Source of the DNA: Mycobacterium marseillense
GTDB lineage: Bacteria; Actinomycetota; Actinomycetes; Mycobacteriales; Mycobacteriaceae
DNA: 64,000 nt
Direction of reading: 5' to 3'
NCBI RefSeq assembly: GCF_010731675.1
Contig: NZ_AP022584.1
Coordinates: 5,270,001-5,334,000, forward strand
The notes under the pieces are model-generated. The model saw nothing but the letters and a program-made list of their open reading frames with translations. It made no database searches and was not told the origin of the DNA. Numbering within the stretch: the first letter of the stretch is position 1; every line of letters begins with the position of its first letter. Position numbers and translations under genes: made by a program. This document shows positions 1-64,000 of the stretch, piece by piece.

Positions 1-516
1 CCGTGCTGGCTGAGCGAGCAGCCCGGTGATCCCGCGCCGGTGTGGGTGGTCGAAAACAAGGCCGGCGAGCAACTGCGGATCACCGTCGAGGAGATCGAAC
101 ACGACTCCAGCCACGACCTGGGCGTGGACCCGGGGCTGGTCAAGGATGGCGTCGAAGCGCACCTGCAGGCGTTGCTCGCCGAGCACGTGCAGCTACTGGG
201 CGAGGGATACACCCTGGTGCGTCGCGAGTACATGACCGCGATCGGCCCCGTCGATCTGCTGTGCCGCGACGAACGCGGCGCCTCGGTGGCCGTGGAGATC
301 AAGCGGCGCGGCGAGATCGACGGCGTCGAGCAGCTCACCCGCTACCTCGAACTGCTCAACAGGGACAGCCTGCTGGCCCCGGTGCAAGGGGTCTTCGCGG
401 CCCAGCAGATCAAGCCGCAGGCGCGCACCCTGGCCGTCGATCGCGGGATCCGTTGTGTGACATTGGATTACGACAAGATGCGCGGCATGGACAACGACGA
501 GTACCGGCTGTTCTGA
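1..516 (+). CDS. nucS: Endonuclease NucS, C-terminal part (5' end outside window)
   Basis: Mismatch-specific endonuclease of actinobacteria and archaea, which cuts DNA at mismatches in organisms lacking MutS/MutL. The reading frame is already open at base 1, so the N-terminal DNA-binding part lies upstream. What is seen is the RecB-like nuclease domain: the run [10 protein letters not shown] followed by [13 protein letters not shown] gives the D-(x)n-E-x-K metal-binding signature, and [10 protein letters not shown] follows as in known NucS proteins. The C-terminus EYRLF matches mycobacterial NucS as recalled. It is the first gene of the H37Rv-like order (Rv1321), followed 23 bp later by the small zinc-ribbon gene on the same strand. 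Confidence 0.95.
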
Positions 517-539
517 AGCCTCGTCACTAGACTGATCGC

Positions 540-848
540 ATGCCTCGGCGCCGCACACCGCCACGCAGGCAGCGGCCCTCGGCGCCGCCGCCGGCGCTGC
601 GCCGGGTGGAGGTCGGGCCCGACGGCCACGAGTACGAGGTTCGTCCCGTCGCGGCGGCCCGCGCGGTCAAGACCTATCGGTGCCCCGGCTGCGATCACGA
701 AATCCGCTCCGGCTCAGCACATCTGGTGGTGTGGCCGATCGATTCGGCGTTCGGGACAGACGCGGGTCACGTCGAGGACCGCCGCCATTGGCACACGCCG
801 TGCTGGGCGCACCGCGCCACCCGCGGTCCCACCAGGAAGTGGTCTTGA
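540..848 (+). CDS. Small conserved zinc-ribbon protein (Rv1322 position)
   Basis: A 102-residue protein of unknown function. The first 20 residues are Arg/Pro-rich and basic. Residues about 45-90 hold YRCPGCDHEI (a CxxC pair) and later HWHTPCW, a plausible His/Cys zinc site, so a small zinc ribbon is likely. There is no signal peptide or membrane segment. It begins 23 bp after nucS, so the two are probably co-transcribed, which would fit a nucleic-acid-related role, but that is inference only. The gene on the other side (epimerase) is convergent. Confidence 0.75.
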   Translation: MPRRRTPPRRQRPSAPPPALRRVEVGPDGHEYEVRPVAAARAVKTYRCPGCDHEIRSGSAHLVVWPIDSAFGTDAGHVEDRRHWHTPCWAHRATRGPTRKWS

Positions 849-858
849 GTAGCGGTCC

Positions 859-1323
859 TCAGGCGGCCGGTTCGACGAGTTCGATCAGAACTCCGCCGCC
901 GTCCTTGGGGTGGATGAAGTTGATCCGGGAGTTTGCCGTGCCGCGACGGGGTGCGTCGTAGATCAACCGCACGCCTTGCTCGCGGAGCCGCTCGACCATG
1001 GTGTCGAGGTCGCTGACCCGAACGGCCATCTGCTGGATGCCCGGACCGCGCTTGTCGAGGAACTTCGCGATCGTCGAGGACTCGTCGAACGGGGCCATCA
1101 ACTGGATCTGTGCGGTGCCCGCCGGGGCACCCCGCACCGCCAGCATGGCTTCGCGGATTCCCTGCTCCTCGTTGACTTCCTCGTGCACCAGGATCATGCC
1201 GAGGTGGTCGTGGTACCAGTCGATGGCGGCGTCCAGGTCGGCGACTGCGATGCCGACGTGATCGATCGCCGTCACCAGCGAGGTGGCCAGGATCTGACGG
1301 GCGTCAACTTGATCGGTCGTCAT
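859..1323 (-). CDS. mce: Methylmalonyl-CoA epimerase
   Basis: Interconverts (R)- and (S)-methylmalonyl-CoA in propionyl-CoA metabolism, feeding methylmalonyl-CoA mutase. The 154-residue protein is one vicinal-oxygen-chelate (glyoxalase-fold) unit. Metal ligands can be placed at the His of AIDHVGIAV, the Gln of AQIQLMAP, the His of FIHPKDGGG and the Glu of LIELVEP. The start chosen is the ATG at 1323; an in-frame codon 24 bp upstream would add eight residues not usual for the family. It is divergent from fadA4, with 92 bp between the starts, the same layout as Rv1322A/Rv1323. Confidence 0.92.
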   Translation of the reverse strand: MTTDQVDARQILATSLVTAIDHVGIAVADLDAAIDWYHDHLGMILVHEEVNEEQGIREAMLAVRGAPAGTAQIQLMAPFDESSTIAKFLDKRGPGIQQMAVRVSDLDTMVERLREQGVRLIYDAPRRGTANSRINFIHPKDGGGVLIELVEPAA

Positions 1324-1415
1324 CACATAACGGTAACCTGGCGGCAAAGATTGCGCTTCTCCGGGAGGCCGAAACGGCCGTCGGGGGAGCGCCCAGCAGG
1401 CCTTAGGAGAGAGTC

Positions 1416-2597
1416 ATGACGACGTCGGTGATCGTTGCTGGAGCACGCACCCCCATCGGCAAGTTGATGGGTTCGCTGAAGGATTTCTCGGGCAGCGATC
1501 TGGGTGCCATCGCGATCGCCGGCGCGCTGGAGAAGGCCAATCTTCCGGCCTCCGCGGTCGACTACGTGATCATGGGCCAGGTGCTGACGGCCGGGGCCGG
1601 CCAGATGCCGGCACGCCAGGCGGCCGTGGCGGCCGGCATCGGCTGGGACGTTCCGGCGCTGACCATCAACAAGATGTGCCTGTCCGGAATCGACTCCATC
1701 GCGCTGGCCGACCAGCTCATTCGTGCTGGCGAGTTCGAGGTGGTGGTGGCCGGCGGTCAGGAGTCCATGTCGAAGGCGCCCCACCTGCTGATGGACAGCC
1801 GCTCGGGTTACAAGTACGGCGACGTCACGGTCCTCGACCACATGGCCTACGACGGCCTGCACGACGTGTTCACCGACCAGCCGATGGGCGCCCTTACCGA
1901 GCAGCGCAACGACGTCGACAAGTTCACCCGCCAGGAGCAGGACGAGTTCGCTGCGGGTTCGCATCGCAAGGCCGCCGCGGCGTGGAAGGACGGCGTTTTC
2001 ACCGACGAGGTGGTGCCGGTCAACATCCCGCAACGCAAGGGTGATCCGCTGCAGTTCACCGAGGACGAAGGCATCCGCGCCAACACCACGGCGGAGTCGC
2101 TGGCCGGCCTCAAGCCGGCGTTTCGCCGCGACGGCACCATCACCGCCGGTTCGGCCTCCCAGATTTCCGATGGCGCCGCCGCGGTGGTGGTGACGAGCAA
2201 GGCCAAAGCCCAGGAGCTGGGACTGAGCTGGCTGGCCGAGATCGGCGCGCACGGCGTGGTGGCCGGACCGGACTCCACCCTGCAGTCGCAGCCCGCCAAC
2301 GCGATCAAGAAGGCCATCAGCCGCGAGGGCATCTCCGTGGACCAACTCGACGTCGTGGAGATCAACGAGGCGTTTGCCGCGGTCGCGCTGGCCTCGACCC
2401 GCGAACTCGGCGTCAATCCCGACATCGTCAACGTCAACGGCGGTGCGATCGCTGTCGGTCATCCCATCGGCATGTCGGGAGCGCGCATCACGCTGCATGC
2501 GGCTCTGGAACTGGCGCGGCGCGGGTCCGGCTACGCCGTCGCGGCCCTGTGCGGGGCCGGCGGGCAGGGCGACGCCCTGATTCTGCGGGCGAGTTAG
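1416..2597 (+). CDS. fadA4: Acetyl-CoA acetyltransferase FadA4
   Basis: A thiolase condensing or cleaving acetoacetyl-CoA and short 3-ketoacyl-CoAs. Its 393 residues match the full family length. The nucleophile cysteine is in INKMCLSGI (about residue 88), the catalytic His in [11 protein letters not shown] near residue 350 and the second Cys in [11 protein letters not shown] near 380, so all thiolase catalytic positions are present. A good ribosome site (TTAGGAGAG) ends five bases before the ATG. It faces away from the epimerase gene and stands alone, the next gene starting 182 bp later. That gap shows a poly-T stretch within a weak dyad near 2672-2712 but nothing I can name firmly. Confidence 0.95.
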
Positions 2598-2779
2598 CCA
2601 GCGATCGAGGGTCCCCGCGACGTTGCTGGAGCCGCTCGGTGGCAGAAATTTTGTGATCTTCGTCATACGGGCCGATCACGCCCCTTTTTTGAGGTGATTT
2701 TCGGCCCCGGCGCGCCCGCGCTCGAGCGGCGCCGCCACCGGGTGGATCGGTAGCCCGCGCGCATGACAAACTTGACGGC

Positions 2780-3697
2780 GTGACGCGTCCGCGACCTTCC
2801 ATCGGTCCCGCACTGACCGGTGCTGTCGATCTGTCCGGTCTCAAGCAGCGCGCCCAGTCGCCCGGCGCCGCTCCCGGGGGGCCCGCGTCGTCGCCCGCCG
2901 AGGGCGGCGGCGGCATCACTGCGGTCACCGAGGCCAACTTCGAGGCCGAGGTTCTGCTCCGCTCTGAGGAAGTGCCGGTCGTCGTGCTGCTGTGGTCCCC
3001 GCGCAGCGATGCGTGCGTCCAGCTTCTCGACACGCTGTCGGGGTTGTCCGGCCAGGACAATGGCAGGTGGTCGCTGACGACCGTCAACGTCGATGTCGCG
3101 CCCAGGGTCGCGCAGATCTTCGGTGTCGACGCGGTTCCGACCGTGGTGGCGTTGGCGGCGGGGCAGCCGATCTCGAGTTTCCAAGGCGTGCAGCCGGCCG
3201 AGCAACTGCGCGGCTGGCTGGACCAGATCCTTTCCGCGACCGCCGGGAAGCTCAGGGGCGCAACGGGTTCGGCGGAATCCGATGAGGTTGACCCCGAGCT
3301 GGCCGCGGCCCGTCAGCAGCTGGAGGACGGCGACTTCGAGGCCGCCAAGGCGTCCTATCAGTCGATCCTGGACGCCAATCCGGCCAGCGCGGAGGCCAAG
3401 GGCGCGATCCGCCAGATCCACTTCCTGACGCGCGCGACCGCGCAGCGCCCAGACGCCGTCGCCGTCGCCGATGCGGCGCCCAGCGACATCGAGGCCGCCC
3501 TCGCGGCCGCGGACGTGCAGATCCTCAACCAGGAGGTCGCTGCCGCGTTCGAGCGCCTGATCGCGTTGGTGCGCAGCACATCCGGCGATGATCGCGCGTT
3601 GGTGCGCACTCGCCTGGTGGAGTTGTTCGAACTCTTCGACCCGGCCGATCCCGAGGTCGTCGCCGGGCGTCGCAACCTGGCCAACGCGCTGTACTGA
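2780..3697 (+). CDS. CnoX-like thioredoxin/TPR protein (Rv1324 family)
   Basis: A 305-residue cytoplasmic protein with a thioredoxin-fold domain at about residues 45-155 and a helical tetratricopeptide-like C-terminal half (AARQQLEDGDFEAAKASYQSI). The usual WCGPC active site reads WSPRSDACVQL here, so the first cysteine of CxxC is replaced by Ser. This SxxC form is known from the chaperedoxin CnoX/YbbN, which acts as a holdase rather than a disulfide reductase, and the domain order is the same. The cis-Pro loop (VDAVPTVVAL) is intact. It starts at GTG. The residues before the thioredoxin fold are rich in Gly, Pro and Ala and are probably disordered. Confidence 0.85.
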   Translation: MTRPRPSIGPALTGAVDLSGLKQRAQSPGAAPGGPASSPAEGGGGITAVTEANFEAEVLLRSEEVPVVVLLWSPRSDACVQLLDTLSGLSGQDNGRWSLTTVNVDVAPRVAQIFGVDAVPTVVALAAGQPISSFQGVQPAEQLRGWLDQILSATAGKLRGATGSAESDEVDPELAAARQQLEDGDFEAAKASYQSILDANPASAEAKGAIRQIHFLTRATAQRPDAVAVADAAPSDIEAALAAADVQILNQEVAAAFERLIALVRSTSGDDRALVRTRLVELFELFDPADPEVVAGRRNLANALY

Positions 3698-3713
3698 CGC
3701 GAATTCAGCTCCA

Positions 3714-3770
3714 CGAACGTCGAGTTGGTGGGCTATACAGCGCCCAAATCGCGCAACACGTCGACGTTCG
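3714..3770. terminator. Inverted repeat between convergent genes, probable two-way terminator
   Basis: CGAACGTCGA at 3714-3723 is exactly repeated in inverse at 3761-3770, with an inner TGGGC/GCCCA stem around 3729-3746. It fills most of the 88-bp space between the end of the CnoX-like gene and the end of glgB. There is no T-tract, as is common in mycobacteria. A termination role is inferred from structure and position. Confidence 0.5.
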
Positions 3771-3785
3771 GCGGGATCAGTCGCG

Positions 3786-5981
3786 TTACTCCGGTTCCAG
3801 CCAGAGGGCCGACGTGGGCGGCAACACCAGCACCGCCGAGGCCGGCCGCCCATGCCATGGGTCTTCGGTGGCGTCGACGCCGCCCATGTTCCCGACTCCC
3901 GAACCGTTATAGACGGTGGCGTCGGTGTTGAGCACCTCGCGCCACCGGCCGGCCGACGGCAGGCCGAGTCGGTAGCCGCCGTGCTCGGCGCCGGCGAAGT
4001 TGAATACGCACGCCATCACCGAGCCGTCCTTGCCGTACCGCAGGAAGCTCAAAACGTTGTTGCCCGAGTCGTTGGCGTCGATCCAGGAGTAGCCGTCGGG
4101 CACGGTGTCTTGGCTCCACAACGCCGGGCGGTTGCGGTAGATGTCGTTGATGTCGCGCACCATGCGCAGGACCCCGTTGGAGAATCCCTGCTCGTCGAGC
4201 TGCCACCAATCCAGGCCGCGCTCCTCGGACCATTCCGCGCGTTGGCCGAATTCCTGGCCCATGAACAGCAACTGCTTGCCCGGGTGCGCCCACTGGTAGG
4301 CCAGCAGGCTGCGCAAGCCGGCGGCCTTGACGTGATTGTTGCCGGGCATTCGTCCCCACAGCGTTCCCTTGCCGTGGACCACCTCGTCATGGCTGATCGG
4401 CAGGACGTAGTTCTCGCTGAACGCATACAGCATCGAGAACGTCATCTCGTGGTGGTGAAAGCTCCGATAGATCGGATCGCGGCTGATGTAGTCGAGCGTG
4501 TCATGCATCCAGCCCATGTTCCACTTCATCGAAAAGCCCAGGCCACCAAGATTTGTCGGCCGGGTTACCCCGGGCCACGAGGTCGATTCTTCGGCGATGG
4601 TGACAATGCCCGGGGCGGTCTTGTGCGCGGTGGCGTTCATCTCCTGCAGGAACTGGACCGCCTCCAAGTTCTCCCGCCCGCCGTAGATGTTCGGGGTCCA
4701 GCCGCCTTCGGGGCGGGAGTAATCCAGGTACAGCATCGACGCGACCGCGTCCACCCGTAGGCCGTCGATGTGGAATTCCTCGAGCCAGAACAAGGCGTTG
4801 GCCACCAGGAAGTTGCGCACTTCCCGACGTCCGAAGTCGAAAACATAAGTGCCCCAGTCGAGTTGCTCACCGCGCTGAGGGTCGGAGTGCTCGTAGAGGG
4901 GGGTGCCGTCGAAGCGGGCAAGCGCCCACGCGTCCTTCGGGAAGTGTGCGGGCACCCAGTCCACCAGCACGCCGATGCCCGCCTGGTGCAGGGCGTCGAC
5001 CAGGGCCCGGAACTCGTCCGGCGTGCCGAACCGCGACGTCGGCGCGTAGTACGACGTCACCTGGTATCCCCAGGACCCGGCGAAAGGATGCTCGGCCACC
5101 GGGAGCAACTCGACGTGGGTGAACCCGTGCTCCACAACGTAATCCGTCAGCTCGCGGGCCAACTGGCGGTAGTTGAGCCCGGGTCGCCATGAACCCAGGT
5201 GAACCTCGTAGGTGCTCATCGGCTCGAACACCGGGTTGCGCCCGGCTCGCTGCGTCATCCAGTCGGCGTCTTCCCAGGTGTACCTGCTGCGGGTCACCCG
5301 GGAGGCCGTGTGCGGCGGCACCTCGGTGGCAAAGGCCATGGGATCGGCGCGCTCGGTCACCACGCCGTCGGCGCCGTGGACGCGGAACTTGTACAGCCCC
5401 TCGAGCGGAAAGCCGGGCCAGAACAGCTCCCACACACCTGAGGAGCCCAACACTCGCATCGGGGCTTCGGTACCGGTCCAGCCGTTGAATTCACCGATCA
5501 GGCTGACGCCCTTGGCGTTGGGCGCCCACACCGCGAACGACACCCCGTTGACGACGCCGTCGGCCGTGGTGAACGAGCGGGGGTGCGCGCCAAGGACTTC
5601 CCAGAGCCGCTCGTGGCGCCCTTCGGCGAACAGGTGAAGGTCGACCTCGCCCAGGGTGGGCAAGAAGCGGTACGCGTCGGCGACGACGTACGGGTCGGCG
5701 CCCTCGTAGGTGATCTGGAGCCGGTAGTCGATCAGGTTGGTGAACGGCAGCACCACCGCGAACAGGCCGGACTCGACGTGCTGCATCGGGAATCGGTCGT
5801 CGCCGACGAGGGCGACGACTTCGACCGCGTGCGGCCGGTACGCCCGGATGACGGTGTGGTCGCCGTATTCGTGAGCGCCCAGCATGCCGTGCGGGTTGTA
5901 GTGTGTGCCGGCGACCAGGCGTGAAAGATCGGCGGGATCGGGCGCCAGGTGCGTCCGAGCGAGTTGGTCGGCTTGGCTCAT
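3786..5981 (-). CDS. glgB: 1,4-alpha-glucan branching enzyme
   Basis: Forms alpha-1,6 branches in glycogen and capsular alpha-glucan; in the GlgE pathway it branches the linear maltosyl polymer. The 731-residue protein has an N-terminal CBM48 region ([18 protein letters not shown]), a GH13 barrel and a C-terminal beta domain. Catalytic residues are the nucleophile Asp in [13 protein letters not shown], the Glu in VTIAEEST and the Asp in [11 protein letters not shown]. The ATG at 5981 (MSQADQ) follows GAAAGGGAC and gives the expected N-terminus; the open frame continues 13 residues further upstream. It lies 35 bp downstream of glgE on the same strand and is surely co-transcribed. Confidence 0.96.
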
Positions 5982-6016
5982 GTCCCTTTCGCCTCCGGTC
6001 CGTTTCATGTCCTGTC

Positions 6017-8116
6017 TCAATGCCTGCGCAGCAGCGTCATTCGAGCGTCATCCGGCACGATCGGCATGTTGATGATGTGAGCGACCGCCTGTCCGGGATC
6101 GATGCGGACGTAATTGGCTTGCCCCCATTGGAATTCCTGGCCGGTGATCTCATCGCGCACCCAAAAGCGCTCGTAGGGCTCCATACCCAGTGCGGCCATA
6201 TCCAAAAACAGCGTCGCTTCCTCGGGGCCGAAGGCGTTGAGCGTCACCACCACCAACACGCAGTCACCCGTGGTCGGGTCGAACTTGCTGAAGGCGATCA
6301 GCGCGTCGTTGTCCACGCTATGGAAATGGATGGTGCGCAGCTGCTGCAGCGCCGGATGGAGCCGGCGAATCGCGTTGAGCTGCGTGATGAATGGCTCGAG
6401 CGACCGTCCCTCGGCGAGCGCACCCGCGAAATCGCGGGGCCGCAGTTCGTACTTCTCCGAGTTCAGGTACTCCTCACTGCCTTCCCGCACCGCGCGGTGC
6501 TCGAACAGCTCGTACCCCGAGTACACGCCCCAGGCGGGCCCCATGGTGGCGGCCAGCACCGCACGGATGGCGAACATCCCGGGCCCGTTGTGCTGCAGGA
6601 TCGCGTGCAGGATGTCGGGGGTGTTGACGAACAGGTTGGGCCGACGGAAGTCGGCCAAAGCGGCGATGTCGTTACCGAATTCGGTCAGCTCCCACTTCGC
6701 CGTGCGCCAGGTGAAGTAGCTATAGGACTGCGTGAATCCCAGTTTGGCCAGCCCGTACTGGCGGGCCGGCGGTGTGAAGGCCTCGGAGAGAAACAGCACA
6801 TCGGGGTCGATGGCCTTGACCGCGGCGATCAACCACGCCCAGAAGTCCGGCGGCTTGGTGTGCGGGTTGTCGACCCGAAAGAACTTGACGCCGTGGTCCA
6901 TCCAGTGCCGGACCACGCGCAGCACCTCGTCGTAGAGGCCGGCCGGGTCGTTGTCGAAATTGATCGGGTAGATGTCCTGGTACTTCTTCGGCGGGTTCTC
7001 CGCGTAGGCGATTGTGCCGTCGGGCAATTCGGTGAACCAGTTGCGGTGGTCACGCGCCCAAGGATGGTCGGGCGCGCATTGCAGCGCCAGGTCGAGCGCC
7101 ACCTCCATGCCCAAGTCGCGGGTCGCGGCGACGAACGCGTCGAAGTCCTCGATGGTGCCCAAGTCCGGGTGGACGGCGTCGTGGCCGCCCTCGTCGCTGC
7201 CGATCGCCCAGGGGGATCCCACATCTCCGGGAGCAGCGGTGGGGGAGTTGTTGCGCCCCTTGCGATGTACCTTGCCGATCGGGTGGATCGGCGGCAGGTA
7301 GACGACGTCGAATCCCATGGCCGCGATGCGCGGCAGCGCGGCCGTCGCCGTGGCGAAGGTGCCGTGCACCGGGTTGCCGGCGGCGTCCCATCCGCCGGTC
7401 GAGCGGGGAAACATTTCGTACCAGGAGCCGAACCGGGCCGACGGCCGGTCCACCCAGATGCTGTATTGCTCGCCGCGGGTGACGAAATCGCGCAGCGGGA
7501 AGTCCGCCAGGATTTCCTCGATCTCCGGGCCCAGCGCCAGCGCCGTTCGGGTGACCGGGTCCCCCGGCGAGCGCAGCGCCGTGGCGGCGGCCAGCAGCGG
7601 TTCGCGCCGGGCGCGGGGCACCTCCGTCGCGGCGCGTTCGAAAAGGCCGGCACCGACCAGCAGGTCGTTGGACAGTTCCTTCTCGCCCTGACCGGCGTCG
7701 AGCTTGGCAACCAGCCCGTGCCGCCAGGAGTGAATGGGATCGCCCCACCCGTCGACCCGGAAGGTCCACAGCCCGGCCTGGTCGGGGGTGAACTGGCCGT
7801 GGAACACGTAGGGTTCCAGACCCATCGTCATCGGGAGCGCCAGCGGCTTGACTCGTTGCTGGTCAACTTTGCCGTCGCGGTCGGTCACCGGCTTTGCCGG
7901 GGCCTGGACGGCTTTGACGCGGCGGGTCTCGGTGACTTGCGGATAGCCTGGCCCGAGGTAGCGGACCACCAGGGTTGCCGCCACGGCCTCGTGGCCCTCT
8001 CGCCATACCGCGGCGCTGACCGGTACGACCTCGCCGATCACGGCCTTCGCGGGAAACGCGCCACAGGAAACGACCGGCTGGACGTTATCGATTTCGACAC
8101 GACCGGGCACCACCAC
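6017..8116 (-). CDS. glgE: Maltosyltransferase GlgE
   Basis: Transfers maltose from maltose-1-phosphate to the non-reducing end of alpha-1,4-glucans, a retaining GH13_3 enzyme of the trehalose-to-glucan pathway. Its 699 residues match the known mycobacterial length. The barrel carries [13 protein letters not shown] (nucleophile Asp near residue 395) and [10 protein letters not shown] (acid/base Glu near 420), and the maltose-phosphate loop [15 protein letters not shown] is intact. The start lies in a run of three GTG codons at 8108-8116 after CGGAG, so the exact first codon is uncertain by one or two residues. It heads the glgE-glgB operon, divergent from glgP across about 220 bp. Confidence 0.96.
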
Positions 8117-8335
8117 TCCGATCCGATTGTGTGCGGCCAGTCCGGGGCGTGCTCCGTGCGGAATGCCGCTCGTCGGGAAACTTCCTGTCGTGGGGAACTT
8201 TCTGTGCGGGGAAGCATCGTTGCGACCCCGATAACTAACCGATACCCACCCTAGTCTTCGGTCACACCCCGCCGCGGAAAAGCGGTCCTTCCCGTCGCCG
8301 TGCGCGGGCCGGAATCCTCAGTAAGGTAGGGACGC

Positions 8336-10999
8336 GTGAAAGCCCTCCGCCGGTTTACTGTCCGTGCTCACCTTCCCGAGCGTTTGACCGCGCTGGACCA
8401 GCTCTCGACCAACCTGCGATGGTCATGGGACAAGCCGACCCAGGATTTCTTCGCGACCATCGACCCGGACCTGTGGCAGCGGTGTGGCTGCGATCCCGTG
8501 GCGTTGCTGGGCGCGGTGAACCCGGCGCGGCTCGATGAGTTGGCGATCGATGAGACGTTCCTTCGCCGGCTCGACGAGCTCGCCGCTGATTTGAACGATT
8601 ACCTGTCCCGCCCGCTGTGGTACCAGCAACGGCAGGAACAGGGCTTGGAAAACGGTCGAGCAATGCCGGCCGCCGTCGCCTACTTCTCGATGGAGTTCGG
8701 CATCGCCGAGGTGCTGCCCAACTACTCCGGCGGCTTGGGCATCCTGGCCGGTGACCACCTGAAGTCCGCGTCGGATCTGGGCGTGCCGTTGGTGGCGGTG
8801 GGCCTGTACTACCGCTCCGGCTACTTCCGGCAGTCGCTGACCGCCGACGGATGGCAGCACGAGACCTACCCGTCGCTGGACCCGCAGGGTCTGCCGTTGC
8901 GGCTGTTGACCGACGCCACCGGCGATCCCGCCCTGGTCGAGCTGATGCTGCCGGATTCCGCGCAGTTGCACGCCCGGATCTGGGTCGCTCAGGTCGGCAG
9001 GGTCCCGCTGCTGTTGCTCGATTCCGACGTCCCCGAGAACGAGCACGACCTGCGCGGTGTCACCGACCGCCTGTACGGGGGCGACCAGGAACACCGGATG
9101 AGGCAGGAGATCCTGGCCGGCATCGGCGGCGTGCGGGCGATCCGCGCCTACACCGCCATCCACGGCCTGCCCGCGCCCGAGGTGTTCCACATGAACGAGG
9201 GGCACGCGGGGTTCCTGGGCGCGGAACGCATCCGCGAGCTGATGACGGGTCCGGGGCTGGACTTCGACACCGCGCTGGCGGTCGTGCGCTCGAGCACCGT
9301 GTTCACCACCCACACCCCGGTGCCCGCCGGCATCGACCGGTTCCCCGTCGAGATGGTGCGGCTGTACTTCGACGACCATCTCGGCGACGAATCGGGATCC
9401 GGCCAGAAGGGGACGGCGGCCGATGCCACCAGCGCGCCCGTGTTGCTGCCGGGGGTGCCCACGGCGCGCATACTGGCGCTCGGTGCCGAGGACGATCCGA
9501 CCAAATTCAACATGGCCCATATGGGTCTGCGCCTGGCCCAGCGGGCCAACGGGGTCTCCTCGCTGCACGGCCGGGTGAGCCGGGCGATGTTCAACGAGCT
9601 GTGGCCTGGATTCGACGCCGGCGAGGTGCCGATCGGGTCGATCACCAACGGAGTCCACGCGCGTACCTGGGCGGCGCCGCAGTGGCTGCAGCTGGGCCGC
9701 GAGCTGGCCGGGTCGGACTCGTTCAGCGATCCGGGGGTGTGGCTGCGTCTGCAACAGGTCGATGCGGGTCACCTGTGGTGGATCCGTTCGCAATTAAGGT
9801 CTCTGCTGGTCGAGGACGTGCGGCGCCGGCTGCGCCGCTCCTGGCTGGAACGCGGCGCGTCAGACGCCGAATTGGGTTGGATAGCAACGGCTTTCGATCC
9901 AGAAGTGCTGACCATCGGCTTCGCTCGGCGGGTGCCGACGTACAAGCGGCTGACGCTGATGCTGCGTGATCCGCACCGTCTGGAGCAACTGCTGCTGGAC
10001 GCCGAGCGGCCGATCCAGCTGATCGTCGCCGGCAAGTCGCACCCGGCGGACGATGGCGGAAAAGCGTTGATCCAGCAGGTGGTTCGCTTCGCGGACCGGC
10101 ACGAGGTGCGACACCGCATCGCGTTTCTACCCGACTACGACATGTCGATGGCGCGTCTGCTGTATTGGGGTTGCGACGTCTGGCTGAACAACCCGCTGCG
10201 GCCGTTGGAGGCTTGCGGCACTTCGGGAATGAAGAGCGCACTCAACGGTGGGCTGAACCTGTCCATCCGCGACGGCTGGTGGGATGAGTGGTACGACGGC
10301 GAAAACGGTTGGGAGATACCGTCTGCCGACGGGGTGGCCGACGAGGAGCGTCGCGACGATCTGGAGTCCAGCGGCCTCTACACGCTGCTGGAAGAAGCCG
10401 TGGCACCGAAGTTCTACGAGCGTGACGAACACGGGGTGCCGCCGCGGTGGATCGAAATGGTGCGCCACACCGTGCAGACGCTCGGTCCGAAGGTCCTGGC
10501 TTCGCGCATGGTGCGCGACTACGTCGAGCAGTACTACACGCCCGCGGCCCAATCGCTGCGCAAGACGGTCGCGCCCGCCGACGACGCGGCGGGCGGCGGC
10601 GAGTTCGGCGCCGCCCGCGAGCTGGCCGCCTATCGACGGCGCGCCTACGAGGCGTGGCCGAAGATCGTGATCACCGACGTTGACAGCACGGGCCTGCCGG
10701 ACAGCCCCGTGCTTGGCTCCAAGCTGACCCTGACCGCCACCGTGCAGCTGGCCGGGCTCGCGCCCGACGAGGTCACGGTCCAGGCGGTGGTCGGCCGGGT
10801 CGACGCCAGCGACGCGCTGCTGGAACCCGTCACCGTCGAGATGTCGTACACCGGCACCGCCGAGGGCGGCAACCAGGTGTTCTCGACGACGACGCCGCTG
10901 CCGCTGGCCGGATCGGTCGGATACACCGTGCGTGTGCTGCCCCGCCATCCGATGTTGGCCGCCAGCAACGAGCTCGGTCTGGTCACTCTGGCCCGATAG
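8336..10999 (+). CDS. glgP: Glycogen phosphorylase (alpha-glucan phosphorylase)
   Basis: Phosphorolytically releases glucose-1-phosphate from alpha-1,4-glucan with pyridoxal phosphate. The 887 residues include an N-terminal DUF3417 domain typical of the bacterial short-type phosphorylases (residues 1-115), then the GT35 fold. The PLP lysine is in LEACGTSGMKSALNGG near residue 630, and the sequence GYYF-type motifs of the plant and animal enzymes are absent, as expected for this subfamily. GTG start after AGGTAGGGA. It is divergent from glgEB, so synthesis and breakdown of the polymer are under adjacent promoters; the 219-bp gap shows no clear operator to me. Confidence 0.94.
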   Translation: MKALRRFTVRAHLPERLTALDQLSTNLRWSWDKPTQDFFATIDPDLWQRCGCDPVALLGAVNPARLDELAIDETFLRRLDELAADLNDYLSRPLWYQQRQEQGLENGRAMPAAVAYFSMEFGIAEVLPNYSGGLGILAGDHLKSASDLGVPLVAVGLYYRSGYFRQSLTADGWQHETYPSLDPQGLPLRLLTDATGDPALVELMLPDSAQLHARIWVAQVGRVPLLLLDSDVPENEHDLRGVTDRLYGGDQEHRMRQEILAGIGGVRAIRAYTAIHGLPAPEVFHMNEGHAGFLGAERIRELMTGPGLDFDTALAVVRSSTVFTTHTPVPAGIDRFPVEMVRLYFDDHLGDESGSGQKGTAADATSAPVLLPGVPTARILALGAEDDPTKFNMAHMGLRLAQRANGVSSLHGRVSRAMFNELWPGFDAGEVPIGSITNGVHARTWAAPQWLQLGRELAGSDSFSDPGVWLRLQQVDAGHLWWIRSQLRSLLVEDVRRRLRRSWLERGASDAELGWIATAFDPEVLTIGFARRVPTYKRLTLMLRDPHRLEQLLLDAERPIQLIVAGKSHPADDGGKALIQQVVRFADRHEVRHRIAFLPDYDMSMARLLYWGCDVWLNNPLRPLEACGTSGMKSALNGGLNLSIRDGWWDEWYDGENGWEIPSADGVADEERRDDLESSGLYTLLEEAVAPKFYERDEHGVPPRWIEMVRHTVQTLGPKVLASRMVRDYVEQYYTPAAQSLRKTVAPADDAAGGGEFGAARELAAYRRRAYEAWPKIVITDVDSTGLPDSPVLGSKLTLTATVQLAGLAPDEVTVQAVVGRVDASDALLEPVTVEMSYTGTAEGGNQVFSTTTPLPLAGSVGYTVRVLPRHPMLAASNELGLVTLAR

Positions 11000-11008
11000 C
11001 CCTGAGCC

Positions 11009-13033
11009 TCAGGCCGACAGGCCTTCTTGCGACTCCGAGGCGCCTCGCAGCCGCTGCAGCGCCTCGCGCACCTGCGCCCCATTGGTGGTTTGCCAGAACG
11101 GTGGCAGTGAGGCCCGCAGATAGCCGCCGTAACCGGCGGTGACCATGCGCGAGTCGAGCACCGCGACCACTCCGCGGTCGGTGACGCGGCGCAGCAGCCG
11201 GCCGGACCCCTGCGCCAGCAGCAGCGCAGCGTGATTGGCCGCGACGGCCATGAAGCCGTTGCCGCCACGCGCCGCGACCGCGCGCTGGCGAGCCCCCAGC
11301 AGCGGGTCGTCCGGGCGGGGGAACGGGATCCGGTCGATCAGCACCAACGACAGCGACGGCCCGGGCACGTCGACGCCCTGCCACAGCGACAGGGTGCCGA
11401 ACAACGAGGTCTGCGGCTCGGCGCTGAATTGCTCGACCAGCGCCGACGTGCTGTCGTCGCCCTGGCATAACACCGGCGTCGACAGCCGCTCGCGCATGGC
11501 CTCGGCGGCCGCGCGGGCCGCCCGCATCGACGAGAACAGCCCCAGGGTGCGCCCGTCGGCGGCGGTGATGAGCTCGGCGATCTCGGTCAGTTGCTCGGCC
11601 GAGCCGACGCCGTCGCGCCCCGGTGGCGGCAAATGCGCGGCCACGTACAGGATCCCGGCCTTGGCGTGCTCGAACGGCGACCCTACGTCCAGGCCGCGCC
11701 ATCGCGCGTCGTCGTCGTCGCTCGCAGCGGCGGTCAGGCCCCACGCCGCGGCCATGGCGTCGAAGGAGCCGCCGATCGTCAGCGTCGCCGACGTCAACAC
11801 CACGGTCGAACGCGAGAACACGCGCTGGCGTAGCAGGCCGGCGACCGACAGCGGGGCCACCCGCAACACCGGGCGCGGTGAACCCCGGTTCTCCTCGTGT
11901 TCCAGCCACACCACGTCGGTGCGGTCGGGAATGGCCGGCCCGAACGAGGCGAGCACCCGCGACGCGGTCTCCGAAATCTCGGTCAGCGCGGCGACGGCTT
12001 CGGCGCGCGCCGCCGCCGCCTTGGCGTCGTTCGTGGTGTCGATCGCCGAGCGCGCCGCGGTCGCGATGTCGCGCAACGCGGCCAGGTATGCCGCCATGTC
12101 CTCGTCGAGGCGGTCGATGCGCCCCGGTGTGCCGTCGTGAATGGCCGCGGCGAAGTTGGCCGTCGTGGCGTCGAGGCGCTGGATCAGCTCCGGGCTCACC
12201 AACCGGGAGATGCGGCGCGAGGCGACCCCGAGCGCGGCCGACGTCAGCTCCGCGGTGGCCACCGACGTCACCCGGTCCACCAGCTCGTGCGCCTCGTCGA
12301 CCACCAGCAGCGCGTGCTCGGGCAGCACCGCCGATTCGGACACCGCGTCGATGGCCAGCAGCGCATGATTGGTCACCACGACGTCGGCGCGACCGGCCAG
12401 GCCCCTGGCCCGCTCGGAGAAGCACTCGGTGCCGAACGGGCAGCGGGCCACCCCGAGGCATTCCCGCGCGGAAACGCTGACCTGGGACCAGGACCGGTCG
12501 GGGACGCCCGGTTTCAGATCATCGCGGTCACCGGATTCGGTGCTCGACGCCCACTCGGTGAGCCGTTGCACGTCGCGGCCTAGCGCGCTGACGGCCATGG
12601 GGTTGAAGAGTTCCTCTTGCGGCCGCCCGTCGGCGTCGTCACCGTCGGCGGCCCCGCCGTTGTGAACCTTGTTGAGACACAGGTAGTTTCGTCGACCCTT
12701 GAGCAACGCGAACTGCGGCCGGCGCGGCAGCTTGTCGGCGAGCGCATCGGCGAGCCGCGGCAGATCGCGATCCACGAGCTGGCGTTGCAGCGCGATGGTG
12801 GCGGTGGACACGACGACGGGGGAGTCGTCGCTCAGGGCGTGCACGATCGCGGGCACCAGATAGGCGAGCGACTTCCCGGTGCCGGTGCCCGCCTGCACGA
12901 CGAGGTGCTCGTCGGTGGCGAAGGCCTGCGCCACCGCCGCGGCCATCTCCTGCTGGCCGCGGCGTTCGCTGCCGCCGAGCGCGGCCACGGCGGTGGCCAG
13001 CAGCTCGGGCATGGGCACGTCGGACGTCGTCAC
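11009..13033 (-). CDS. dinG: ATP-dependent helicase DinG
   Basis: Superfamily 2 XPD-like 5'-3' DNA helicase. Walker A is QAGTGTGKSLAYL near residue 50 and the DEAH box is LLVVDEAHEL near 245. Four cysteines lie in the iron-sulfur position (NYLCLNK, RECLGVARCPFGTECF), consistent with a 4Fe-4S helicase. C-terminal motifs VVLTSATLTIGGSF and GSGRLLRRVTDRGVVAVLDSR are intact. The start is set at the GTG at 13033, eight bases after the end of pncB1; an ATG at 13012 is possible and the frame is open to 13105. Full length about 674 residues. Probably co-transcribed with pncB1. Confidence 0.92.
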   Translation of the reverse strand: MTTSDVPMPELLATAVAALGGSERRGQQEMAAAVAQAFATDEHLVVQAGTGTGKSLAYLVPAIVHALSDDSPVVVSTATIALQRQLVDRDLPRLADALADKLPRRPQFALLKGRRNYLCLNKVHNGGAADGDDADGRPQEELFNPMAVSALGRDVQRLTEWASSTESGDRDDLKPGVPDRSWSQVSVSARECLGVARCPFGTECFSERARGLAGRADVVVTNHALLAIDAVSESAVLPEHALLVVDEAHELVDRVTSVATAELTSAALGVASRRISRLVSPELIQRLDATTANFAAAIHDGTPGRIDRLDEDMAAYLAALRDIATAARSAIDTTNDAKAAAARAEAVAALTEISETASRVLASFGPAIPDRTDVVWLEHEENRGSPRPVLRVAPLSVAGLLRQRVFSRSTVVLTSATLTIGGSFDAMAAAWGLTAAASDDDDARWRGLDVGSPFEHAKAGILYVAAHLPPPGRDGVGSAEQLTEIAELITAADGRTLGLFSSMRAARAAAEAMRERLSTPVLCQGDDSTSALVEQFSAEPQTSLFGTLSLWQGVDVPGPSLSLVLIDRIPFPRPDDPLLGARQRAVAARGGNGFMAVAANHAALLLAQGSGRLLRRVTDRGVVAVLDSRMVTAGYGGYLRASLPPFWQTTNGAQVREALQRLRGASESQEGLSA

Positions 13034-13041
13034 TCCCTTGC

Positions 13042-14349
13042 TCAGGCCCGGATTTGTGTCGTCGTGACCGCGGGTTCGCCGTGCGACAGGTTCAAACCCT
13101 CCCACGGCAGACTGCGCAGCCCGGAAGCTACCAGCTCGCGCGCGGCGGCGAGGTTCGGTTTGGACACCAGCTCCCCGCCGCGGACCAACGGGACGGTCAG
13201 CACCCGGGCGGGCTCCCCGAGGTCGGGCCGGCGGCCGGCCGGGTACAGGATCTCCTCGGTGATGGTGCCGGAGCTGCGCGAGGTGCGCAGCGCCTCTTTG
13301 TGCCCGCCGTGGGATTCCTTGTGGCTGCTGCGTTTCTGCACCGCCAGGCCGTCCACCTCGACGAGTTTGTACACCATGTTCGCGGTGGGTGCGCCCGAGC
13401 CGGTCACCAGCGACGTGCCGACGCCGTAACTGTCCACCGGCTCGGCGGCCAACGCGGCGATCGAGAACTCGTCGAGGTCACCGGAGACCACGATGCGGGT
13501 CTGGGTGGCTCCCAGGTCGTCGAGCTGCTGACGCACCTGGCGGGCCAGCACGCCCAGCTCGCCGGAGTCGATGCGCACCGCCCCGAGCCCGGTGCCGGCG
13601 GCGGCCACCGCGTTGGCCACGCCGACCGTGACGTCATAGGTGTCCACCAGCAGGGTGGTGTCGACGCCGAGCGCCTCGACCTGAGCCCGAAAGGCCGCCA
13701 ATTCGGTCGATTCCGCGGGCGTGCCGGCGCGCGCGTAGAGCATCGTGAAGGCGTGCGCGGAGGTGCCCTCGGCCGGTATCCCGTAGCAGCGCTGCGCCTC
13801 CAGGTTGGAGGACGCGGCGAAGCCGGCGATGTAGGCGGCGCGCGCCGCCGCGACCGCCGCCTGTTCGTGCGTGCGCCGTGACCCCATCTCGATCAGCGGG
13901 CGGCCCCTGGCCGCGCTCACCATCCGCGCGGCGGCCGACGCGATCGCGGTGTCGTGATTGAAGATCGACAGCGCCAGCGTCTCGAGCACCACGCATTCGG
14001 CGAACGTCCCGCTCACCGACAACACCGGCGATCCCGGAAAGTACAGCTCGCCTTCGGCGTAGCCGTCGATATCGCCGCCGAACCGGAAATCGCGCAAGTA
14101 CCGCAACGTATCTGGATCGAGGAATTGGCCGAGCGACTGGCAAGCCTCGTCATCGAAGGTGAACTGCGGCAGCGCCTCGAGGAGGCGGCCGGTCCCGGCG
14201 ACCACGCCATAGCGGCGCCCCTCGGGAAGGCGGCGGGCGAAAAGTTCGAAGGTGGTGCGGCGATTGGCGCTGCCGTCCCGCAGCGCCGCCGCCAGCATCG
14301 TCAACTCGTACTTGTCGGTCAGCAGCCCAGTGACGACCGGGTCGTTCAT
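13042..14349 (-). CDS. pncB1: Nicotinate phosphoribosyltransferase PncB1
   Basis: Salvages nicotinic acid to nicotinate mononucleotide for NAD synthesis. The 435 residues match the family. Conserved elements are TDKYELTMLAAA at the N-terminus, SRRTHEQAA (the His phosphorylated by ATP in this family), VRIDSGELG and VVSGDLDEFSI (PRPP and product binding), and GVGTSLVTG. A basic insertion KRSSHKESHGGHKEALR follows. The gene is divergent from clpS with 66 bp between the starts, and dinG follows on the same strand eight bases later. The same order (Rv1330c-Rv1329c) holds in M. tuberculosis. Confidence 0.94.
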   Translation of the reverse strand: MNDPVVTGLLTDKYELTMLAAALRDGSANRRTTFELFARRLPEGRRYGVVAGTGRLLEALPQFTFDDEACQSLGQFLDPDTLRYLRDFRFGGDIDGYAEGELYFPGSPVLSVSGTFAECVVLETLALSIFNHDTAIASAAARMVSAARGRPLIEMGSRRTHEQAAVAAARAAYIAGFAASSNLEAQRCYGIPAEGTSAHAFTMLYARAGTPAESTELAAFRAQVEALGVDTTLLVDTYDVTVGVANAVAAAGTGLGAVRIDSGELGVLARQVRQQLDDLGATQTRIVVSGDLDEFSIAALAAEPVDSYGVGTSLVTGSGAPTANMVYKLVEVDGLAVQKRSSHKESHGGHKEALRTSRSSGTITEEILYPAGRRPDLGEPARVLTVPLVRGGELVSKPNLAAARELVASGLRSLPWEGLNLSHGEPAVTTTQIRA

Positions 14350-14415
14350 TCCATAACGGTATCGGCTGGCCTGCGGGCTCGGTAACGTCGTCCATCGCTC
14401 GGTATCGTGTAGGCC

Positions 14416-14721
14416 ATGGTTGTTATGTCAGCGCCCACTAAGCCGGGCACTACAGGACAACGCGAGTCCGCTCCGGTCGAGGTCACGGCGAGTCCGTGGG
14501 TGACGATTGTCTGGGATGACCCGGTCAACTTGATGACGTACGTGACGTATGTGTTCCAGAAGTTGTTCGGCTACAGCGAGCCGCATGCCACCAAACTGAT
14601 GCTGCAAGTGCACAACGAAGGAAAGGCCGTGGTGTCCGCCGGCAGCCGGGAGTCCATGGAAGTCGATGTGTCCAAGCTGCACGCCGCCGGTTTGTGGGCG
14701 ACGCTGCAGCAGGACCGCTGA
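14416..14721 (+). CDS. clpS: ATP-dependent Clp protease adaptor ClpS
   Basis: N-recognin that delivers proteins bearing destabilising N-terminal residues to ClpC1P. The 101-residue protein has a flexible N-terminus of about 28 residues and then the ClpS core: [29 protein letters not shown] contains the conserved N-end-rule pocket pattern DDPVNxMxYV, and [12 protein letters not shown] supplies the conserved His after it. It starts a same-strand run (DUF2017, P1 peptidase and beyond). A second in-frame ATG lies three codons on (MSAPTK), so the true start could be there. Confidence 0.93.
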
Positions 14722-14745
14722 CGCTCGAGGCGCTGGCGATTTCCT

Positions 14746-15323
14746 GTGCGCAAATGGAAGCGCGTCGAGACGGCGAACGGTCCCCGTTACCGGTCGGCCC
14801 TGGCGTCCCACGAGGCGGCGCTGCTCAAGAACCTGGCCACCGCGATGGTCGGCCTGCTCGACGAGCGTGAATCGTCTTCGCCGGCAGACGAACTCGAGGA
14901 AATCACCGGCATCAAGACCGGCAACGCCGAACCGCCCAAGGACCCCACCCTGCGCCGGTTGTTGCCCGACTTCTACCGCGACGACGACCAGGATACCGCG
15001 CCGCCCGATACCGCGGACAGCCTGAACGCCGCGCTGCGCAGCCTGCACGAGCCCGCCATCGTCGACGCCAAACGCGTTGCCGCACAGCGGTTGCTGAGCA
15101 CGGTCCCCGAGGACGGTGGCCGGTTCGAGCTGAGCGAGGACGACGCAAACTGTTGGATCGGGGCCGTCAACGACATCCGGCTGACGTTGGGGGTCATGCT
15201 CGAGGTCGGACCGGAAGGCCCCGAGCGGCTGCCGGCCGATCATCCCCTGGCCGTGCACTTCGACGTCTATCAGTGGCTGACCGTCCTGCAGGAGTACCTG
15301 GTGTTGGTGCTCATGGGGTCCCG

Positions 15324-15327
<4 letters not shown>
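14746..15327 (+). CDS. DUF2017 family protein (Rv1332)
   Basis: A 193-residue acidic cytoplasmic protein recalled as DUF2017 and always next to clpS in actinobacteria; no function is established, and older annotation as a transcriptional regulator has no visible helix-turn-helix support. The N-terminal helix (YRSALASHEAALLKNLATAMVGLLDER) and the C-terminal helical part (NDIRLTLGVMLEV, HFDVYQWLTVLQEYLVLVLM) are its conserved ends. It starts at GTG 14746, 24 bp after clpS, and its TGA overlaps the GTG of the next gene, so translation is coupled. A link to regulated proteolysis is inference from neighbours. Confidence 0.85.
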
Positions 15328-16388
<1,061 letters not shown>

Positions 16389-16448
16389 GGAGTCCGTCGA
16401 CCCCGCCGGTAGCCTGGACGATGCTGGAAACGCGCTGGAAGGTCAGCT

Positions 16449-17120
16449 ATGGGTAAGACCGCTCCGAGGGCGCCCGCCGCCCAGGCGAAGAAGCGGTCCA
16501 CTGCGGCGGTGGGCGCCGCCACGATCCTCACCTTCGTCGTGCTGCTCTACTTCGTCGAGCTCATCGACCAGATGACCCGGCATTCGCTGGACGCCAACGG
16601 CATCCGGCCGCTGGAGGTCGACGGCCTGTGGGGCATCGTCTTCTCCCCGCTCTTGCACGCGAGCTGGGAACACCTGATGGCCAACACCGTGCCGCTGCTG
16701 GTGCTGGGATTCCTCATGACGCTGGCGGGGCTGTCCCGGTTCGTCTGGGCGACGGCCATCGTGTGGATCCTGGGTGGCTTCGGCACCTGGCTCATCGGCG
16801 ATGTCGGCAGCAGCTGCGGCCCGACTGACCACATCGGGGCTTCCGGCCTGATTTTCGGCTGGCTGGCCTTCTTGCTGGTGTTCGGGATATTCGTCCGCCG
16901 CGTCTCCAACATCATCATCGGGCTGGTCGTGATGTTCGCCTACGGCGGCGTCCTGCTCGGCGCCATGCCGGTGCTCGGAGTCTGCGGTGGCGTGTCCTGG
17001 CAGGGTCATTTGTGCGGGGCGATCGCCGGCGTCGCGGCCGCCTATTGGTTGTCCGCGCCGGAACGCAAGGCCCGCACGGGAAGGACGGCCGGCGCCACGC
17101 CGTCGCGCCCCAAGACATGA
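16449..17120 (+). CDS. Rhomboid family intramembrane serine protease
   Basis: A 223-residue membrane protein with about six hydrophobic segments (first at residues 18-40). Rhomboid catalytic features are present: [15 protein letters not shown] (the conserved His and Asn of the oxyanion region), GASGLIFGW (GxSG nucleophile Ser near residue 137) and the catalytic His in [12 protein letters not shown] near residue 187. The extra-cytoplasmic loop has two Cys. N- and C-termini are basic, fitting cytoplasmic ends. Homologue of Rv1337. The ATGA at 17117-17120 couples it to murI. Confidence 0.92.
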
Positions 17121-17944
17121 GCGGGCCACTGGCGCCCGTCGGGGTCTTCGATTCCGGTGTCGGGGGGCTCACCGTCGCGCGGGCCATCATCGACCAGCTG
17201 CCCGACGAGGACATCATCTACGTCGGCGACACCGGGAACGGGCCTTACGGCCCGCTGACCATCCCCGAAGTCCGGGCGCACGCGTTGGCCATCGGCGACG
17301 ATCTCGTCGCCCGCGGCGTCAAGGCGTTGGTCGTCGCCTGCAACACGGCGTCCGCGGCGTGCCTGCGCGACGCGCGCGAACGCTACGACGTGCCCGTCGT
17401 CGAGGTGATCCTGCCCGCGGTGCGCCGCGCGGTCGCGACCACACGCAACGGGCGCATCGGCGTCATCGGCACCCAGGCGACCATCAACTCGCACGCCTAT
17501 CAGGACGCGTTCGCCGCCGCCCGCGACACCGAGATCACCGCGGTGGCCTGCCCGCGTTTCGTCGATTTCGTCGAGCGCGGCGTGACCAGCGGGCGTCAGG
17601 TGCTCGGACTGGCCGAGGGCTACCTCGAGCCGCTGCAGCGCGCGCAGGTGGACACGCTGGTGCTCGGCTGCACGCACTACCCGTTGTTGTCGGGGCTCAT
17701 CCAATTGGCGATGGGTGAGCACGTGACGCTGGTGTCCAGTGCGGAGGAAACCGCCAAGGAAGTGCTTCGGGTGCTGACCGAACGGGATTTGCTTCGCCCC
17801 CACCCGGACGATCCCGACGCCGCCCCACCGTCCCGCGCCTTCGAAGCCACCGGCGACCCCGACGCATTCACGAAATTGGCCGCGCGATTCCTCGGTCCCG
17901 CCGTGTCCGGAGTCCAGCCCGTTCAGCAGGTGCGCATTGATTGA
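17117..17944 (+). CDS. murI: Glutamate racemase
   Basis: Makes D-glutamate for peptidoglycan. The 275-residue protein has the two catalytic cysteines in [12 protein letters not shown] (about residue 75) and [11 protein letters not shown] (about residue 186), and the substrate loops [12 protein letters not shown] and [11 protein letters not shown]. The frame is open upstream to 17012, but the ATG at 17117 gives the standard N-terminus and overlaps the rhomboid stop by ATGA. Cytoplasmic and expected to be essential. Confidence 0.96.
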
Positions 17945-17971
17945 CCTGCGGGCGAGATTCTCGTCACACCA

Positions 17972-18799
17972 ATGCGGCCATGTTTTCGTCATGGTCCTAT
18001 CGGGCATGGCACAGTAGTGTCCGTGCGAATAACCGTGCTCGGCTGCTCGGGCAGCGTGGTCGGTCCGGATTCGCCCGCGTCGGGTTATCTGCTCCGGGCA
18101 CCGGACACTCCGCCGTTGGTCATCGACTTCGGCGGGGGCGTTCTCGGCGCGCTGCAGCGCTATGCGGACCCCGGCTCCGTGCACGTGTTGCTATCGCATT
18201 TGCACGCCGACCACTGCCTGGATTTGCCCGGGCTGTTCGTGTGGCGGCGCTATCACCCGACGCGCCCCCTCGGTAAGGCATTGCTGTACGGCCCCGGCGA
18301 CACGTGGTCGCGGCTGGGCGCGGCGTCCTCGCCCTACGGCGGTGAGATCGACGACTGTTCGGACATCTTCGACGTGCGTCACTGGGTCGACGGTGAGCCG
18401 GTGACGATCGGCGCTTTGACGGTGACTCCGCGGGTGGTGGCTCACCCGACCGAGTCCTACGGCTTGCGGATCACCGATTCCTCGGGCGCGTCGTTTGTCT
18501 ATAGCGGTGACACCGGTGTCTGCGATCAGCTCGTCGAATTGGCACGCGGCGCCGACGTTTTCCTCTGCGAGGCATCCTGGACGCACTCGGCGGACCGCCC
18601 GCCCGCACTGCATCTGTCGGGGACCGAGGCCGGTCGGGCCGCGGCCGAGGCCGGTGTTCGCGAATTGCTGCTGACGCACATCCCGCCGTGGACCTCGCGC
18701 GAGGACGTGATCAGTGAGGCCAAGGCCGAGTTCGACGGTCCCGTGCATGCCGTGGTGTGCGGTGAGACGTTCGATATCCGCCGCTCCGAGAGGGTCTGA
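17972..18799 (+). CDS. Atypical cAMP phosphodiesterase, metallo-beta-lactamase fold (Rv1339 family)
   Basis: Rv1339 of M. tuberculosis is reported as an atypical class II cAMP phosphodiesterase that affects drug tolerance. This 275-residue protein has the metallo-beta-lactamase metal site SHLHADHCLDL (HxHxDH, near residue 75), a further His in VVAHPTESYG, the Asp of YSGDTGVCDQL and a C-terminal His in LLTHIPPWTS. The start is uncertain: ATG 17972 matches the H37Rv annotation as recalled, but GTG codons at 18017 and 18023 sit just before RITVLGCSGSVVGPDSPASG, where the fold begins. It lies 28 bp after murI. Confidence 0.9.
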   Translation: MRPCFRHGPIGHGTVVSVRITVLGCSGSVVGPDSPASGYLLRAPDTPPLVIDFGGGVLGALQRYADPGSVHVLLSHLHADHCLDLPGLFVWRRYHPTRPLGKALLYGPGDTWSRLGAASSPYGGEIDDCSDIFDVRHWVDGEPVTIGALTVTPRVVAHPTESYGLRITDSSGASFVYSGDTGVCDQLVELARGADVFLCEASWTHSADRPPALHLSGTEAGRAAAEAGVRELLLTHIPPWTSREDVISEAKAEFDGPVHAVVCGETFDIRRSERV

Positions 18800-18833
18800 G
18801 CACTCCACGTCAGGGCTGGCTTAGGGTTGCGGG

Positions 18834-19613
18834 GTGACGAGACGAGAAGACGGCCGCCTTGATGACGAGCTTCGGCCCGTCGTCATCACCCGCGGTTTCA
18901 CTGACCACCCCGCCGGTTCGGTACTGATCGAATTCGGCCACACCAAGGTCATGTGCACCGCCAGCGTGACCGAGGGTGTGCCGCGCTGGCGCAAGGGTTC
19001 GGGCCTGGGGTGGTTGACCGCGGAGTACGCGATGTTGCCGTCGGCGACCCACACGCGCTCGGACCGCGAATCGGTGAAGGGAAGGCTGTCGGGGCGCACC
19101 CAGGAGATCAGCCGGCTGATCGGGCGGTCGCTGCGGGCGTGCATCGACCTGGCGGCGTTGGGGGAGAACACCATTGCCGTCGACTGCGACGTTTTGCAGG
19201 CCGACGGGGGCACCCGCACCGCCGCCATCACCGGCGCGTTCGTGGCGCTGGCCGATGCGGTGACCTATCTCGGGGCCGCGGGCAAGCTGTCGGATCCCCG
19301 GCCGTTGTCGTGCGCCATCGCGGCGGTCAGCGTTGGGGTGGTCGACGGCAGGGTCCGGGTGGATCTGCCGTACGAGGAGGACGCCCGCGCCGAGGTGGAC
19401 ATGAACGTCGTCGCCACCGATACCGGGACCCTCGTCGAGGTTCAGGGCACCGGTGAGGGCGCGACGTTCCCGCGTTCGACGTTGGACAAGCTGCTCGACG
19501 TGGCGCTGGCCGCCTGCGACAAGTTGTTCGCCGCCCAGCGCGAGGCGCTGCAGCAGCCGTACCCCGGTGAGCTCCCGGAGGGGGCTGCGGCGCCGAAGGC
19601 GTTCGGCAGCTGA
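18834..19613 (+). CDS. rph: Ribonuclease PH
   Basis: Phosphorolytic 3'-5' exoribonuclease that trims the 3' ends of tRNA precursors. The 259 residues are the usual length. [32 protein letters not shown] is at the N-terminus (only partly quoted landmarks: [11 protein letters not shown]), [17 protein letters not shown] carries the phosphate-binding Arg pair, and [20 protein letters not shown] is the conserved active-site segment with its Asp. GTG start at 18834. Its TGA overlaps the apparent CTG start of rdgB. Confidence 0.95.
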
Positions 19614-20227
19614 CGCGCACACGCCTGCTGGTCGCCAGCCGCAACCCGAAGAAACTGGCCGAGTTGCGCCGGGCGCTCGACGCCGCCGGTCTGACGGGGT
19701 TGACGTTGGTGTCGCTCGACGATGTCGCGCCCTTCGAGGAAGCGCCGGAGACGGGCGCGATCTTCGAGGAGAACGCGTTGGCCAAGGCGCGCGACGCGTT
19801 CACGGCGAGCGGGTTGCCCAGTGTGGCAGACGATTCCGGTCTGGAGGTGGCCGCACTCAACGGCATGCCGGGCGTGCTGTCGGCGCGCTGGTCGGGCACT
19901 CACGGCGACGACGCCGCCAATACCGCCCTGCTGCTGGCGCAGCTGCGCGACGTGCCCGACGACCGGCGCGGCGCGGCGTTCGTGTCGGCGTGCGCGCTGG
20001 TGTCGGGGGCCGGTGAGGTCGTCGTCCGCGGCGAATGGCCCGGCAGCATCACCCGCGTACCGCGCGGCGACGGTGGTTTCGGGTATGACCCGGTGTTCGT
20101 GCCCAACGGGGACAACCGCACGGCGGCCGAGCTCAGCCCGAGCGAGAAGGACGCGGTCTCGCATCGCGGTCGCGCGCTGCACCTGCTGTTGCCTTCGCTC
20201 GAAGCGCTGGCCCGGTCCGGGGGCTGA
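19610..20227 (+). CDS. rdgB: RdgB/HAM1 non-canonical purine NTP pyrophosphatase, apparent CTG start
   Basis: Hydrolyses ITP, dITP and XTP to keep them out of nucleic acids. The NTP-binding N-terminus [18 protein letters not shown] and the signature [23 protein letters not shown] with the catalytic Asp pair are clear, and [12 protein letters not shown] and [10 protein letters not shown] complete the family set; about 205 residues. The first ATG (19664) falls after the essential SRNPKK motif and cannot be the start. Upstream to the stop at 19568 there is no in-frame ATG, GTG or TTG; the CTG at 19610, overlapping the rph TGA as CTGA, is the best candidate. Confidence 0.88.
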
Positions 20228-20283
20228 ATCCCCGGTCCCTTGCGAGGCACGGCAACACGGGTCACGGGTGTGGCCGATGTGGC

Positions 20284-20634
20284 TTACAAGCCGAAGCGGG
20301 CTTTGACCTCTCGGGTCTGGAAGTGCTCGACGATGATCCCCAGCAGCGGGATCGTCCCGGACAGCAGCACACCGATCGTCTTGCCGATCGGCCAGCGCAC
20401 CTTGATCGCCAGGTTGAACGCCGTCAACACGTAGATGAAATACACCCAGCCATGGACCACTTCGATCCACCGGATCTCGTGGTCGAACGCCAGGTGCGAG
20501 ACGATCTCGTAGCACAGCGCGATGAGCCACAGCCCCGTCGTCCAGGCCATGACCCGGTAGCCGAGCAAGGCGGTGCGGATCTTGTCGGCGGGCACCGCGG
20601 GCACTGCTCCGCCCGGCGTCTCCGGTGTGGTCAT
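20284..20634 (-). CDS. DUF3817 integral membrane protein (Rv1342c)
   Basis: A 116-residue membrane protein with three predicted transmembrane segments (about residues 27-47, 60-78 and 84-103) and the family landmarks ALLGYRVMAWTTGLWLIALCYE and VHGWVYFIYVLTAFNLAIKVRW. DUF3817 is a small actinobacterial family without known function. Its ATG overlaps the stop of the lprD-like gene (TCATG on the top strand at 20631-20635), so both are one translation-coupled unit. It faces rdgB tail to tail across 56 bp. Confidence 0.85.
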   Translation of the reverse strand: MTTPETPGGAVPAVPADKIRTALLGYRVMAWTTGLWLIALCYEIVSHLAFDHEIRWIEVVHGWVYFIYVLTAFNLAIKVRWPIGKTIGVLLSGTIPLLGIIVEHFQTREVKARFGL

Positions 20635-21011
20635 GCGGTTGTCCTTCTTTGCTTTTCGGCGTCTTGCGCGGCGAGCTCGGCCAGGTAGTCGTTGTACTCC
20701 CGCAGCGCCGGATCATCGGTTGGCTGCGGCGGGGGCGTGGGTCGCTCGGGCAGCAGCCCGGCGGGTATCTCCGTCACGGCCTCGGTGCTGCGCGGCGGGG
20801 GTGGTTCCTCTTCGTAGCGCACGAATTTGCGGTACGCGTACACGCAGAACCACGCGAACAGCGGCCACTGCAACGCATAGCCGAGGTTCTGAAACGAGCC
20901 GGAGACGGATTGGAACCGGGTCCACTGCCACCAGCCCAGGGCCAGGCAGCCGCAGGCCGCGATGATCACCAAGGCGATCAGCGCGGGTCTGCGACGGTGT
21001 GTAGTGGACAC
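20631..21011 (-). CDS. lprD: LprD-like membrane-anchored protein (Rv1343c)
   Basis: A protein of 126 residues if started at the GTG at 21011 (VSTTHRRRPALIAL), which matches the H37Rv LprD N-terminus as recalled; the frame is open 19 residues further. It has one or two hydrophobic segments (ALIALVIIAACGCLALGWW with a Cys in a lipobox-like position, and LGYALQWPLFAWFCVYAY) followed by an acidic, Pro-rich cytosolic or periplasmic tail. The lipobox is weak (AACG), so lipidation is uncertain. Function unknown; coupled to the DUF3817 gene. Confidence 0.82.
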   Translation of the reverse strand: MSTTHRRRPALIALVIIAACGCLALGWWQWTRFQSVSGSFQNLGYALQWPLFAWFCVYAYRKFVRYEEEPPPPRSTEAVTEIPAGLLPERPTPPPQPTDDPALREYNDYLAELAAQDAEKQRRTTA

Positions 21012-21090
21012 CCCTTGACCGTACCGCGCGTCATTACGCGCCCGTGGCCCACAAGTTGGCTGTGTCACAGGCGATACGATTGCCGGGCGC

Positions 21091-21174
21091 GCGGGCGTGG
21101 CGAAATTGGCATACGCGCCGGCTTTAGGTGCCGGTGCTCGAAAGAGCGTGAGGGTTCGAGTCCCTCCGCCCGCA
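21091..21174 (+). tRNA. tRNA-Leu (anticodon UAG)
   Basis: Acceptor stem GCGGGCG (21091-21097) pairs with CGCCCGC (21167-21173), discriminator A at 21174. The anticodon loop TTTAGGT, closed by CCGGC/GCCGG, gives anticodon TAG. A long variable arm (GCTC GAAA GAGC) identifies a class II tRNA, and the T arm is GAGGG TTCGAGT CCCTC. The 3' CCA is not encoded. It stands free between the lprD and DCC genes, both on the other strand. Confidence 0.97.
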
Positions 21175-21236
21175 CTGATTTCAACGCCCGTGACCGGCGG
21201 ACCGGGCGGCCGGCTGCGGCCCCCAGGTAACGCCCG

Positions 21237-21662
21237 TCAGTCCTCGATGAAGCGGGCGCGAACGTTCGGGGCGGGCAGCGGACAACTGTCGTACTTGCCG
21301 CCTACGCGGTACCGGATTGCGGCGAACCTGTCGTAGAGCCAGTCGCGCAGCCGAGCCGGAATGACGCGCGCGACCGTGATCACCCGCCATGGTCCGCCGA
21401 GATAATCCGCCACGCGCAGCACGGCCGCGGATCGGACCGCCACCCGTTCCGATGGCCCGCCCGGGTCGTCGACAAACACCACCGAGTCGACGCCGCCGAC
21501 CTCCGGGTGCCGCTCGACGATGGCCTTGGCGAAGACACTCTCCAGCGCCGCGAAGCGCAGGGGGCCGGTGGGGTCGGCACGAAGGATCGTGCGCACGGAG
21601 TGGTTGCACACCCCGCACACCCCGTCGTAAAGGAGAACGGGCGCCGCCGATTCACCGCTCAT
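21237..21662 (-). CDS. DCC family thiol-disulfide oxidoreductase-like protein (DUF393)
   Basis: A 141-residue protein with the DCC signature LLYDGVCGVCNHSVRTILRAD, a CxxC in a thioredoxin-like fold near residue 17, and the family C-terminal part WLYDRFAAIRYRVGGKYDSCPLP. DCC proteins are presumed thiol-disulfide oxidoreductases but substrates are unknown. In M. tuberculosis H37Rv the mycobactin genes mbtL, mbtM, mbtN and mbtK lie between the lprD and irtA positions (recalled); here this gene is in that place. It is divergent from irtA with about 240 bp between the starts. Confidence 0.88.
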   Translation of the reverse strand: MSGESAAPVLLYDGVCGVCNHSVRTILRADPTGPLRFAALESVFAKAIVERHPEVGGVDSVVFVDDPGGPSERVAVRSAAVLRVADYLGGPWRVITVARVIPARLRDWLYDRFAAIRYRVGGKYDSCPLPAPNVRARFIED

Positions 21663-21707
21663 AGCGCCCAGGCTACTGACCGGCGCGAACTCTGGACAGG
21701 CACCGAG

Positions 21708-21736
21708 TTGACCTATGGTAAGGCAACCCTTAGTTT
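21708..21736 (+). promoter_or_regulatory. Putative IdeR-controlled promoter of irtAB
   Basis: A -35-like TTGACC (21708-21713) is followed after 17 bp by TAGTTT (21731-21736). Between them, TATGGTAAGGCAACCCTTA (21714-21732) matches the 19-bp IdeR consensus at 13 of 19 positions by eye. An IdeR-Fe2+ complex bound here would cover the promoter spacer, the known way iron shuts off irtA. The start codon of irtA is about 165 bp further on, leaving a long leader in which I see nothing else. Confidence 0.65.
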
Positions 21737-21899
21737 GTGGGGGTAACGTACCGAGTCGTGAGCGGCTGGCCGGTGATCCGCGGCAAGATGCCGCCCGTGC
21801 GGGGTTGTGGCAGATGTCGAATTCACAGTTTGTGCGGTCCTCGCTGCCCGCACGCCGCGAGGCCGTCGTGACGCGGAGCGCCGCGAGAAAGGACCGCTA

Positions 21900-24527
21900 A
21901 TGGCACGCGGATTCTCCGGTGTGATGTTGCGCAGCTTCGGCGCGCGCGACCACACCGCCACGGTGATCGAAACCGTCCGGATCGCGCCGCACTTCGTGCG
22001 CGTGCGGATGACGTCGCCGACGCTGTTCGAAGATGTGGACGCCGAACCGGCCGCATGGCTGCGGTTCTGGTTCCCGGACCCGGACGGATCGAAAACCGAG
22101 TTTCAGCGCGCGTACACGATTTCGGAAGCCGACGTCGCCGCCGGACGCTTCGCGGTCGACATCGTGCTGCACGATCCCGCCGGTCCCGCGTCGCAGTGGG
22201 CGCGCGCCGTGCAACCCGGCGCCACCATCGCCGTCATGGCACTCATGGGTTCGTCGCGGTTCGACATGCCCGAGGAGCAGCCGGCCGGATATCTGCTCAT
22301 CGGCGATTCGGCGTCCATCCCGGGGATGAACGGCATCATCGGCGTCGTCCCGGACGACGTCCCGATCGAGATGTACCTCGAACAGCACGACGACAACGAC
22401 CCGCTGATTCCGATCGCGCAGCACCCCCGTCTGCGTTTGCATTGGGTCACCCGTCACGACGAGAAATCCCTTGCCGCGGCGATCGAAAGCCGAGATTGGT
22501 CGGACTGGTATGCGTGGGCGACGCCGGAGGCCACGACGCTCAAGCAGGTGCGGACCCGGCTGCGTGACGAGTTCGGCTTTCCCAAATCCGAGGTGCACGC
22601 CCAGGCCTACTGGAGCGCGGGGCGCGCGATGGGCACCCGCCGCGGCGACGAGCCCGAGGGAGCCGAAAGTGTCGCGCCCACCGTCGCCCCGGAAGAGGTT
22701 GCGGCGCAACTGGAGTCGGCTCAGCGGGTTTCCGAGGCGGCGCCCGCCCCGATGTCCGCTCCGGTGCCTCGCGGGAACTGGCGCGCCCAGGCGGCCGGCC
22801 GACTGCTGGCGCCGCTGCGCTCGGCGCTGATCCTGTCGGGCGTGTTGCAGGCGGTGATCACGCTGGTGCAGCTGGCGCCGTTCGTGCTGCTGGTCGAGCT
22901 GGCCAGGCTCCTGGTGTCGGGGGCGGCCGCGTCCCGGCTGTGGAACGTCGGTATCGCCGCGGTGTCGTTGCTGGGCCTGGGGGCGCTGCTGGGCGCCGCC
23001 CTCACCCTCTGGCTCCATGTGGTCGACGCGCGCTTCGCCCGCGATCTGCGTACGGGGTTGTTGCGCAAGCTCTCTCGGCTACCGCTGGGCTGGTTCACCG
23101 CGCGCGGATCGGGTTCCATCAAGCAGCTGCTGCAGGACGACACGCTGTCCCTGCACTACCTGGTCACCCACGCCATCCCGGACGCGGTGGCCGCGGCCGT
23201 CGCGCCGGTGGCGGTGCTCGTCTATCTGTTCGTGGTCGACTGGCGGGTGGCGCTGGTGTTGTTCGCGCCCGTCCTGGTTTACCTCGTGCTGACGTCGTCC
23301 CTCACGATCCAGTCGGGCCCGCGCATCCCGCAGTCGCAGCGCTGGGCGGAGACGATGAGCGGCGAGGCCGGCGCCTACCTGGAGGGGCAGCCGGTGATCC
23401 GCGTCTTCGGCGGTGCCGCCGCCTCGAGTTTCCGCCGCCGCCTGGACGAGTACGTCGGCTTCCTGGTCGCCTGGCAGCGCCCGCTGGCCGGCAAGAAGAC
23501 GTTCATGGACCTGGTCACCCGCCCGTCGACGTTCCTGTGGCTCATCGCGGCCACCGGCACCCTGCTGGTCGCCGGGGGGCGGATGGATCCGGTCAACTTG
23601 CTGCCGTTCTTGTTGCTGGGAACCACCTTCGGCGCACGCCTGCTGGGGATCGCCTACGGTCTCGGCGGCATCCGCGCCGGCATGTTGGCCGCCCGGCGCC
23701 TGCAGAACACGCTCGACGAAGCCGAACTCGCCGTGCGCGATCACGACGGGCCCCAGGGGGAGCCGGCCACGGCGGTGGCGTTCGACAACGTCAGCTTCGG
23801 CTACCGCCCCGGCGTTCCGGTGATCCACGACGTGTCGCTGACCCTGCGGCCCGGCACGGTCACCGCGCTGGTCGGCCCGTCGGGATCCGGCAAGTCGACG
23901 CTGGCCGCCCTGCTGGCCCGGTTCCACGACGTCGATCAGGGTTCGATCCACGTTGGGGGACAAGATATTCGGTCGATGACCGCCGACCAGCTCTACGCCC
24001 AGGTCGGGTTCGTGCTGCAGGAGACGCAGTTGGTGCACGGCACCGTGGCCGAAAACATCGCGCTGGCCGCACCCGACGCCACCGCGGCGCAGATCGAACA
24101 GGCCGCGCGCGAGGCGCAGATCCACGACCGGATCATGCGGCTGCCCGATGGCTACGACACCATGCTGGGCGCCGGCAGCGGGCTGTCCGGCGGGGAGCGC
24201 CAACGCCTCACCATCGCCCGCGCGATCCTGGCCGACACCGGCGTTCTCATTCTCGACGAGGCCACCGCGTTCGCCGATCCGGAGTCGGAATACCTTGTGC
24301 AGCAAGCGCTCAACCGCTTGACACAGGACCGCACCGTGCTGGTGATCGCGCACCGGTTGCACACCATCACCCGGGCGCATCAGATCGTCGTGCTCGACCA
24401 CGGCCGCATCGTCGAACGCGGCACCCACGACGAGTTGTTGGCCGCCGACGGCCGGTACCGGCGGCTGTGGGAGGGCGGCCGCCGTGATCAGGTGGCCGCC
24501 GGCGCGGCCGGGGAGGGATCCCGATGA
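21900..24527 (+). CDS. irtA: Iron-siderophore ABC importer/reductase IrtA
   Basis: One half of the inner-membrane IrtAB transporter that imports ferric carboxymycobactin and reduces the iron. The 875 residues are an N-terminal siderophore-interaction domain (1-275; FAD site [10 protein letters not shown] and [15 protein letters not shown]), an ABC membrane domain (about 300-600) and an ATPase domain: Walker [10 protein letters not shown], signature [14 protein letters not shown], Walker [11 protein letters not shown]. The ATG at 21900 follows GAGAAAGGA; a frame open from 21807 has no such site. The stop overlaps irtB (ATGA). Iron regulation is expected from the IdeR-like box upstream. Confidence 0.96.
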
Positions 24528-26260
24528 TCCGCACGTGGTTGAGCCTGGTCCCGGCGGATCGCCGCAACCGGGTCATCGCCTACACGGTGCTGGCATTGAT
24601 CTCCGTGGTGGTGCGGGCGGTGGCCACCGTCCTGCTGGTTCCCCTGGTGGGCGCGTTGTTCAGCGACGCCCCGCACCGCGCGATGGTGTGGCTGGGCTGG
24701 CTGACCGCCGCTACCGCGCTCGGCTGGGTGATCGACACCGCGACGGCGCGCATCGGCTTCAACCTGGGCTTCGCCGTGCTCGACCACAGCCAGCATGACG
24801 TGGCCGACCGACTGCCCGGCGTGCGGCTGGATTGGTTCACCGCCGAGCACACCGCGACGGCGCGGCAGGCGATCGCCGCGACGGGTCCCGAACTCGTCGG
24901 CCTCGTCGTCAACCTGCTCACACCGTTGATCTCGGCCGTGCTGCTGCCGGCCGCCATCGCGGTGGTCCTGCTGCCGGTCTCCTGGCAACTGGGCCTGGCC
25001 GCCCTGGGTGGGCTGCCCCTGATGCTGGGTGCGCTGTGGGCGTCGGCCCGCTTGGCGCGCCGCGCCGATTCCGCTGCGGCCGAAGCCAATAGCGCGCTCA
25101 CCGAGCGCATCATCGAGTTCGCCCGAACCCAGCAGGCGTTGCGCGCCGCGCGGCGCGTCGAACCGGCCCGGAGCCTGGTCGGCGATGCGCTGGCCGCCCA
25201 ACACGGCGCGACCATGCGCCTGCTCTCCATGCAGGTGCCGGGTCAGCTGCTGTTCAGCCTCGCCAGCCAGCTGGCCCTGATCCTGCTGGCCGGGGCGACC
25301 ACCGCGCTGACGGTGAACGGAACGCTGTCGGTGCCCGAGGCCATCGCGTTGATCGTCGTCATCGTGCGCTACCTCGAGCCGTTCACCACGATCAGCGAGC
25401 TGGCGCCGGCGCTGGAGAGCACCCGCGCCACGCTCGACAACATCCGCTCGGTGCTCACCGCCCCGCTGATGAACGCGGGCGCGGCGACGCCGGCGGGCGC
25501 CACGGCCCCGCGTATCGAGTTCGACGACGTGGTCTTCCGGTACGACGGTGCCGGCCCGCCCGTGCTCGACGGGGTGAGTTTCGCGTTGGAGCCGGGCACC
25601 ACGACGGCGATCGTCGGGCCGTCCGGGTCGGGCAAGAGCACCATCCTGGCGCTGATCGCCGGGCTGCACGAGCCCTCGCGCGGCAAGGTGCTGATCGACG
25701 GTGTCGACGCGGCGACGCTGGACGCCGACGCCCGGCGCGCGGCAAGCAGCGTCGTGTTCCAGCATCCCTACCTGTTCCACGGGTCGATCCGCGACAACGT
25801 GTTCGCCGGGGACCCCGGCGCCGGTGATGACCGGTTCGCGCGCGCGGTGGCGCTCGCCCGCGTCGACGAGCTCGTCGCACGGCTGCCCGACGGCGCCGAC
25901 AGCGTCGTCGGTGAGGCCGGCTCGGCGCTCTCGGGCGGTGAACGCCAACGGGTCAGCATCGCCCGCGCGTTGCTCAAACCCGCGCCGATTTTGCTGGTAG
26001 ACGAGGCCACGAGCGCTCTGGATACCGAGAACGAGGCCGCCGTGGTCGACGCGCTGACCGCCGACCCGCAAGCGCGCACCCAGGTGATCGTCGCGCACCG
26101 GCTGGCGAGCATCAGCCATGCCGACCGCGTGCTGTTTCTCGACAGCGGCCAGGTGGTCGAGGATGGCACGGTCGACGAATTACTCGCTGCGGGCGGTCGT
26201 TTCGACGAATTCTGGCGGCAGCAGCACGAGGCCGCCGAATGGCGGATCCTCGCCGATTAG
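24524..26260 (+). CDS. irtB: Iron-siderophore ABC importer subunit IrtB
   Basis: The second half-transporter of IrtAB, 578 residues, with six membrane segments in the first 300 residues and then an ATPase domain (Walker [15 protein letters not shown]-loop VFQHPYLF, signature [16 protein letters not shown], Walker [14 protein letters not shown]-loop IVAHRLAS). It lacks the siderophore-interaction domain, as in M. tuberculosis. ATG 24524 overlaps the irtA TGA. The next same-strand gene begins 87 bp later behind its own ribosome site and is unlikely to be part of iron uptake. Confidence 0.96.
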
Positions 26261-26347
26261 ATCACCGCTGTCGGCCGCAACTCTTGCGGTATGCCTTACA
26301 GTTGGTCAGTCGGATCGAGCCATCCGCGTACAGGAGGCGTGCTGCTT

Positions 26348-27427
26348 ATGAGTGCTGTGCTGTCGTCGATACCGCGTTATCCCGGCGACGTGACCCCGGC
26401 ATGGTTGTCGGCCGCGCTCAGCGGGCGCGGCGCGCCGGTCGAGGTCGCCGAGGTGGACGTGGTCGCGATCGGCACGGGACAGACCGGGGCCACCTACCGG
26501 GTGACCGCCCGCTACGCGACGGATCCCGGTGACCTACCGCGGACCTTTGTGATCAAGCTGCCGGCCCAGGATGACACCGTGCGCGACCGGGTGGTCATCG
26601 GCTACCGCAGCGAATGCGCGTTCTACTCCTCGGTGGTGGACCGGGTGCAGGTGCCCACCCCGCGGTGCTTCTACTCCGAGATCACCGAGGACGCCATGGA
26701 TTTTGCCCTGCTGCTCGCCGATCAGGCGCCGGCGGTGCAGGGCGATCAGCTCATCGGCTGCGGGGAAACCGAAGCGCGCCTTGCGGTTACCGCGCTGGCC
26801 GGCCTGCACGCGCCCAGCTGGTGCGACTCCGGCTGGCTTGACTTCCCCGGCATCGCGTTCGGGCGCCCGGATGAGGCCGGCGCGGCGGGCATGGGCGAGG
26901 TGGCGAAGATGAGCGCCGACATCACGCTGGAGAAGCTGGGCGATCGGATGAGCGCCGAAGACCGCGAAACCTTCAGCGCGGCAATGGGTGTGATCACCCC
27001 GTGGCTGCTGTCCGAATACGACCGATTCGCCCTGCTGCACGGCGACTACCGTCTGGACAACTTGCTGTTCGACCCGGATCGGACCAGGGTCAGCGTCGTC
27101 GACTGGCAGACGCTCGGGGTGGGCCTGCCGGCCCGCGATCTCGCCTACTTCACCGCGACCAGCCTCAATTCGCAGCTGCGCGCGGACATCGAAGAGGAGC
27201 TGGTCGCCGACTACCATCGCGCGCTGACGGCCGGCGGTGTCAGCGACTACGACCGCGAAACATGTTGGCGCGATTACCGGCTCGGCGTGCTGCAGGCGCC
27301 ACTGATCTCGGCGCTGGGATTCGCGTTCGCCGCCGCGACCGAGCGTGGCGACGACATGGTGCTGGCCATGCTCGGCCGCGGCTGTCAGGCGATCCGCGAG
27401 CTGGGCACGCTGGAGCTGATCGGCTGA
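26348..27427 (+). CDS. Aminoglycoside-phosphotransferase-fold kinase-like protein
   Basis: A 359-residue protein with the APH / choline-kinase-like core: nucleotide loop GTGQTGATYRVTARY near residue 40, the ion-pair region FVIKLPAQ, Brenner motif LLHGDYRLDNLLFD (catalytic Asp near residue 232) and metal motif SVVDWQTLG. Mycobacteria carry many such proteins, often within lipid or steroid gene clusters; the substrate is unknown and drug resistance should not be assumed. ATG 26348 lies ten bases after GGAGG (26333-26337), which decides it over the upstream open frame. It is convergent with the flavin-fold gene that follows, only 4 bp away, and marks the start of the accessory region relative to H37Rv. 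Confidence 0.85.
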   Translation: MSAVLSSIPRYPGDVTPAWLSAALSGRGAPVEVAEVDVVAIGTGQTGATYRVTARYATDPGDLPRTFVIKLPAQDDTVRDRVVIGYRSECAFYSSVVDRVQVPTPRCFYSEITEDAMDFALLLADQAPAVQGDQLIGCGETEARLAVTALAGLHAPSWCDSGWLDFPGIAFGRPDEAGAAGMGEVAKMSADITLEKLGDRMSAEDRETFSAAMGVITPWLLSEYDRFALLHGDYRLDNLLFDPDRTRVSVVDWQTLGVGLPARDLAYFTATSLNSQLRADIEEELVADYHRALTAGGVSDYDRETCWRDYRLGVLQAPLISALGFAFAAATERGDDMVLAMLGRGCQAIRELGTLELIG

Positions 27428-27431
27428 GGCC

Positions 27432-27860
27432 TCACAGATCGCCGGTGAAGTCGGCGCTCAGCCAGCGGTCGGGCCGGATGGTGAACAGCACCTCCTCGAC
27501 TCCTTCCATGCTGCGGACGAAGGCCCGCCCGCCCTCCTCGCCGAGGTAGCGAATGGCGATGGCTTCCTGCAGATCGGCCGGGGCCGGGTTGGTGGTTTCC
27601 ACCACCGTGCCCTCGACGACCACGTACTGATACGGCGGCTCCTCGCGCTGGACGACGAGGGTCACCACCCCCGCCCGTTCGATCAGCCGCGCCTTGCGGC
27701 TGGACGCGCCGGTCATGATCCGGACGTCGCCGCCCGGCGCGTAGTCGTACCAGATCGGGACGCTGGCCGGCGGCCGGCCGTCGGTGGCGTCGACGGACAG
27801 GACGCCGACGCGCTTGGCGGCCAGGAACTCCTGACGTTCGGTCTCGGTGAAGGCTTTCAT
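27432..27860 (-). CDS. Pyridoxamine-5'-phosphate-oxidase-fold protein (possible F420-dependent)
   Basis: A 142-residue split-barrel protein of the PPOX class (FLAAKRVGVLSVDATDGRPPASVPIWYDY; then RIMTGASSRKARLIERAGVVTLVVQRE and a C-terminal FTIRPDRWLSADF). Mycobacterial members of this size usually bind F420 or a flavin and reduce small molecules, but cofactor choice cannot be read here. It stands 48 bp downstream of the SDR gene on the same strand, so it may be the last gene of the ACAD-SDR operon. Confidence 0.8.
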   Translation of the reverse strand: MKAFTETERQEFLAAKRVGVLSVDATDGRPPASVPIWYDYAPGGDVRIMTGASSRKARLIERAGVVTLVVQREEPPYQYVVVEGTVVETTNPAPADLQEAIAIRYLGEEGGRAFVRSMEGVEEVLFTIRPDRWLSADFTGDL

Positions 27861-27908
27861 GTGGCCTGAAAGCGCCGACGCCGGCGATCTATTCCCGCCG
27901 CACCCCTC

Positions 27909-28730
27909 TCAGTACTGCGTCGAACCCTGATCGACCGGGATCTGCGCGGCGGTGACCTTGCGCGACTCGTCGCTGGCCAGCCAGCACACGGTGTCGGCGA
28001 TCTCCTCGGGCTCGGCGACCCAGTCGGGCAGGAACGGCGTGAGGACGTGCGAGAGCTGCGGGTTGGTCTCCATCGTCTTGCCGACCGCGGTGACCATGTC
28101 GCCCGAACCCATCGGCGTGTTCACCGGCCCCGGGTGGACACTGTTCACCCGGATCGAGTGCTTGCCCAGCTCGGCGGCGAAGGCCCGCGCCAGGCCGGTG
28201 ACGGCGTGCTTGCTGGCGGTGTAGTGAATCATGAACGGCTGCATCTTCATACCGGCCGCGGAACTGATCAGGATGATGGACCCGCCGCGGCCGCCCTCGA
28301 TGATCTTGTCCGCCCCGGCCATGACGGTGTTCCACGTGCCGGTCACGTTGATGTCCATCACGTCGCGAAAATCGTCCGGTGTGATGTCGTCCCACGCCTG
28401 CGGCGCCGCAACCCCGGCGTTGGCGACGATGATGTCCAACCGGCCCAGCGCGGCGACACCGTCCACGACGACCTTGCGCAGTCCGTCGAAGTCACGCGTG
28501 TCCACCACCGAGGCGATGATGCGACGGTTCGTTTCTTCGACCAGGCGAACGGTTTCGCTCAGGTCGTCCGGGCTCGCCGGGTCGTAGGGAACGCACGACG
28601 GAAGCTTGCCGGCGATGTCGACGGCGATGATGTCCGCGCCCTCGGAGGCCATGCGCACCGCGTGCGCCCGGCCCTGGCCGCGCGCCGCGCCGGTAATCAA
28701 TGCCACTTTTCCGGCAAGCCTGCCTGCCAT
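27909..28730 (-). CDS. Mycofactocin-type short-chain dehydrogenase
   Basis: A 273-residue NAD-dependent alcohol dehydrogenase. The cofactor loop TGAARGQGRAHAVRMASEGADIIAVDIA is the pattern of carveol-dehydrogenase-like SDRs whose NAD is not exchangeable and which depend on mycofactocin; an insertion after it (AGKLPSCVPYDPASPDDL) is also typical. The catalytic Ser-Tyr-Lys are in LISSAAGMKM and HYTASKHAV. Landmarks NAGVAAP and PGPVNTPM are intact. Its ATG shares a base with the stop of the upstream acyl-CoA dehydrogenase (TAATG), so the two are coupled: probably an alcohol and an acyl-CoA oxidation step of one pathway. Confidence 0.88.
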   Translation of the reverse strand: MAGRLAGKVALITGAARGQGRAHAVRMASEGADIIAVDIAGKLPSCVPYDPASPDDLSETVRLVEETNRRIIASVVDTRDFDGLRKVVVDGVAALGRLDIIVANAGVAAPQAWDDITPDDFRDVMDINVTGTWNTVMAGADKIIEGGRGGSIILISSAAGMKMQPFMIHYTASKHAVTGLARAFAAELGKHSIRVNSVHPGPVNTPMGSGDMVTAVGKTMETNPQLSHVLTPFLPDWVAEPEEIADTVCWLASDESRKVTAAQIPVDQGSTQY

Positions 28731-29923
28731 TAACGCTCCTTCGTTGTGGTGGTCCGCCCCGCCGCCTTGACCAGATTCGATCCGATGATCAGACGCTGAA
28801 TCTCGCTGGTGCCCTCGTAGAGCCGCAGCAGGCGCACGTCGCGGTAAATGCGTTCGACCGCAACGCCACGCATGTAGCCGCTGCCGCCGTGGATCTGCAC
28901 CGCGAGATCCGCGACGTTGCCGGCCATTTCGGTGCAGAACAGTTTCGCCGCCGACGGCGCGATCCTGCGGTCCTGCTCGGTGACCCACAGCCGCGCCGCG
29001 TCGCGCACCAGCGCCCGGCCGGCCATCACGCCGGCCTGCTGGTCGGCGAGCATCGCCTGCACCAGCTGAAAGCTTCCGATTTCCGCCCCGCCCTGTGTCG
29101 CGGTGGCGGCATACGCGACGGATTCGTCGAGCGCGCGCTGGGCGGCGCCCACGGCGAGGGCGGCGATGTGCACCCGCCCCCGGGCCAGCGAGGTCATCGC
29201 CGCGCGGTAACCGATGTCTTCGCTGCCGCCGATCAGCGCGCCGTCGTCCACCCGGACGTCGTCGAAGGCGACGTCGGCGGTCCACGCGCCTTCCTGGCCC
29301 ATCTTGGCGTCCTTGGTGCCCACCTGCACACCGGACGCATCGGCCGGAACCAAAAAGACCGCGATTCCGGGCCCCTTGTCGTCGGCCGGCCGGGTGCGGG
29401 CGAACACCACGAAGAGGTTGGCGACGGGCGCGTTGGTGATGAAGCGCTTCTGCCCGGAGATCACCCAATTATCGCCGTCGCGAACGGCTTTGGTGCGCAG
29501 GCCGGCGGGGTTGGATCCGGCGCCGGGTTCGGTCAGCGCGAAGGAGGCGACGACCTCGCCGGACGCGATCGACTCCAACCAGCGCGATTTCTGCTCGTCG
29601 GTGCCGAACCCGACCAGAACCTGTCCGGCGATGCCGTTGTTGGTGCCGAACATCGACCGCAGCGCCAGCGACGTGTAGCCCAACTCCATCGCCAGCTCGA
29701 CGTCTTGCATCAGGTTCAGGCCAAGGCCGCCCCACTCCTGGGGGATCGCGTAGCCGAACAGACCCATCCTTTTGGCCTCGTCGCGCAGGTCGTCGGGCAC
29801 GCGATCCTCGTCGAGGATCTCCTGCTCGCGGGGGACGACCGCGCTGCGGACGAATTGCCTTGTCTGAGCCAGGATTTCGCGGAAGTCGTCGTCGGAAACT
29901 TCGGTGATTTCGGCGGTGGCCAT
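28730..29923 (-). CDS. Acyl-CoA dehydrogenase (FadE family)
   Basis: FAD enzyme introducing a 2,3-double bond into an acyl-CoA. The 397 residues include [14 protein letters not shown] (FAD/substrate loop), [13 protein letters not shown], and [14 protein letters not shown] with the catalytic Glu near residue 375, so it should be an active medium-chain-type enzyme. The ATG at 29923 follows AGAGGAGCG; the frame is open 14 residues more. It heads the operon with the mycofactocin-type SDR and is divergent from fabG2, the promoter region carrying an AT-rich palindrome. Confidence 0.9.
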
Positions 29924-29980
29924 CGACTCCACGCTCCTCTCCCGATCCGGGGCACCCCGGATCAAGGGAGGATCCTATAT

Positions 29981-29995
29981 CAAATATGATATTTG
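29981..29995. promoter_or_regulatory. Perfect AT-rich palindrome, candidate operator
   Basis: CAAATATGATATTTG is a perfect 7-bp inverted repeat around a central G. It lies 58 bp before the acyl-CoA dehydrogenase start and 51 bp before the fabG2 start, in an AT-rich island that stands out from the GC-rich surroundings. It could bind a dimeric repressor such as the GntR or TetR proteins encoded nearby; the assignment is inference. Confidence 0.5.
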
Positions 29996-30045
29996 CCTGG
30001 TGGGTGCCCGATGGTGGCGATAACAGAGAAGGATGTGTGATCGGA

Positions 30046-30786
30046 GTGTCGTTGTTGGCAGGTCAGACCGCGGTAATCACAGGCGGAGCGCAAGGACTGG
30101 GTCTGGCGATCGCGGAGCGCTTTGTCGCCGAAGGAGCGCGGGTCGTGCTCGGCGACGTCAATCTCGAGGAAACCCAGGTGGTGGCCAAGCAACTCGGCGG
30201 TGACGACGTCGCGGTCGCGGTCCGCTGCGATGTCACGCAGTCGTCCGACGTCGAGGCGCTGATCCAGACCGCGATCGAGCGCTTCGGCGGCCTGGACATC
30301 ATGGTCAACAACGCCGGGATCACCCGGGACGCGACGATGCGCAAGATGACCGAGGAGCAGTTCGATCAGGTCATCAACGTTCACCTGAAAGGGACCTGGA
30401 ACGGCACCCGGCTGGCCGCTGCCATCATGCGGGAAAACAAGCGCGGCGCCATCATCAACATGTCCTCGGTGTCGGGGAAGGTCGGCATGGTCGGCCAGAC
30501 CAACTACTCGGCGGCCAAGGCCGGCATCGTCGGCATGACCAAGGCGGCCGCCAAAGAGCTGGCGTATCTGGGCGTGCGGGTCAACGCGATCGCCCCCGGG
30601 TTGATCCGGTCGGCGATGACGGAGGCCATGCCGCAGCGCATTTGGGATTCGAAGGTCGCCGAGGTGCCGATGGGCCGGGCCGGTGAGCCCAGCGAAGTCG
30701 CCAGCGTGGCGCTGTTCCTGGCCTCCGACCTGTCGTCGTACATGACCGGCACCGTCATGGAGATCACCGGCGGCCGCCACCTGTGA
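30046..30786 (+). CDS. fabG2: 3-oxoacyl-ACP reductase family SDR FabG2
   Basis: NAD(P)-dependent SDR of 246 residues, nearly colinear with Rv1350 FabG2 as recalled. Cofactor loop [25 protein letters not shown], catalytic Ser in [11 protein letters not shown] and YxxxK in [12 protein letters not shown] are present, and the tail [16 protein letters not shown] is FabG-like. The start is placed at GTG 30046 ([10 protein letters not shown]), aligning with the known N-terminus; GTG 30037 and an ATG at 29986 are in frame. Despite the name, a role in fatty-acid synthesis is not shown; the neighbours suggest beta-oxidation of an unusual acid. Confidence 0.88.
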
Positions 30787-30796
30787 GAACCCCCGC

Positions 30797-30852
30797 GAGC
30801 AGACACAAAATCGCACAAACCTTGCCGCATCAATGCGATTTTGAGTCTGCTC
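30797..30852. repeat. Long stem-loop with GAGCAGAC core, copy 1
   Basis: The arm at 30797-30815 and its inverse at 30834-30852 match at 18 of 19 positions, closing an 18-base loop. The core GAGCAGACACAAAATCGC is shared, with two changes, by the stem-loop at 55866-55921. It lies between fabG2 and the thiolase gene, which run the same way, so it may attenuate or process the transcript. No T-tract follows. Confidence 0.7.
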
Positions 30853-30873
30853 GGCACCAGGACAGGAGTCACA

Positions 30874-32091
30874 ATGCGTGAAACCGTCATCTGTGAGCCG
30901 GTGCGGACGCCGATCGGCCGCTACGGCGGAATGTTCAAGGCGCTCAGCGCCGTCGACCTCGGCGTCACCGCCCTGAAGGGTTTGCTCGAGCGAACCGGGC
31001 TGGCGGCCGACGCGGTGCACGACGTGATCCTCGGCCACTGCTATCCCAACAGCGATGCGCCGGCGATCGGGCGCGTGGTGGCGCTGGATTCCGGCCTGCC
31101 GGTTACGGTTCCGGGCATGCAGGTCGACCGGCGTTGCGGTTCGGGCCTGCAAGCCGTGATTCAGGCCTGCCTGCAGGTAGGCCATGGCGACCACGATCTC
31201 GTCGTCGCCGGGGGCTGCGAAAGCATGAGTAACGTCGCCTTCTATTCGACCGACATGCGCTGGGGCGGGGCCCGCGGCGGCGTCCGGGTGCACGACGGGC
31301 TGGCGCGCGGACGCACGACCGCCGGCGGACGGCACTATCCGGTGCCGGGCGGGATGCTGGAGACGGCCGAGAACCTGCGTCGCCAGTATGGGATTTCGCG
31401 CCAGGAACAGGACGAGCTGGCGGTCCGGTCGCATCAGCGCGCGGTGGCCGCGCAGAAAGACGGCGTCCTGGCCGAGGAAATCATTCCGGTTGCCGTCCCC
31501 ACGCGCGGCGGCGAGGAAGTCATCGACACCGACGAGCACCCGCGCGCGGACACGTCGGTGGAGTCGTTGGGCAAGCTCAAACCCGTTCTGGCCAAAGAGG
31601 ACCCGGAGGCGACGGTCACGGCCGGTAACTCCAGTGGGCAGAACGACGCGGCGTCCATGTGCGTGGTGACCACACCGGATAAGGCCGACACGTACGGCCT
31701 GACGCCGCTGGTGCGCCTGGTGTCCTGGGGGGTGGCGGGGGTGGCGCCCCACATCATGGGCATCGGGCCGGTCCCCGCGACGGAGGTGGCCCTGTCCCGG
31801 GCGGGTCTGCAGCTGTCCGACATCGATCTGATCGAGCTCAACGAAGCCTTTGCCGCGCAAGCGCTTGCGGTGATGCGGGAGTGGAACTTCGGCGCGGCCG
31901 ACCAGGAGCGGACCAATGTGCACGGTTCGGGAATCTCGCTGGGCCACCCGGTGGGGGCCACGGGCGGACGGATGCTGGCCACGCTGGCTCGCGAGCTCAA
32001 CCGCCGGCAGGCGCGCTACGGGCTGGAGACCATGTGCATCGGCGGCGGCCAGGGACTCGCCGCCGTCTTCGAACGGGTCGCACCGAGATGA
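30874..32091 (+). CDS. Thiolase (acetyl-CoA acyltransferase)
   Basis: A 405-residue thiolase that cleaves or forms 3-ketoacyl-CoA. The nucleophile Cys is in VDRRCGSGLQAVIQA near residue 89, the conserved NEAFAAQ motif, the His in LGHPVGATGGRML near 355 and the final Cys in TMCIGGGQGLA near 385: all complete. The ATG at 30874 follows ACAGGAGT. Its stop overlaps the CoA-transferase start as ATGA. With the CoA-transferase, the acyl-CoA dehydrogenase and the GntR gene it forms one operon able to activate, oxidise and cleave an acid. Confidence 0.92.
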   Translation: MRETVICEPVRTPIGRYGGMFKALSAVDLGVTALKGLLERTGLAADAVHDVILGHCYPNSDAPAIGRVVALDSGLPVTVPGMQVDRRCGSGLQAVIQACLQVGHGDHDLVVAGGCESMSNVAFYSTDMRWGGARGGVRVHDGLARGRTTAGGRHYPVPGGMLETAENLRRQYGISRQEQDELAVRSHQRAVAAQKDGVLAEEIIPVAVPTRGGEEVIDTDEHPRADTSVESLGKLKPVLAKEDPEATVTAGNSSGQNDAASMCVVTTPDKADTYGLTPLVRLVSWGVAGVAPHIMGIGPVPATEVALSRAGLQLSDIDLIELNEAFAAQALAVMREWNFGAADQERTNVHGSGISLGHPVGATGGRMLATLARELNRRQARYGLETMCIGGGQGLAAVFERVAPR

Positions 32092-33290
32092 CCGAACCCG
32101 GGTTGCCCCTGGCCGGCCTCACCGTCGTCGAGGTGTCCAGCTTCGTCGCCGCGCCCCTGTGCGGGATGACGCTGAGTCAGCTTGGGGCAGAGGTGATCCG
32201 GGTCGACCCGATCGGTGGTGCCTCCGATGTGCAACGCTGGCCGCTGTCGGCGGACGGCACGTCGATCTATTGGACCGGTCTGAACAAGGGAAAGCGTTCG
32301 GCCACCATCGATCTGCGCGCGGCCGAGGGCCAGGCATTGGTCCAGCGACTGATCGTCGAGGGCGACGGCATCGTCGTCACCAACGCCGCCGGGCTGTCCT
32401 GGCTGAGCCACGACGTCCTGGCGGCCAAGCGCCCCGACGTCATCCACATCCAGCTGCTCGGGCGCGGTGACGGTTCCACCGGCGTGGATTACACGGTCAA
32501 CGCGGGTCTGGGCTATCCGCTCGTCACGGGCCCGGCCGATCATGCCGGCCCGATCAATCACGTCTTACCGGCCTGGGATGTGTGCTGCGGACTGTACGCC
32601 GCGCTGTGCGTCGTCACCGCCGTCCGTCGCCGCGAGAACTCCGGGGCGGGAACGCGGATCAGCCTGGCGCTGGAGGACGTCGCGCTGGCCACCGCCGCCA
32701 ACCTGGGGTTGCTTACCGAGCCGCAGGTCAACGGGACGCAGCGCGAACGGCTGGGCAACGCCATCTACGGCCAGTACGGGCAGGACTTCACCAGCCGTGA
32801 CGGCGGCCGGTTCATGGTCGTCGCCCTGACCAAGCGGCACTTTCGTGATCTGGTCGAGGTCACGGGCACCCACGCCGCGGTGTCGGCGCTCGCCGACGCG
32901 CTCGGGGTGGACTTCGGCTCCGAAGGTGACCGGTACCGGTACCAGGACGTGCTGTCCGGGCTGTTCGCCACCTGGTTCAACGAGCACAGCGCCGACGAGG
33001 TAACCGCCGCGTTGTCGAATACCACGGTGCTGTTCGAACGGTATCGCACCTTCGCCGAGGTCGCGGCGGGGCCGAAAGTCACTGACAATCCGCTGTTTTC
33101 GCGGTTGCAGCAACCAGGCCTCGGTGACTACTTCGCGCCGGGCCTGCCGGCCGCGTTCGACGGCGCCCATCCCGCCAGCGCGCCCGCACCCGCGTTGGGA
33201 CAAGACACCGCCGATGTCCTTCAGCGGTTGCTGGGGCTGAGCACCGCCGACGTCGAGCGCCTGACGGACGCCAAGACCATCGCGGGCTGA
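32088..33290 (+). CDS. Family III CoA-transferase (CaiB/BaiF)
   Basis: A 400-residue family III CoA-transferase or CoA isomerase. The N-terminal fold LAGLTVVEVSSFVAAPLCGMTLSQLGAEVIRVDP is typical; the catalytic Asp of the family would be in LPAWDVCCGLYAA near residue 164, and the C-terminal HPASAPAPALGQDTADVL matches the usual end. Some proteins of this size act within one molecule, moving CoA between carboxyl groups (2-methylfumaryl-CoA isomerase), which is possible here but not provable. Coupled to the upstream thiolase by ATGA and 24 bp before an acyl-CoA dehydrogenase. Confidence 0.87.
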   Translation: MTEPGLPLAGLTVVEVSSFVAAPLCGMTLSQLGAEVIRVDPIGGASDVQRWPLSADGTSIYWTGLNKGKRSATIDLRAAEGQALVQRLIVEGDGIVVTNAAGLSWLSHDVLAAKRPDVIHIQLLGRGDGSTGVDYTVNAGLGYPLVTGPADHAGPINHVLPAWDVCCGLYAALCVVTAVRRRENSGAGTRISLALEDVALATAANLGLLTEPQVNGTQRERLGNAIYGQYGQDFTSRDGGRFMVVALTKRHFRDLVEVTGTHAAVSALADALGVDFGSEGDRYRYQDVLSGLFATWFNEHSADEVTAALSNTTVLFERYRTFAEVAAGPKVTDNPLFSRLQQPGLGDYFAPGLPAAFDGAHPASAPAPALGQDTADVLQRLLGLSTADVERLTDAKTIAG

Positions 33291-33314
33291 GCCGCCGGAA
33301 GGGAACCACAGCAC

Positions 33315-34508
33315 ATGACCAGACTCGCCCAGACGCTCGGGCTGACCGAAGTCCAGACCGAGATCGTCGCCACGGTGCGGCAATTCGTCGAGAAAGAAGT
33401 CATTCCCAACGCGGTTGAGCTGGAACGCACCGACACCTACCCGCAGGCCATCGTCGACCAGCTGCGTGACATGGGTCTGTTCGGGCTGATGATTCCCGAA
33501 GAGTACGGCGGCCTGGGGGAATCGCTGCTGACCTACGCCCTGTGCGTTGAAGAGCTTGCGCGCGGGTGGATGAGCGTGTCCGGGGTGCTCAACACCCATT
33601 TCATCGTGGCGTACATGCTGCGCCAGCACGGCACCGACGAGCAGAAGCAACGCTTCCTGCCGCGCATGGCGGTCGGCGAGGCGCGCGGCGCCTTCTCGAT
33701 GTCGGAGCCCGAACTGGGCTCGGACGTCGCCGCGATCCGGACCCGCGCCCGACGCAATGACGATGGCACCTACACGATCGATGGCCAGAAGATGTGGCTG
33801 ACCAACGGCGCCACCTCAACGCTGGTCGCGGTGCTCGTACGCACGGACGAAGGCTCGGACAAGCCACACCGCAACCTGACCGCCTTCCTCGTCGAGAAGC
33901 CGGTCGGCTTCGGCGAAGTCGTTCCGGGCCTGCGCATTCCGGGCAAGATCGACAAGTTAGGCTACAAGGGCATCGAAACCACCGAGATGATCTTCGACGG
34001 CTACCAGGCCGGCGCCGACGACGTTCTCGGCGGGGCGACGGGGCAGGGCTTTTTCCAGATGATGGACGGCATCGAGGTCGGCCGGGTCAACGTGTCGGCG
34101 CGCGCGTGCGGCGTCGGTCTTCGCGCTTTCGAGCTCGCGGTGCGCTACGCACAACAACGCGAGACCTTCGGCAAGCCGATCGCCGAGCACCAGGCCATCG
34201 CGTTCCAGCTGGCCGAGATGGCGACCAAAGTCGAAGCCGCGCACTTGATGATGGTGAATGCGGCGCGGCTCAAGGACTCGGGGGAGCGCAACGACGTCGC
34301 CGCCGGGATGGCCAAGTACCTGTGCAGCGAGTACTGCGCCGAGGTCACTCAGCAGAGCTTCCGGATTCACGGCGGCTACGGCTATTCCAAGGAATACGAA
34401 ATCGAGCGGCTGATGCGCGACGCGCCGTTCCTGCTCATCGGCGAGGGAACCAGCGAAATCCAGAAGAACATCATCAGCAAGCGACTGCTCGCCGAATACC
34501 AGGTGTGA
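33315..34508 (+). CDS. Acyl-CoA dehydrogenase (FadE family)
   Basis: A 397-residue acyl-CoA dehydrogenase: AFSMSEPELGSDVAAI (FAD loop), KMWLTNGATST, RETFGKPIAEHQAI and the catalytic segment LIGEGTSEIQKNIISKRLL with Glu near residue 378. It resembles short/branched-chain enzymes more than the long FadE5 type. A strong GGAAGGGA ribosome site precedes the ATG. The GntR gene begins four bases after its stop, so regulator and enzyme are in one transcript. Confidence 0.9.
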   Translation: MTRLAQTLGLTEVQTEIVATVRQFVEKEVIPNAVELERTDTYPQAIVDQLRDMGLFGLMIPEEYGGLGESLLTYALCVEELARGWMSVSGVLNTHFIVAYMLRQHGTDEQKQRFLPRMAVGEARGAFSMSEPELGSDVAAIRTRARRNDDGTYTIDGQKMWLTNGATSTLVAVLVRTDEGSDKPHRNLTAFLVEKPVGFGEVVPGLRIPGKIDKLGYKGIETTEMIFDGYQAGADDVLGGATGQGFFQMMDGIEVGRVNVSARACGVGLRAFELAVRYAQQRETFGKPIAEHQAIAFQLAEMATKVEAAHLMMVNAARLKDSGERNDVAAGMAKYLCSEYCAEVTQQSFRIHGGYGYSKEYEIERLMRDAPFLLIGEGTSEIQKNIISKRLLAEYQV

Positions 34509-34512
34509 AGCG

Positions 34513-35187
34513 ATGAGCGTTCCGGACTTCGCTGCGCGGCCTCAACTTTCCGAGGATGTCGCACGCTTGATCCGCAGCAGGATCTTCGACGGCACCTATG
34601 CCGCCGGGTCGTACGTCCGGCTTGACCAGCTGGCCGCGGAGCTGGGCATCAGCGTCACACCGGTGCGCGAAGCGCTGTTCGCGTTGCGCGCCGAAGGCTT
34701 GATCGCCCAGCAGCCGCGCCGGGGTTTCGCGGTGTTGCCGGTCACCGGCCGCGATGTCACCGACGTGGCGAATGTGCAGGCGCATGTGGGCGGTGAGTTG
34801 GCAGCGCGGGCCGCGGTCAACATCACCGACGATCAACTGCGCGAACTCAAAGAGATCCAGGCACAGCTGGAAGACGCCTATGCCGGTGATGAGCACGAGC
34901 GCACCGTTGGCCTCAACCACGAATTTCACCGCGCCATCAACATCGCCGCCGATTCGCCGAAGCTGGCGCAACTGATGTCCCAGATCACCCGCTACGCGCC
35001 CGAATCGGTGTTTCCGGCCATCGAGGGCTGGCCCGAGCAGTCGATGAGGGACCATCGGCGAATCTTGTCCGCGCTGAAAAAGCGTGACGGCAAGCTGGCG
35101 CGCGCGGCGATGTCGGAGCACCTCGCCGCCGGCGCGGTCCCCTTGATCGATCACCTCATCGCGCACGGTGTGGTGGTGGAGGAATAG
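34513..35187 (+). CDS. GntR family regulator, FadR/FCD subgroup
   Basis: A 224-residue repressor: winged helix-turn-helix at residues 12-75 (LDQLAAELGISVTPVREALFALRAEGLI) and an all-helical FCD ligand domain with probable metal ligands in LNHEFHRAINIA, DHRRILSAL and MSEHLAAG. FCD proteins usually sense an acid or its CoA ester made by the enzymes they control, so self-regulation of the thiolase-CoA-transferase-ACAD operon is likely. The palindrome at 29981-29995 is a possible target. Last gene of the operon. Confidence 0.9.
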   Translation: MSVPDFAARPQLSEDVARLIRSRIFDGTYAAGSYVRLDQLAAELGISVTPVREALFALRAEGLIAQQPRRGFAVLPVTGRDVTDVANVQAHVGGELAARAAVNITDDQLRELKEIQAQLEDAYAGDEHERTVGLNHEFHRAINIAADSPKLAQLMSQITRYAPESVFPAIEGWPEQSMRDHRRILSALKKRDGKLARAAMSEHLAAGAVPLIDHLIAHGVVVEE

Positions 35188-35262
35188 CTCCGCCGTCTCT
35201 TGTCGCCCGGCCGGGCTGGGCCTACGCTGCGATCAGGGTGGGCAACGAACGGAGAGAACAAG

Positions 35263-35625
35263 ATGCCCGCAAAGCTTCGCGCGTCGGCGCTATTCGTTGC
35301 CACCCTGACAACCCTCGCCCTCGCGGCACCGGCCCGCGCCGACCTAGTTGACCCGATTCCCGGTAACGGTGTGTTCATCGTGGGGCCCGATATCGCGCCG
35401 GGCCTCTACCACACGGGCGGCTCGGGCTCGGCCTTCGGCGTGTGGATCAACAACGTGCCGACGCAGGACTCGATGTGTTCGTGGTTCACCTACAGCACGC
35501 CCGATGCGAACAAGGACCATGTGCTGCAGACGAATACCTCCATCGGCCCGATGTACGCGAACATCAATTCCGCGGTCAAGGCCTTCGAGTCGCAGAATTG
35601 CCAACCCTGGACGCGGGTCCCCTAG
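35263..35625 (+). CDS. Small secreted protein (Rv1352-like)
   Basis: A 120-residue exported protein with a Sec signal peptide (basic start MPAKLR, hydrophobic core, cut near APARA-DLV). The mature part holds GNGVFIVGPDIAPGLYHTGG and two Cys (SMCSWF, NCQPW) that could form a disulfide. From memory it resembles the small secreted protein at Rv1352 in H37Rv, which also follows fabG2; function unknown. The ATG at 35263 follows GGAGAGAACAAG. Its stop lies in a CTAG shared with the convergent ligase gene. Confidence 0.8.
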   Translation: MPAKLRASALFVATLTTLALAAPARADLVDPIPGNGVFIVGPDIAPGLYHTGGSGSAFGVWINNVPTQDSMCSWFTYSTPDANKDHVLQTNTSIGPMYANINSAVKAFESQNCQPWTRVP

Positions 35626-37151
35626 GGTTGGTTCGCGTCGCTTAACATCTCCCGCAGCAGGCGGATATCGACCTTTCCGGTGCCGCCGCGCGGAACGCCG
35701 TCGTCGGAGTCCAGCAGCAGCCACACCGTGGGTACCTTGAAGGCGCTCAGCACCTTTCGCGCCGACGCATGAAGCTGCTCGGCGGTGAGGGCGACGTCGC
35801 GCACCACCGCCGCGCCGACCCGTTCGCCCGTTGCGCCAGGCACGTTGGTGACAAACGCATGGGCGACGCCGTCGATGGCGCGCAGCGCTCGCTCGACCTC
35901 GCTGGGGTAGACGGTCGCACCGCTGACTTTGAACATGTCGTCGGATCGCCCGTGGTAGAACAGGAACCCCTGCTCGTCGAGGTGGCCGAGGTCACCGGTC
36001 GGATAGAAGCCGTCGGGGGTGAAGAGCTCTTCGCGCCGGCGGCCGCAGATGCCTCGCAGCGTGTGCGGCCCGCGGATCTGGATCATGCCGGCGGTTCCCG
36101 CCGTGGCGGGCGCACCGCTTTCGGGGTCGACGATGCGGACTTCCATGCCGTCGAACGGCTTTCCGCAGCTGCCCCACGCCGTGGCGGGCATGTCTGTGTC
36201 GGCGGGGTAGCCGCAGTAGGGCCCGAACGCCTCGGTCATGCCGAACAGCGTCGCGCGCGCCCCGGGCCGCGCGCGCTGCGCGGGCGGCAACAGGGCCTCC
36301 AGGCTGCCGGGCCGCAGCGCCGAGAGATCCACGCCGACCGAGTCGGCGTGCCGCGCCAGCGTTTCGGCCTGATCGGGCCAGCCACGAAACAGGGTGACCC
36401 GTTCGCGCTCCAGCAGTCGCAGCGTGGTTTCGGGCCGCGGGATTTCTTCGGTCACCAGGGTGGCACCGGCCAGCAGGACGGACAGGATTCCGCTGCCGAA
36501 CCCACCAACCCAGAAGAACGGCATCGGCAGATACAGGCGGGTTTCGGCGGTGATGCAGCGCGCCGCCAGCCCCGACCGCACGGCGCCCAGCGCGTTGCCG
36601 TGGGAGTGCACGACGCCCTTGGGGGAGCCGCTGCTGCCCGAGGTGAACATGATGACCAGCGGGTCGGCGGGGGCGACCGTCTCGGTCATCGCGTCGATGA
36701 TCCGCCGGGCCCGCTCGCTCGCTGCTGCGCTGTCGAGCCGATCGGTCGACCAAACATGTTGCAACGCCGGTAGTTCGGACTCGGGCGCCGCCTTGAGGTC
36801 CTCGAGATAACGGTGGCCGCGGAATTCCTCGACGCTCACCAGGAACTGGACGGCGGCGACCCGCAGCTGGGCGACGAGTTCGCCGGCCTGCAGCAGGGTG
36901 CTCAGCGGCACCAGGACGGCGCCGATGCGGGTCAGGGCGATCGCGATCTGGACCCACCGGGTGCCATTGGGCATGATCAACCCGACCCGGCTGCCCTTGC
37001 CGACGCCGGCCTCGGCGAACGCCGCGGCCAAATCCCGTGTGGTGATGTCGAGTTCGCGGTAGCTGATCCGCGCCGTGGGGTCGATCACCATCGGTGTGTC
37101 CGCGTCGTGCCGTGCGCGAAGCCTCACCAGCTGGTCGATGGTGCTAGGCAT
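35622..37151 (-). CDS. Acyl-CoA synthetase (adenylate-forming, FadD-like) 1
   Basis: Activates a carboxylic acid to its CoA thioester via acyl-AMP. The 509 residues carry the AMP motif MFTSGSSGSPKGVVHSHG (about residue 185), the A5 region LFGMTEAFGPY, the hinge YPTGDLGHLDEQGFLFYHGRSDD and the C-terminal Lys of GGTGKVDIRLL. It is the third and last of three overlapping ligase genes read on this strand; its ATG overlaps the stop of ligase 2 by eight bases. Three adjacent ligases suggest several carboxyl groups or chain-shortened acids are activated. Confidence 0.9.
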   Translation of the reverse strand: MPSTIDQLVRLRARHDADTPMVIDPTARISYRELDITTRDLAAAFAEAGVGKGSRVGLIMPNGTRWVQIAIALTRIGAVLVPLSTLLQAGELVAQLRVAAVQFLVSVEEFRGHRYLEDLKAAPESELPALQHVWSTDRLDSAAASERARRIIDAMTETVAPADPLVIMFTSGSSGSPKGVVHSHGNALGAVRSGLAARCITAETRLYLPMPFFWVGGFGSGILSVLLAGATLVTEEIPRPETTLRLLERERVTLFRGWPDQAETLARHADSVGVDLSALRPGSLEALLPPAQRARPGARATLFGMTEAFGPYCGYPADTDMPATAWGSCGKPFDGMEVRIVDPESGAPATAGTAGMIQIRGPHTLRGICGRRREELFTPDGFYPTGDLGHLDEQGFLFYHGRSDDMFKVSGATVYPSEVERALRAIDGVAHAFVTNVPGATGERVGAAVVRDVALTAEQLHASARKVLSAFKVPTVWLLLDSDDGVPRGGTGKVDIRLLREMLSDANQP

Positions 37152-38685
37152 CGAAGAGCTTTCTCAGTCGTTGCGTGTCGACCTTGCCGCTGGAGAGCAG
37201 CGGGAGGTCGGTGCGGGGGAGAGCGAGAAAGCGCTTGGGAATCTTGTACGACGACAGCTCCCGCTTGAGCCGTTCCCGCACGGCCGATTCGTCGAAGTCG
37301 GGTTGGACGACGACCGCGGCGACCAGTTCTCCGCGTTGGGTGTCGGGGATGCCCACCACGTAAGCCTCGGCGCCGGTGACCCTGGTGATGGCCTGCGCGA
37401 CCTCGGCCGCCGAGACGTTGGCGCCGGCCGTCTTGACCATCGCGCTGAGCCTGCCGACGAAGTAGACGAATCCGTCGGCGTCGATGCGCACCAAATCGCC
37501 GGTGTGGAACCAGCCGTCGGCGTCGAAGCATTCCTCGCGGGAGCGCTTGTAGTAGCCCTGCATCACGTACGGTCCCCGGATGCAGAGCTCACCGACCCCG
37601 GAGGCATCCGAGTCCACGATCATCGTCTCGAAACCGGGCGCGGGCTTGCCGAATGACCCGCGCCGCGTTTCGGGTTGGTCGGATTCGTCCTCGCCGATCA
37701 GGACGACGCTGCCGGCCTCGGTCATCCCGAGCATGTTGTGCCGCAGCTCCGGGTCAACCGGGCGGGCGTCGGGGGCCATGATCGGGTAGAGGTTGCCGCG
37801 CCGCATTGACGACAGATCACGCTCGGCGTAGCTGGGGTGGTCGGCCAGGTGAGCGATCCCGGCCGCGAACCCATTGGTCATGGTCGGCCTTTCGGCCTCC
37901 AACAGGTCGAGCGTGGCGCCGGCGTCCACGGCGTTGGAACAGACCAGGGTCGATCCGGCCACCAGGGTGGCCAGCAGGCCGAACGCGAACCCGCCGATCC
38001 AGAAGAATGGCGAATTGCAGAACAGCTTGTCCGACGCGGTCAGGCCGCGAATCGTGTTGAGGTTGCGCTGATGTCCGAGCAGTGCGGCATGCGTATGCAC
38101 CACCCCTTTGGGGGCACTCGTCGATCCTGACGTGTAGACGATCGCCAGCGGATCGCCTTCGTAGACAACGTCTTCCATCGCCCGCAGTCGCGCTGGGTCG
38201 ACGGTGCCGGCCAGCGCGCACACCGTCTCGTGCGCGAACGCCACTCGGCGCAGTTGCGGCACCGCGGCGCACAACAGGCGGTCGCCGGAATCGAAGTCGG
38301 CCTCCGAAAGAACCTCGGACAGTCGCTGCGCATAGTCGTGGGACCGAAAAGTCGCGGCGCTCAACAGTATTTCGACGTCGCTGTCGACGAGCTGCTCGCG
38401 CAATTCTCGGGCGGTGACGAAGGTGGAGAAGGGGACCACCACGGCCCCGATGCGCGCAGCCGCCAGCATGCCGACGGCGAAGGCGGGTCCGTTCGGATAA
38501 AGGAGTCCCACATGGGTTCCCTTACCGGCGCCGAGGGCCATCAGACCGCGGGCGAGCTCCGCCGACCGGCGGTCGGCTTCGGCGTATCCGATGCGGTCGC
38601 CGTCGCAGACCAGCAGCGGGTGATCCCCGCGCGCCCGGGCCTGGTGTCGCAACGTCGCGGCGACGGTCAGAGAATCAGCGCGCAT
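37144..38685 (-). CDS. Acyl-CoA synthetase (adenylate-forming, FadD-like) 2
   Basis: A 513-residue ligase with AMP motif IVYTSGSTSAPKGVVHTHA, A5 NMLGMTEAGSVV, hinge FHTGDLVRIDADGFVYFVGRLS and catalytic Lys in LSSGKVDTQRL. The sequence is clearly related to ligase 1 (both have the FFWIGGF/FFWVGGF region after the AMP motif), so the pair probably arose by duplication. The frame stays open 69 residues before the ATG at 38685, but those residues have a different composition and overlap ligase 3; the ATG overlaps the ligase 3 stop by 11 bases. Confidence 0.9.
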   Translation of the reverse strand: MRADSLTVAATLRHQARARGDHPLLVCDGDRIGYAEADRRSAELARGLMALGAGKGTHVGLLYPNGPAFAVGMLAAARIGAVVVPFSTFVTARELREQLVDSDVEILLSAATFRSHDYAQRLSEVLSEADFDSGDRLLCAAVPQLRRVAFAHETVCALAGTVDPARLRAMEDVVYEGDPLAIVYTSGSTSAPKGVVHTHAALLGHQRNLNTIRGLTASDKLFCNSPFFWIGGFAFGLLATLVAGSTLVCSNAVDAGATLDLLEAERPTMTNGFAAGIAHLADHPSYAERDLSSMRRGNLYPIMAPDARPVDPELRHNMLGMTEAGSVVLIGEDESDQPETRRGSFGKPAPGFETMIVDSDASGVGELCIRGPYVMQGYYKRSREECFDADGWFHTGDLVRIDADGFVYFVGRLSAMVKTAGANVSAAEVAQAITRVTGAEAYVVGIPDTQRGELVAAVVVQPDFDESAVRERLKRELSSYKIPKRFLALPRTDLPLLSSGKVDTQRLRKLFDA

Positions 38686-40144
38686 GGTGGCGCGGCGCGG
38701 CGGGCTCGCGGAAGTAGTCCCGGATCGCGCCGAGATCGGCTTTGCCCGACGGTGTGCGCGGTAATGCGTCGACAATCGCGATCTCGGTCGGAATCTCGTA
38801 ACGCGCCAAGCGCTCTCGCAGATGCTCCACCAGCGCGTCGGCGTCGGCGGCACCCGGTTCGCGCAGTTCGACCATCGCGACCGGTGTCTCACCCAGCCGC
38901 TCGTCGGGCCGGGCCAGCACCGCTGCGCCCGCCACCGCGGGGTTGCTCTCGAGCGCAGCGCGCACGTCGTCGGGCATCACCTTGAAGCCGCCGCGGATGA
39001 TCGCCTGGTCGGCGCGGCCGACGATCCAGAGGAATCCGTCGGCGTCGATGCGTGCCATGTCCGTGGTCCGCATCCAGTGCGCGGCCGGGCCCAGCTGACC
39101 GGGCTTGACCTCCAGCAGCCCGACTTCGTCTGGGCCCAAGGGTGTTCCGTCGTCGGCGACCACTCTGAGCTGAGCGCCCGGATTGGCGCGACCGACGCTG
39201 CCCCGCTTGGACCGCCAGTATTGCTGATGGTCGGGAAGGGTCCAGCCCGCCACGCCGCCCCCGAACTCGGTTGCGGCATAGGAGGTCAGCACCGGAATGC
39301 CGTACTTGGCGGTGAAGGCGTCGGCGTCGTCGGCCGACAGCGGCGCCGTGCCGCAGGTAACGGCCCGGACACTGTCCAGGTCGGCCGGCGGCAGATCGGA
39401 GTGCAAGACGGTGCGCAGGGCCGCCGGCACCAGCGACACGGCGCGCGGCCGGTGCTTGCGCACCACCTCGGCCCATGCGGTGAGCTCGAATCGCTCCAAC
39501 AGCACGAACGGCCTGGCCTCGGCGATGCATTGCAGCACGCGAAACACCCCGCCGATGTGCACCAGCGGCGAGTTCACGATGGCGACGCCGCGCCGCAGCT
39601 CGGTGGACGCCGGCGCGCGGCCGGGTTCGGCGCCCATCACACTGCGCGCCAACATGTCGTAGGTCAGGTCGATGCGCTTGGGCGGGCCCGTCGTGCCGCT
39701 GGTCAGCATGCGCACCGCGACACCGGTCGGCGTGCCCGGCTCGGTGCTGGGTTGCCGGGACACCTCGACGTCGTCGGCCGGTCCCGAGATCGCGACCGTC
39801 GGGGTGCCCTCCGTTACCAGCGCCGTCAGATCGGCGCGCTCGCCGACGATCAACCGAAGCCGCAGTTTCGCGATGTCGGCCTTGGTGCGTTCGTCGCCGC
39901 GTGACGGGTTGATGACCACGACGGTTCCGCCGCCCAGCAGCACGCCCAGAAAGGCCGCCACGTGCGCAGGCCTGTTGCGCAGCAGCATCCCGACTTCGCC
40001 GCCGGCGGTCAGACCGGCGATGCGCTGCGCCAAGGTGCCGACCTGGTCCCACGAGATCCATTGGCCGCCATACTCGATGGCGTGTGAGTCGGGCTCGAGG
40101 CCGAGCACACTCGAGATGCGTTGGATGAGCGGGTGACGCGGCAT
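38675..40144 (-). CDS. Acyl-CoA synthetase (adenylate-forming, FadD-like) 3
   Basis: A 489-residue ligase, the shortest of the three, less like the other two. AMP motif RMLTSGTTGPPKRIDLTYD, A5 TSYAATEFGGGVAGW, hinge MRTTDMARIDADGFLWIVGRADQ and C-terminal Lys in TPSGKADLGAIRDYF are all present. It lacks the FFWxGGF segment of its neighbours, so a different acid is likely. The ATG at 40144 overlaps the stop of the crotonase gene before it (TGATG on this strand). Position in the operon: between the crotonases and ligases 2 and 1. Confidence 0.9.
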   Translation of the reverse strand: MPRHPLIQRISSVLGLEPDSHAIEYGGQWISWDQVGTLAQRIAGLTAGGEVGMLLRNRPAHVAAFLGVLLGGGTVVVINPSRGDERTKADIAKLRLRLIVGERADLTALVTEGTPTVAISGPADDVEVSRQPSTEPGTPTGVAVRMLTSGTTGPPKRIDLTYDMLARSVMGAEPGRAPASTELRRGVAIVNSPLVHIGGVFRVLQCIAEARPFVLLERFELTAWAEVVRKHRPRAVSLVPAALRTVLHSDLPPADLDSVRAVTCGTAPLSADDADAFTAKYGIPVLTSYAATEFGGGVAGWTLPDHQQYWRSKRGSVGRANPGAQLRVVADDGTPLGPDEVGLLEVKPGQLGPAAHWMRTTDMARIDADGFLWIVGRADQAIIRGGFKVMPDDVRAALESNPAVAGAAVLARPDERLGETPVAMVELREPGAADADALVEHLRERLARYEIPTEIAIVDALPRTPSGKADLGAIRDYFREPAAPRHHAR

Positions 40145-40935
40145 CAGCGGATCTTCGGCGTGCGCTTGGCCGACTTCTGCGCGGCCAGTTCCGCGGTGCC
40201 CAGCGGGTTTCCCAGCCGGGTATAGATGAGGCCCTGCTCCATCGCGGCGCGATACGGCTTGTCCAGCGACTCCCAAATCGCTTTCACCGTGCCCTGAGTC
40301 GCGGTCGGCGGCTTGGCGGCGATGGTCGCCGCGATTTCGTGGGCACGGTCCCAGAGCTGACCGGTAGGAACGACCTCGGAGACCAACCCGATGCGCAGCG
40401 CGGTGTCGGCGCTGACCCGCTCATCGTTGCCCATCAGCGCGATTCGCAGCGTCTCGCCCAGGCCGACGCGGCGCATCAGTCCGATCGGCTCCAGCGCGCA
40501 GACCAGACCGGCCGACACGTGGGAGTCGAAGAACGTGGCGTCTTGCGAGCAGATCACCACGTCGGACTCGTTGAGGAAGTAGAACGCGCCGGCGGTGCAC
40601 ATGCCCTGGACCGCGCAGACCACCGGCTTCCACATCTTCTGCCATTTGGGGCTCAGCGCTTCGCCGGGATCTTCGTGGTTCCAGACGTTTTCGGGCTGCC
40701 CGTAGGGCGTCTTGATGTCCAGTCCCGCGCTGAACGCCCGGTCGCCGGCGGCACGCAGCACGACCGCGTGCACCGACTCGTCGAGTTTGACCGTGTGCCA
40801 GGCGTGGGCCATCTCTTCACACATGGTGCGGTTGAACGCGTTCAGCTGCTCAGGCCGGTTCAGCGTGATGGTGGCGACGTGGTCGGTGGCGTCGACCTCG
40901 AGCAGGATGGTTTCGAAACTCCTCGGCTGGTTCAC
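40144..40935 (-). CDS. Enoyl-CoA hydratase/isomerase family protein (crotonase) 1
   Basis: A crotonase-fold protein of about 263 residues acting on an enoyl-CoA. Oxyanion-hole regions are RAFSAGLDIKTPYGQ and QGMCTAGAFYFLNESDVVICSQDATF. The usual second hydratase Glu region reads SAGLVCALEPIGLMRRVG, not the classic GTIPGAGG, so the reaction may be other than simple hydration. The start is not certain: GTG 40935 makes a GTGA overlap with the upstream gene's stop, while GTG 40941 and TTG 40947 are also in frame. Confidence 0.85.
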   Translation of the reverse strand: MNQPRSFETILLEVDATDHVATITLNRPEQLNAFNRTMCEEMAHAWHTVKLDESVHAVVLRAAGDRAFSAGLDIKTPYGQPENVWNHEDPGEALSPKWQKMWKPVVCAVQGMCTAGAFYFLNESDVVICSQDATFFDSHVSAGLVCALEPIGLMRRVGLGETLRIALMGNDERVSADTALRIGLVSEVVPTGQLWDRAHEIAATIAAKPPTATQGTVKAIWESLDKPYRAAMEQGLIYTRLGNPLGTAELAAQKSAKRTPKIR

Positions 40936-41744
40936 CGGCACTGCCAATTCGGTTGGCGTTTCTCGACGAAGGCCCTGGGCCCTTCGGCGGCGTCCTCGGT
41001 CCGCAGCACCCGCTCGCGGAAGGTTTCGGCGAGTATCTCCGCCTCGTGCAGCGGCACGTTCAGGCCCTTGAGGATGGCCAGCCGGGTGCCCCGGACGGCC
41101 AGCGGCGCATTGGAATTGACGATGTCGGCGATCTCGTGGGCCCTATCCAGCAGGTGATCGTGCTCGACGACCTCGCTGATCAGTCCGAGCTCGTAGGCGC
41201 GCTCCGCGCTCATCCGCTCGTGCTTGCCCATCAAGGCCATCCGCAGGGCGATCGAGCGGGGCAGCACGCGGGACACCCGCACCAGCTCGCGCCCGGCCAC
41301 CAGCCCGATGCTGACGTGCGGATCGAAGAAGGTCGCCTGCTCGGAGGCGATCACGATGTCGGTCGTAGTGACCCAGTCCATCCCGGCGCCACAGCAGATC
41401 CCGTTCACCGCGGTCAGCACCGGCTTGGCCATGGTGCGAAACGGCGGCGTGCCCTCCTGCGGCGCCTCCCACTGGTCGTACGTCGACAGGTAGGGCCGCT
41501 CGTAGATCACCTTGCCGTCTTCGGGGATCTCCTTGACGTCGGCGCCGGTGCAGAACGCGCGGCCGGTGCCCGTGACGATGGTCAGCCAGACGTTGTCGTC
41601 GTTTTCGGCCTCGTCGTAGGCGGCCCGCAGCTCGGTGATCATGTGCGGGCTGAGCGCATTGAGGGCGTCCGCGCGGTTCAGGGTGATCGTGGCGGTGTGC
41701 CCGTCGACCTCGTACTTGATCGTGTCGAATGAATCAGTGGGCAT
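40932..41744 (-). CDS. Enoyl-CoA hydratase/isomerase family protein (crotonase) 2
   Basis: A 270-residue crotonase: RAFCTGADVKEIPED and NGICCGAGMDWVTTTDIVIASEQATFFDPHVSIGLVAGRE (landmark parts) make the CoA site and oxyanion hole. It is a close relative of crotonase 1 (shared SQ/SEQATFFD and LMGxxERxSA segments), so the pair is probably a duplication with divided function. A long segment VIYERPYLSTYDQWEAPQEG after the first motif is an insertion of this subfamily. Ends in a GTGA overlap with crotonase 1. Confidence 0.87.
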   Translation of the reverse strand: MPTDSFDTIKYEVDGHTATITLNRADALNALSPHMITELRAAYDEAENDDNVWLTIVTGTGRAFCTGADVKEIPEDGKVIYERPYLSTYDQWEAPQEGTPPFRTMAKPVLTAVNGICCGAGMDWVTTTDIVIASEQATFFDPHVSIGLVAGRELVRVSRVLPRSIALRMALMGKHERMSAERAYELGLISEVVEHDHLLDRAHEIADIVNSNAPLAVRGTRLAILKGLNVPLHEAEILAETFRERVLRTEDAAEGPRAFVEKRQPNWQCR

Positions 41745-41770
41745 CAGTCATCCCTTCGCTGTGTATTGAC

Positions 41771-41833
41771 CGTCGAGTGTGGGCGTATGGACGGATGCGG
41801 GGTAGTTCCCCTGCGTAGGGCCCACGCTCGACG
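41771..41833. repeat. Stem-loop between two crotonase genes
   Basis: CGTCGAGTGTGGGC (41771-41784) and its inverse at 41820-41833 match at 13 of 14 positions, with a 35-base loop that itself has GCGGGGTAGTTCCCCTGC-type pairing. It takes up most of the 97-bp space between crotonase genes 3 and 2 on the minus strand. It may be an operon-internal terminator or processing site. Confidence 0.6.
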
Positions 41834-41841
41834 CCCGAGAG

Positions 41842-42663
41842 CTAGCGTCCACGAAAGTCCGGGTCCCGCCGCTGCCGGAAGGCCTCCAGGCCCTCCTTGA
41901 AATCTCCTGTCCGGCAAGATAATTCCAGATTAAACAGCTCCTGGTTCAGCGACTGGCTCAGCGTGGCATGCTGCCCGAAATTCAGGGCCTGCTTGGCCAG
42001 CCCGATTGCGGCCGTCGGGCCGGAGGCCAACCGGCCGACCAGCTCCTCGGCGGCGCGGTCGAGATCGGGGCCGCTCACCGCCTGGTGGATAAGCCCCCAA
42101 TCGGCCGCGTCGTGCCCACTGACCTTCTCGCCGAGCAGTAGCATCCGCCGGGCCCGTGCCAGGCCGACGAGGCGGGGTAGCAGCCAGGTGGACCCCGAGT
42201 CCGGGCTGAATCCGCGGTCGAGGAACGGTTCCCAGAACACCGCATCGCCGGCGGCCACGGTGAAGTCCGCGGCCAAGGCGAGGTTGCAACCGAATCCCAC
42301 GGCCCATCCCCGCACGCTGCACACCACCGGCAGTTGGATGCCGGCGACGAGTTCGATCACGCGGTGGGCGGCATGGGGCACCCGGCGCACCAGATCACCG
42401 GTGCGGGGACGTTGGCCGCCGGGGTCGTTGGCGGCCACCCAATCGGAGCCGGCGCAGAAATCGTCTCCGGCGCCGCGGATGTGCACGGCGCGCAGCGAGT
42501 CGTCGGATGCGGCAGCGGTCAGCGACTCGATCAGAGCCCCGATCATCAACTGCGTCAACGAGTTACGCCGCGACGGGCGATCGAGCGTGACCAGTAACAC
42601 CGCACCGTCTCGGTGCACTGTCACCGAACCCTCGGCTCCGGCCGCGCCGGCCCCTTGACTCAC
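41842..42663 (-). CDS. Enoyl-CoA hydratase/isomerase family protein (crotonase) 3
   Basis: A 273-residue crotonase with DDFCAGSDWVAANDPG and VRGWAVGFGCNLALAADFTVAAGDAVFWEPFLDRGFSPDSG (landmark parts). The catalytic Glu positions of classical hydratase are replaced (GFSPDSGSTWLLPRLVG), a pattern seen in many mycobacterial EchA proteins. The N-terminus MSQGAGAAGAEG is low-complexity. First gene of the minus-strand run crotonase 3 - 2 - 1 - ligase 3 - 2 - 1, and divergent from the thioesterase gene across a promoter region with TACAGTA dyads. Confidence 0.86.
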   Translation of the reverse strand: MSQGAGAAGAEGSVTVHRDGAVLLVTLDRPSRRNSLTQLMIGALIESLTAAASDDSLRAVHIRGAGDDFCAGSDWVAANDPGGQRPRTGDLVRRVPHAAHRVIELVAGIQLPVVCSVRGWAVGFGCNLALAADFTVAAGDAVFWEPFLDRGFSPDSGSTWLLPRLVGLARARRMLLLGEKVSGHDAADWGLIHQAVSGPDLDRAAEELVGRLASGPTAAIGLAKQALNFGQHATLSQSLNQELFNLELSCRTGDFKEGLEAFRQRRDPDFRGR

Positions 42664-42685
42664 CGTCGACCCGGCCTTTCTCCGC

Positions 42686-42731
42686 CGATACGGTTACCCA
42701 TACAGTAGGCAATACGATTGATACGCTGTAT
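42686..42731. promoter_or_regulatory. Divergent promoter region with TACAGTA dyad
   Basis: Between crotonase 3 and the thioesterase gene. CGATA (42686) and ATACAGTAGG (42700-42709) repeat elements found at 45324 and 47771. ATACAG (42700-42705) and CTGTAT (42726-42731) form an inverted repeat with a 20-base spacer. The region is AT-rich for this genome. Either an operator or back-to-back -10 elements; the recurrence in four places favours a regulator site. Confidence 0.5.
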
Positions 42732-42783
42732 AAGTTAGCAAGGATACGCTGCCTGCGAAACTACCCAGGTGAAAGAGAGAATC

Positions 42784-42830
42784 ATGGCCCGCGCCGACGA
42801 CGATGCAGAGCGCCAGCGATGAGGAGCGGC
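42784..42830 (+). repeat. Single MIRU-like element with 12-codon ORF
   Basis: From ATG 42784 a 12-codon ORF (MARADDDAERQR) ends in TGA 42820-42822, overlapping the ATG of the thioesterase gene (42819) as ATGA. The DNA segments GACGATGCAGAGCG and AGCGATGAGGAG are those of the mycobacterial interspersed repetitive unit, the same as in the minus-strand units at 57071-57229. GAAAGAGAG before the ATG could serve as its ribosome site. Confidence 0.7.
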
Positions 42831-43499
42831 GCCGACGGTGTCGGCGGTGACAACGCCAGATTCGGCGAGGCTCCGCTTGCCCAGACGGTGGACGCCGCCG
42901 CCGCCATGCGCCGCCTGAGCTCGTTGCTGGTGTCCCTGGAGCATCCGCACCCCGCGGTGGACGCGATGGTAAAGAAGTTCGCGGAGTGGGAAAGCGAGTT
43001 GTCCGCTGTCGCGCCGGCGGACAACGCCCCACGCATCGGCGAACTGCCCGATGATCCCCGGCGCGTCTATCTCAACCACGCAACCGACATCGGCGCCTAC
43101 AACCCGTGCTTTCCCGAGTACCGGTTCGCCGAATTCGACGCCGAGAAGGCAACGGGGGCCGTCGAATTCCCGCTGATCTACGAGGGGCCGCCGGGACTGG
43201 TGCACGGCGGATTCCTGGGTGTCTTCTTCGATTGCGTCATCCAGCACCACAATTGCGTCACCGGCCTTTCCGGCAAAACCCGATCCTTGGCCGTGACCTT
43301 CCGCAGACCCACACCGGTGCTGACCGAGCTGCGATTCGACATCGCGCGCTCGGAAAGCGAACGGGGCATCACCTCGACCGCGCGGCTGTTGCTCGACGAC
43401 GAAGTGCTGTGTACGGGCGAGGTCAACACGTTGGCGTCACGGCCCGAAAAGCTTGCCGGATCGCGGTTCGGCAGGCGCCGAAAGGAGTCCGACAAATGA
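42819..43499 (+). CDS. PaaI-like hotdog thioesterase
   Basis: A 226-residue protein with an extended helical N-terminus (1-85) and a hotdog-fold thioesterase domain after it: VEFPLIYEGPPGLVHGGFLGVFFDCVIQHHN (HGG motif followed by the catalytic Asp) and KTRSLAVTFRRPTPV. Likely hydrolyses an acyl-CoA intermediate, freeing CoA. The first ATG at 42819 overlaps a MIRU-like mini-ORF; an internal ATG at 42906 (MRRLSS) would shorten the N-terminus. Its stop overlaps the next crotonase gene (ATGA). Confidence 0.83.
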   Translation: MRSGADGVGGDNARFGEAPLAQTVDAAAAMRRLSSLLVSLEHPHPAVDAMVKKFAEWESELSAVAPADNAPRIGELPDDPRRVYLNHATDIGAYNPCFPEYRFAEFDAEKATGAVEFPLIYEGPPGLVHGGFLGVFFDCVIQHHNCVTGLSGKTRSLAVTFRRPTPVLTELRFDIARSESERGITSTARLLLDDEVLCTGEVNTLASRPEKLAGSRFGRRRKESDK

Positions 43500-44392
43500 C
43501 CGCTTCGAGCACCACCGACGACCGCGTGCTCTTCGACATCGATCCCGACCGGCACATCGCGACGATCACGCTGAACAATCCCCAACAGCGCAACTCCTAT
43601 GACGCCAGCATGCGCGAGGCCGTCGCCCGCTGCCTGGACCAGGTGGCCGATGACGACGACCTCACGGTGGTGTTGTTACGCGGAACCGAGGGAGTCTTTT
43701 CCACCGGGGCCGACATGAACAATGCGTACGGGTGGTACGGCGACAAGGCCAAGGCGTCTGACGACACAGCGGCCAAACGTCGCCCGAGTCAGCGCCGTCG
43801 ACTTACCGTGGACCGCAAGACTTTTGGCTTCTATCACAACTTCATGGGTTTCCCCAAGGTCACGGTGGGGGAGATCGCCGGCTACGCGCTCGGCGGCGGT
43901 TTCGAGATGGCTTTGATGACCGACATCGCGGTCATCGCGCGGGACACCAAGATCGGCATGCCGGCGACCCGCTTCCTGGGTCCCGCGCTGGGCAGCTTGC
44001 ACATGTTCTTCCATCGGCTCGGGCCGGTGCTGGCCCGGCGCCTGCTGTTGACCGGCGACATCATCGAGGCGGGCGAGATCGAGCACCTCGGAATCTTCAC
44101 GGACACCTGCGATCCCGGCTCGGTGACGGCCCGGGCGCGCTACTGGGCCGAGAAGGCGGCGAAGATGCCGGCCGACGGGGTCGTCATCGCCAAGGAGGCA
44201 TTCCGACTCGTCGAGCAGAGCCAGGTGTATCAGGGCGAGGAGGTCGCCAGCTATCTGTTCCACGCCTTCGGCACCAACCTGCAATTCGGGCCGGACGAAT
44301 TCAACTTCGTCAAGACCCGCGCGCAGCATGGCGCCAAAGAGGCCTTCCGGCTACGCGACGAGCACTTCCACGTGCCCGAACCCGAGGCGTGA
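43496..44392 (+). CDS. Enoyl-CoA hydratase/isomerase family protein (crotonase) 4
   Basis: A 298-residue crotonase with an insertion after the first oxyanion loop: GVFSTGADMNNAYGWYGDKAKASDDTAAKRRPSQRR (landmark parts), basic and unlike the other crotonases here. The second loop is GEIAGYALGGGFEMALMTDIAVIARDTKIGMP. The ATG at 43496 follows AAAGGAGTC and overlaps the thioesterase stop; the open frame runs far upstream but only as an overlap with that gene. The two genes probably act in sequence on one CoA ester. Confidence 0.87.
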   Translation: MTASSTTDDRVLFDIDPDRHIATITLNNPQQRNSYDASMREAVARCLDQVADDDDLTVVLLRGTEGVFSTGADMNNAYGWYGDKAKASDDTAAKRRPSQRRRLTVDRKTFGFYHNFMGFPKVTVGEIAGYALGGGFEMALMTDIAVIARDTKIGMPATRFLGPALGSLHMFFHRLGPVLARRLLLTGDIIEAGEIEHLGIFTDTCDPGSVTARARYWAEKAAKMPADGVVIAKEAFRLVEQSQVYQGEEVASYLFHAFGTNLQFGPDEFNFVKTRAQHGAKEAFRLRDEHFHVPEPEA

Positions 44393-44411
44393 CAAGCGGT
44401 TTCGGGGAAGG

Positions 44412-45197
44412 CTAGCGGTTCGCCGGCGCCTTGGACCGGGCCCGCGGCGTCGGCGTCTTGCGCTGGCGGCTCGCCCCCGCCTTGCCCTTGGGTGCGTTGC
44501 TCTCGTCGATCAGCCTGCTGGCGTGATCGAGGATGCAGGTCAGCCCGTACTCGAAATTCGTTTCGTCGGGGGCCCCGATCCGGTGCCCGATTCGCGTGAC
44601 TTGGGCAAGGAGCGGGGTCTTTTCGGGGTCGATGGCAACGGCGTCCTCGATGGCGCGGGGACCGACATCCGACGACTGGTTCTTTTCGTAGAGTCGTTGC
44701 AGCACCACCGATCCGCGGACGTGAACCGAAACCGCCGAATAGGTGTCGAACGCGTCCTCCGGTGACAAGCCGGCCTCCACCAGATTGGAAACCGCTTTTT
44801 CCATCTCCTGCGCGCCCATGCGCGCCGCTTTAGGAGACAGCGCCGCGCGAATCAAAATCAGGTCGCACAGAATTGGGTTACCCATGAACGTCTTACGCAT
44901 CAAGCGCGCGTGGTTGCGCAGGGTCTCGCGCCAGTCGCTGGCTTCGACATAGGGAGTGGCGAACACATACTTGCTCAGTGCGCGGTCGGTCATCGCATTG
45001 AGCAGGTCGTCCTTCTTGCGGAAGTACCAGTAGATGCTCGTCACACCCACGCCGAGATGTTTGCCGAGCAGCGGCATGCTCAGGTTGTCGATCGACACCT
45101 CCTCGGCGAGTTCGAATGCGCCGCTGATGATGTCGTCGGGATTGATGGACCCGCGTTCGCGCCGCTGACGCTTATCGGCGGTTGCCTGTTTTGCCAC
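44412..45197 (-). CDS. TetR family transcriptional regulator
   Basis: A regulator of about 261 residues. The TetR helix-turn-helix is at residues 22-65 (AFELAEEVSIDNLSMPLLGKHLGVGVTSIYWYFRKKDDLLNAM, landmark parts). The C-terminal half is a ligand domain, ending in a basic tail (GKAGASRQRKTPTPRARSK). The GTG at 45197 follows GGAGGTG by a proper distance; an ATG at 45212 and TTG at 45215 are alternatives. It is divergent from the SDR-aldolase operon, and the CTACTGTAA dyad at 45324 lies between, so it probably represses that operon and itself. It is the best candidate for the recurring TACTGTA sites in this window. Confidence 0.88.
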   Translation of the reverse strand: MAKQATADKRQRRERGSINPDDIISGAFELAEEVSIDNLSMPLLGKHLGVGVTSIYWYFRKKDDLLNAMTDRALSKYVFATPYVEASDWRETLRNHARLMRKTFMGNPILCDLILIRAALSPKAARMGAQEMEKAVSNLVEAGLSPEDAFDTYSAVSVHVRGSVVLQRLYEKNQSSDVGPRAIEDAVAIDPEKTPLLAQVTRIGHRIGAPDETNFEYGLTCILDHASRLIDESNAPKGKAGASRQRKTPTPRARSKAPANR

Positions 45198-45323
45198 TAC
45201 GGGCACCTCCATCAAAATTCGTTTCGTGCATGCGGTCTGGCAGCCGTGCTGCCGGTAAAGTCGAATTTACCGGCTCTTCTGTTCTGACCTGCGTATACGC
45301 TTACGTGTCGCATTTTCCCTCTG

Positions 45324-45345
45324 CTACTGTAATACCTATCGTAGG
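45324..45345. promoter_or_regulatory. TACTGTA-type dyad between TetR and SDR genes
   Basis: CTACTGTAA, then TACCTATCGTAGG: an imperfect dyad bounded by CTAC/GTAG. Read on the other strand it contains CGATAGGTATTACAGTAG, which differs by one inserted base from the site before the crotonase at 47830. The nine bases CTACTGTAA also form one arm of the palindrome at 59701-59720. The rest of the 207-bp gap is AT-rich without other clear features. Confidence 0.55.
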
Positions 45346-45404
45346 CTTTTTGGTAAATCGGCTGGACAGGCGAAAATGACCAGGCTAGAGCTACGGATTA
45401 AGCA

Positions 45405-46202
45405 ATGGATCTAGGGCTGGCGAACGCCACCGCGGTGGTGGTCGGCGGTAGCCGCGGTATGGGTTTGGCCACCGCGCGCTGCCTTGCCGACGACGGAGCC
45501 CGCGTCGCGGTGGTCGGCCGTAGCCGTGACGCACTGGACTCCGCGGTGACCGATCTCACGCAGCGGGGCAGCCCGGACGCGCTCGGGCTCGTCGCCGACA
45601 TCGGAGACGACGCGGCGGTCGGCGCGGTGTTCGATGAGCTTTCCCAGCGCTGGGACGGCGAACTCAACGCGTTGGTCATCACGGTGGGACCGGGCGCCGC
45701 GGGCACCTTCGAGGATTTGACCGACGAGCAATGGCGCCAGTCGGTCGAAGACGGCGTGCTGGGCATGGTCCGCTGTGTGCGGGCGGCGCTGCCGCTGCTG
45801 CGCAAGGCGCAGTGGGCGCGGATCGTGAACTTCTCGGCGCACTCGACCCAGCGGCAAAGCGTCATGCTGCCCGCTTACACCGCGGCGAAATCGATGCTGA
45901 CGAGCGTGTCGAAAAACCTGTCCCTGCTGCTGGCCAAGGACGAGATCTTGGTCAACGTCGTATCGCCGGGCAGCATCGCCTCGGAATCCCTGGTCGGCTG
46001 GGCGGATTCGGTCGGCGTCGACGGCCACGATCCCTACGCCCTGATGGAGGCCATCGGCAAGCACTTCGGCCACCCCGCGCACATGCCGCGGGCGGGCCTC
46101 ACCGACGAGATCGGTCCGGTCGCCGCGTTCCTCGCCTCGCGGCGCAACTCCTACATGACCGGCGCCAACATCAACGTCGACGGTGGTTCGGATTTCACCT
46201 GA
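45405..46202 (+). CDS. Short-chain dehydrogenase/reductase
   Basis: A 265-residue SDR with cofactor loop VVGGSRGMGLATARCLADDGARVAVVGRS (Arg after the loop suggests NADP), a somewhat altered NAG motif (VITVGPGAAGTF), and catalytic residues Ser of NFSAHSTQ and YxxxK of PAYTAAKSML. The C-terminal FLASRRNSYMTGANINVDGG is standard. Probably oxidises or reduces a 3-hydroxy or keto intermediate. First gene of a two-gene plus-strand operon with the aldolase, 46 bp apart, under the TetR-flanking promoter. Confidence 0.88.
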   Translation: MDLGLANATAVVVGGSRGMGLATARCLADDGARVAVVGRSRDALDSAVTDLTQRGSPDALGLVADIGDDAAVGAVFDELSQRWDGELNALVITVGPGAAGTFEDLTDEQWRQSVEDGVLGMVRCVRAALPLLRKAQWARIVNFSAHSTQRQSVMLPAYTAAKSMLTSVSKNLSLLLAKDEILVNVVSPGSIASESLVGWADSVGVDGHDPYALMEAIGKHFGHPAHMPRAGLTDEIGPVAAFLASRRNSYMTGANINVDGGSDFT

Positions 46203-46247
46203 CCACGGGTCGAAAAGAAATCGATTGGCAGACAGAAGGAGTCGACT

Positions 46248-47264
46248 GTGGCTACGGCAGCAGAGGCGCGCGCGTGGGCGCCCGGCGCATTGCGGGGGAT
46301 CGGCGACTCTCTATACACCCCCTTCTGCGGCACCGACGGTGACGACATCGACTGGGACGCTTACCGGACGCTGGTGCGCTATTGCGTCGGTGACCTCGGG
46401 CACCCGATGTTGTGGTGCACCAGCGGGATCGCGGAATTCTGGTCGCTGACCCTCGACGAGCGCAAGCGTCTGCTGGAGGTCGCCATCGAGGAGGCGCGCA
46501 GTCTCAATCCCGGTGTGGTGGTGCAGGCCTGCACAGCGGCGATGTCGGCGAAGGATTGTCTGGATCTGACGCTGCACGCCCAGGAGGTGGGCGCCGACAT
46601 CGCCTACATCCAGACGCCCATGATGGAGGCCCATGGGGGCGAAGGCGTCCTGCGTTTTTTCCATTACGTGGCTGCGCGCACGAATATCGCTCTGGGCATG
46701 TTCAATTCGCCGTCATCGGGTTACGTGCTGACCCCGGCCGAGAGCGCACGCATCTACGACGAGGTGCCCGCGGTGTGCGCCACGAAGGAGGGCGCCTTCC
46801 GGCCGGCGGCCAGCCGCATGCTGCACGAGCTGGCGCCCGGTCTGGCGGTGTGGGAATGCGACAAGACGGTGTACCGGGCCGGGTGGCTGCGCGACGGGAT
46901 CGTGTGCCCGGCGCAGCTGGGGACCGCGGGCTACCTATTCGAGACGCCCGAGCGGCGATTGTTCTCCGAATATTGGGATTTGGTGCAGAGCGACAAGCTC
47001 ATCGAGGCCATGGACTACGGCCGCGAGTCCGGGCTGGACCAGTTCGACCTGGACGTCGGATCGTGGTGGACGTGCTACCCGGGCCGTGCGGACTACTTCA
47101 CCCACTGGGGCGGCGCGTTCAAGTACGCCGCGTCGCTGCTGGGGTTGCCGATCGGGGCGTACCCGCATTCCCGCCCGCCGCAGGCCGAATTGCCCGCCGA
47201 GGCGAAGGCGCAGATCGAGCATGCCTACCAGCGCCTGGGTTTGATCCAAACGGTGTTGCAGTAG
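46248..47264 (+). CDS. Dihydrodipicolinate-synthase-fold aldolase/hydratase-aldolase
   Basis: A 338-residue class I aldolase of the DHDPS/NAL family. The Schiff-base lysine is in PAVCATKEGAFRP near residue 182. The motif that usually reads YNxP with the catalytic Tyr is here MFNSPSSGY, so Phe replaces it. The long C-terminal part (WWTCYPGRADYFTHWGGAFKYAASLLGLPIGAYPHSRPP) is typical of hydratase-aldolases of aromatic breakdown rather than lysine-pathway DHDPS. GTG start at 46248 after GAAGGAG. A retro-aldol cleavage of a ring-derived pyruvate adduct is a reasonable guess. Confidence 0.83.
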   Translation: MATAAEARAWAPGALRGIGDSLYTPFCGTDGDDIDWDAYRTLVRYCVGDLGHPMLWCTSGIAEFWSLTLDERKRLLEVAIEEARSLNPGVVVQACTAAMSAKDCLDLTLHAQEVGADIAYIQTPMMEAHGGEGVLRFFHYVAARTNIALGMFNSPSSGYVLTPAESARIYDEVPAVCATKEGAFRPAASRMLHELAPGLAVWECDKTVYRAGWLRDGIVCPAQLGTAGYLFETPERRLFSEYWDLVQSDKLIEAMDYGRESGLDQFDLDVGSWWTCYPGRADYFTHWGGAFKYAASLLGLPIGAYPHSRPPQAELPAEAKAQIEHAYQRLGLIQTVLQ

Positions 47265-47281
47265 AACGGATTACAACGCGA

Positions 47282-47311
47282 AGCGGGCCCGGTCAGATCA
47301 CCGGGCCCGCT
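47282..47311. terminator. Strong hairpin between convergent genes
   Basis: A perfect 12-bp stem (AGCGGGCCCGGT pairing with ACCGGGCCCGCT) closes a six-base loop CAGATC. It lies 17 bp after the aldolase stop and 15 bp after the end of the convergent CsbD-like gene. Probable two-way terminator, without a clear T-run. Confidence 0.75.
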
Positions 47312-47326
47312 CGCTCAGCCGGCCGT

Positions 47327-47566
47327 TTACTGCTGTTCGGCCCGCTCACGTTCCTCGTACGTCTTGGCCTTGCCGCGGGCCTTCTCGGCGGCGGCTTCCT
47401 TTTTCCCGGCGCTGCGCTGCGCGTCCGCCTTGTCCTGCTGGGCCTTACCCTCTTCGATCAGGTCGTTGTGGCCGATGATGATGCCGATGACCTGCTTGGT
47501 CTTCCCGAGGACGTCTTCCACGATGCCCCGCACCAGTTCGATCGGGCCGCTCTTGGTGTCAACCAT
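47327..47566 (-). CDS. Small CsbD-like stress protein
   Basis: A 79-residue, highly charged protein: GPIELVRGIVEDVLGKTKQVIG resembles the CsbD repeat, followed by a helical Lys/Glu/Ala/Gln-rich tail (GKAQQDKADAQRSAGKKEAAAEKARGKAKTYEERE, landmark parts) expected to form a long helix or stay disordered. CsbD-type proteins are induced by general stress in other bacteria; the function is unknown. GGAGAGG precedes the ATG. It looks like a resident gene rather than part of the catabolic pathway. Confidence 0.75.
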   Translation of the reverse strand: MVDTKSGPIELVRGIVEDVLGKTKQVIGIIIGHNDLIEEGKAQQDKADAQRSAGKKEAAAEKARGKAKTYEERERAEQQ

Positions 47567-47764
47567 TGCCTCTCCTTACCCCATGTGATCGTTGGCTCCT
47601 CTACGCGTTCCCGATCACCGGGCGGGTGCAAACATGGGTCGGCGTGTCGGTCGCCACAAACGTCGCCGACCCCCCGTCCGGCGGGTCGAAGCCGCCGCCG
47701 GCCGACGGCCGAAAAGCGCAGTTTAGTGGCTGTTCACGGGCGCGCTGACGCAGTTGTGGAATGC

Positions 47765-47792
47765 GGTACCGATAGGTATACAGTATGGGTAC
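47765..47792. promoter_or_regulatory. TACAGTA dyad upstream of the crotonase-amidohydrolase operon
   Basis: GTACC (47766-47770) and GGTAC (47788-47792) enclose CGATAGGTATACAGTATG. The core differs from the site at 45324 (minus strand) by one missing base. It lies about 40 bp before the crotonase start in an AT-rich stretch. TACAGT could also be the -10 hexamer. The remaining part of the 263-bp gap (47567-47764) shows nothing I can name. Confidence 0.55.
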
Positions 47793-47829
47793 AAACTCGC
47801 CAGTTCGTCAGCAATGAGGGGACGGTCTC

Positions 47830-48654
47830 ATGAGCGCCGCCGACCGTGTGGTCACCGATGAGGCGGTGCTGTATGAGACCACTGACACCGGTGTTGCGGT
47901 CGTGACGTTCAACCGCCCGGGGCGGCTCAACGCCTGGGGCCCCGACATCTCCAGGGGCTTCTACGCAAGCATCGACCGCGCCGAAGCCGATCCCACGGTC
48001 CGGGTGATCGTGTTGACCGGTGCCGGCAGGGGATTCTGCGCGGGCGCGGATCTGGGTGGCGCTGGATCCATCGACGAAAAGCTGGGTGACGGCGATACCG
48101 ACGTCACCAAGCTGGTCGGCGACCGCCACCCCCACTTCCTCACCGAGTTGCGCAAGCCGATCATCGCCGCGGTCAACGGCGCGTGCGTCGGCATTGGGCT
48201 GACCCACGCCCTGATGTGTGACGTCCGGTTCGCGGCCGCCGGAGCCAAATTCGCCACCGCGTTCACCCGGCGGGGTCTGATCGCCGAGTACGGGATCTCT
48301 TGGATCCTGCCGCGGCTCGCCGGCTGGGGCGCGTCGATGGACCTGCTGTTGAGCGGGCGCACGTTTTTCGCCGAGGAGGCCGCCGAACTCGGACTGGTCA
48401 AGGACGTGGTTGCCCCCGAACAACTGATGCCGCGGGCCATGGCGTACGCCGAAGACATCGCGCGCAATTGTTCGCCGGCGTCGCTGGCGGCCATCAAGCG
48501 GCAGGCCTACGGCGATGCGCTGCGTGACGTTGCCGATGTCAGCGCGCGCGCCGAAACGCTCATGCACGAGTCGCTGCTGCGGCCCGATGTCGTCGAAGGG
48601 ATTACGAGCTTCCTGGAGAAGCGGCCGCCGCGGTTCCCGCCGTTGGCCACCTAA
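47830..48654 (+). CDS. Enoyl-CoA hydratase/isomerase family protein (crotonase) 5
   Basis: A 274-residue crotonase: GRGFCAGADLGGAGSIDE and NGACVGIGLTHALMCDVRFAAAGAKFATAFTRRGLIAEYG (landmark parts), then ISWILPRLAG. A Glu is present in the AEYG position, unlike crotonases 3 and 4, so it is the most likely true hydratase of the five. It leads a six-gene plus-strand operon (crotonase, amidohydrolase, ligase, amidohydrolase, two acyl-CoA dehydrogenases) with short or overlapping junctions throughout. Confidence 0.88.
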   Translation: MSAADRVVTDEAVLYETTDTGVAVVTFNRPGRLNAWGPDISRGFYASIDRAEADPTVRVIVLTGAGRGFCAGADLGGAGSIDEKLGDGDTDVTKLVGDRHPHFLTELRKPIIAAVNGACVGIGLTHALMCDVRFAAAGAKFATAFTRRGLIAEYGISWILPRLAGWGASMDLLLSGRTFFAEEAAELGLVKDVVAPEQLMPRAMAYAEDIARNCSPASLAAIKRQAYGDALRDVADVSARAETLMHESLLRPDVVEGITSFLEKRPPRFPPLAT

Positions 48655-48669
48655 GCCGAAAGGATCATC

Positions 48670-49872
48670 ATGAACGCGTTGGGCTACCAAGCGATCGACG
48701 TCGACAACCACTACTACGAGCCGGTCGATTCGTTCACCCGCCACCTGGACAAGCGGTTCAAGCGCCGCGGTGTGCAGATCGTCAGCGACGGCAAACGCAG
48801 CTGGGCCTTGATGGGCGACCGCATCAACCACTTCATCCCGAACGTCACCTTCGACCCGATCATCGTGCCGGGCTGCCTGGATCTGTTGTTCCGCGGCGAG
48901 ATCCCGGAAGGCGTCGACCCGGCGTCGCTGATGAAAGTCGAGCGACTCTCCGAACACCCGGAGTACCAGAACCGCGACGCCCGGATCACGGTGATGGACG
49001 CCCAGGACATCGAAACGGTGTTCATGCTGCCCACGTTCGCGTGCGGGGTCGAGGAGGCGCTCAAGCACGACATCGAGGCGACGATGGCCTCGGTGCACGC
49101 ATTCAACCTGTGGCTCGACGAGGACTGGGGCTTCGATCGCCCCGATCACCGCATCATCTCCGCCCCGATCATCTCGCTGGCCGATCCCGTCAAAGCCGTC
49201 GAAGAGGTCGAGTTCGTGTTGGCGCGCGGCGCCAAGCTGGTGCTGGTGCGGCCCGCGCCGGTGCCCGGGCTAGTCAAGCCCCGGTCGCTGGGCGATCCCA
49301 GCCACGATCCGGTGTGGGCCCGGCTGGCCGAAGCCGGAGTGCCGGTGGGATTCCACCTGTCCGACAGCGGCTACCTGGCGATCGCCGCTCTCTGGGGCGG
49401 GAAGTCGACCTTCGAGGGCTTCGGCGCGAAAGATCCACTGGATCAGGTGCTCCTGGACGACCGGGCCATTCACGACACCATGGCCTCGATGATCGTGCAT
49501 GGCGTGTTCACCCGTCATCCGAAACTCAAGGCGGTCAGCATCGAAAACGGTTCCTACTTCGTGCACCGGCTGACCAAGCGGCTGAAGAAGGCGGCCAACA
49601 CCCAGCCCCAGCATTTCCCCGAGGACCCGGTCGAACAGCTGCGCAACAACGTGTGGATCGCGCCCTACTACGAAGACGATTTGCCGGAACTGGCCGAGGT
49701 CATCGGCGTCGACAAGATCCTCTTCGGTTCCGACTGGCCACACGGGGAAGGGCTCGAATCGCCCGTGTCGTTCGTCGAGGAGCTGAAAGCATTCAGCGAG
49801 TCCGATGTTCGAAAGATCATGCGAGACAACGCCCTAGACCTCTTGGGCGTCCAAGTCGGATCGGCTGCTTGA
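48670..49872 (+). CDS. Amidohydrolase_2 (metal-dependent hydrolase/decarboxylase-like) 1
   Basis: A 400-residue TIM-barrel protein of the ACMSD / gamma-resorcylate-decarboxylase superfamily. The N-terminal metal motif reads IDVDNHYYEP (a D-x-H-x-x-E form instead of HxH), the middle strand has PVGFHLSDSG with a His, and the C-terminal Asp is in LFGSDWPHGEG. Mycobacteria have many of these beside steroid and terpene catabolic genes; their reactions (hydrolysis or non-oxidative decarboxylation of a ring or C-C bond) are mostly unknown. Starts 15 bp after crotonase 5 behind AAAGGATC. Related to the minus-strand protein at 54595. Confidence 0.85.
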   Translation: MNALGYQAIDVDNHYYEPVDSFTRHLDKRFKRRGVQIVSDGKRSWALMGDRINHFIPNVTFDPIIVPGCLDLLFRGEIPEGVDPASLMKVERLSEHPEYQNRDARITVMDAQDIETVFMLPTFACGVEEALKHDIEATMASVHAFNLWLDEDWGFDRPDHRIISAPIISLADPVKAVEEVEFVLARGAKLVLVRPAPVPGLVKPRSLGDPSHDPVWARLAEAGVPVGFHLSDSGYLAIAALWGGKSTFEGFGAKDPLDQVLLDDRAIHDTMASMIVHGVFTRHPKLKAVSIENGSYFVHRLTKRLKKAANTQPQHFPEDPVEQLRNNVWIAPYYEDDLPELAEVIGVDKILFGSDWPHGEGLESPVSFVEELKAFSESDVRKIMRDNALDLLGVQVGSAA

Positions 49873-49894
49873 TCACCGGGGCCCGGGTACTTCC

Positions 49895-51529
49895 GTGAGC
49901 GAATGGACCATCGGGGCCGTCCTCGACGAGATCGCCGGCGTCATCGGCGACCGGACGATGACGGTGTGCGGCGACCGCCGCAGCACCTTCGCCGAGTCCG
50001 CGGACCGCACCCGCCGGCTGGCGAACTTCCTGGCGAGCAAGGGATTCGGCGCGCACCGTGAGCGGGCATCCCTGCAGAACTGGGAATGCGGGCAGGACCG
50101 GGTTGCGCTGGTGATGCACAACGATCTCTACCCCGACATGGTCATCGGGTGCCTCAAGGCCCGGACCGTCCCGGTGAACATCAACTACTACTACACGCCG
50201 CGCGAAGTCGGTGAACTCCTCGATTACGTACAGCCTCGGGCGGTCATCTACCACCGCGCGCTGGGCGCCAAGTTCGCCGACGTCCTCGCCCGGGACGGCG
50301 CCGATCTGCTGATCGCGGTCGACGACGGCAGCGAGGCCCCGAACCTGCCCGGTGCGGTGTCGCTGGAAGACGCGCTGGCGCAGGGGGATACCGACCAGCG
50401 CGTGATCGCGTCGCCGGATGACCTGCTGATGATCTGCACCGGCGGCACCACGGGCCGGCCCAAGGGCGTGCTGTGGCGGCAGTCCGACATCTATGTGTCG
50501 TCGATGGTGGGGGCAGACCATGCCGCCGCCCAGGAGATTCACGACAAGGTGCGCGGGGCGGCCGGGGCGCCGTGGTTCGCGGTGTCGCCACTGATGCACG
50601 CGGCCGGCATGTGGACGGCGTTCTCGGCGATCATGGCCGGCACGCCCGTGGTGATGTACGACACCGGCAAGAAGCTCGACCCGCAAACGGTGTTGGAGAC
50701 GGCGCAGCGCGAGAAGGTCGGCTTGATGACGATGGTCGGCGACGCCTACGCCGCGCCGCTGGTGGCCGAATTGCGCCGCGGCTCCTACGATCTGTCGTCG
50801 CTGTATGCGATCGGCACCGGCGGCGCCGCGACGAATCCGAAATACCAACGCGCCCTGGTGGAGTTGATCCCCCAGGTGACGGTGATCAACGGGTACGGAT
50901 CGTCGGAGACCGGAAACATGGGATTCGGTCACAGCCGGCGCGACACGCAATCCGACACGTTCACCCTGCGGGAGGGCGGGCTGGTGCTCTCCGAGGACTA
51001 CAGCCGCTTCCTCTGTCCGGGCGAGACGGAGGTGGGTTGGGCCGCCAGGGAAGGACGAATCCCGTTGGGGTACTTCAACGATCCCGACGCCACCCGCAAG
51101 ACCTTTCCCGAGATCGACGGCAAGCGGGTGGTGATATCAGGCGACCGCGCCGGGCTGGAGCCCGACGGTACGTTGCGGCTGTTCGGCCGGGACTCGCTGG
51201 TGGTCAACACCGGCGGCGAGAAGGTCTTCGTCGAGGAGGTCGAAGAGGTGCTGCGCGCCCACCCGGCGGTTGCCGACGCACTGGTGGTCGGGCGCCCCAG
51301 CGAGCGCTGGGGGGAAGAACTCGTCGCCCTCGTCGAGCTTCGGGGCGAAGGACCGGAAGCCGCCGTGACGGCCGACGAACTGCACACGGCGTGCACCACG
51401 CAACTCGCGCGGTTCAAGGCGCCCAAGGAATTCCTCTTCGTCGAGCAGGTCCAACGCCTGGGCAATGGCAAGGCCGATTACCGTTGGGCGAAACGTCACG
51501 CAACAGCAAAGGCGCCGATGTCCACATGA
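49895..51529 (+). CDS. Acyl-CoA synthetase, FadD19-like
   Basis: A 544-residue ligase. The AMP motif is MICTGGTTGRPKGVLWRQ, with TGG instead of TSG, as in the mycobacterial FadD17/FadD19 group that activates steroid side-chain acids. A5 is NGYGSSETGNMGF, the hinge VISGDRAGLEPDGTLRLFGRDS, and the C-terminal Lys is in LGNGKADYRWAKRHA. This subgroup fits bulky polycyclic or branched substrates. GTG start at 49895, 22 bp after the amidohydrolase; its stop overlaps the next gene (ATGA). The partial ligase at 63804 has the same ending (GKADYRWAR). Confidence 0.9.
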   Translation: MSEWTIGAVLDEIAGVIGDRTMTVCGDRRSTFAESADRTRRLANFLASKGFGAHRERASLQNWECGQDRVALVMHNDLYPDMVIGCLKARTVPVNINYYYTPREVGELLDYVQPRAVIYHRALGAKFADVLARDGADLLIAVDDGSEAPNLPGAVSLEDALAQGDTDQRVIASPDDLLMICTGGTTGRPKGVLWRQSDIYVSSMVGADHAAAQEIHDKVRGAAGAPWFAVSPLMHAAGMWTAFSAIMAGTPVVMYDTGKKLDPQTVLETAQREKVGLMTMVGDAYAAPLVAELRRGSYDLSSLYAIGTGGAATNPKYQRALVELIPQVTVINGYGSSETGNMGFGHSRRDTQSDTFTLREGGLVLSEDYSRFLCPGETEVGWAAREGRIPLGYFNDPDATRKTFPEIDGKRVVISGDRAGLEPDGTLRLFGRDSLVVNTGGEKVFVEEVEEVLRAHPAVADALVVGRPSERWGEELVALVELRGEGPEAAVTADELHTACTTQLARFKAPKEFLFVEQVQRLGNGKADYRWAKRHATAKAPMST

Positions 51530-52356
51530 ACGCGATCGATTGCCTGGTCAACGTGCACTTCGGCGAGACCGAGAAGCAACCGACCTGGATGCTCAAGGTG
51601 CGAGACGACTACTTCAAGGGCCCGCAGTCCATGTTCGAGCCCGTCGAGATGTCCGAGCTGATCGACGAAATGGACGCGCACGGCGTGCGCAAAGCCATCC
51701 TGATGGACAACCTCGCCAAGCCCTCGGTGACGGCGCGCAAATTCGTCGAGGACAAGCCCGAGCGGTTCGCCCTGGCCATGGGCGGGGTGAACCTGCTGCG
51801 GCCGATGCCCTCCCTGCGGGAGCTTGCCGCCGTCGTCAACGACCTGCCTGTGGCGTATGCGGCTGTGGGGCCCAGCTTTTGGGGTGACGGCCAGTACCCG
51901 CCCAGCGACGCCGTCTATTACCCGCTCTACACCAAGTGCGCCGAGCTCGAGCTTCCGCTGTGCGTCAACACCGGCCTGCCCGGGCCGCCCATCCCCGGGG
52001 AGGTGCAGAATCCGATTCACCTCGACCGGGTGTGCGTGCGGTTCCCGGAACTCAAACTGTGCATGATCCACGGCGCAGATCCCTGGTGGGACATCGCGAT
52101 CAGGCTGCTGATCAAATACGCCAACCTGCGCCTGATGACGTCGGCATGGTCGCCGAAGCGACTACCGGAGAGCCTGCTGCACTACATGCGGACCCGCGGG
52201 AAGGGCAAGGTGATCTTCGGTTCCGATTGGCCCGTCCTGAAAATGCACCGCGTCGTGCCCGAGGCCACCGCGCTGGATCTGCCCGCCGACGTCCTCGAGA
52301 ACTATCTCTACAACAACGCCCAAGAATTCTTCTTCGGTGGTCAGGAGGAATGCTGA
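51526..52356 (+). CDS. Amidohydrolase_2 (metal-dependent hydrolase-like) 2
   Basis: A 276-residue, shorter TIM-barrel protein of the same superfamily. The N-terminus reads AIDCLVNVHFGET, so the usual HxH/HxxE metal pair is reduced to a single His; the middle motif is LCMIHGADPWWDIAI and the end is IFGSDWPVLKM with the conserved Asp. It may bind one metal or have lost hydrolase activity. The ATG at 51526 overlaps the ligase stop; the ORF continues open upstream only as an overlap. It is coupled to the acyl-CoA dehydrogenase pair that follows. Confidence 0.83.
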   Translation: MNAIDCLVNVHFGETEKQPTWMLKVRDDYFKGPQSMFEPVEMSELIDEMDAHGVRKAILMDNLAKPSVTARKFVEDKPERFALAMGGVNLLRPMPSLRELAAVVNDLPVAYAAVGPSFWGDGQYPPSDAVYYPLYTKCAELELPLCVNTGLPGPPIPGEVQNPIHLDRVCVRFPELKLCMIHGADPWWDIAIRLLIKYANLRLMTSAWSPKRLPESLLHYMRTRGKGKVIFGSDWPVLKMHRVVPEATALDLPADVLENYLYNNAQEFFFGGQEEC

Positions 52357-52358
52357 GT

Positions 52359-53405
52359 ATGGACCGTTACGAACTACGCAGGCTCGACTACAGCCTGACC
52401 AGCGATCACGAGGCGTTGCAGGCCGCGTACCGCGATTTCTTCAAGACGCATTGCCCGATCGAGACCGTGCGCGCCGCGGAGGAGACCGGCTTCGACAAGA
52501 ACCTCTGGGAGCGGTTGTGCGCCATGGGCGCAACCACGATGGCCGTGCCGGAATCGGCGGGCGGAGACGGCGCGACGCTCGTCGACCTGACCTTGGTGGC
52601 CGAGGAGATCGGCCGGTCGCTGGCGCCGGTGCCGTGGATCGATCAAGTCTGCGCCGCGCGCCTGCTGGCCCGGCTCGGCGCCGTGGAACCCGATGTGGTG
52701 CAAGGCAAGCGACTGGTTGCCTTCGATCCCCAGCACGACGGCGGGTCCGGGGCGCGGCTGCTGCCCACCGGGTCGATCGCCGACCAGGTCATCGTGCGCG
52801 ACGGCGCGGATGTCGTCGCGCTGACCTTCGGTACCCGCCCGACAAAGGTCGACAACATCGGCCGCCTGCCGATGGCCTGGGTGGATCCGGCGACCGCCGA
52901 CACCCGCGCCGTGCTGGCCAGCGGATCCGATGCGCTGGCGGAATATCAACGCGCGCTGGATGAGTGGCGGGTGCTGTCGGCCGCGGCGTTGGTGGGCCTG
53001 GTCGACGAAACCATGACGATCGCCGCCGAGTTCGCCAAAACCCGCTACACGCTGGGCGTGCCGATTTCGACGCTGCAGGGCATCTCCCATCCACTGGCCA
53101 ACATCGCCATCACGGTGCAGGGTGGCCGCAATCTGGCGCGGCGCGCGGCCTGGTTCCTGGACAACGAGCCCGACGAACGCCCCGAGTTGGCGCCGGCGGC
53201 CTTCGTGTTCATGGCGGAAGAAGCGGCGAAGGCCGCGACCATGGCCGTGCATGTGCAGGGCGGTCTCGGCGTGTCGGCGGAGGCAGCCGCGACGGCCTAT
53301 CTGGTGCGGGCCCGCGGCTGGGCCCTGGCCGGCGGGGATCCCGGCGCCAGCGCGAAGCACATCGGCGAACTCGTCGCCGCGCGCGAGAGTAGAGAGGGCG
53401 CATAG
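52359..53405 (+). CDS. Acyl-CoA dehydrogenase subunit, short partner of a pair
   Basis: A 348-residue acyl-CoA-dehydrogenase-fold protein lacking the catalytic EGTxE-type segment and the standard FAD loop (instead GGSGARLLPTGSIADQV). The C-terminal domain (AKTRYTLGVPISTLQGISHPLANIAI; VHVQGGLGVSAEA) is recognisable. Such short partners pair with a second subunit to make alpha2beta2 dehydrogenases for steroid acyl-CoAs (as FadE28-FadE29). ATG 52359 lies 10 bases after AGGAGG; ATG 52350 is too close to it. The stop TAG shares a base with the next gene's GTG. Confidence 0.87.
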   Translation: MDRYELRRLDYSLTSDHEALQAAYRDFFKTHCPIETVRAAEETGFDKNLWERLCAMGATTMAVPESAGGDGATLVDLTLVAEEIGRSLAPVPWIDQVCAARLLARLGAVEPDVVQGKRLVAFDPQHDGGSGARLLPTGSIADQVIVRDGADVVALTFGTRPTKVDNIGRLPMAWVDPATADTRAVLASGSDALAEYQRALDEWRVLSAAALVGLVDETMTIAAEFAKTRYTLGVPISTLQGISHPLANIAITVQGGRNLARRAAWFLDNEPDERPELAPAAFVFMAEEAAKAATMAVHVQGGLGVSAEAAATAYLVRARGWALAGGDPGASAKHIGELVAARESREGA

Positions 53406-54598
53406 TGGATTTCTCACGTGTCACGCTGTCCGACGACGACCAGCGTTTCCTCGACGAAGCGCGAGAATTCCTGCGCACCCATGTGACCGACGACGTCAAG
53501 CGCCGGGACCGCGAAACGGGCGACAACTTCGACGAAGGGGTGCACCTGGCGCTCGGCGCCGCCGGATACCTGGAACGCGAATGGAAGCCGGAAGCCGATG
53601 GGGGCTTCAGCCGGGTGCATCGCCGCATCTGGGAACTGGAGAAGCGGCGCGCCCACGTGCCCTGGGTGACCTGGGGTACCACCGCCATGGTGGCGCGTTC
53701 GGTGGCGCGGTTCGGGTCCAGCGAACTGCAGGACGAAGTGTTGCCGGGCGTCTTCAGTGGACACGTTCGGTTGTGCCTGGGCTACACCGAGCCCGAGGGC
53801 GGATCCGACATCGCCACCTGTAAGACCCGCGCAGTGCGGGACGGGAACGGCTGGATCATTAACGGCTCCAAGATGTTTACCACCGGAGCGCACAACTGCC
53901 GGTACGTGTTCCTCATCACCAACACGGACCCGTCCGCCCCGAAGCACAAGAGCCTGACCATGTTCCTGGTTCCGCTGGACTCCCCGGGCATCGAGATCCA
54001 GGGCATCCGCACCGTCGACGGCGACCGCACCAACATCGTCTACTACAGCGACGTGCGCGTGGACGACAAGTACCGGCTGGGAGAGGTGAACGCGGGCTGG
54101 ACCGTGCTACGCGAACCGCTCAACGTCGAGCACGGTGCGGTGGCTGCCGCCCCCGACGGGTTGCAGGACGTGTCGATCATGATGCATCAGGCCGGTTTCA
54201 TGGCCGACGCGCTGGACAAGGCCGCGGCCAAGGTTTCAGAGCGGGATCCGAACGGGCGCAGGCTCATTGACGATGCGGCGGTGGCGTACCGGTTGGGCCG
54301 CAGCGCCGCGCGTATGGAAGCGGCGCTCAGTGCGCCCAGCATCTTCGGCCGCGTCGCCCTCGCGCAGACGATGCGCGACATCGCGCCGGACCTGATGGAT
54401 CTGCTGGGCACCGCGTCCACCCTGCCGATCGGCACCGACGGTGCGGCCGACGACGGCGCCGCGGAGTACGTGTTCCGGTTCGCGCCGCTGGTCGGGATCT
54501 ACGGCGGCACGCTGGAGGTGTTCCGCAACATGATCGCTCAGTACATGCTGGGCCTGGGCAAGCCGGCCTACGCGCCGGTCGCGCAGAAGGCTTCCTAG
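53405..54598 (+). CDS. Acyl-CoA dehydrogenase subunit, long partner of a pair
   Basis: A 397-residue acyl-CoA dehydrogenase with the FAD/substrate loop RLCLGYTEPEGGSDIATCKT, NGSKMFTTGAHNCRY and the tail IYGGTLEVFRNMIAQYMLGLGKP. The EGTSE glutamate of usual enzymes is replaced (YGGTLEVFRN), as in the steroid side-chain dehydrogenases where the base sits elsewhere. With the gene before it, it probably forms a heterotetramer with one FAD site per dimer. GTG start, TAGTG junction. Its stop overlaps by four bases with the convergent amidohydrolase 3. Confidence 0.88.
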   Translation: MDFSRVTLSDDDQRFLDEAREFLRTHVTDDVKRRDRETGDNFDEGVHLALGAAGYLEREWKPEADGGFSRVHRRIWELEKRRAHVPWVTWGTTAMVARSVARFGSSELQDEVLPGVFSGHVRLCLGYTEPEGGSDIATCKTRAVRDGNGWIINGSKMFTTGAHNCRYVFLITNTDPSAPKHKSLTMFLVPLDSPGIEIQGIRTVDGDRTNIVYYSDVRVDDKYRLGEVNAGWTVLREPLNVEHGAVAAAPDGLQDVSIMMHQAGFMADALDKAAAKVSERDPNGRRLIDDAAVAYRLGRSAARMEAALSAPSIFGRVALAQTMRDIAPDLMDLLGTASTLPIGTDGAADDGAAEYVFRFAPLVGIYGGTLEVFRNMIAQYMLGLGKPAYAPVAQKAS

Positions 54599-55842
54599 CG
54601 CTCGGCGGGGTTAACGGCGCCCGCGAGGGCCGGCGGGTTGACGGCGGCGGGGTCGGGGTTGGCGATCGGCAGCCCCATGAACCGGCGGGCGTTGTCACCC
54701 ATGAAGTCATACGTGCGCCGCTCGTCCATGGTGTCGGCGTATTTCCAAAAGCCGTTAGGCTCGGCGAGGCCTTCGGGGTGCGGGTAATCGGAGCCGAAGA
54801 GCACCCTGTCCCATCCCACCGTCTCGACGACGTCGGCCACGCAGCCCTCCCAGAACGGGCTGACCCAGATGTTGCGCCGGAACACCTCGTGCGGATGCTC
54901 CGGGAAATTCTGCGGCATCTTCTTGTAGAGGTCTTCAAAGTCGGTGAACAACGGGAAGATCCATGAACTGCCGTTCTCGACGCTGGCGATGCGCAGCTTC
55001 GGGAATCGGGTCAGGGTGCCGTGGCAGATCAGGCTGGTGATCATGTCGGCGATCTCGCGATGGCCCAGCACCATCCAGCGGAATGCGCTCATGGCCATGA
55101 AGTTCTGGGTGTGGGGAGGTTCCCACGTGCCGACGTAGTCGTCCAGCGGTGGGTAGCTGGCATGCAGCACGATCGGCAGGCCGGCGGCCTCGACGTCGCG
55201 CCAGAAGGGGTCGAATTCGGGCAGCGCCGGCGACCGCCAGCCACGGACGCCGTTCACCGGCCCCGGTTTGACCAGCGCGGCGCGAACACCGTTGGCCAGG
55301 AGGTAATCCAGTTCGCGCTGAGCGGCGTCGACCTCGGACAAGTTGATGATGGGCGTGGAGAACACGCGGTCGGCGTAGTTGTAGGTCCAGTGTTCGGCCA
55401 TCCACTGGTTCAACGCATGGATGATCGCGAGTGTGAGCTCGGGGTCGTCGGCCGAGGAGTGCTCGACCAGGCTGGCCAGCGTGGGATAGTTCAGCGCCTC
55501 GACGACACCCTGGCGGTCGAGTTCGGCCACTCGATCGACCGGGTTACGGGTCGCTTCCGGCGCCGCGATGGCCGGCCCCTGCATCTCCCGTAGCGTGAGG
55601 CCCTCGGTGTTTTCCCCGGCGAAGAACTTCTCGTGCGCGCCGGGGGCGGCGACGCGTTCAAATGTCGGGTTGGGGATGAAGTCACTGACCTTGTTGTTGA
55701 TGATGATGCGGGTTTGCCGCCCGATCTGGGCGAATTGGACGGCCCGCGAATACTTCTCCGGAAGGTACTTCGTCAGCGCTTCCGGTGTTTCGTACATGTG
55801 CTGGTCGGCGTCGAAGATCGGCGCCCCGGTGAATTGGGTCAT
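54595..55842 (-). CDS. Amidohydrolase_2 (metal-dependent hydrolase-like) 3
   Basis: A 415-residue TIM-barrel protein, paralogue of amidohydrolase 1. Metal motif PIFDADQHMYETPEA, middle His in PIVLHASYPPL and LICHGTLTRFP, C-terminal Asp in VLFGSDYPHPEG. ATG 55842 opens the family N-terminus; the frame runs open 58 residues upstream through the stem-loop and is not credible. The last gene of a minus-strand operon of P450, CoA-transferase, lipid-transfer thiolase and this protein, although the stem-loop at 55866 separates it from the thiolase. Confidence 0.85.
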   Translation of the reverse strand: MTQFTGAPIFDADQHMYETPEALTKYLPEKYSRAVQFAQIGRQTRIIINNKVSDFIPNPTFERVAAPGAHEKFFAGENTEGLTLREMQGPAIAAPEATRNPVDRVAELDRQGVVEALNYPTLASLVEHSSADDPELTLAIIHALNQWMAEHWTYNYADRVFSTPIINLSEVDAAQRELDYLLANGVRAALVKPGPVNGVRGWRSPALPEFDPFWRDVEAAGLPIVLHASYPPLDDYVGTWEPPHTQNFMAMSAFRWMVLGHREIADMITSLICHGTLTRFPKLRIASVENGSSWIFPLFTDFEDLYKKMPQNFPEHPHEVFRRNIWVSPFWEGCVADVVETVGWDRVLFGSDYPHPEGLAEPNGFWKYADTMDERRTYDFMGDNARRFMGLPIANPDPAAVNPPALAGAVNPAER

Positions 55843-55865
55843 CGGCTCGGTGCCCTTTCTCGCGT

Positions 55866-55921
55866 GAGCAGACGCAGAATCGCGCAGTCGAGACTCGAAT
55901 CGTGCGATTCTGCGTCTGCTC
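55866..55921. repeat. Long stem-loop with GAGCAGAC core, copy 2
   Basis: GAGCAGACGCAGAATCGC (55866-55883) is perfectly inverted at 55904-55921, with a loop holding the small palindrome TCGAGACTCGA. The same core as at 30797-30852, differing at two positions. It sits between the thiolase stop and the amidohydrolase start on the minus strand. A termination, attenuation or RNA-processing role is inferred from structure only. Confidence 0.75.
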
Positions 55922-55924
55922 GCG

Positions 55925-57070
55925 CTAGGTGGTGAGGATGGTGGCCGCGGCGGTGCCCGGCGCGCCGTAGAGCTGAGCGAACCCGACGCGCGGGGCACCG
56001 GCAACCTGACGATCACCCGCTTCGCCGCGCAGCTGGCGCACCAGCTCGTGGATTTGCCGCAGGCCCGACGCCCCGATCGGTTCGCCGTTGGCGATCAGCC
56101 CGCCGTCGGTGTTGATCGGCATCGAGCCGGTGATCTCGGTGGCACCGTCGGCCAACAGCTTCTCCTGCTCGCCGTCGGCGCAGAACCCGCATTCGGCCAT
56201 GTGGATGATCTCGGCGCCGGCGTCGGTGTCCTGCAGCTGGATGACGTCGACGTCTTCCGGTGCCACTCCGGCCTTTTCGAACGCGGACTTGGCGGCATAC
56301 ACGGTCGGCGCCACGTCCTCGTCGACGGGGGCAAAGGTGGTGTTCACCTCGTAGGCGCCGTAGCGACGGGTGCGCACCTCGACCGCGCGCAGGAAGATCG
56401 GTTTGGCGGCATAGCGGTGCGCAATATCGGCACGGCACATGACCACGGCGGCGGCGCCCTCGTCGGGCGCACAGAACATGTACTGGGTGAGTGGGTAGTT
56501 CAGCATCGTCGAGTTGAGGATCTCGTCTTCGGGAATCGGCTTGCGGCGAAACGCATTCGGGTTCTGCGCGCCGTTACGGAAGTTCTTGGCGGCCACCTTG
56601 GCCAGCGTTTGCTGGGAGATGCCGTGCTCGTGCAGGTAACGGTTGGCCTTCATGCCGAAGAATTGCGTGGTGAGGTACTGCCCGTTCTCGGCGTACCAGC
56701 GCGGCATCCCCACCAGCGCCGGGTCTTCGGTGAACGCGCCGCGCGGATGCTTGTCCAGACCGATGGCGATCCCGATGTCGTAGTCGCCCAGCCGGATTCC
56801 GTCCGCGCAGGCCTTGGCGGCGCTGGCCGCGGTCGCGCAGGCGTTGAACACGTTGGTGAAGGGGATGCCCGACAGCCCGACCATGCCGACGATCGCATCG
56901 GGATTGGCGACCGTCCAGCTGCCTCCAGTGGCGGCCTGGATGTCCTTCCACTGCACGCCCGCATCGTCGACCGCGAGCCGGATGGCGTCGACGCCCATTT
57001 CCATCGCGGACTTGCCCTCGAAGCGGCCGAAGGGGTGCAGGCCCACGCCGATGATCGCGACGTCATTCAT
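55925..57070 (-). CDS. Lipid-transfer-protein-type thiolase (Ltp/SCP-x-like)
   Basis: A 381-residue thiolase-superfamily protein of the group that includes Ltp2, a retro-aldolase of the steroid side chain. The Cys is in FNACATAASAAKACADG near residue 80. The HPxG loop of real thiolases is here NGEPIGASGLRQIHEL, with Glu in place of the first His and a later His. Ltp2-type enzymes act with a DUF35 protein; none is encoded in this window. ATG 57070 follows GAGGAGGAG supplied by the last MIRU unit and overlaps its mini-ORF stop (ATGA). Confidence 0.85.
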   Translation of the reverse strand: MNDVAIIGVGLHPFGRFEGKSAMEMGVDAIRLAVDDAGVQWKDIQAATGGSWTVANPDAIVGMVGLSGIPFTNVFNACATAASAAKACADGIRLGDYDIGIAIGLDKHPRGAFTEDPALVGMPRWYAENGQYLTTQFFGMKANRYLHEHGISQQTLAKVAAKNFRNGAQNPNAFRRKPIPEDEILNSTMLNYPLTQYMFCAPDEGAAAVVMCRADIAHRYAAKPIFLRAVEVRTRRYGAYEVNTTFAPVDEDVAPTVYAAKSAFEKAGVAPEDVDVIQLQDTDAGAEIIHMAECGFCADGEQEKLLADGATEITGSMPINTDGGLIANGEPIGASGLRQIHELVRQLRGEAGDRQVAGAPRVGFAQLYGAPGTAAATILTT

Positions 57071-57229
57071 GCGCACCACTCCTCCTCATCGCTTCGCTCT
57101 GCATCGTCGCCGGTGCGATTCATGCGCACCACTCCTCCTCATCGCTTCGCTCTGCATCGTCGCCGGTGCGATTCATGCGCACCACTCCTTCTCATCGCTT
57201 CGCTCTGCATCGTCGCCGGTGCGATTCAT
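57067..57229 (-). repeat. Three tandem 53-bp MIRU units with chained mini-ORFs
   Basis: Units at 57071-57123, 57124-57176 and 57177-57229 are identical except one base in the third. On the minus strand each begins ATGA, contains GACGATGCAGAGCG and GATGAGGAGG, and encodes [18 protein letters not shown] or the form with E for K; each TGA overlaps the next ATG. The first mini-ORF ATG overlaps the stop of the CoA-transferase, the last TGA overlaps the ATG of the thiolase. This is the defining layout of mycobacterial interspersed repetitive units. Confidence 0.92.
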
Positions 57230-58452
57230 GCGATAGCCCCTGCCTCTTTGAGTTCGGCGATGCGGTCCCAGTCCATCCCGAGTTCCATCAGGACGATTTC
57301 GGTGTGCTCGGAGGCCTGCGGGGCCCGGGTGGTGACGAGCGGCTCGTGGTTGAACTGCACCGGCCCGCGCACGACCTTGAACGGTGCGCCGCCGTCGTTG
57401 GCCTCGACTTCGACGATCATGTCGTTGGCGATGGCTTGCTCGTCATCGGCCAGATCGATGAGGCTCTGGAACGGCGCCCACTGGCCCTTCATCGTTTTGA
57501 GGTGCTGTCGCCAGTAGTCGAAGGGCTTGCCGGCGAAGGCCTTTGCGATCAGCTCGGCGGCCGCATCGGCGTTCTGGATCAACGGCAACACGTCGGAGAA
57601 GCGGGGATCGTCGGCGGCCTCGGGGATGCCGAGGTGCTCGAACGTGTCGCGAATGTAGCCCGTCGGACTGACGATGCACAGGTTGATCGTGCCGCCGTCG
57701 GAGGTTTCGTAGTTGCCCAGAAACGGGTTCACCGATGCGGCGGCGGATCCTGGCATCGGTGTGCGCATGACCTCGCCGGTCTCCATGCCTTGCGTGACGC
57801 TCGCGCCCGCCGCCCACCACGCCGTGCTCAGCAACGACACGTCCAGCTCGAGTGCCTCGCCGGTGCGTTCGCGGTGCAGCAGCGCGGCCGAGATGCCGCC
57901 GGCGATGAACATGCCGCCGATGGAGTCCCCGAAGGCGGGAATGCCTTGTCCCAGAGCGCCGCCCAACTCCTCGGGGGTCAGCGCGTACCCCACCCCGCTG
58001 CGCGTCCAGAACGCTGTTCCGTCGTAGCCGCCGACGTTCCGCTCGCCTCCCTTGTCGCCGTAGGCGCTGCCGCGGGCATACACGATGTTCGGGTTCACGG
58101 CGCGGATGTGCTCGACGTCGAACTTGTTCTTCTGCCGCTGCGCGGGCATGTAGTTGGTCAGGAACACGTCGGCGGTCTTGGCCAACTCGTAGATCACTTC
58201 CTGGCCGCCCGGCGTGGAGACGTCGATTCCGACGCTGCGCTTGCCACGATTGGGATGCTCGATCAGCGGATGCCGGTCGGGATCGAGTTGGAAGCCGCCC
58301 ATGTTGACGAAGCCGCGCTGGGTGTCGCCGCGTGCCGGGTGCTCGACCTTGATGACGTCGGCGCCCCAGTCGGCGAGGATCGCACCGGCGGCGGGGACGA
58401 ACGTGAACTGCGCAACCTCGAGGACCCGAAAGCCCTGCATTACCTTCACCAT
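57226..58452 (-). CDS. Family III CoA-transferase (CaiB/BaiF)
   Basis: A 408-residue family III CoA-transferase: [35 protein letters not shown] at the N-terminus (landmark parts), catalytic Asp in [17 protein letters not shown] near residue 167, and [13 protein letters not shown] in the substrate domain. It moves CoA to a pathway acid without ATP. It is distinct from the one at 32088 (about the same fold, few shared segments). ATG 58452; the frame is open 28 residues before it. Its TGA opens the MIRU chain leading to the thiolase. The P450 gene lies 10 bp upstream. Confidence 0.9.
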
Positions 58453-58462
58453 TCCCGGGACC

Positions 58463-59671
58463 CTACTTCGCGTCGAACGTAACCGGAAGCGCCGTCGGCG
58501 AACGGAACGGCTGACCGTGGATATGCGGATCGTCATCGGCGAGCAGGTTGAGGTCGGTCACCCGATCCAACAGGCATTCGAGCGCGACCCGGGTCTCCAT
58601 GCGCGCGAGGTGCAGCCCCAAGCAGGTGTGCTCGCCGGCGGCGAACGAGATGTGCGGCATGTGCGCCCGGAAGATGTCGAACTCTTCCGAGCGCTCCCAG
58701 CGGTTTGCATCGCGATTCGCCGAGCCGATGCACACGTCGACCACCGACCGCGCCGGGATCTTGATCCCCTCCAATTCGGTGTCTTCGGCGGTGAACCGCT
58801 GCACCGTGGTCAACGGCGTCTCGAATCGCAGTCCCTCCTCGATCGCCGGGGCGATCAACGTGGTGTCGGTCTGCACCGCGGCGAGCTGTTCGGGGTGGGT
58901 GAGCAACAGGAACAACAGATTGCCCGAGGATCGGTAGGTGGTTTCGAGCCCGGCGGGCAGCAACAGCCGCAAAAACGAGTAGATGGCTTCGTCGCTGAGC
59001 TTTTCGCCGTCGATCTCCGCGGTGACCAGGTCGCCGATGATGTCCTCGGTCGGCTTGGCCTTGCGCGCTTCGATCTGCTCGAGGAAGTAGTCCTTCAACG
59101 CCGCCGAGGCTTCAAAGGCCCGTTCGTACTTGACGGCGTAGCTGATCAACTCCACCGCGCGCCGGTGGAACATGGGCACGTCTTCGTCGGGCAGACCCAG
59201 TAACGCGGCGATGACCCGGGTCGGAAACTCGAACGTGAACTGGCGGACCAGATCGGCCCGACCGTCGGCGATGAACTCGTCGATGAGGGCGTTGCAGATC
59301 GGCCGCACGACCGTGGGCTCCCAGCGGGCCAGCGCCTTGGACTTGAACGCCGCCGACACCAGGTTGCGATGGTCGCGGTGCTTTTTGCCCTCCATCGCCA
59401 GAATCGTCGGCCCCATGAACAGGCCGATGGTGGTGTCGTACATCGCCGAGCTGAACACCCGGCCGTCGCGAAACACCTTGTTCACCGCGTCGAAGGACAC
59501 CGCCGCGAAGGACCGCTTGGGCCGCAGCGACTCCGGGGTCTTGGAGTAGTCCATGACCGTGCCGTGAAAAACCCCACCCTCGGTGCGCTTTTGCGCGAAG
59601 TACGGGTACGGGTCACGCAGGTAGTCGCCCGGCTTAGCGCCGGTGACGGCATCCTGAAGCTGACTTTCCAC
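58463..59671 (-). CDS. Cytochrome P450 A
   Basis: A 402-residue soluble bacterial P450. The heme loop is [17 protein letters not shown] with the Cys near residue 355; the I-helix segment is [12 protein letters not shown] (oxygen-activating AGxET) and the ExxR pair is in EEGLRFETP. The GTG at 59671 follows GGAGAG by eight bases; a GTG at 59695 is in frame and closer to the operator. It leads the minus-strand operon with the CoA-transferase, thiolase and amidohydrolase 3, so hydroxylation and CoA-ester breakdown are linked. No ferredoxin gene is near. Confidence 0.92.
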
Positions 59672-59700
59672 GGCTGCTCTCCGGCTCGGGTACACGGTCG

Positions 59701-59719
59701 TACTGTAAAGATTACAGTA
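59701..59719. promoter_or_regulatory. Perfect palindrome TACTGTAA-AGA-TTACAGTA between P450 A and ALDH
   Basis: TACTGTAAAGATTACAGTA is an exact 8-bp inverted repeat with a three-base spacer, in the 89-bp divergent space between P450 A (minus) and the aldehyde dehydrogenase (plus). One arm, extended by a base, is CTACTGTAA, identical to the site between the TetR and SDR genes. Strong candidate for a dimeric repressor site controlling both directions. Confidence 0.7.
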
Positions 59720-59760
59720 GACTATATCGACGCGCCTACGGTGCCGTAAGCTGTGCAGCC

Positions 59761-61257
59761 ATGGGTTCAGTTGGCCAACAGGTTGACAGTCCGGCGGGGC
59801 AACAGCGGGCCGATTTGCAGGCGATGCTGGACCGGCAGCGGCGATCCTTTGTGGCCGAGGGGCCGCCCACGGCCGCGGTCCGGCGCAACCGCATCGATCG
59901 GCTGATGGCGCTGCTGCTGGACAACAGCGACGCGTTCATCGACGCCATGGCCGCCGACTACGGGACCCGGTCCAAGGCGGCCTCGTTGTTTACCGAGATC
60001 ATCGGGATCACCTCGGTGGTCGAGCACACCAGATCCCATGTGGCGCAATGGATGCGCCCGGCCAAACTGATGCCCGCCGCGCGGCTGTGTGGCCTGCGGG
60101 CCGAAGTCCATCCCACCCCGCTCGGTGTCGTCGGCGTGATCGGTCCGTGGAACTTCCCGGTCAATCTTGTGGTGCTGCCGGCGTCGGCGGCGTTCGCGGC
60201 CGGCAACCGGGTGATGATCAAGATGTCGGAGATCACTGCCCACACCGCGGATCTGATGGCGGCGACTGCGCGCAGGTACTTCGACCCGACCGAGCTCGAC
60301 GTCGTGACCGGCGGCGCCGACGTCGCGGCCGAGTTCGCGGCGTTGCCGTTCGATCACCTGTTTTTCACCGGGTCGCCGTCGGTGGGCGCGCTGGTGCAAC
60401 GCGCGGCTGCCCAGAACCTCGTTCCGGTGACGCTGGAACTCGGCGGCAAGAACCCGGTGGTCGTTGCGCCGGGCGCCGACATCGCGCGGTCGGCGGCGCG
60501 CATCGCCCGGGCGCGGATGGTCAACGGCGGACAGGTCTGTGTCTGCCCCGACTACGTCATGGTGCCCGACGCCGACCTCGACACCTTCGTCGACACCGCC
60601 CGCGAGACCCTGCGCGGCATGTTCCCGACGGTCATCGCCAATCCCGACTACTGCTCCAGCGTCAACCAGGCCAATTTCGACCGGGTGGTGGGCCTGATTG
60701 ATGACGCGCGCGGGCACGGCGCCCGGGTGGAAACCATTGCCCCGGAAGGCGAGTCGCTACCCGACCGCGCCAGCCGCAAGATCGCGCCCACCCTAGTCCG
60801 CGACCTCGACGACCGGATGCGGATCGCCGACGAAGAGGTCTTCGGCCCCGTGCTGGCCGTCGTGGGCTACTCACGTCTGAATGAGGCGATCGACTACATC
60901 AACGGGCGCCCCGCGCCCCTGGTGGCGTACTGGTACGGTCCCGACGACGACGATTTCCGCACCTTTGTCCGCAACACCCGCAGCGGCGGCGTCGCCCGCA
61001 ACGATTTTGCGGCGCAGATGATCCCGTCCGCTGCGCCGTTCGGGGGAGTGGGCCGCAGCGGGATGGGCGCCTATCACGGCAAGGCCGGGTTCGACACGTT
61101 CAGTCACTACCGCACCGTGGTCGGCAACGACCTGCCGTTCAGCATCACCGGGACCGCGGCGCCACCGTTCGGCAGTTCGTTGCGGTTCTACGCCAACGCG
61201 GCCCTGCGGATCGCGCGGGCCCGCACGCACCGCCGGCTCAAGGAGGCTACGAAATGA
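59761..61257 (+). CDS. Aldehyde dehydrogenase (coniferyl-aldehyde/fatty-aldehyde type)
   Basis: A 498-residue NAD(P) aldehyde dehydrogenase with the catalytic Glu in VTLELGGKNPVVV (near residue 225) and Cys in NGGQVCVCPDYVMV (near 260). Landmarks GPWNFPVNLVVLP and EEVFGPVLAVVGY place it with class 3 and coniferyl-aldehyde dehydrogenases acting on hydrophobic aldehydes. The C-terminal extension (SSLRFYANAALRIARARTHRRLKEATK, landmark parts) is basic and hydrophobic and may contact membrane. Its stop overlaps P450 B (ATGA): P450 gives an aldehyde and this enzyme the acid for CoA activation. Confidence 0.92.
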   Translation: MGSVGQQVDSPAGQQRADLQAMLDRQRRSFVAEGPPTAAVRRNRIDRLMALLLDNSDAFIDAMAADYGTRSKAASLFTEIIGITSVVEHTRSHVAQWMRPAKLMPAARLCGLRAEVHPTPLGVVGVIGPWNFPVNLVVLPASAAFAAGNRVMIKMSEITAHTADLMAATARRYFDPTELDVVTGGADVAAEFAALPFDHLFFTGSPSVGALVQRAAAQNLVPVTLELGGKNPVVVAPGADIARSAARIARARMVNGGQVCVCPDYVMVPDADLDTFVDTARETLRGMFPTVIANPDYCSSVNQANFDRVVGLIDDARGHGARVETIAPEGESLPDRASRKIAPTLVRDLDDRMRIADEEVFGPVLAVVGYSRLNEAIDYINGRPAPLVAYWYGPDDDDFRTFVRNTRSGGVARNDFAAQMIPSAAPFGGVGRSGMGAYHGKAGFDTFSHYRTVVGNDLPFSITGTAAPPFGSSLRFYANAALRIARARTHRRLKEATK

Positions 61258-62459
61258 CCGTCGCCGAACTGGAATTCGACCCGTTCTCGGAGGACTTCTT
61301 CAACGGGCCGTACGAGACCTATCGCCGGATGCGTGAGGAGGCCCCAGTCTACTACAGCGAACGGTACGACTTCTACGCGCTGAGCCGCCACGTGGATGTC
61401 GCCGCGGCGTACAAGAACTTCGAGACGTACTCGTCGGCGCGCGGCGTGGACCTCGCGGCGGTGCGCTCCGAGGAACCGATGGGGCACAAGTCGATCATCA
61501 TGATGGACCCGCCCGAGCATCGGCACATGCGCGGTCTGGTCAACAAGGTGTTCACCCCGCGCGCGATCGAAGCGATGCGCCCGCTGGTGACCGGCCTGAT
61601 CGATCGCTATCTCGGCGCCACCGATCCCGCGGGATTCGATGTCGTTCAGGATTTCTCGGCGCTGTTTCCGGTCGAAGTCATCACGACCATGCTCGGGGTG
61701 CCGGAAGAGGATCGCCAACAGATCCGGCTGTGGCTCGACGAATTCCTGCACCGCGAGCCCGGCGAGGTCGAGATGTCGGAGGCCGGTTTCCAGGCCGCCA
61801 CGCAAATGGCGATCGCCTACTACCAGCTGGTGAAGGAGCGCAGGGCCGCTCCGCGCGAGGACATGATCAGCGCGTTGGTGGCGGCGCGGGTGGAACGCGA
61901 GAACGGCGAGCTGACCGCGTTGGACAACATCGAAATCGCGCAGTTCGCCGTGCTGTTGGGCGGTGCCGGCGCCGAGACGGTGACCAAGCTGGTGGCCAAC
62001 GCGGTGGTGTTGTTTGCGCGCCATCCCCAGCAATGGCAGAAGTTGCTCGACGACCGCAGCAGGGTACCCGCCGCGGTCGAAGAGGTGCTGCGCTACGAAT
62101 CCCCGAACCAATACAATGTGCGCTGTTCGCGCGAAGACGTCACCCTGCACGGCGTCACCATCCCGGCCGGCAAGCCGGTGTTTTTGCTACTGGGCTCGGC
62201 CAACCGTGATCCCGACGCGTGGACGAAGCCGGAGGTCTTCGACATCGACCGCGACCGCGCCGAGGCGCAGAACCTCGGGTTCGGCTACGGGATCCACAGC
62301 TGCCTCGGCGCGGCGCTGGCACGGATGGAAAGCTCTGTGGCACTGCAGAAGTTGCTCGACTACATGCCACGCTATGAGGTGGACTGGGCGGGCTGTAGCC
62401 GCGTCAACATGCAGAACGTCGCGGGGTGGAATAACGTCCCGGTGCGGGTGCTGCCGTAA
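61254..62459 (+). CDS. Cytochrome P450 B
   Basis: A 401-residue P450: heme loop LGFGYGIHSCLGAALARME with the Cys near residue 350, I-helix VLLGGAGAETVTKLVAN (with Glu-Thr as in oxygen-activating P450s) and ExxR in EEVLRYESP. Only modestly like P450 A. ATGA overlap with the aldehyde dehydrogenase shows one transcript. It is convergent with the SDR gene, whose stop directly adjoins its own stop. No ferredoxin or reductase is encoded nearby, so electrons must come from general partners. Confidence 0.92.
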   Translation: MTVAELEFDPFSEDFFNGPYETYRRMREEAPVYYSERYDFYALSRHVDVAAAYKNFETYSSARGVDLAAVRSEEPMGHKSIIMMDPPEHRHMRGLVNKVFTPRAIEAMRPLVTGLIDRYLGATDPAGFDVVQDFSALFPVEVITTMLGVPEEDRQQIRLWLDEFLHREPGEVEMSEAGFQAATQMAIAYYQLVKERRAAPREDMISALVAARVERENGELTALDNIEIAQFAVLLGGAGAETVTKLVANAVVLFARHPQQWQKLLDDRSRVPAAVEEVLRYESPNQYNVRCSREDVTLHGVTIPAGKPVFLLLGSANRDPDAWTKPEVFDIDRDRAEAQNLGFGYGIHSCLGAALARMESSVALQKLLDYMPRYEVDWAGCSRVNMQNVAGWNNVPVRVLP

Positions 62460-63302
62460 TCAGGCGCCGGCGCGCCCCGAGCGGGAGTTCGTCACCCGTG
62501 CGGCGTAGGCCTGCAGAGCGGTGTAGTGCGCGCCCAGCAGCCGGGGCATCGCCGCCATCGCACGCCCGTCGGGGCCGATGAGGATTCTGGCCCGGTTTTT
62601 CTCGGCCCCTCGGAGAATGAGGCGAGCGGCCTTCTCGGGTGAGGTGAGCGCCGCGCGTGCGAAGAGCTTCGCCGCCATGTCGGGATCCTCGGTGGCGGCG
62701 GCGCGCATATTGGTCCCGAAGTTGGTTCGGACGACACCCGGATGCACGCAGTGCACCGTCACCGGATGGCGTTCGATGATCATTTCCTGGCGAAGCGCCT
62801 CGGTGAATCCGCGCACCGCGAACTTCGCCGTGCTGTAGGCGCCCTGGTAGGGCACCGCGATCAGCCCGAAGGCGCTGGACAGGTTGACCAACCGGGCGGG
62901 GCGTTGCGAAGAGCCGGACTGGATGAGTTGGGGCAGAAACGCCTTGGTCCCGTTGACGACGCCGCCCACGTTGATCCCGATGAGCCAGTCGAAGTCGGCC
63001 CACGACATGTCCGCAACGCTCGCGAACAGGTCAACTCCGGCATTGTTGAACACCATCGAAGCGGGGCCGAGCTGCCGGTGCACGTCATCGGCGAAGCCCA
63101 GCACCGCGTCCCGGTCCGCCACATCAACCCGGTACGGCGTGACCAGGCCGGGCGGGCACGCTGCTTGCGTGCCGGTGAGGCCCTTGTCGTCGATGTCGGC
63201 GGCCGCGACGTGCGCCCCGTCCTGGGTGAGCGCCTGGGTCAGCGCGCGGCCGATGCCCGAGCCGGCACCCGTGACGACAGCAATACGCCCTTGATGATTC
63301 AT
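62460..63302 (-). CDS. Short-chain dehydrogenase/reductase
   Basis: A 280-residue SDR: TGAGSGIGRALTQAL (cofactor loop) with ADIDDKG suggesting NAD, NNAGVDLFASV, catalytic Ser in VNLSSAFGLIAV, and YSTAKFAVRG. The tail after residue 240 (RILIGPDGRAMAAMPRLLGAHYTAL) matches the large group of mycobacterial SDRs often found with lipid genes. Its ATG overlaps the stop of the SRPBCC gene (TCATG on the top strand), so these two are coupled and probably join the partial ligase in one minus-strand operon. Confidence 0.87.
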   Translation of the reverse strand: MNHQGRIAVVTGAGSGIGRALTQALTQDGAHVAAADIDDKGLTGTQAACPPGLVTPYRVDVADRDAVLGFADDVHRQLGPASMVFNNAGVDLFASVADMSWADFDWLIGINVGGVVNGTKAFLPQLIQSGSSQRPARLVNLSSAFGLIAVPYQGAYSTAKFAVRGFTEALRQEMIIERHPVTVHCVHPGVVRTNFGTNMRAAATEDPDMAAKLFARAALTSPEKAARLILRGAEKNRARILIGPDGRAMAAMPRLLGAHYTALQAYAARVTNSRSGRAGA

Positions 63303-63772
63303 GAATTCCCTGCCTCCACTATCGAGCGAATCCGGGCCACCGAAAGATCGAGGTTCTTTTGCAGGTCCTGGCGCCGATCCCGGACGAACAAGAACAGGTG
63401 CTCGAAAACCAGCACGCCGAAAGGCAGTTCAACGCACATCCGGAACTCTTCGGTGAGACGCGCTGTGCCGGGGGCGGAACCGGGTTCGATGAGATATGTC
63501 CACTGGGTCCAATCCCCACCCATGGCCTGAACGACGAAGGAGAAGCTGCGCCCGGGTGTGGCATCGACGACGTTCGCCACGGTCCGCCACCGACCCAGCC
63601 GCCGACGGTTCCAGGCCTGAAAACGATTCGGCGCCAGCCACTGTGCGCGTGTGGTTTCCGGGCTCCATTCCGGGATGCGGGTGACGTCGGAGACGACGGC
63701 GTAGATGCGGTCCGCAGTGGCTCGCACCTCCGTCGATGCCGTCAGCGTCTCGTCCTTGCGAAGCAACGACAT
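63299..63772 (-). CDS. SRPBCC (polyketide cyclase/START-like) protein
   Basis: A 157-residue protein with the helix-grip fold of the SRPBCC family: TASTEVRATADRIYAVVSDVTRIPEWSPETTRAQW at the N-terminus and ATPGRSFSFVVQAMGGDWTQWTYLIEP in the middle (landmark parts). Such proteins bind hydrophobic ligands; no catalytic residues can be named. It sits between the partial ligase gene (31 bp away) and the SDR gene (ATGA-type overlap) and may shuttle or shield a lipid intermediate. Confidence 0.85.
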   Translation of the reverse strand: MSLLRKDETLTASTEVRATADRIYAVVSDVTRIPEWSPETTRAQWLAPNRFQAWNRRRLGRWRTVANVVDATPGRSFSFVVQAMGGDWTQWTYLIEPGSAPGTARLTEEFRMCVELPFGVLVFEHLFLFVRDRRQDLQKNLDLSVARIRSIVEAGNS

Positions 63773-63803
63773 CAGTTACGCCTTCCCGCACCGGGCTACC
63801 TGG

Positions 63804-64000
63804 TCAGCCGTTCACCGCTTGATCGCGTGCCCACCGGTAGTCGGCCTTACCCGAGGGGCTGCGCTCGATGACCGGGCGAAAGACGATCGCCTTGGGGAGT
63901 TTGTAGCGCGCCAGCGACTGCGCCGCGTGGGTCACCAATTCGTCGACCTCGACGCTGGCGCCCTCGGCAAGCGCGACCACGGCGACGACCTCCTGGCCCC
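63804..64000 (-). CDS. Acyl-CoA synthetase, C-terminal end (runs off the window)
   Basis: Only the last 65 codons are inside. The translation GQEVVAVVALAEGASVEVDEL, then ARYKLPKAIVFRPVIERSPSGKADYRWARDQAVNG (landmark parts), is the mobile C-terminal domain of an adenylate-forming ligase with the catalytic Lys in SPSGKADYRWAR. The ending is close to that of the FadD19-like ligase at 49895. It reads toward the SRPBCC and SDR genes, and so heads or continues their operon. Confidence 0.88.
   Translation of the reverse strand, partial: GQEVVAVVALAEGASVEVDELVTHAAQSLARYKLPKAIVFRPVIERSPSGKADYRWARDQAVNG

Follow-up and report, generated by a model that had tools for sequence, protein, structure and literature searches.

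Does the dense run of genes for CoA-linked and oxygenating enzymes at positions 35622-64000 of this stretch of Mycobacterium marseillense DNA encode a single pathway, and if so, for what kind of substrate? The DNA analyzed, here called the window, comprises 64,000 nt of the forward strand (GCF_010731675.1, NZ_AP022584.1, 5,270,001-5,334,000); seven-digit positions below are those of the contig. The original prediction was of an undescribed CoA-dependent catabolic island, probably for a cyclic or branched hydrophobic substrate. On balance, we favor the view that the island forms the principal part of a single TetR-controlled catabolic regulon of Mycobacterium, whose substrate would be bulky, cyclic, and hydrophobic and is probably terpenoid-like.

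Genes at 35622-64000 were called using Pfam and NCBIfam scans, with gene starts that are our own choice and approximate, and the claimed enzyme set proved to be present. The minus strand opens with three acyl-CoA ligases matching PF00501, FadD_A (35622-37151, 223 bits), FadD_B (37144-38688, 231 bits, start approximate), and FadD_C (38675-40144, 156 bits), followed by the crotonases Ech1 (40144-40947), Ech2 (40932-41744), and Ech3 (41842-42663), the last with PaaG as its nearest NCBIfam model, below cut-off. On the plus strand lie a 226-aa hotdog/PaaI-like thioesterase (42819-43499), judged by eye with no Pfam match and possibly starting downstream, and Ech4 (43490-44392). A TetR-family gene (44412-45215, minus strand; PF00440) is followed on the plus strand by the short-chain dehydrogenase SDR1 (45405-46202; PF13561), a DHDPS-superfamily class I aldolase (46248-47264), Ech5 (47830-48654), the amidohydrolase-fold protein AH1 (48670-49872), the acyl-CoA ligase FadD_D (49895-51529), AH2 (51526-52356), and the small (52350-53405, ATG at 52350 or 52359) and large (53405-54598) subunits of an ACAD pair. 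The minus strand then carries AH3 (54595-55845), an Ltp-like thiolase (55925-57079; PF22691/PF00108), a class III (CaiB) CoA-transferase (57226-58464; PF02515), and cytochrome P450 a (58463-59695; PF00067). An aldehyde dehydrogenase (ALDH; 59761-61257; PF00171) and cytochrome P450 b (61254-62459; PF00067) lie on the plus strand, and SDR2 (62460-63302; PF00106), an SRPBCC/polyketide-cyclase-like protein (63299-63772; PF10604), and the 3′ end of FadD_E (63804-64000, running on to L010:1453) on the minus strand.

Five CoA ligases had been announced; the AMP-binding proteins at 35622, 37144, 38675, and 49895 are complete, whereas the fifth, at 63804, is in the window only as its 3′ end. The ECH_1 (PF00378) crotonases do number five and the Amidohydro_2 proteins three, while the hotdog-like protein, both SDRs, and the SRPBCC protein are additions to the first list. 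A CsbD-like match in the region is weak and below cut-off. Three ORFs were discarded as lying in the wrong frame with no Pfam match: 38889-40061 (390 aa; FadD_C occupies another frame), 46412-47833, and the first part of 50473-52356. The "local regulators" of the original prediction reduce to the TetR, the only regulator recognized within 35622-64000.

A 19-bp palindrome, TACTGTAAnnnTTACAGTA, occurs at the crotonase/thioesterase, TetR/SDR, and P450/ALDH promoters. The individual sites are O1 (TACGGTTACCCATACAGTA, 42689-42707, three mismatches) in the divergent Ech3/thioesterase promoter, O2 (TACTGTAATACCTATCGTA, 45325-45343, three mismatches) between TetR and SDR1, and O4 (TACTGTAAAGATTACAGTA, 59701-59719), a perfect palindrome between P450a and ALDH; O3 (TACTGTATACCTATCG, 47770-47785, minus strand) is a shorter variant 5′ of the core operon that begins with Ech5. 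With two operators just past the window (5337818 and 5344153), six promoter regions of the island carry the operator, four of them in the window. Genome-wide, eight sites were found at three mismatches or fewer (reversed control, two), five of which fall within 31.5 kb. One further operator stands 5′ of a distant lone crotonase gene, and the two sites that have no explanation (3999571 and 4652269, three mismatches each) equal the reversed-control count. An inverted repeat at 45251-45274 was dropped when it proved not to be conserved.

The operator travels with the predicted repressor. TetR is present in 92 of the 118 Mycobacterium genomes sampled (and in 76/76 named loci), and an operator with at most one mismatch occurs in 72 of these 92 as against 1 of the complementary 26 TetR-negative genomes, in raw counts that ignore kinship. 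The O2 footprint is kept across 66 aligned sequences. We are strongly confident, from sequence evidence, that the operons form one regulon under the predicted control of this TetR. Where they had been seen as separate neighboring operons, we find a shared operator and a regulon of ~35 genes that reaches ~10-12 kb past the window end. There it adds a P450, a carboxyltransferase subunit, a Rieske oxygenase resembling KshA, and a flavoprotein resembling Baeyer-Villiger enzymes.

Could the operons nevertheless be unrelated neighbors? The search for the same gene order in other genomes, proposed as a check, showed it to be kept in the majority of the 80 Mycobacterium loci retained from 173 named relatives, with core genes in 69-76 of 73-77. 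FadD_B is found in 58 of the 72 named loci with room for it, FadD_C in 64/72, the thioesterase in 66/73, and the small and large ACAD subunits in 70/74 and 69/73, respectively. FadD_A has orthologs in 7 of 10 relatives (63-82%); two more matches, at 36-37%, belong to FadD_B. The block at 54595-63772 varies among species, as chance neighborhood would allow, but in relatives the common operator recurs at P450a, CaiB, and Ltp. Because gene order is conserved across Mycobacterium loci and the operons have a common operator, the island is more than a chance grouping, an explanation that we regard as very improbable.

The six metal ligands of the amidohydrolase-related dinuclear oxygenases (AROs), Asp-x-His, His, Glu, and Asp-x-x-His, are invariant in 30 AH1/AH3 sequences. 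In AH1 they are D12, H14, H229, E292, D355, and H358, retained in 82/82 orthologs that passed the filter (90 loci given), and all six are likewise retained in 4/4 AH3 orthologs. An extra acidic residue, E360 in AH1 (82/82) and E358 in AH3, aligns with E313 of PtmU3; this residue (PtmU3 Glu313, AibH2 Asp342) is confined to binuclear members (PMC7782822). Since all metal ligands of PtmU3 and AibH2 are kept and PtmU3 is the closest characterized structural match, AH1 and AH3 are probably acyl-CoA hydroxylases; that they are dinuclear oxygenases and not hydrolases we consider rather likely on their ligand pattern. The original count of three amidohydrolase_2 proteins stands by family, but the functional label probably does not suit these two. 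AH2 lacks the ligands: NVH replaces DxH, Asn replaces the barrel His, and GSDWPVL is without DxxHx[DE]. An adjacent small Rieske ferredoxin gene has served as an ARO discovery criterion, though not a universal one; none was recognized nearby among the proteins scanned, small ORFs having been scanned in part.

PtmU3 is itself biosynthetic, and the ARO-like and Baeyer-Villiger-like proteins resemble the natural-product enzymes PtmU3 and PtlE, as they would in a tailoring cluster for a modified terpenoid or lipid. No terpene cyclase, PKS, or NRPS was found among the scanned proteins (a 3082-aa ORF at 5381561, ~37 kb past the last operator, lies outside the scan), and the many ligases, crotonases, and ACADs, with a thiolase and a CoA-transferase, speak against biosynthesis, which we judge improbable. 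A catabolic, CoA-based pathway is very likely, as the confirmed enzyme set had led the original prediction to propose.

By alignment, both hydratase catalytic Glu residues are retained in none of the five island crotonases, while two other crotonases of the same genome retain both: Ech1 has Tyr/His and Ech2 Asp/His at these positions, Ech4 keeps one Glu, and Ech5, above the PRK06210 cut-off, has neither. FadD_D (664 bits against a cut-off of 543) and FadD_E exceed the PRK07798 subfamily threshold, a subfamily that may or may not correspond to "FadD19-like." In the downstream flavoprotein, the segment FAGTSLFTSRWP has Phe where the type I Baeyer-Villiger monooxygenase fingerprint, FxGxxxHxxxW[P/D], has His.

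The aldolase, for which close relatives were found in Mycobacterium only, has the PF00701 fold (model mean pLDDT 77) and a Lys at the Schiff-base position in 90/90 sequences; we take Lys180 to be catalytic from the motif. Its class I DHDPS-superfamily membership upholds part of the earlier "hydratase-aldolase" label, but the hydratase-aldolase PhdJ matches weakly. An aromatic phthalate- or PAH-type pathway, with PF04909 decarboxylases and a hydratase-aldolase, would agree with these families at the superfamily level. PhdJ is indeed among the aldolase matches at 27.2 bits, but ranks 26 of 54 behind 25 others, mostly DHDPS, and is not among the 50 structural matches listed. Since the scanned proteins include no ring-cleavage dioxygenase, and AH1 and AH3 show DxH...H...E...DxxHxE rather than the ACMSD pattern, an aromatic pathway is more improbable still than a biosynthetic one.

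A harder case is an accessory sterol or bile-acid module for steroid side-chain or alternative ring degradation, with its own TetR and feeding the central cholesterol pathway. The downstream Rieske protein has a KshA_C domain, the thiolase is Ltp-like, and the models IpdE2, FadD3, and CasG appear among the scores, but the steroid equivalogs listed, FadD3, CasG, EchA19, and IpdE2, all fall far under their cut-offs (IpdE2, the top NCBIfam score of the small ACAD subunit, reaches 96 bits against 450). The only HsaA ortholog above cut-off lies at 4366589-4367734, ~0.94 Mb from the island, bearing out the view that this is not the standard cholesterol cluster. A TetR of the Rv0767c type would presumably lie beside the Rv0768 ortholog at 4470884. 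Because that ortholog is near none of the eight operator sites, we take the Rv0767c-type motif to be probably distinct from the island operator. According to PMC6593523, phytosterol does induce, in a mycobacterium, genes bearing a TetR-type motif distinct from those of KstR and KstR2. Overall, we find the sterol module unlikely, though less so than the other alternatives.

Returning to a TetR regulon for a terpenoid-like compound, the enzyme content and shared operator suggest degradation of a bulky ring-containing natural lipid. The predicted cyclic hydrophobic substrate is plausible, and its assignment as polycyclic and terpenoid-like is tentative. TetR would repress the operator promoters and release them on binding an intermediate of the pathway, which would be an acyl-CoA if KstR and KstR2 are a guide. 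The P450s, Rieske oxygenase, and flavoprotein would oxygenate rings, ALDH would yield a carboxylate, and the five ligases would form CoA esters. AH1 and AH3 may then act on acyl-CoAs in the manner of PtmU3, hydroxylating unactivated carbons, with the SDRs oxidizing the resulting alcohols; the ACAD pair, non-canonical crotonases, Ltp thiolase, and class I aldolase would isomerize, open, and cleave the skeleton, and CaiB and the thioesterase would recycle CoA.

A broader possibility, which we regard as doubtful, is a mycobacterial oxygenase-assisted β-oxidation, in which dinuclear amidohydrolase-fold enzymes hydroxylate terpenoid-derived acyl-CoAs where ring fusion or branching blocks dehydrogenation and hydration, the skeleton is next cleaved by a pyruvate-type aldolase together with an SDR, and one genus-specific TetR is the switch. 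A large share of the annotated "amidohydrolases" in such genomes (by motif, 11 of 26 in this one) would then be oxygenases. A repressor found so widely in the genus, with so many genes lacking an assigned substrate, marks a sizeable gap in its metabolic map; the defined operator makes the regulon immediately testable, and the inducer could be found by reporter.

How does the island compare with known systems? No description of the gene set was found in the papers searched, consistent with its being undescribed; text matches to the palindrome were unrelated, and searches for the P450 names and MSMEG_2247-2252 returned nothing relevant. Six MAP locus tags in the range MAP2385c to MAP2391c led no further than a gene list from a Fur study and one study of mutants. 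DitZ of Rhodococcus rhodochrous (PDB 8uyr) counts among the closest known systems, and its literature search gave nothing on enzyme or pathway. The KstR and KstR2 cholesterol regulons also comprise TetR-controlled FadD, FadE, EchA, Ltp, and P450 operons with a palindrome; the hsa genes belong to them, whereas the island is without hsaA, has PF04909 and DHDPS-family enzymes, and carries a palindrome that we take to be unlike theirs. Both regulators are of the TetR family, and the KstR2 effector is HIP-CoA (PMC6593523). The same paper describes the phytosterol-induced Motif X, or Rv0767c-type TetR, system of a mycobacterium, which likewise pairs a TetR palindrome with P450 and dehydrogenase genes and from which the island differs in the Rv0768 placement given above. 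With PtmU3, AibH2, and SfbO (PMC10811679, PMC10401708, PMC7782822), AH1 and AH3 share the six metal ligands and extra acidic residue, but at 19-24% identity, in a catabolic setting, and with no recognized Rieske ferredoxin partner. MAP2389c (PDB 4dzi) is the AH1 ortholog (850 bits; Foldseek identity 89%), solved as an amidohydrolase on a structural-genomics target list under a title that names no function, and entered as "Amidohydrolase" in a Fur study (PMC7192006). If AH1 is an oxygenase, the name of 4dzi has been wrong since 2012, and re-annotation is due across a large family of mycobacterial proteins.

The operons of the island (35622-64000) form one regulon, a conclusion we regard as well supported. 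When named loci were aligned with the window, short conserved blocks stood out from otherwise poorly conserved intergenic DNA in three promoter regions: between TetR (44412..45215) and SDR1 (45405..46202; 66 sequences), between the crotonase gene Ech3 and the thioesterase gene (67), and before the crotonase gene Ech5 (56). TACTGTA is common to all three, and the intergenic region between P450a (58463..59695) and ALDH (59761..61257) contains the perfect palindrome TACTGTAAAGATTACAGTA. When as many as three mismatches were allowed, TACTGTAAnnnTTACAGTA matched eight places in the genome versus two for the reversed pattern; five lie within 5312689-5344171, one (a single mismatch) precedes a lone crotonase gene, and two are elsewhere. 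Spacing is shorter at the Ech5 site than in the other operators, and TACTGTA-N(0,2)-ACCTATCG, which covers the Ech5 and TetR/SDR1 sites, occurs genome-wide at those two places only. The window holds three sites, whereas 100 shuffles averaged 0.00.

The operator is also found in relatives, where 40-kb stretches from 10 of them gave 35 sites versus one control; it lay near the gene start of TetR in 10/10, P450a in six, the Ltp-like thiolase in five, Ech3 or the thioesterase in five and CaiB (a class III CoA-transferase) in four. A wider search, covering 873 kb of sequence in 19 genomes (that of the window, the same 10 relatives and eight more), gave 87 sites versus one for the reversed pattern, and in 37 site-gene pairings the partner was an unlabelled gene. 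Among 118 Mycobacterium genomes, 73 carried a site (at most one mismatch) and 92 a TetR (E <=1e-40), with sites in 72/92 TetR-positive versus 1/26 TetR-negative genomes (Fisher 2.5e-12, kinship between genomes ignored); the reversed pattern matched in one of the 118. TetR matched more than once in 23 of these genomes and, in several, close to the P450a site, where regulation may thus be divided between two paralogs. The window genome has a single such TetR, its other matches being distant (24-26%).

Family scans of the window, which spans 5270001-5334000 of a 5.49-Mb Mycobacterium chromosome, recovered every enzyme in the original prediction, the fifth acyl-CoA ligase (FadD_E) starting beyond the window. 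The third ligase is present, and its frame should be corrected from the ORF at 38889-40061 to 38675-40144. The PRK07798 subfamily includes two of the ligases, those at 49895 and 63804. Also encoded in these blocks, though previously unlisted, are a hotdog-like protein, two SDRs and an SRPBCC protein. Between the aldolase and Ech5 sits an 82-aa gene (47327-47575, minus strand) whose match to CsbD falls below threshold (28.5 bits; cut-off 40).

The search for the same gene order in other genomes, proposed with that prediction, showed that the core genes recur. Orthologs (>=55% identity, 70% length) were counted in 80 named loci, kept from 173 aldolase relatives and all titled Mycobacterium or Mycolicibacterium, using only loci whose DNA extended far enough: TetR 76/76, Ech5 76/77, the Amidohydro_2 protein AH1 and the ligase FadD_D 72/77 each, AH2 71/75, the small and large ACAD subunits 70/74 and 69/73, Ech4 68/73, Ech3 and Ech2 67/73 each, Ech1 and the thioesterase 66/73 each, FadD_C 64/72, SDR1 63/78 and FadD_B 58/72. 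AH3 lies close to the core in only 1/73, orthologs in other species (83-90%) lying a few kilobases off. Upstream of the island, the ACAD and GntR genes (33315-35187) are conserved neighbours in 9/10 relatives and the CoA-transferase at 31881 in 4/10; a motif scan of the window found no operator at these genes (31881-35187).

The class I aldolase (46248..47264) is 97% identical to that of Mycobacterium sp. WUMAC-067 and 94% to that of M. colombiense, the closest named species, which makes the host probably an M. avium complex-like organism. A phylum search (396 genomes, 236 genera) found it at E <=1e-30 in eight genomes, all of one genus, and a family search (201 genomes) at >=80% identity in 11, every one of this genus, with only weak matches (~23-32%) in other family members. 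Its predicted structure (mean pLDDT 77) resembles the folds of DHDPS and N-acetylneuraminate lyase. The lysine is kept in 90/90 sequences; three of these 90 tblastn matches contain a stop codon, two at the extreme C-terminus.

In alignment, two other crotonases of the genome retain both hydratase glutamates, whereas every one of the five in the island, and the distant lone crotonase as well, lacks at least one; this points to roles as isomerases, lyases or retro-Claisen enzymes. The lone gene (1957975-1958814 of the chromosome, minus strand) is likely a distant regulon member, because a one-mismatch operator lies 25 bases upstream. A second region of the chromosome (~104000-167000) is rich in PF04909 (five matches, three with the AH1/AH3 motif) and crotonases (at least five matches). 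It looks like a sister island, and the genome-wide operator scan found no site there.

Two more operators lie past the window, at 5337818 and 5344153, and bring further genes into the regulon. To one side are a KshA_C-domain Rieske oxygenase, an isochorismatase-like protein, a 4HBT protein and FadD_E; to the other are a SnoaL-like protein, an FMO-type flavoprotein (sole NCBIfam match PtlE, 265.5 bits; cut-off 1100), a weakly matched alpha/beta hydrolase and an F420 LLM oxidoreductase that passes the TIGR03857 cut-off, followed by an acyl-CoA carboxyltransferase subunit, a P450 and an SDR. Direction and spacing served to assign these genes to transcripts. The flavoprotein, at 4323-5945 (+) of this continuation (L010), is BVMO-like with Phe in place of the fingerprint His. 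Many downstream genes are similarly ordered in other species, which additionally carry a molybdopterin oxidoreductase and a thiolase that this genome's set lacks. One relative has the former between CaiB and Ltp (L041:1418-3616, minus strand), where none was seen in the window; several others have unlabelled 727-904-aa genes there, often beside operators. At L042:2658-3833 (minus strand) a relative has a classical thiolase, missing in the window, adjoining Ech4, and 391-394-aa genes occupy the same place in several more. Within a relative's regulon stretch, an extra Amidohydro_2 protein (L041:6012-7316, plus strand) lies beside a second CaiB-like gene.

In the mechanism we propose, TetR would keep the divergent promoters closed until an acyl-CoA of the pathway is present. 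Judging from the enzyme families, a ring compound would be attacked by oxygenases, the resulting acid would be activated to CoA, and degradation would combine dehydrogenation, hydroxylation by amidohydrolase-related dinuclear oxygenases, opening of rings and cleavage of the thiolytic or aldol type. Of this proposal, the class of substrate is the least secure element; the main rival is that the island serves steroid side pathways, against which hsaA lies elsewhere in the genome.

The island had been predicted to be undescribed, and searches of open-licence PubMed Central papers by motif, gene set and two locus-tag runs found no description. The nearest reported system is in PMC6593523, which describes a phytosterol-induced TetR motif and uses PMC4482099 as the source for mycobacterial TetR motifs; that motif is probably distinct from the island's operator.
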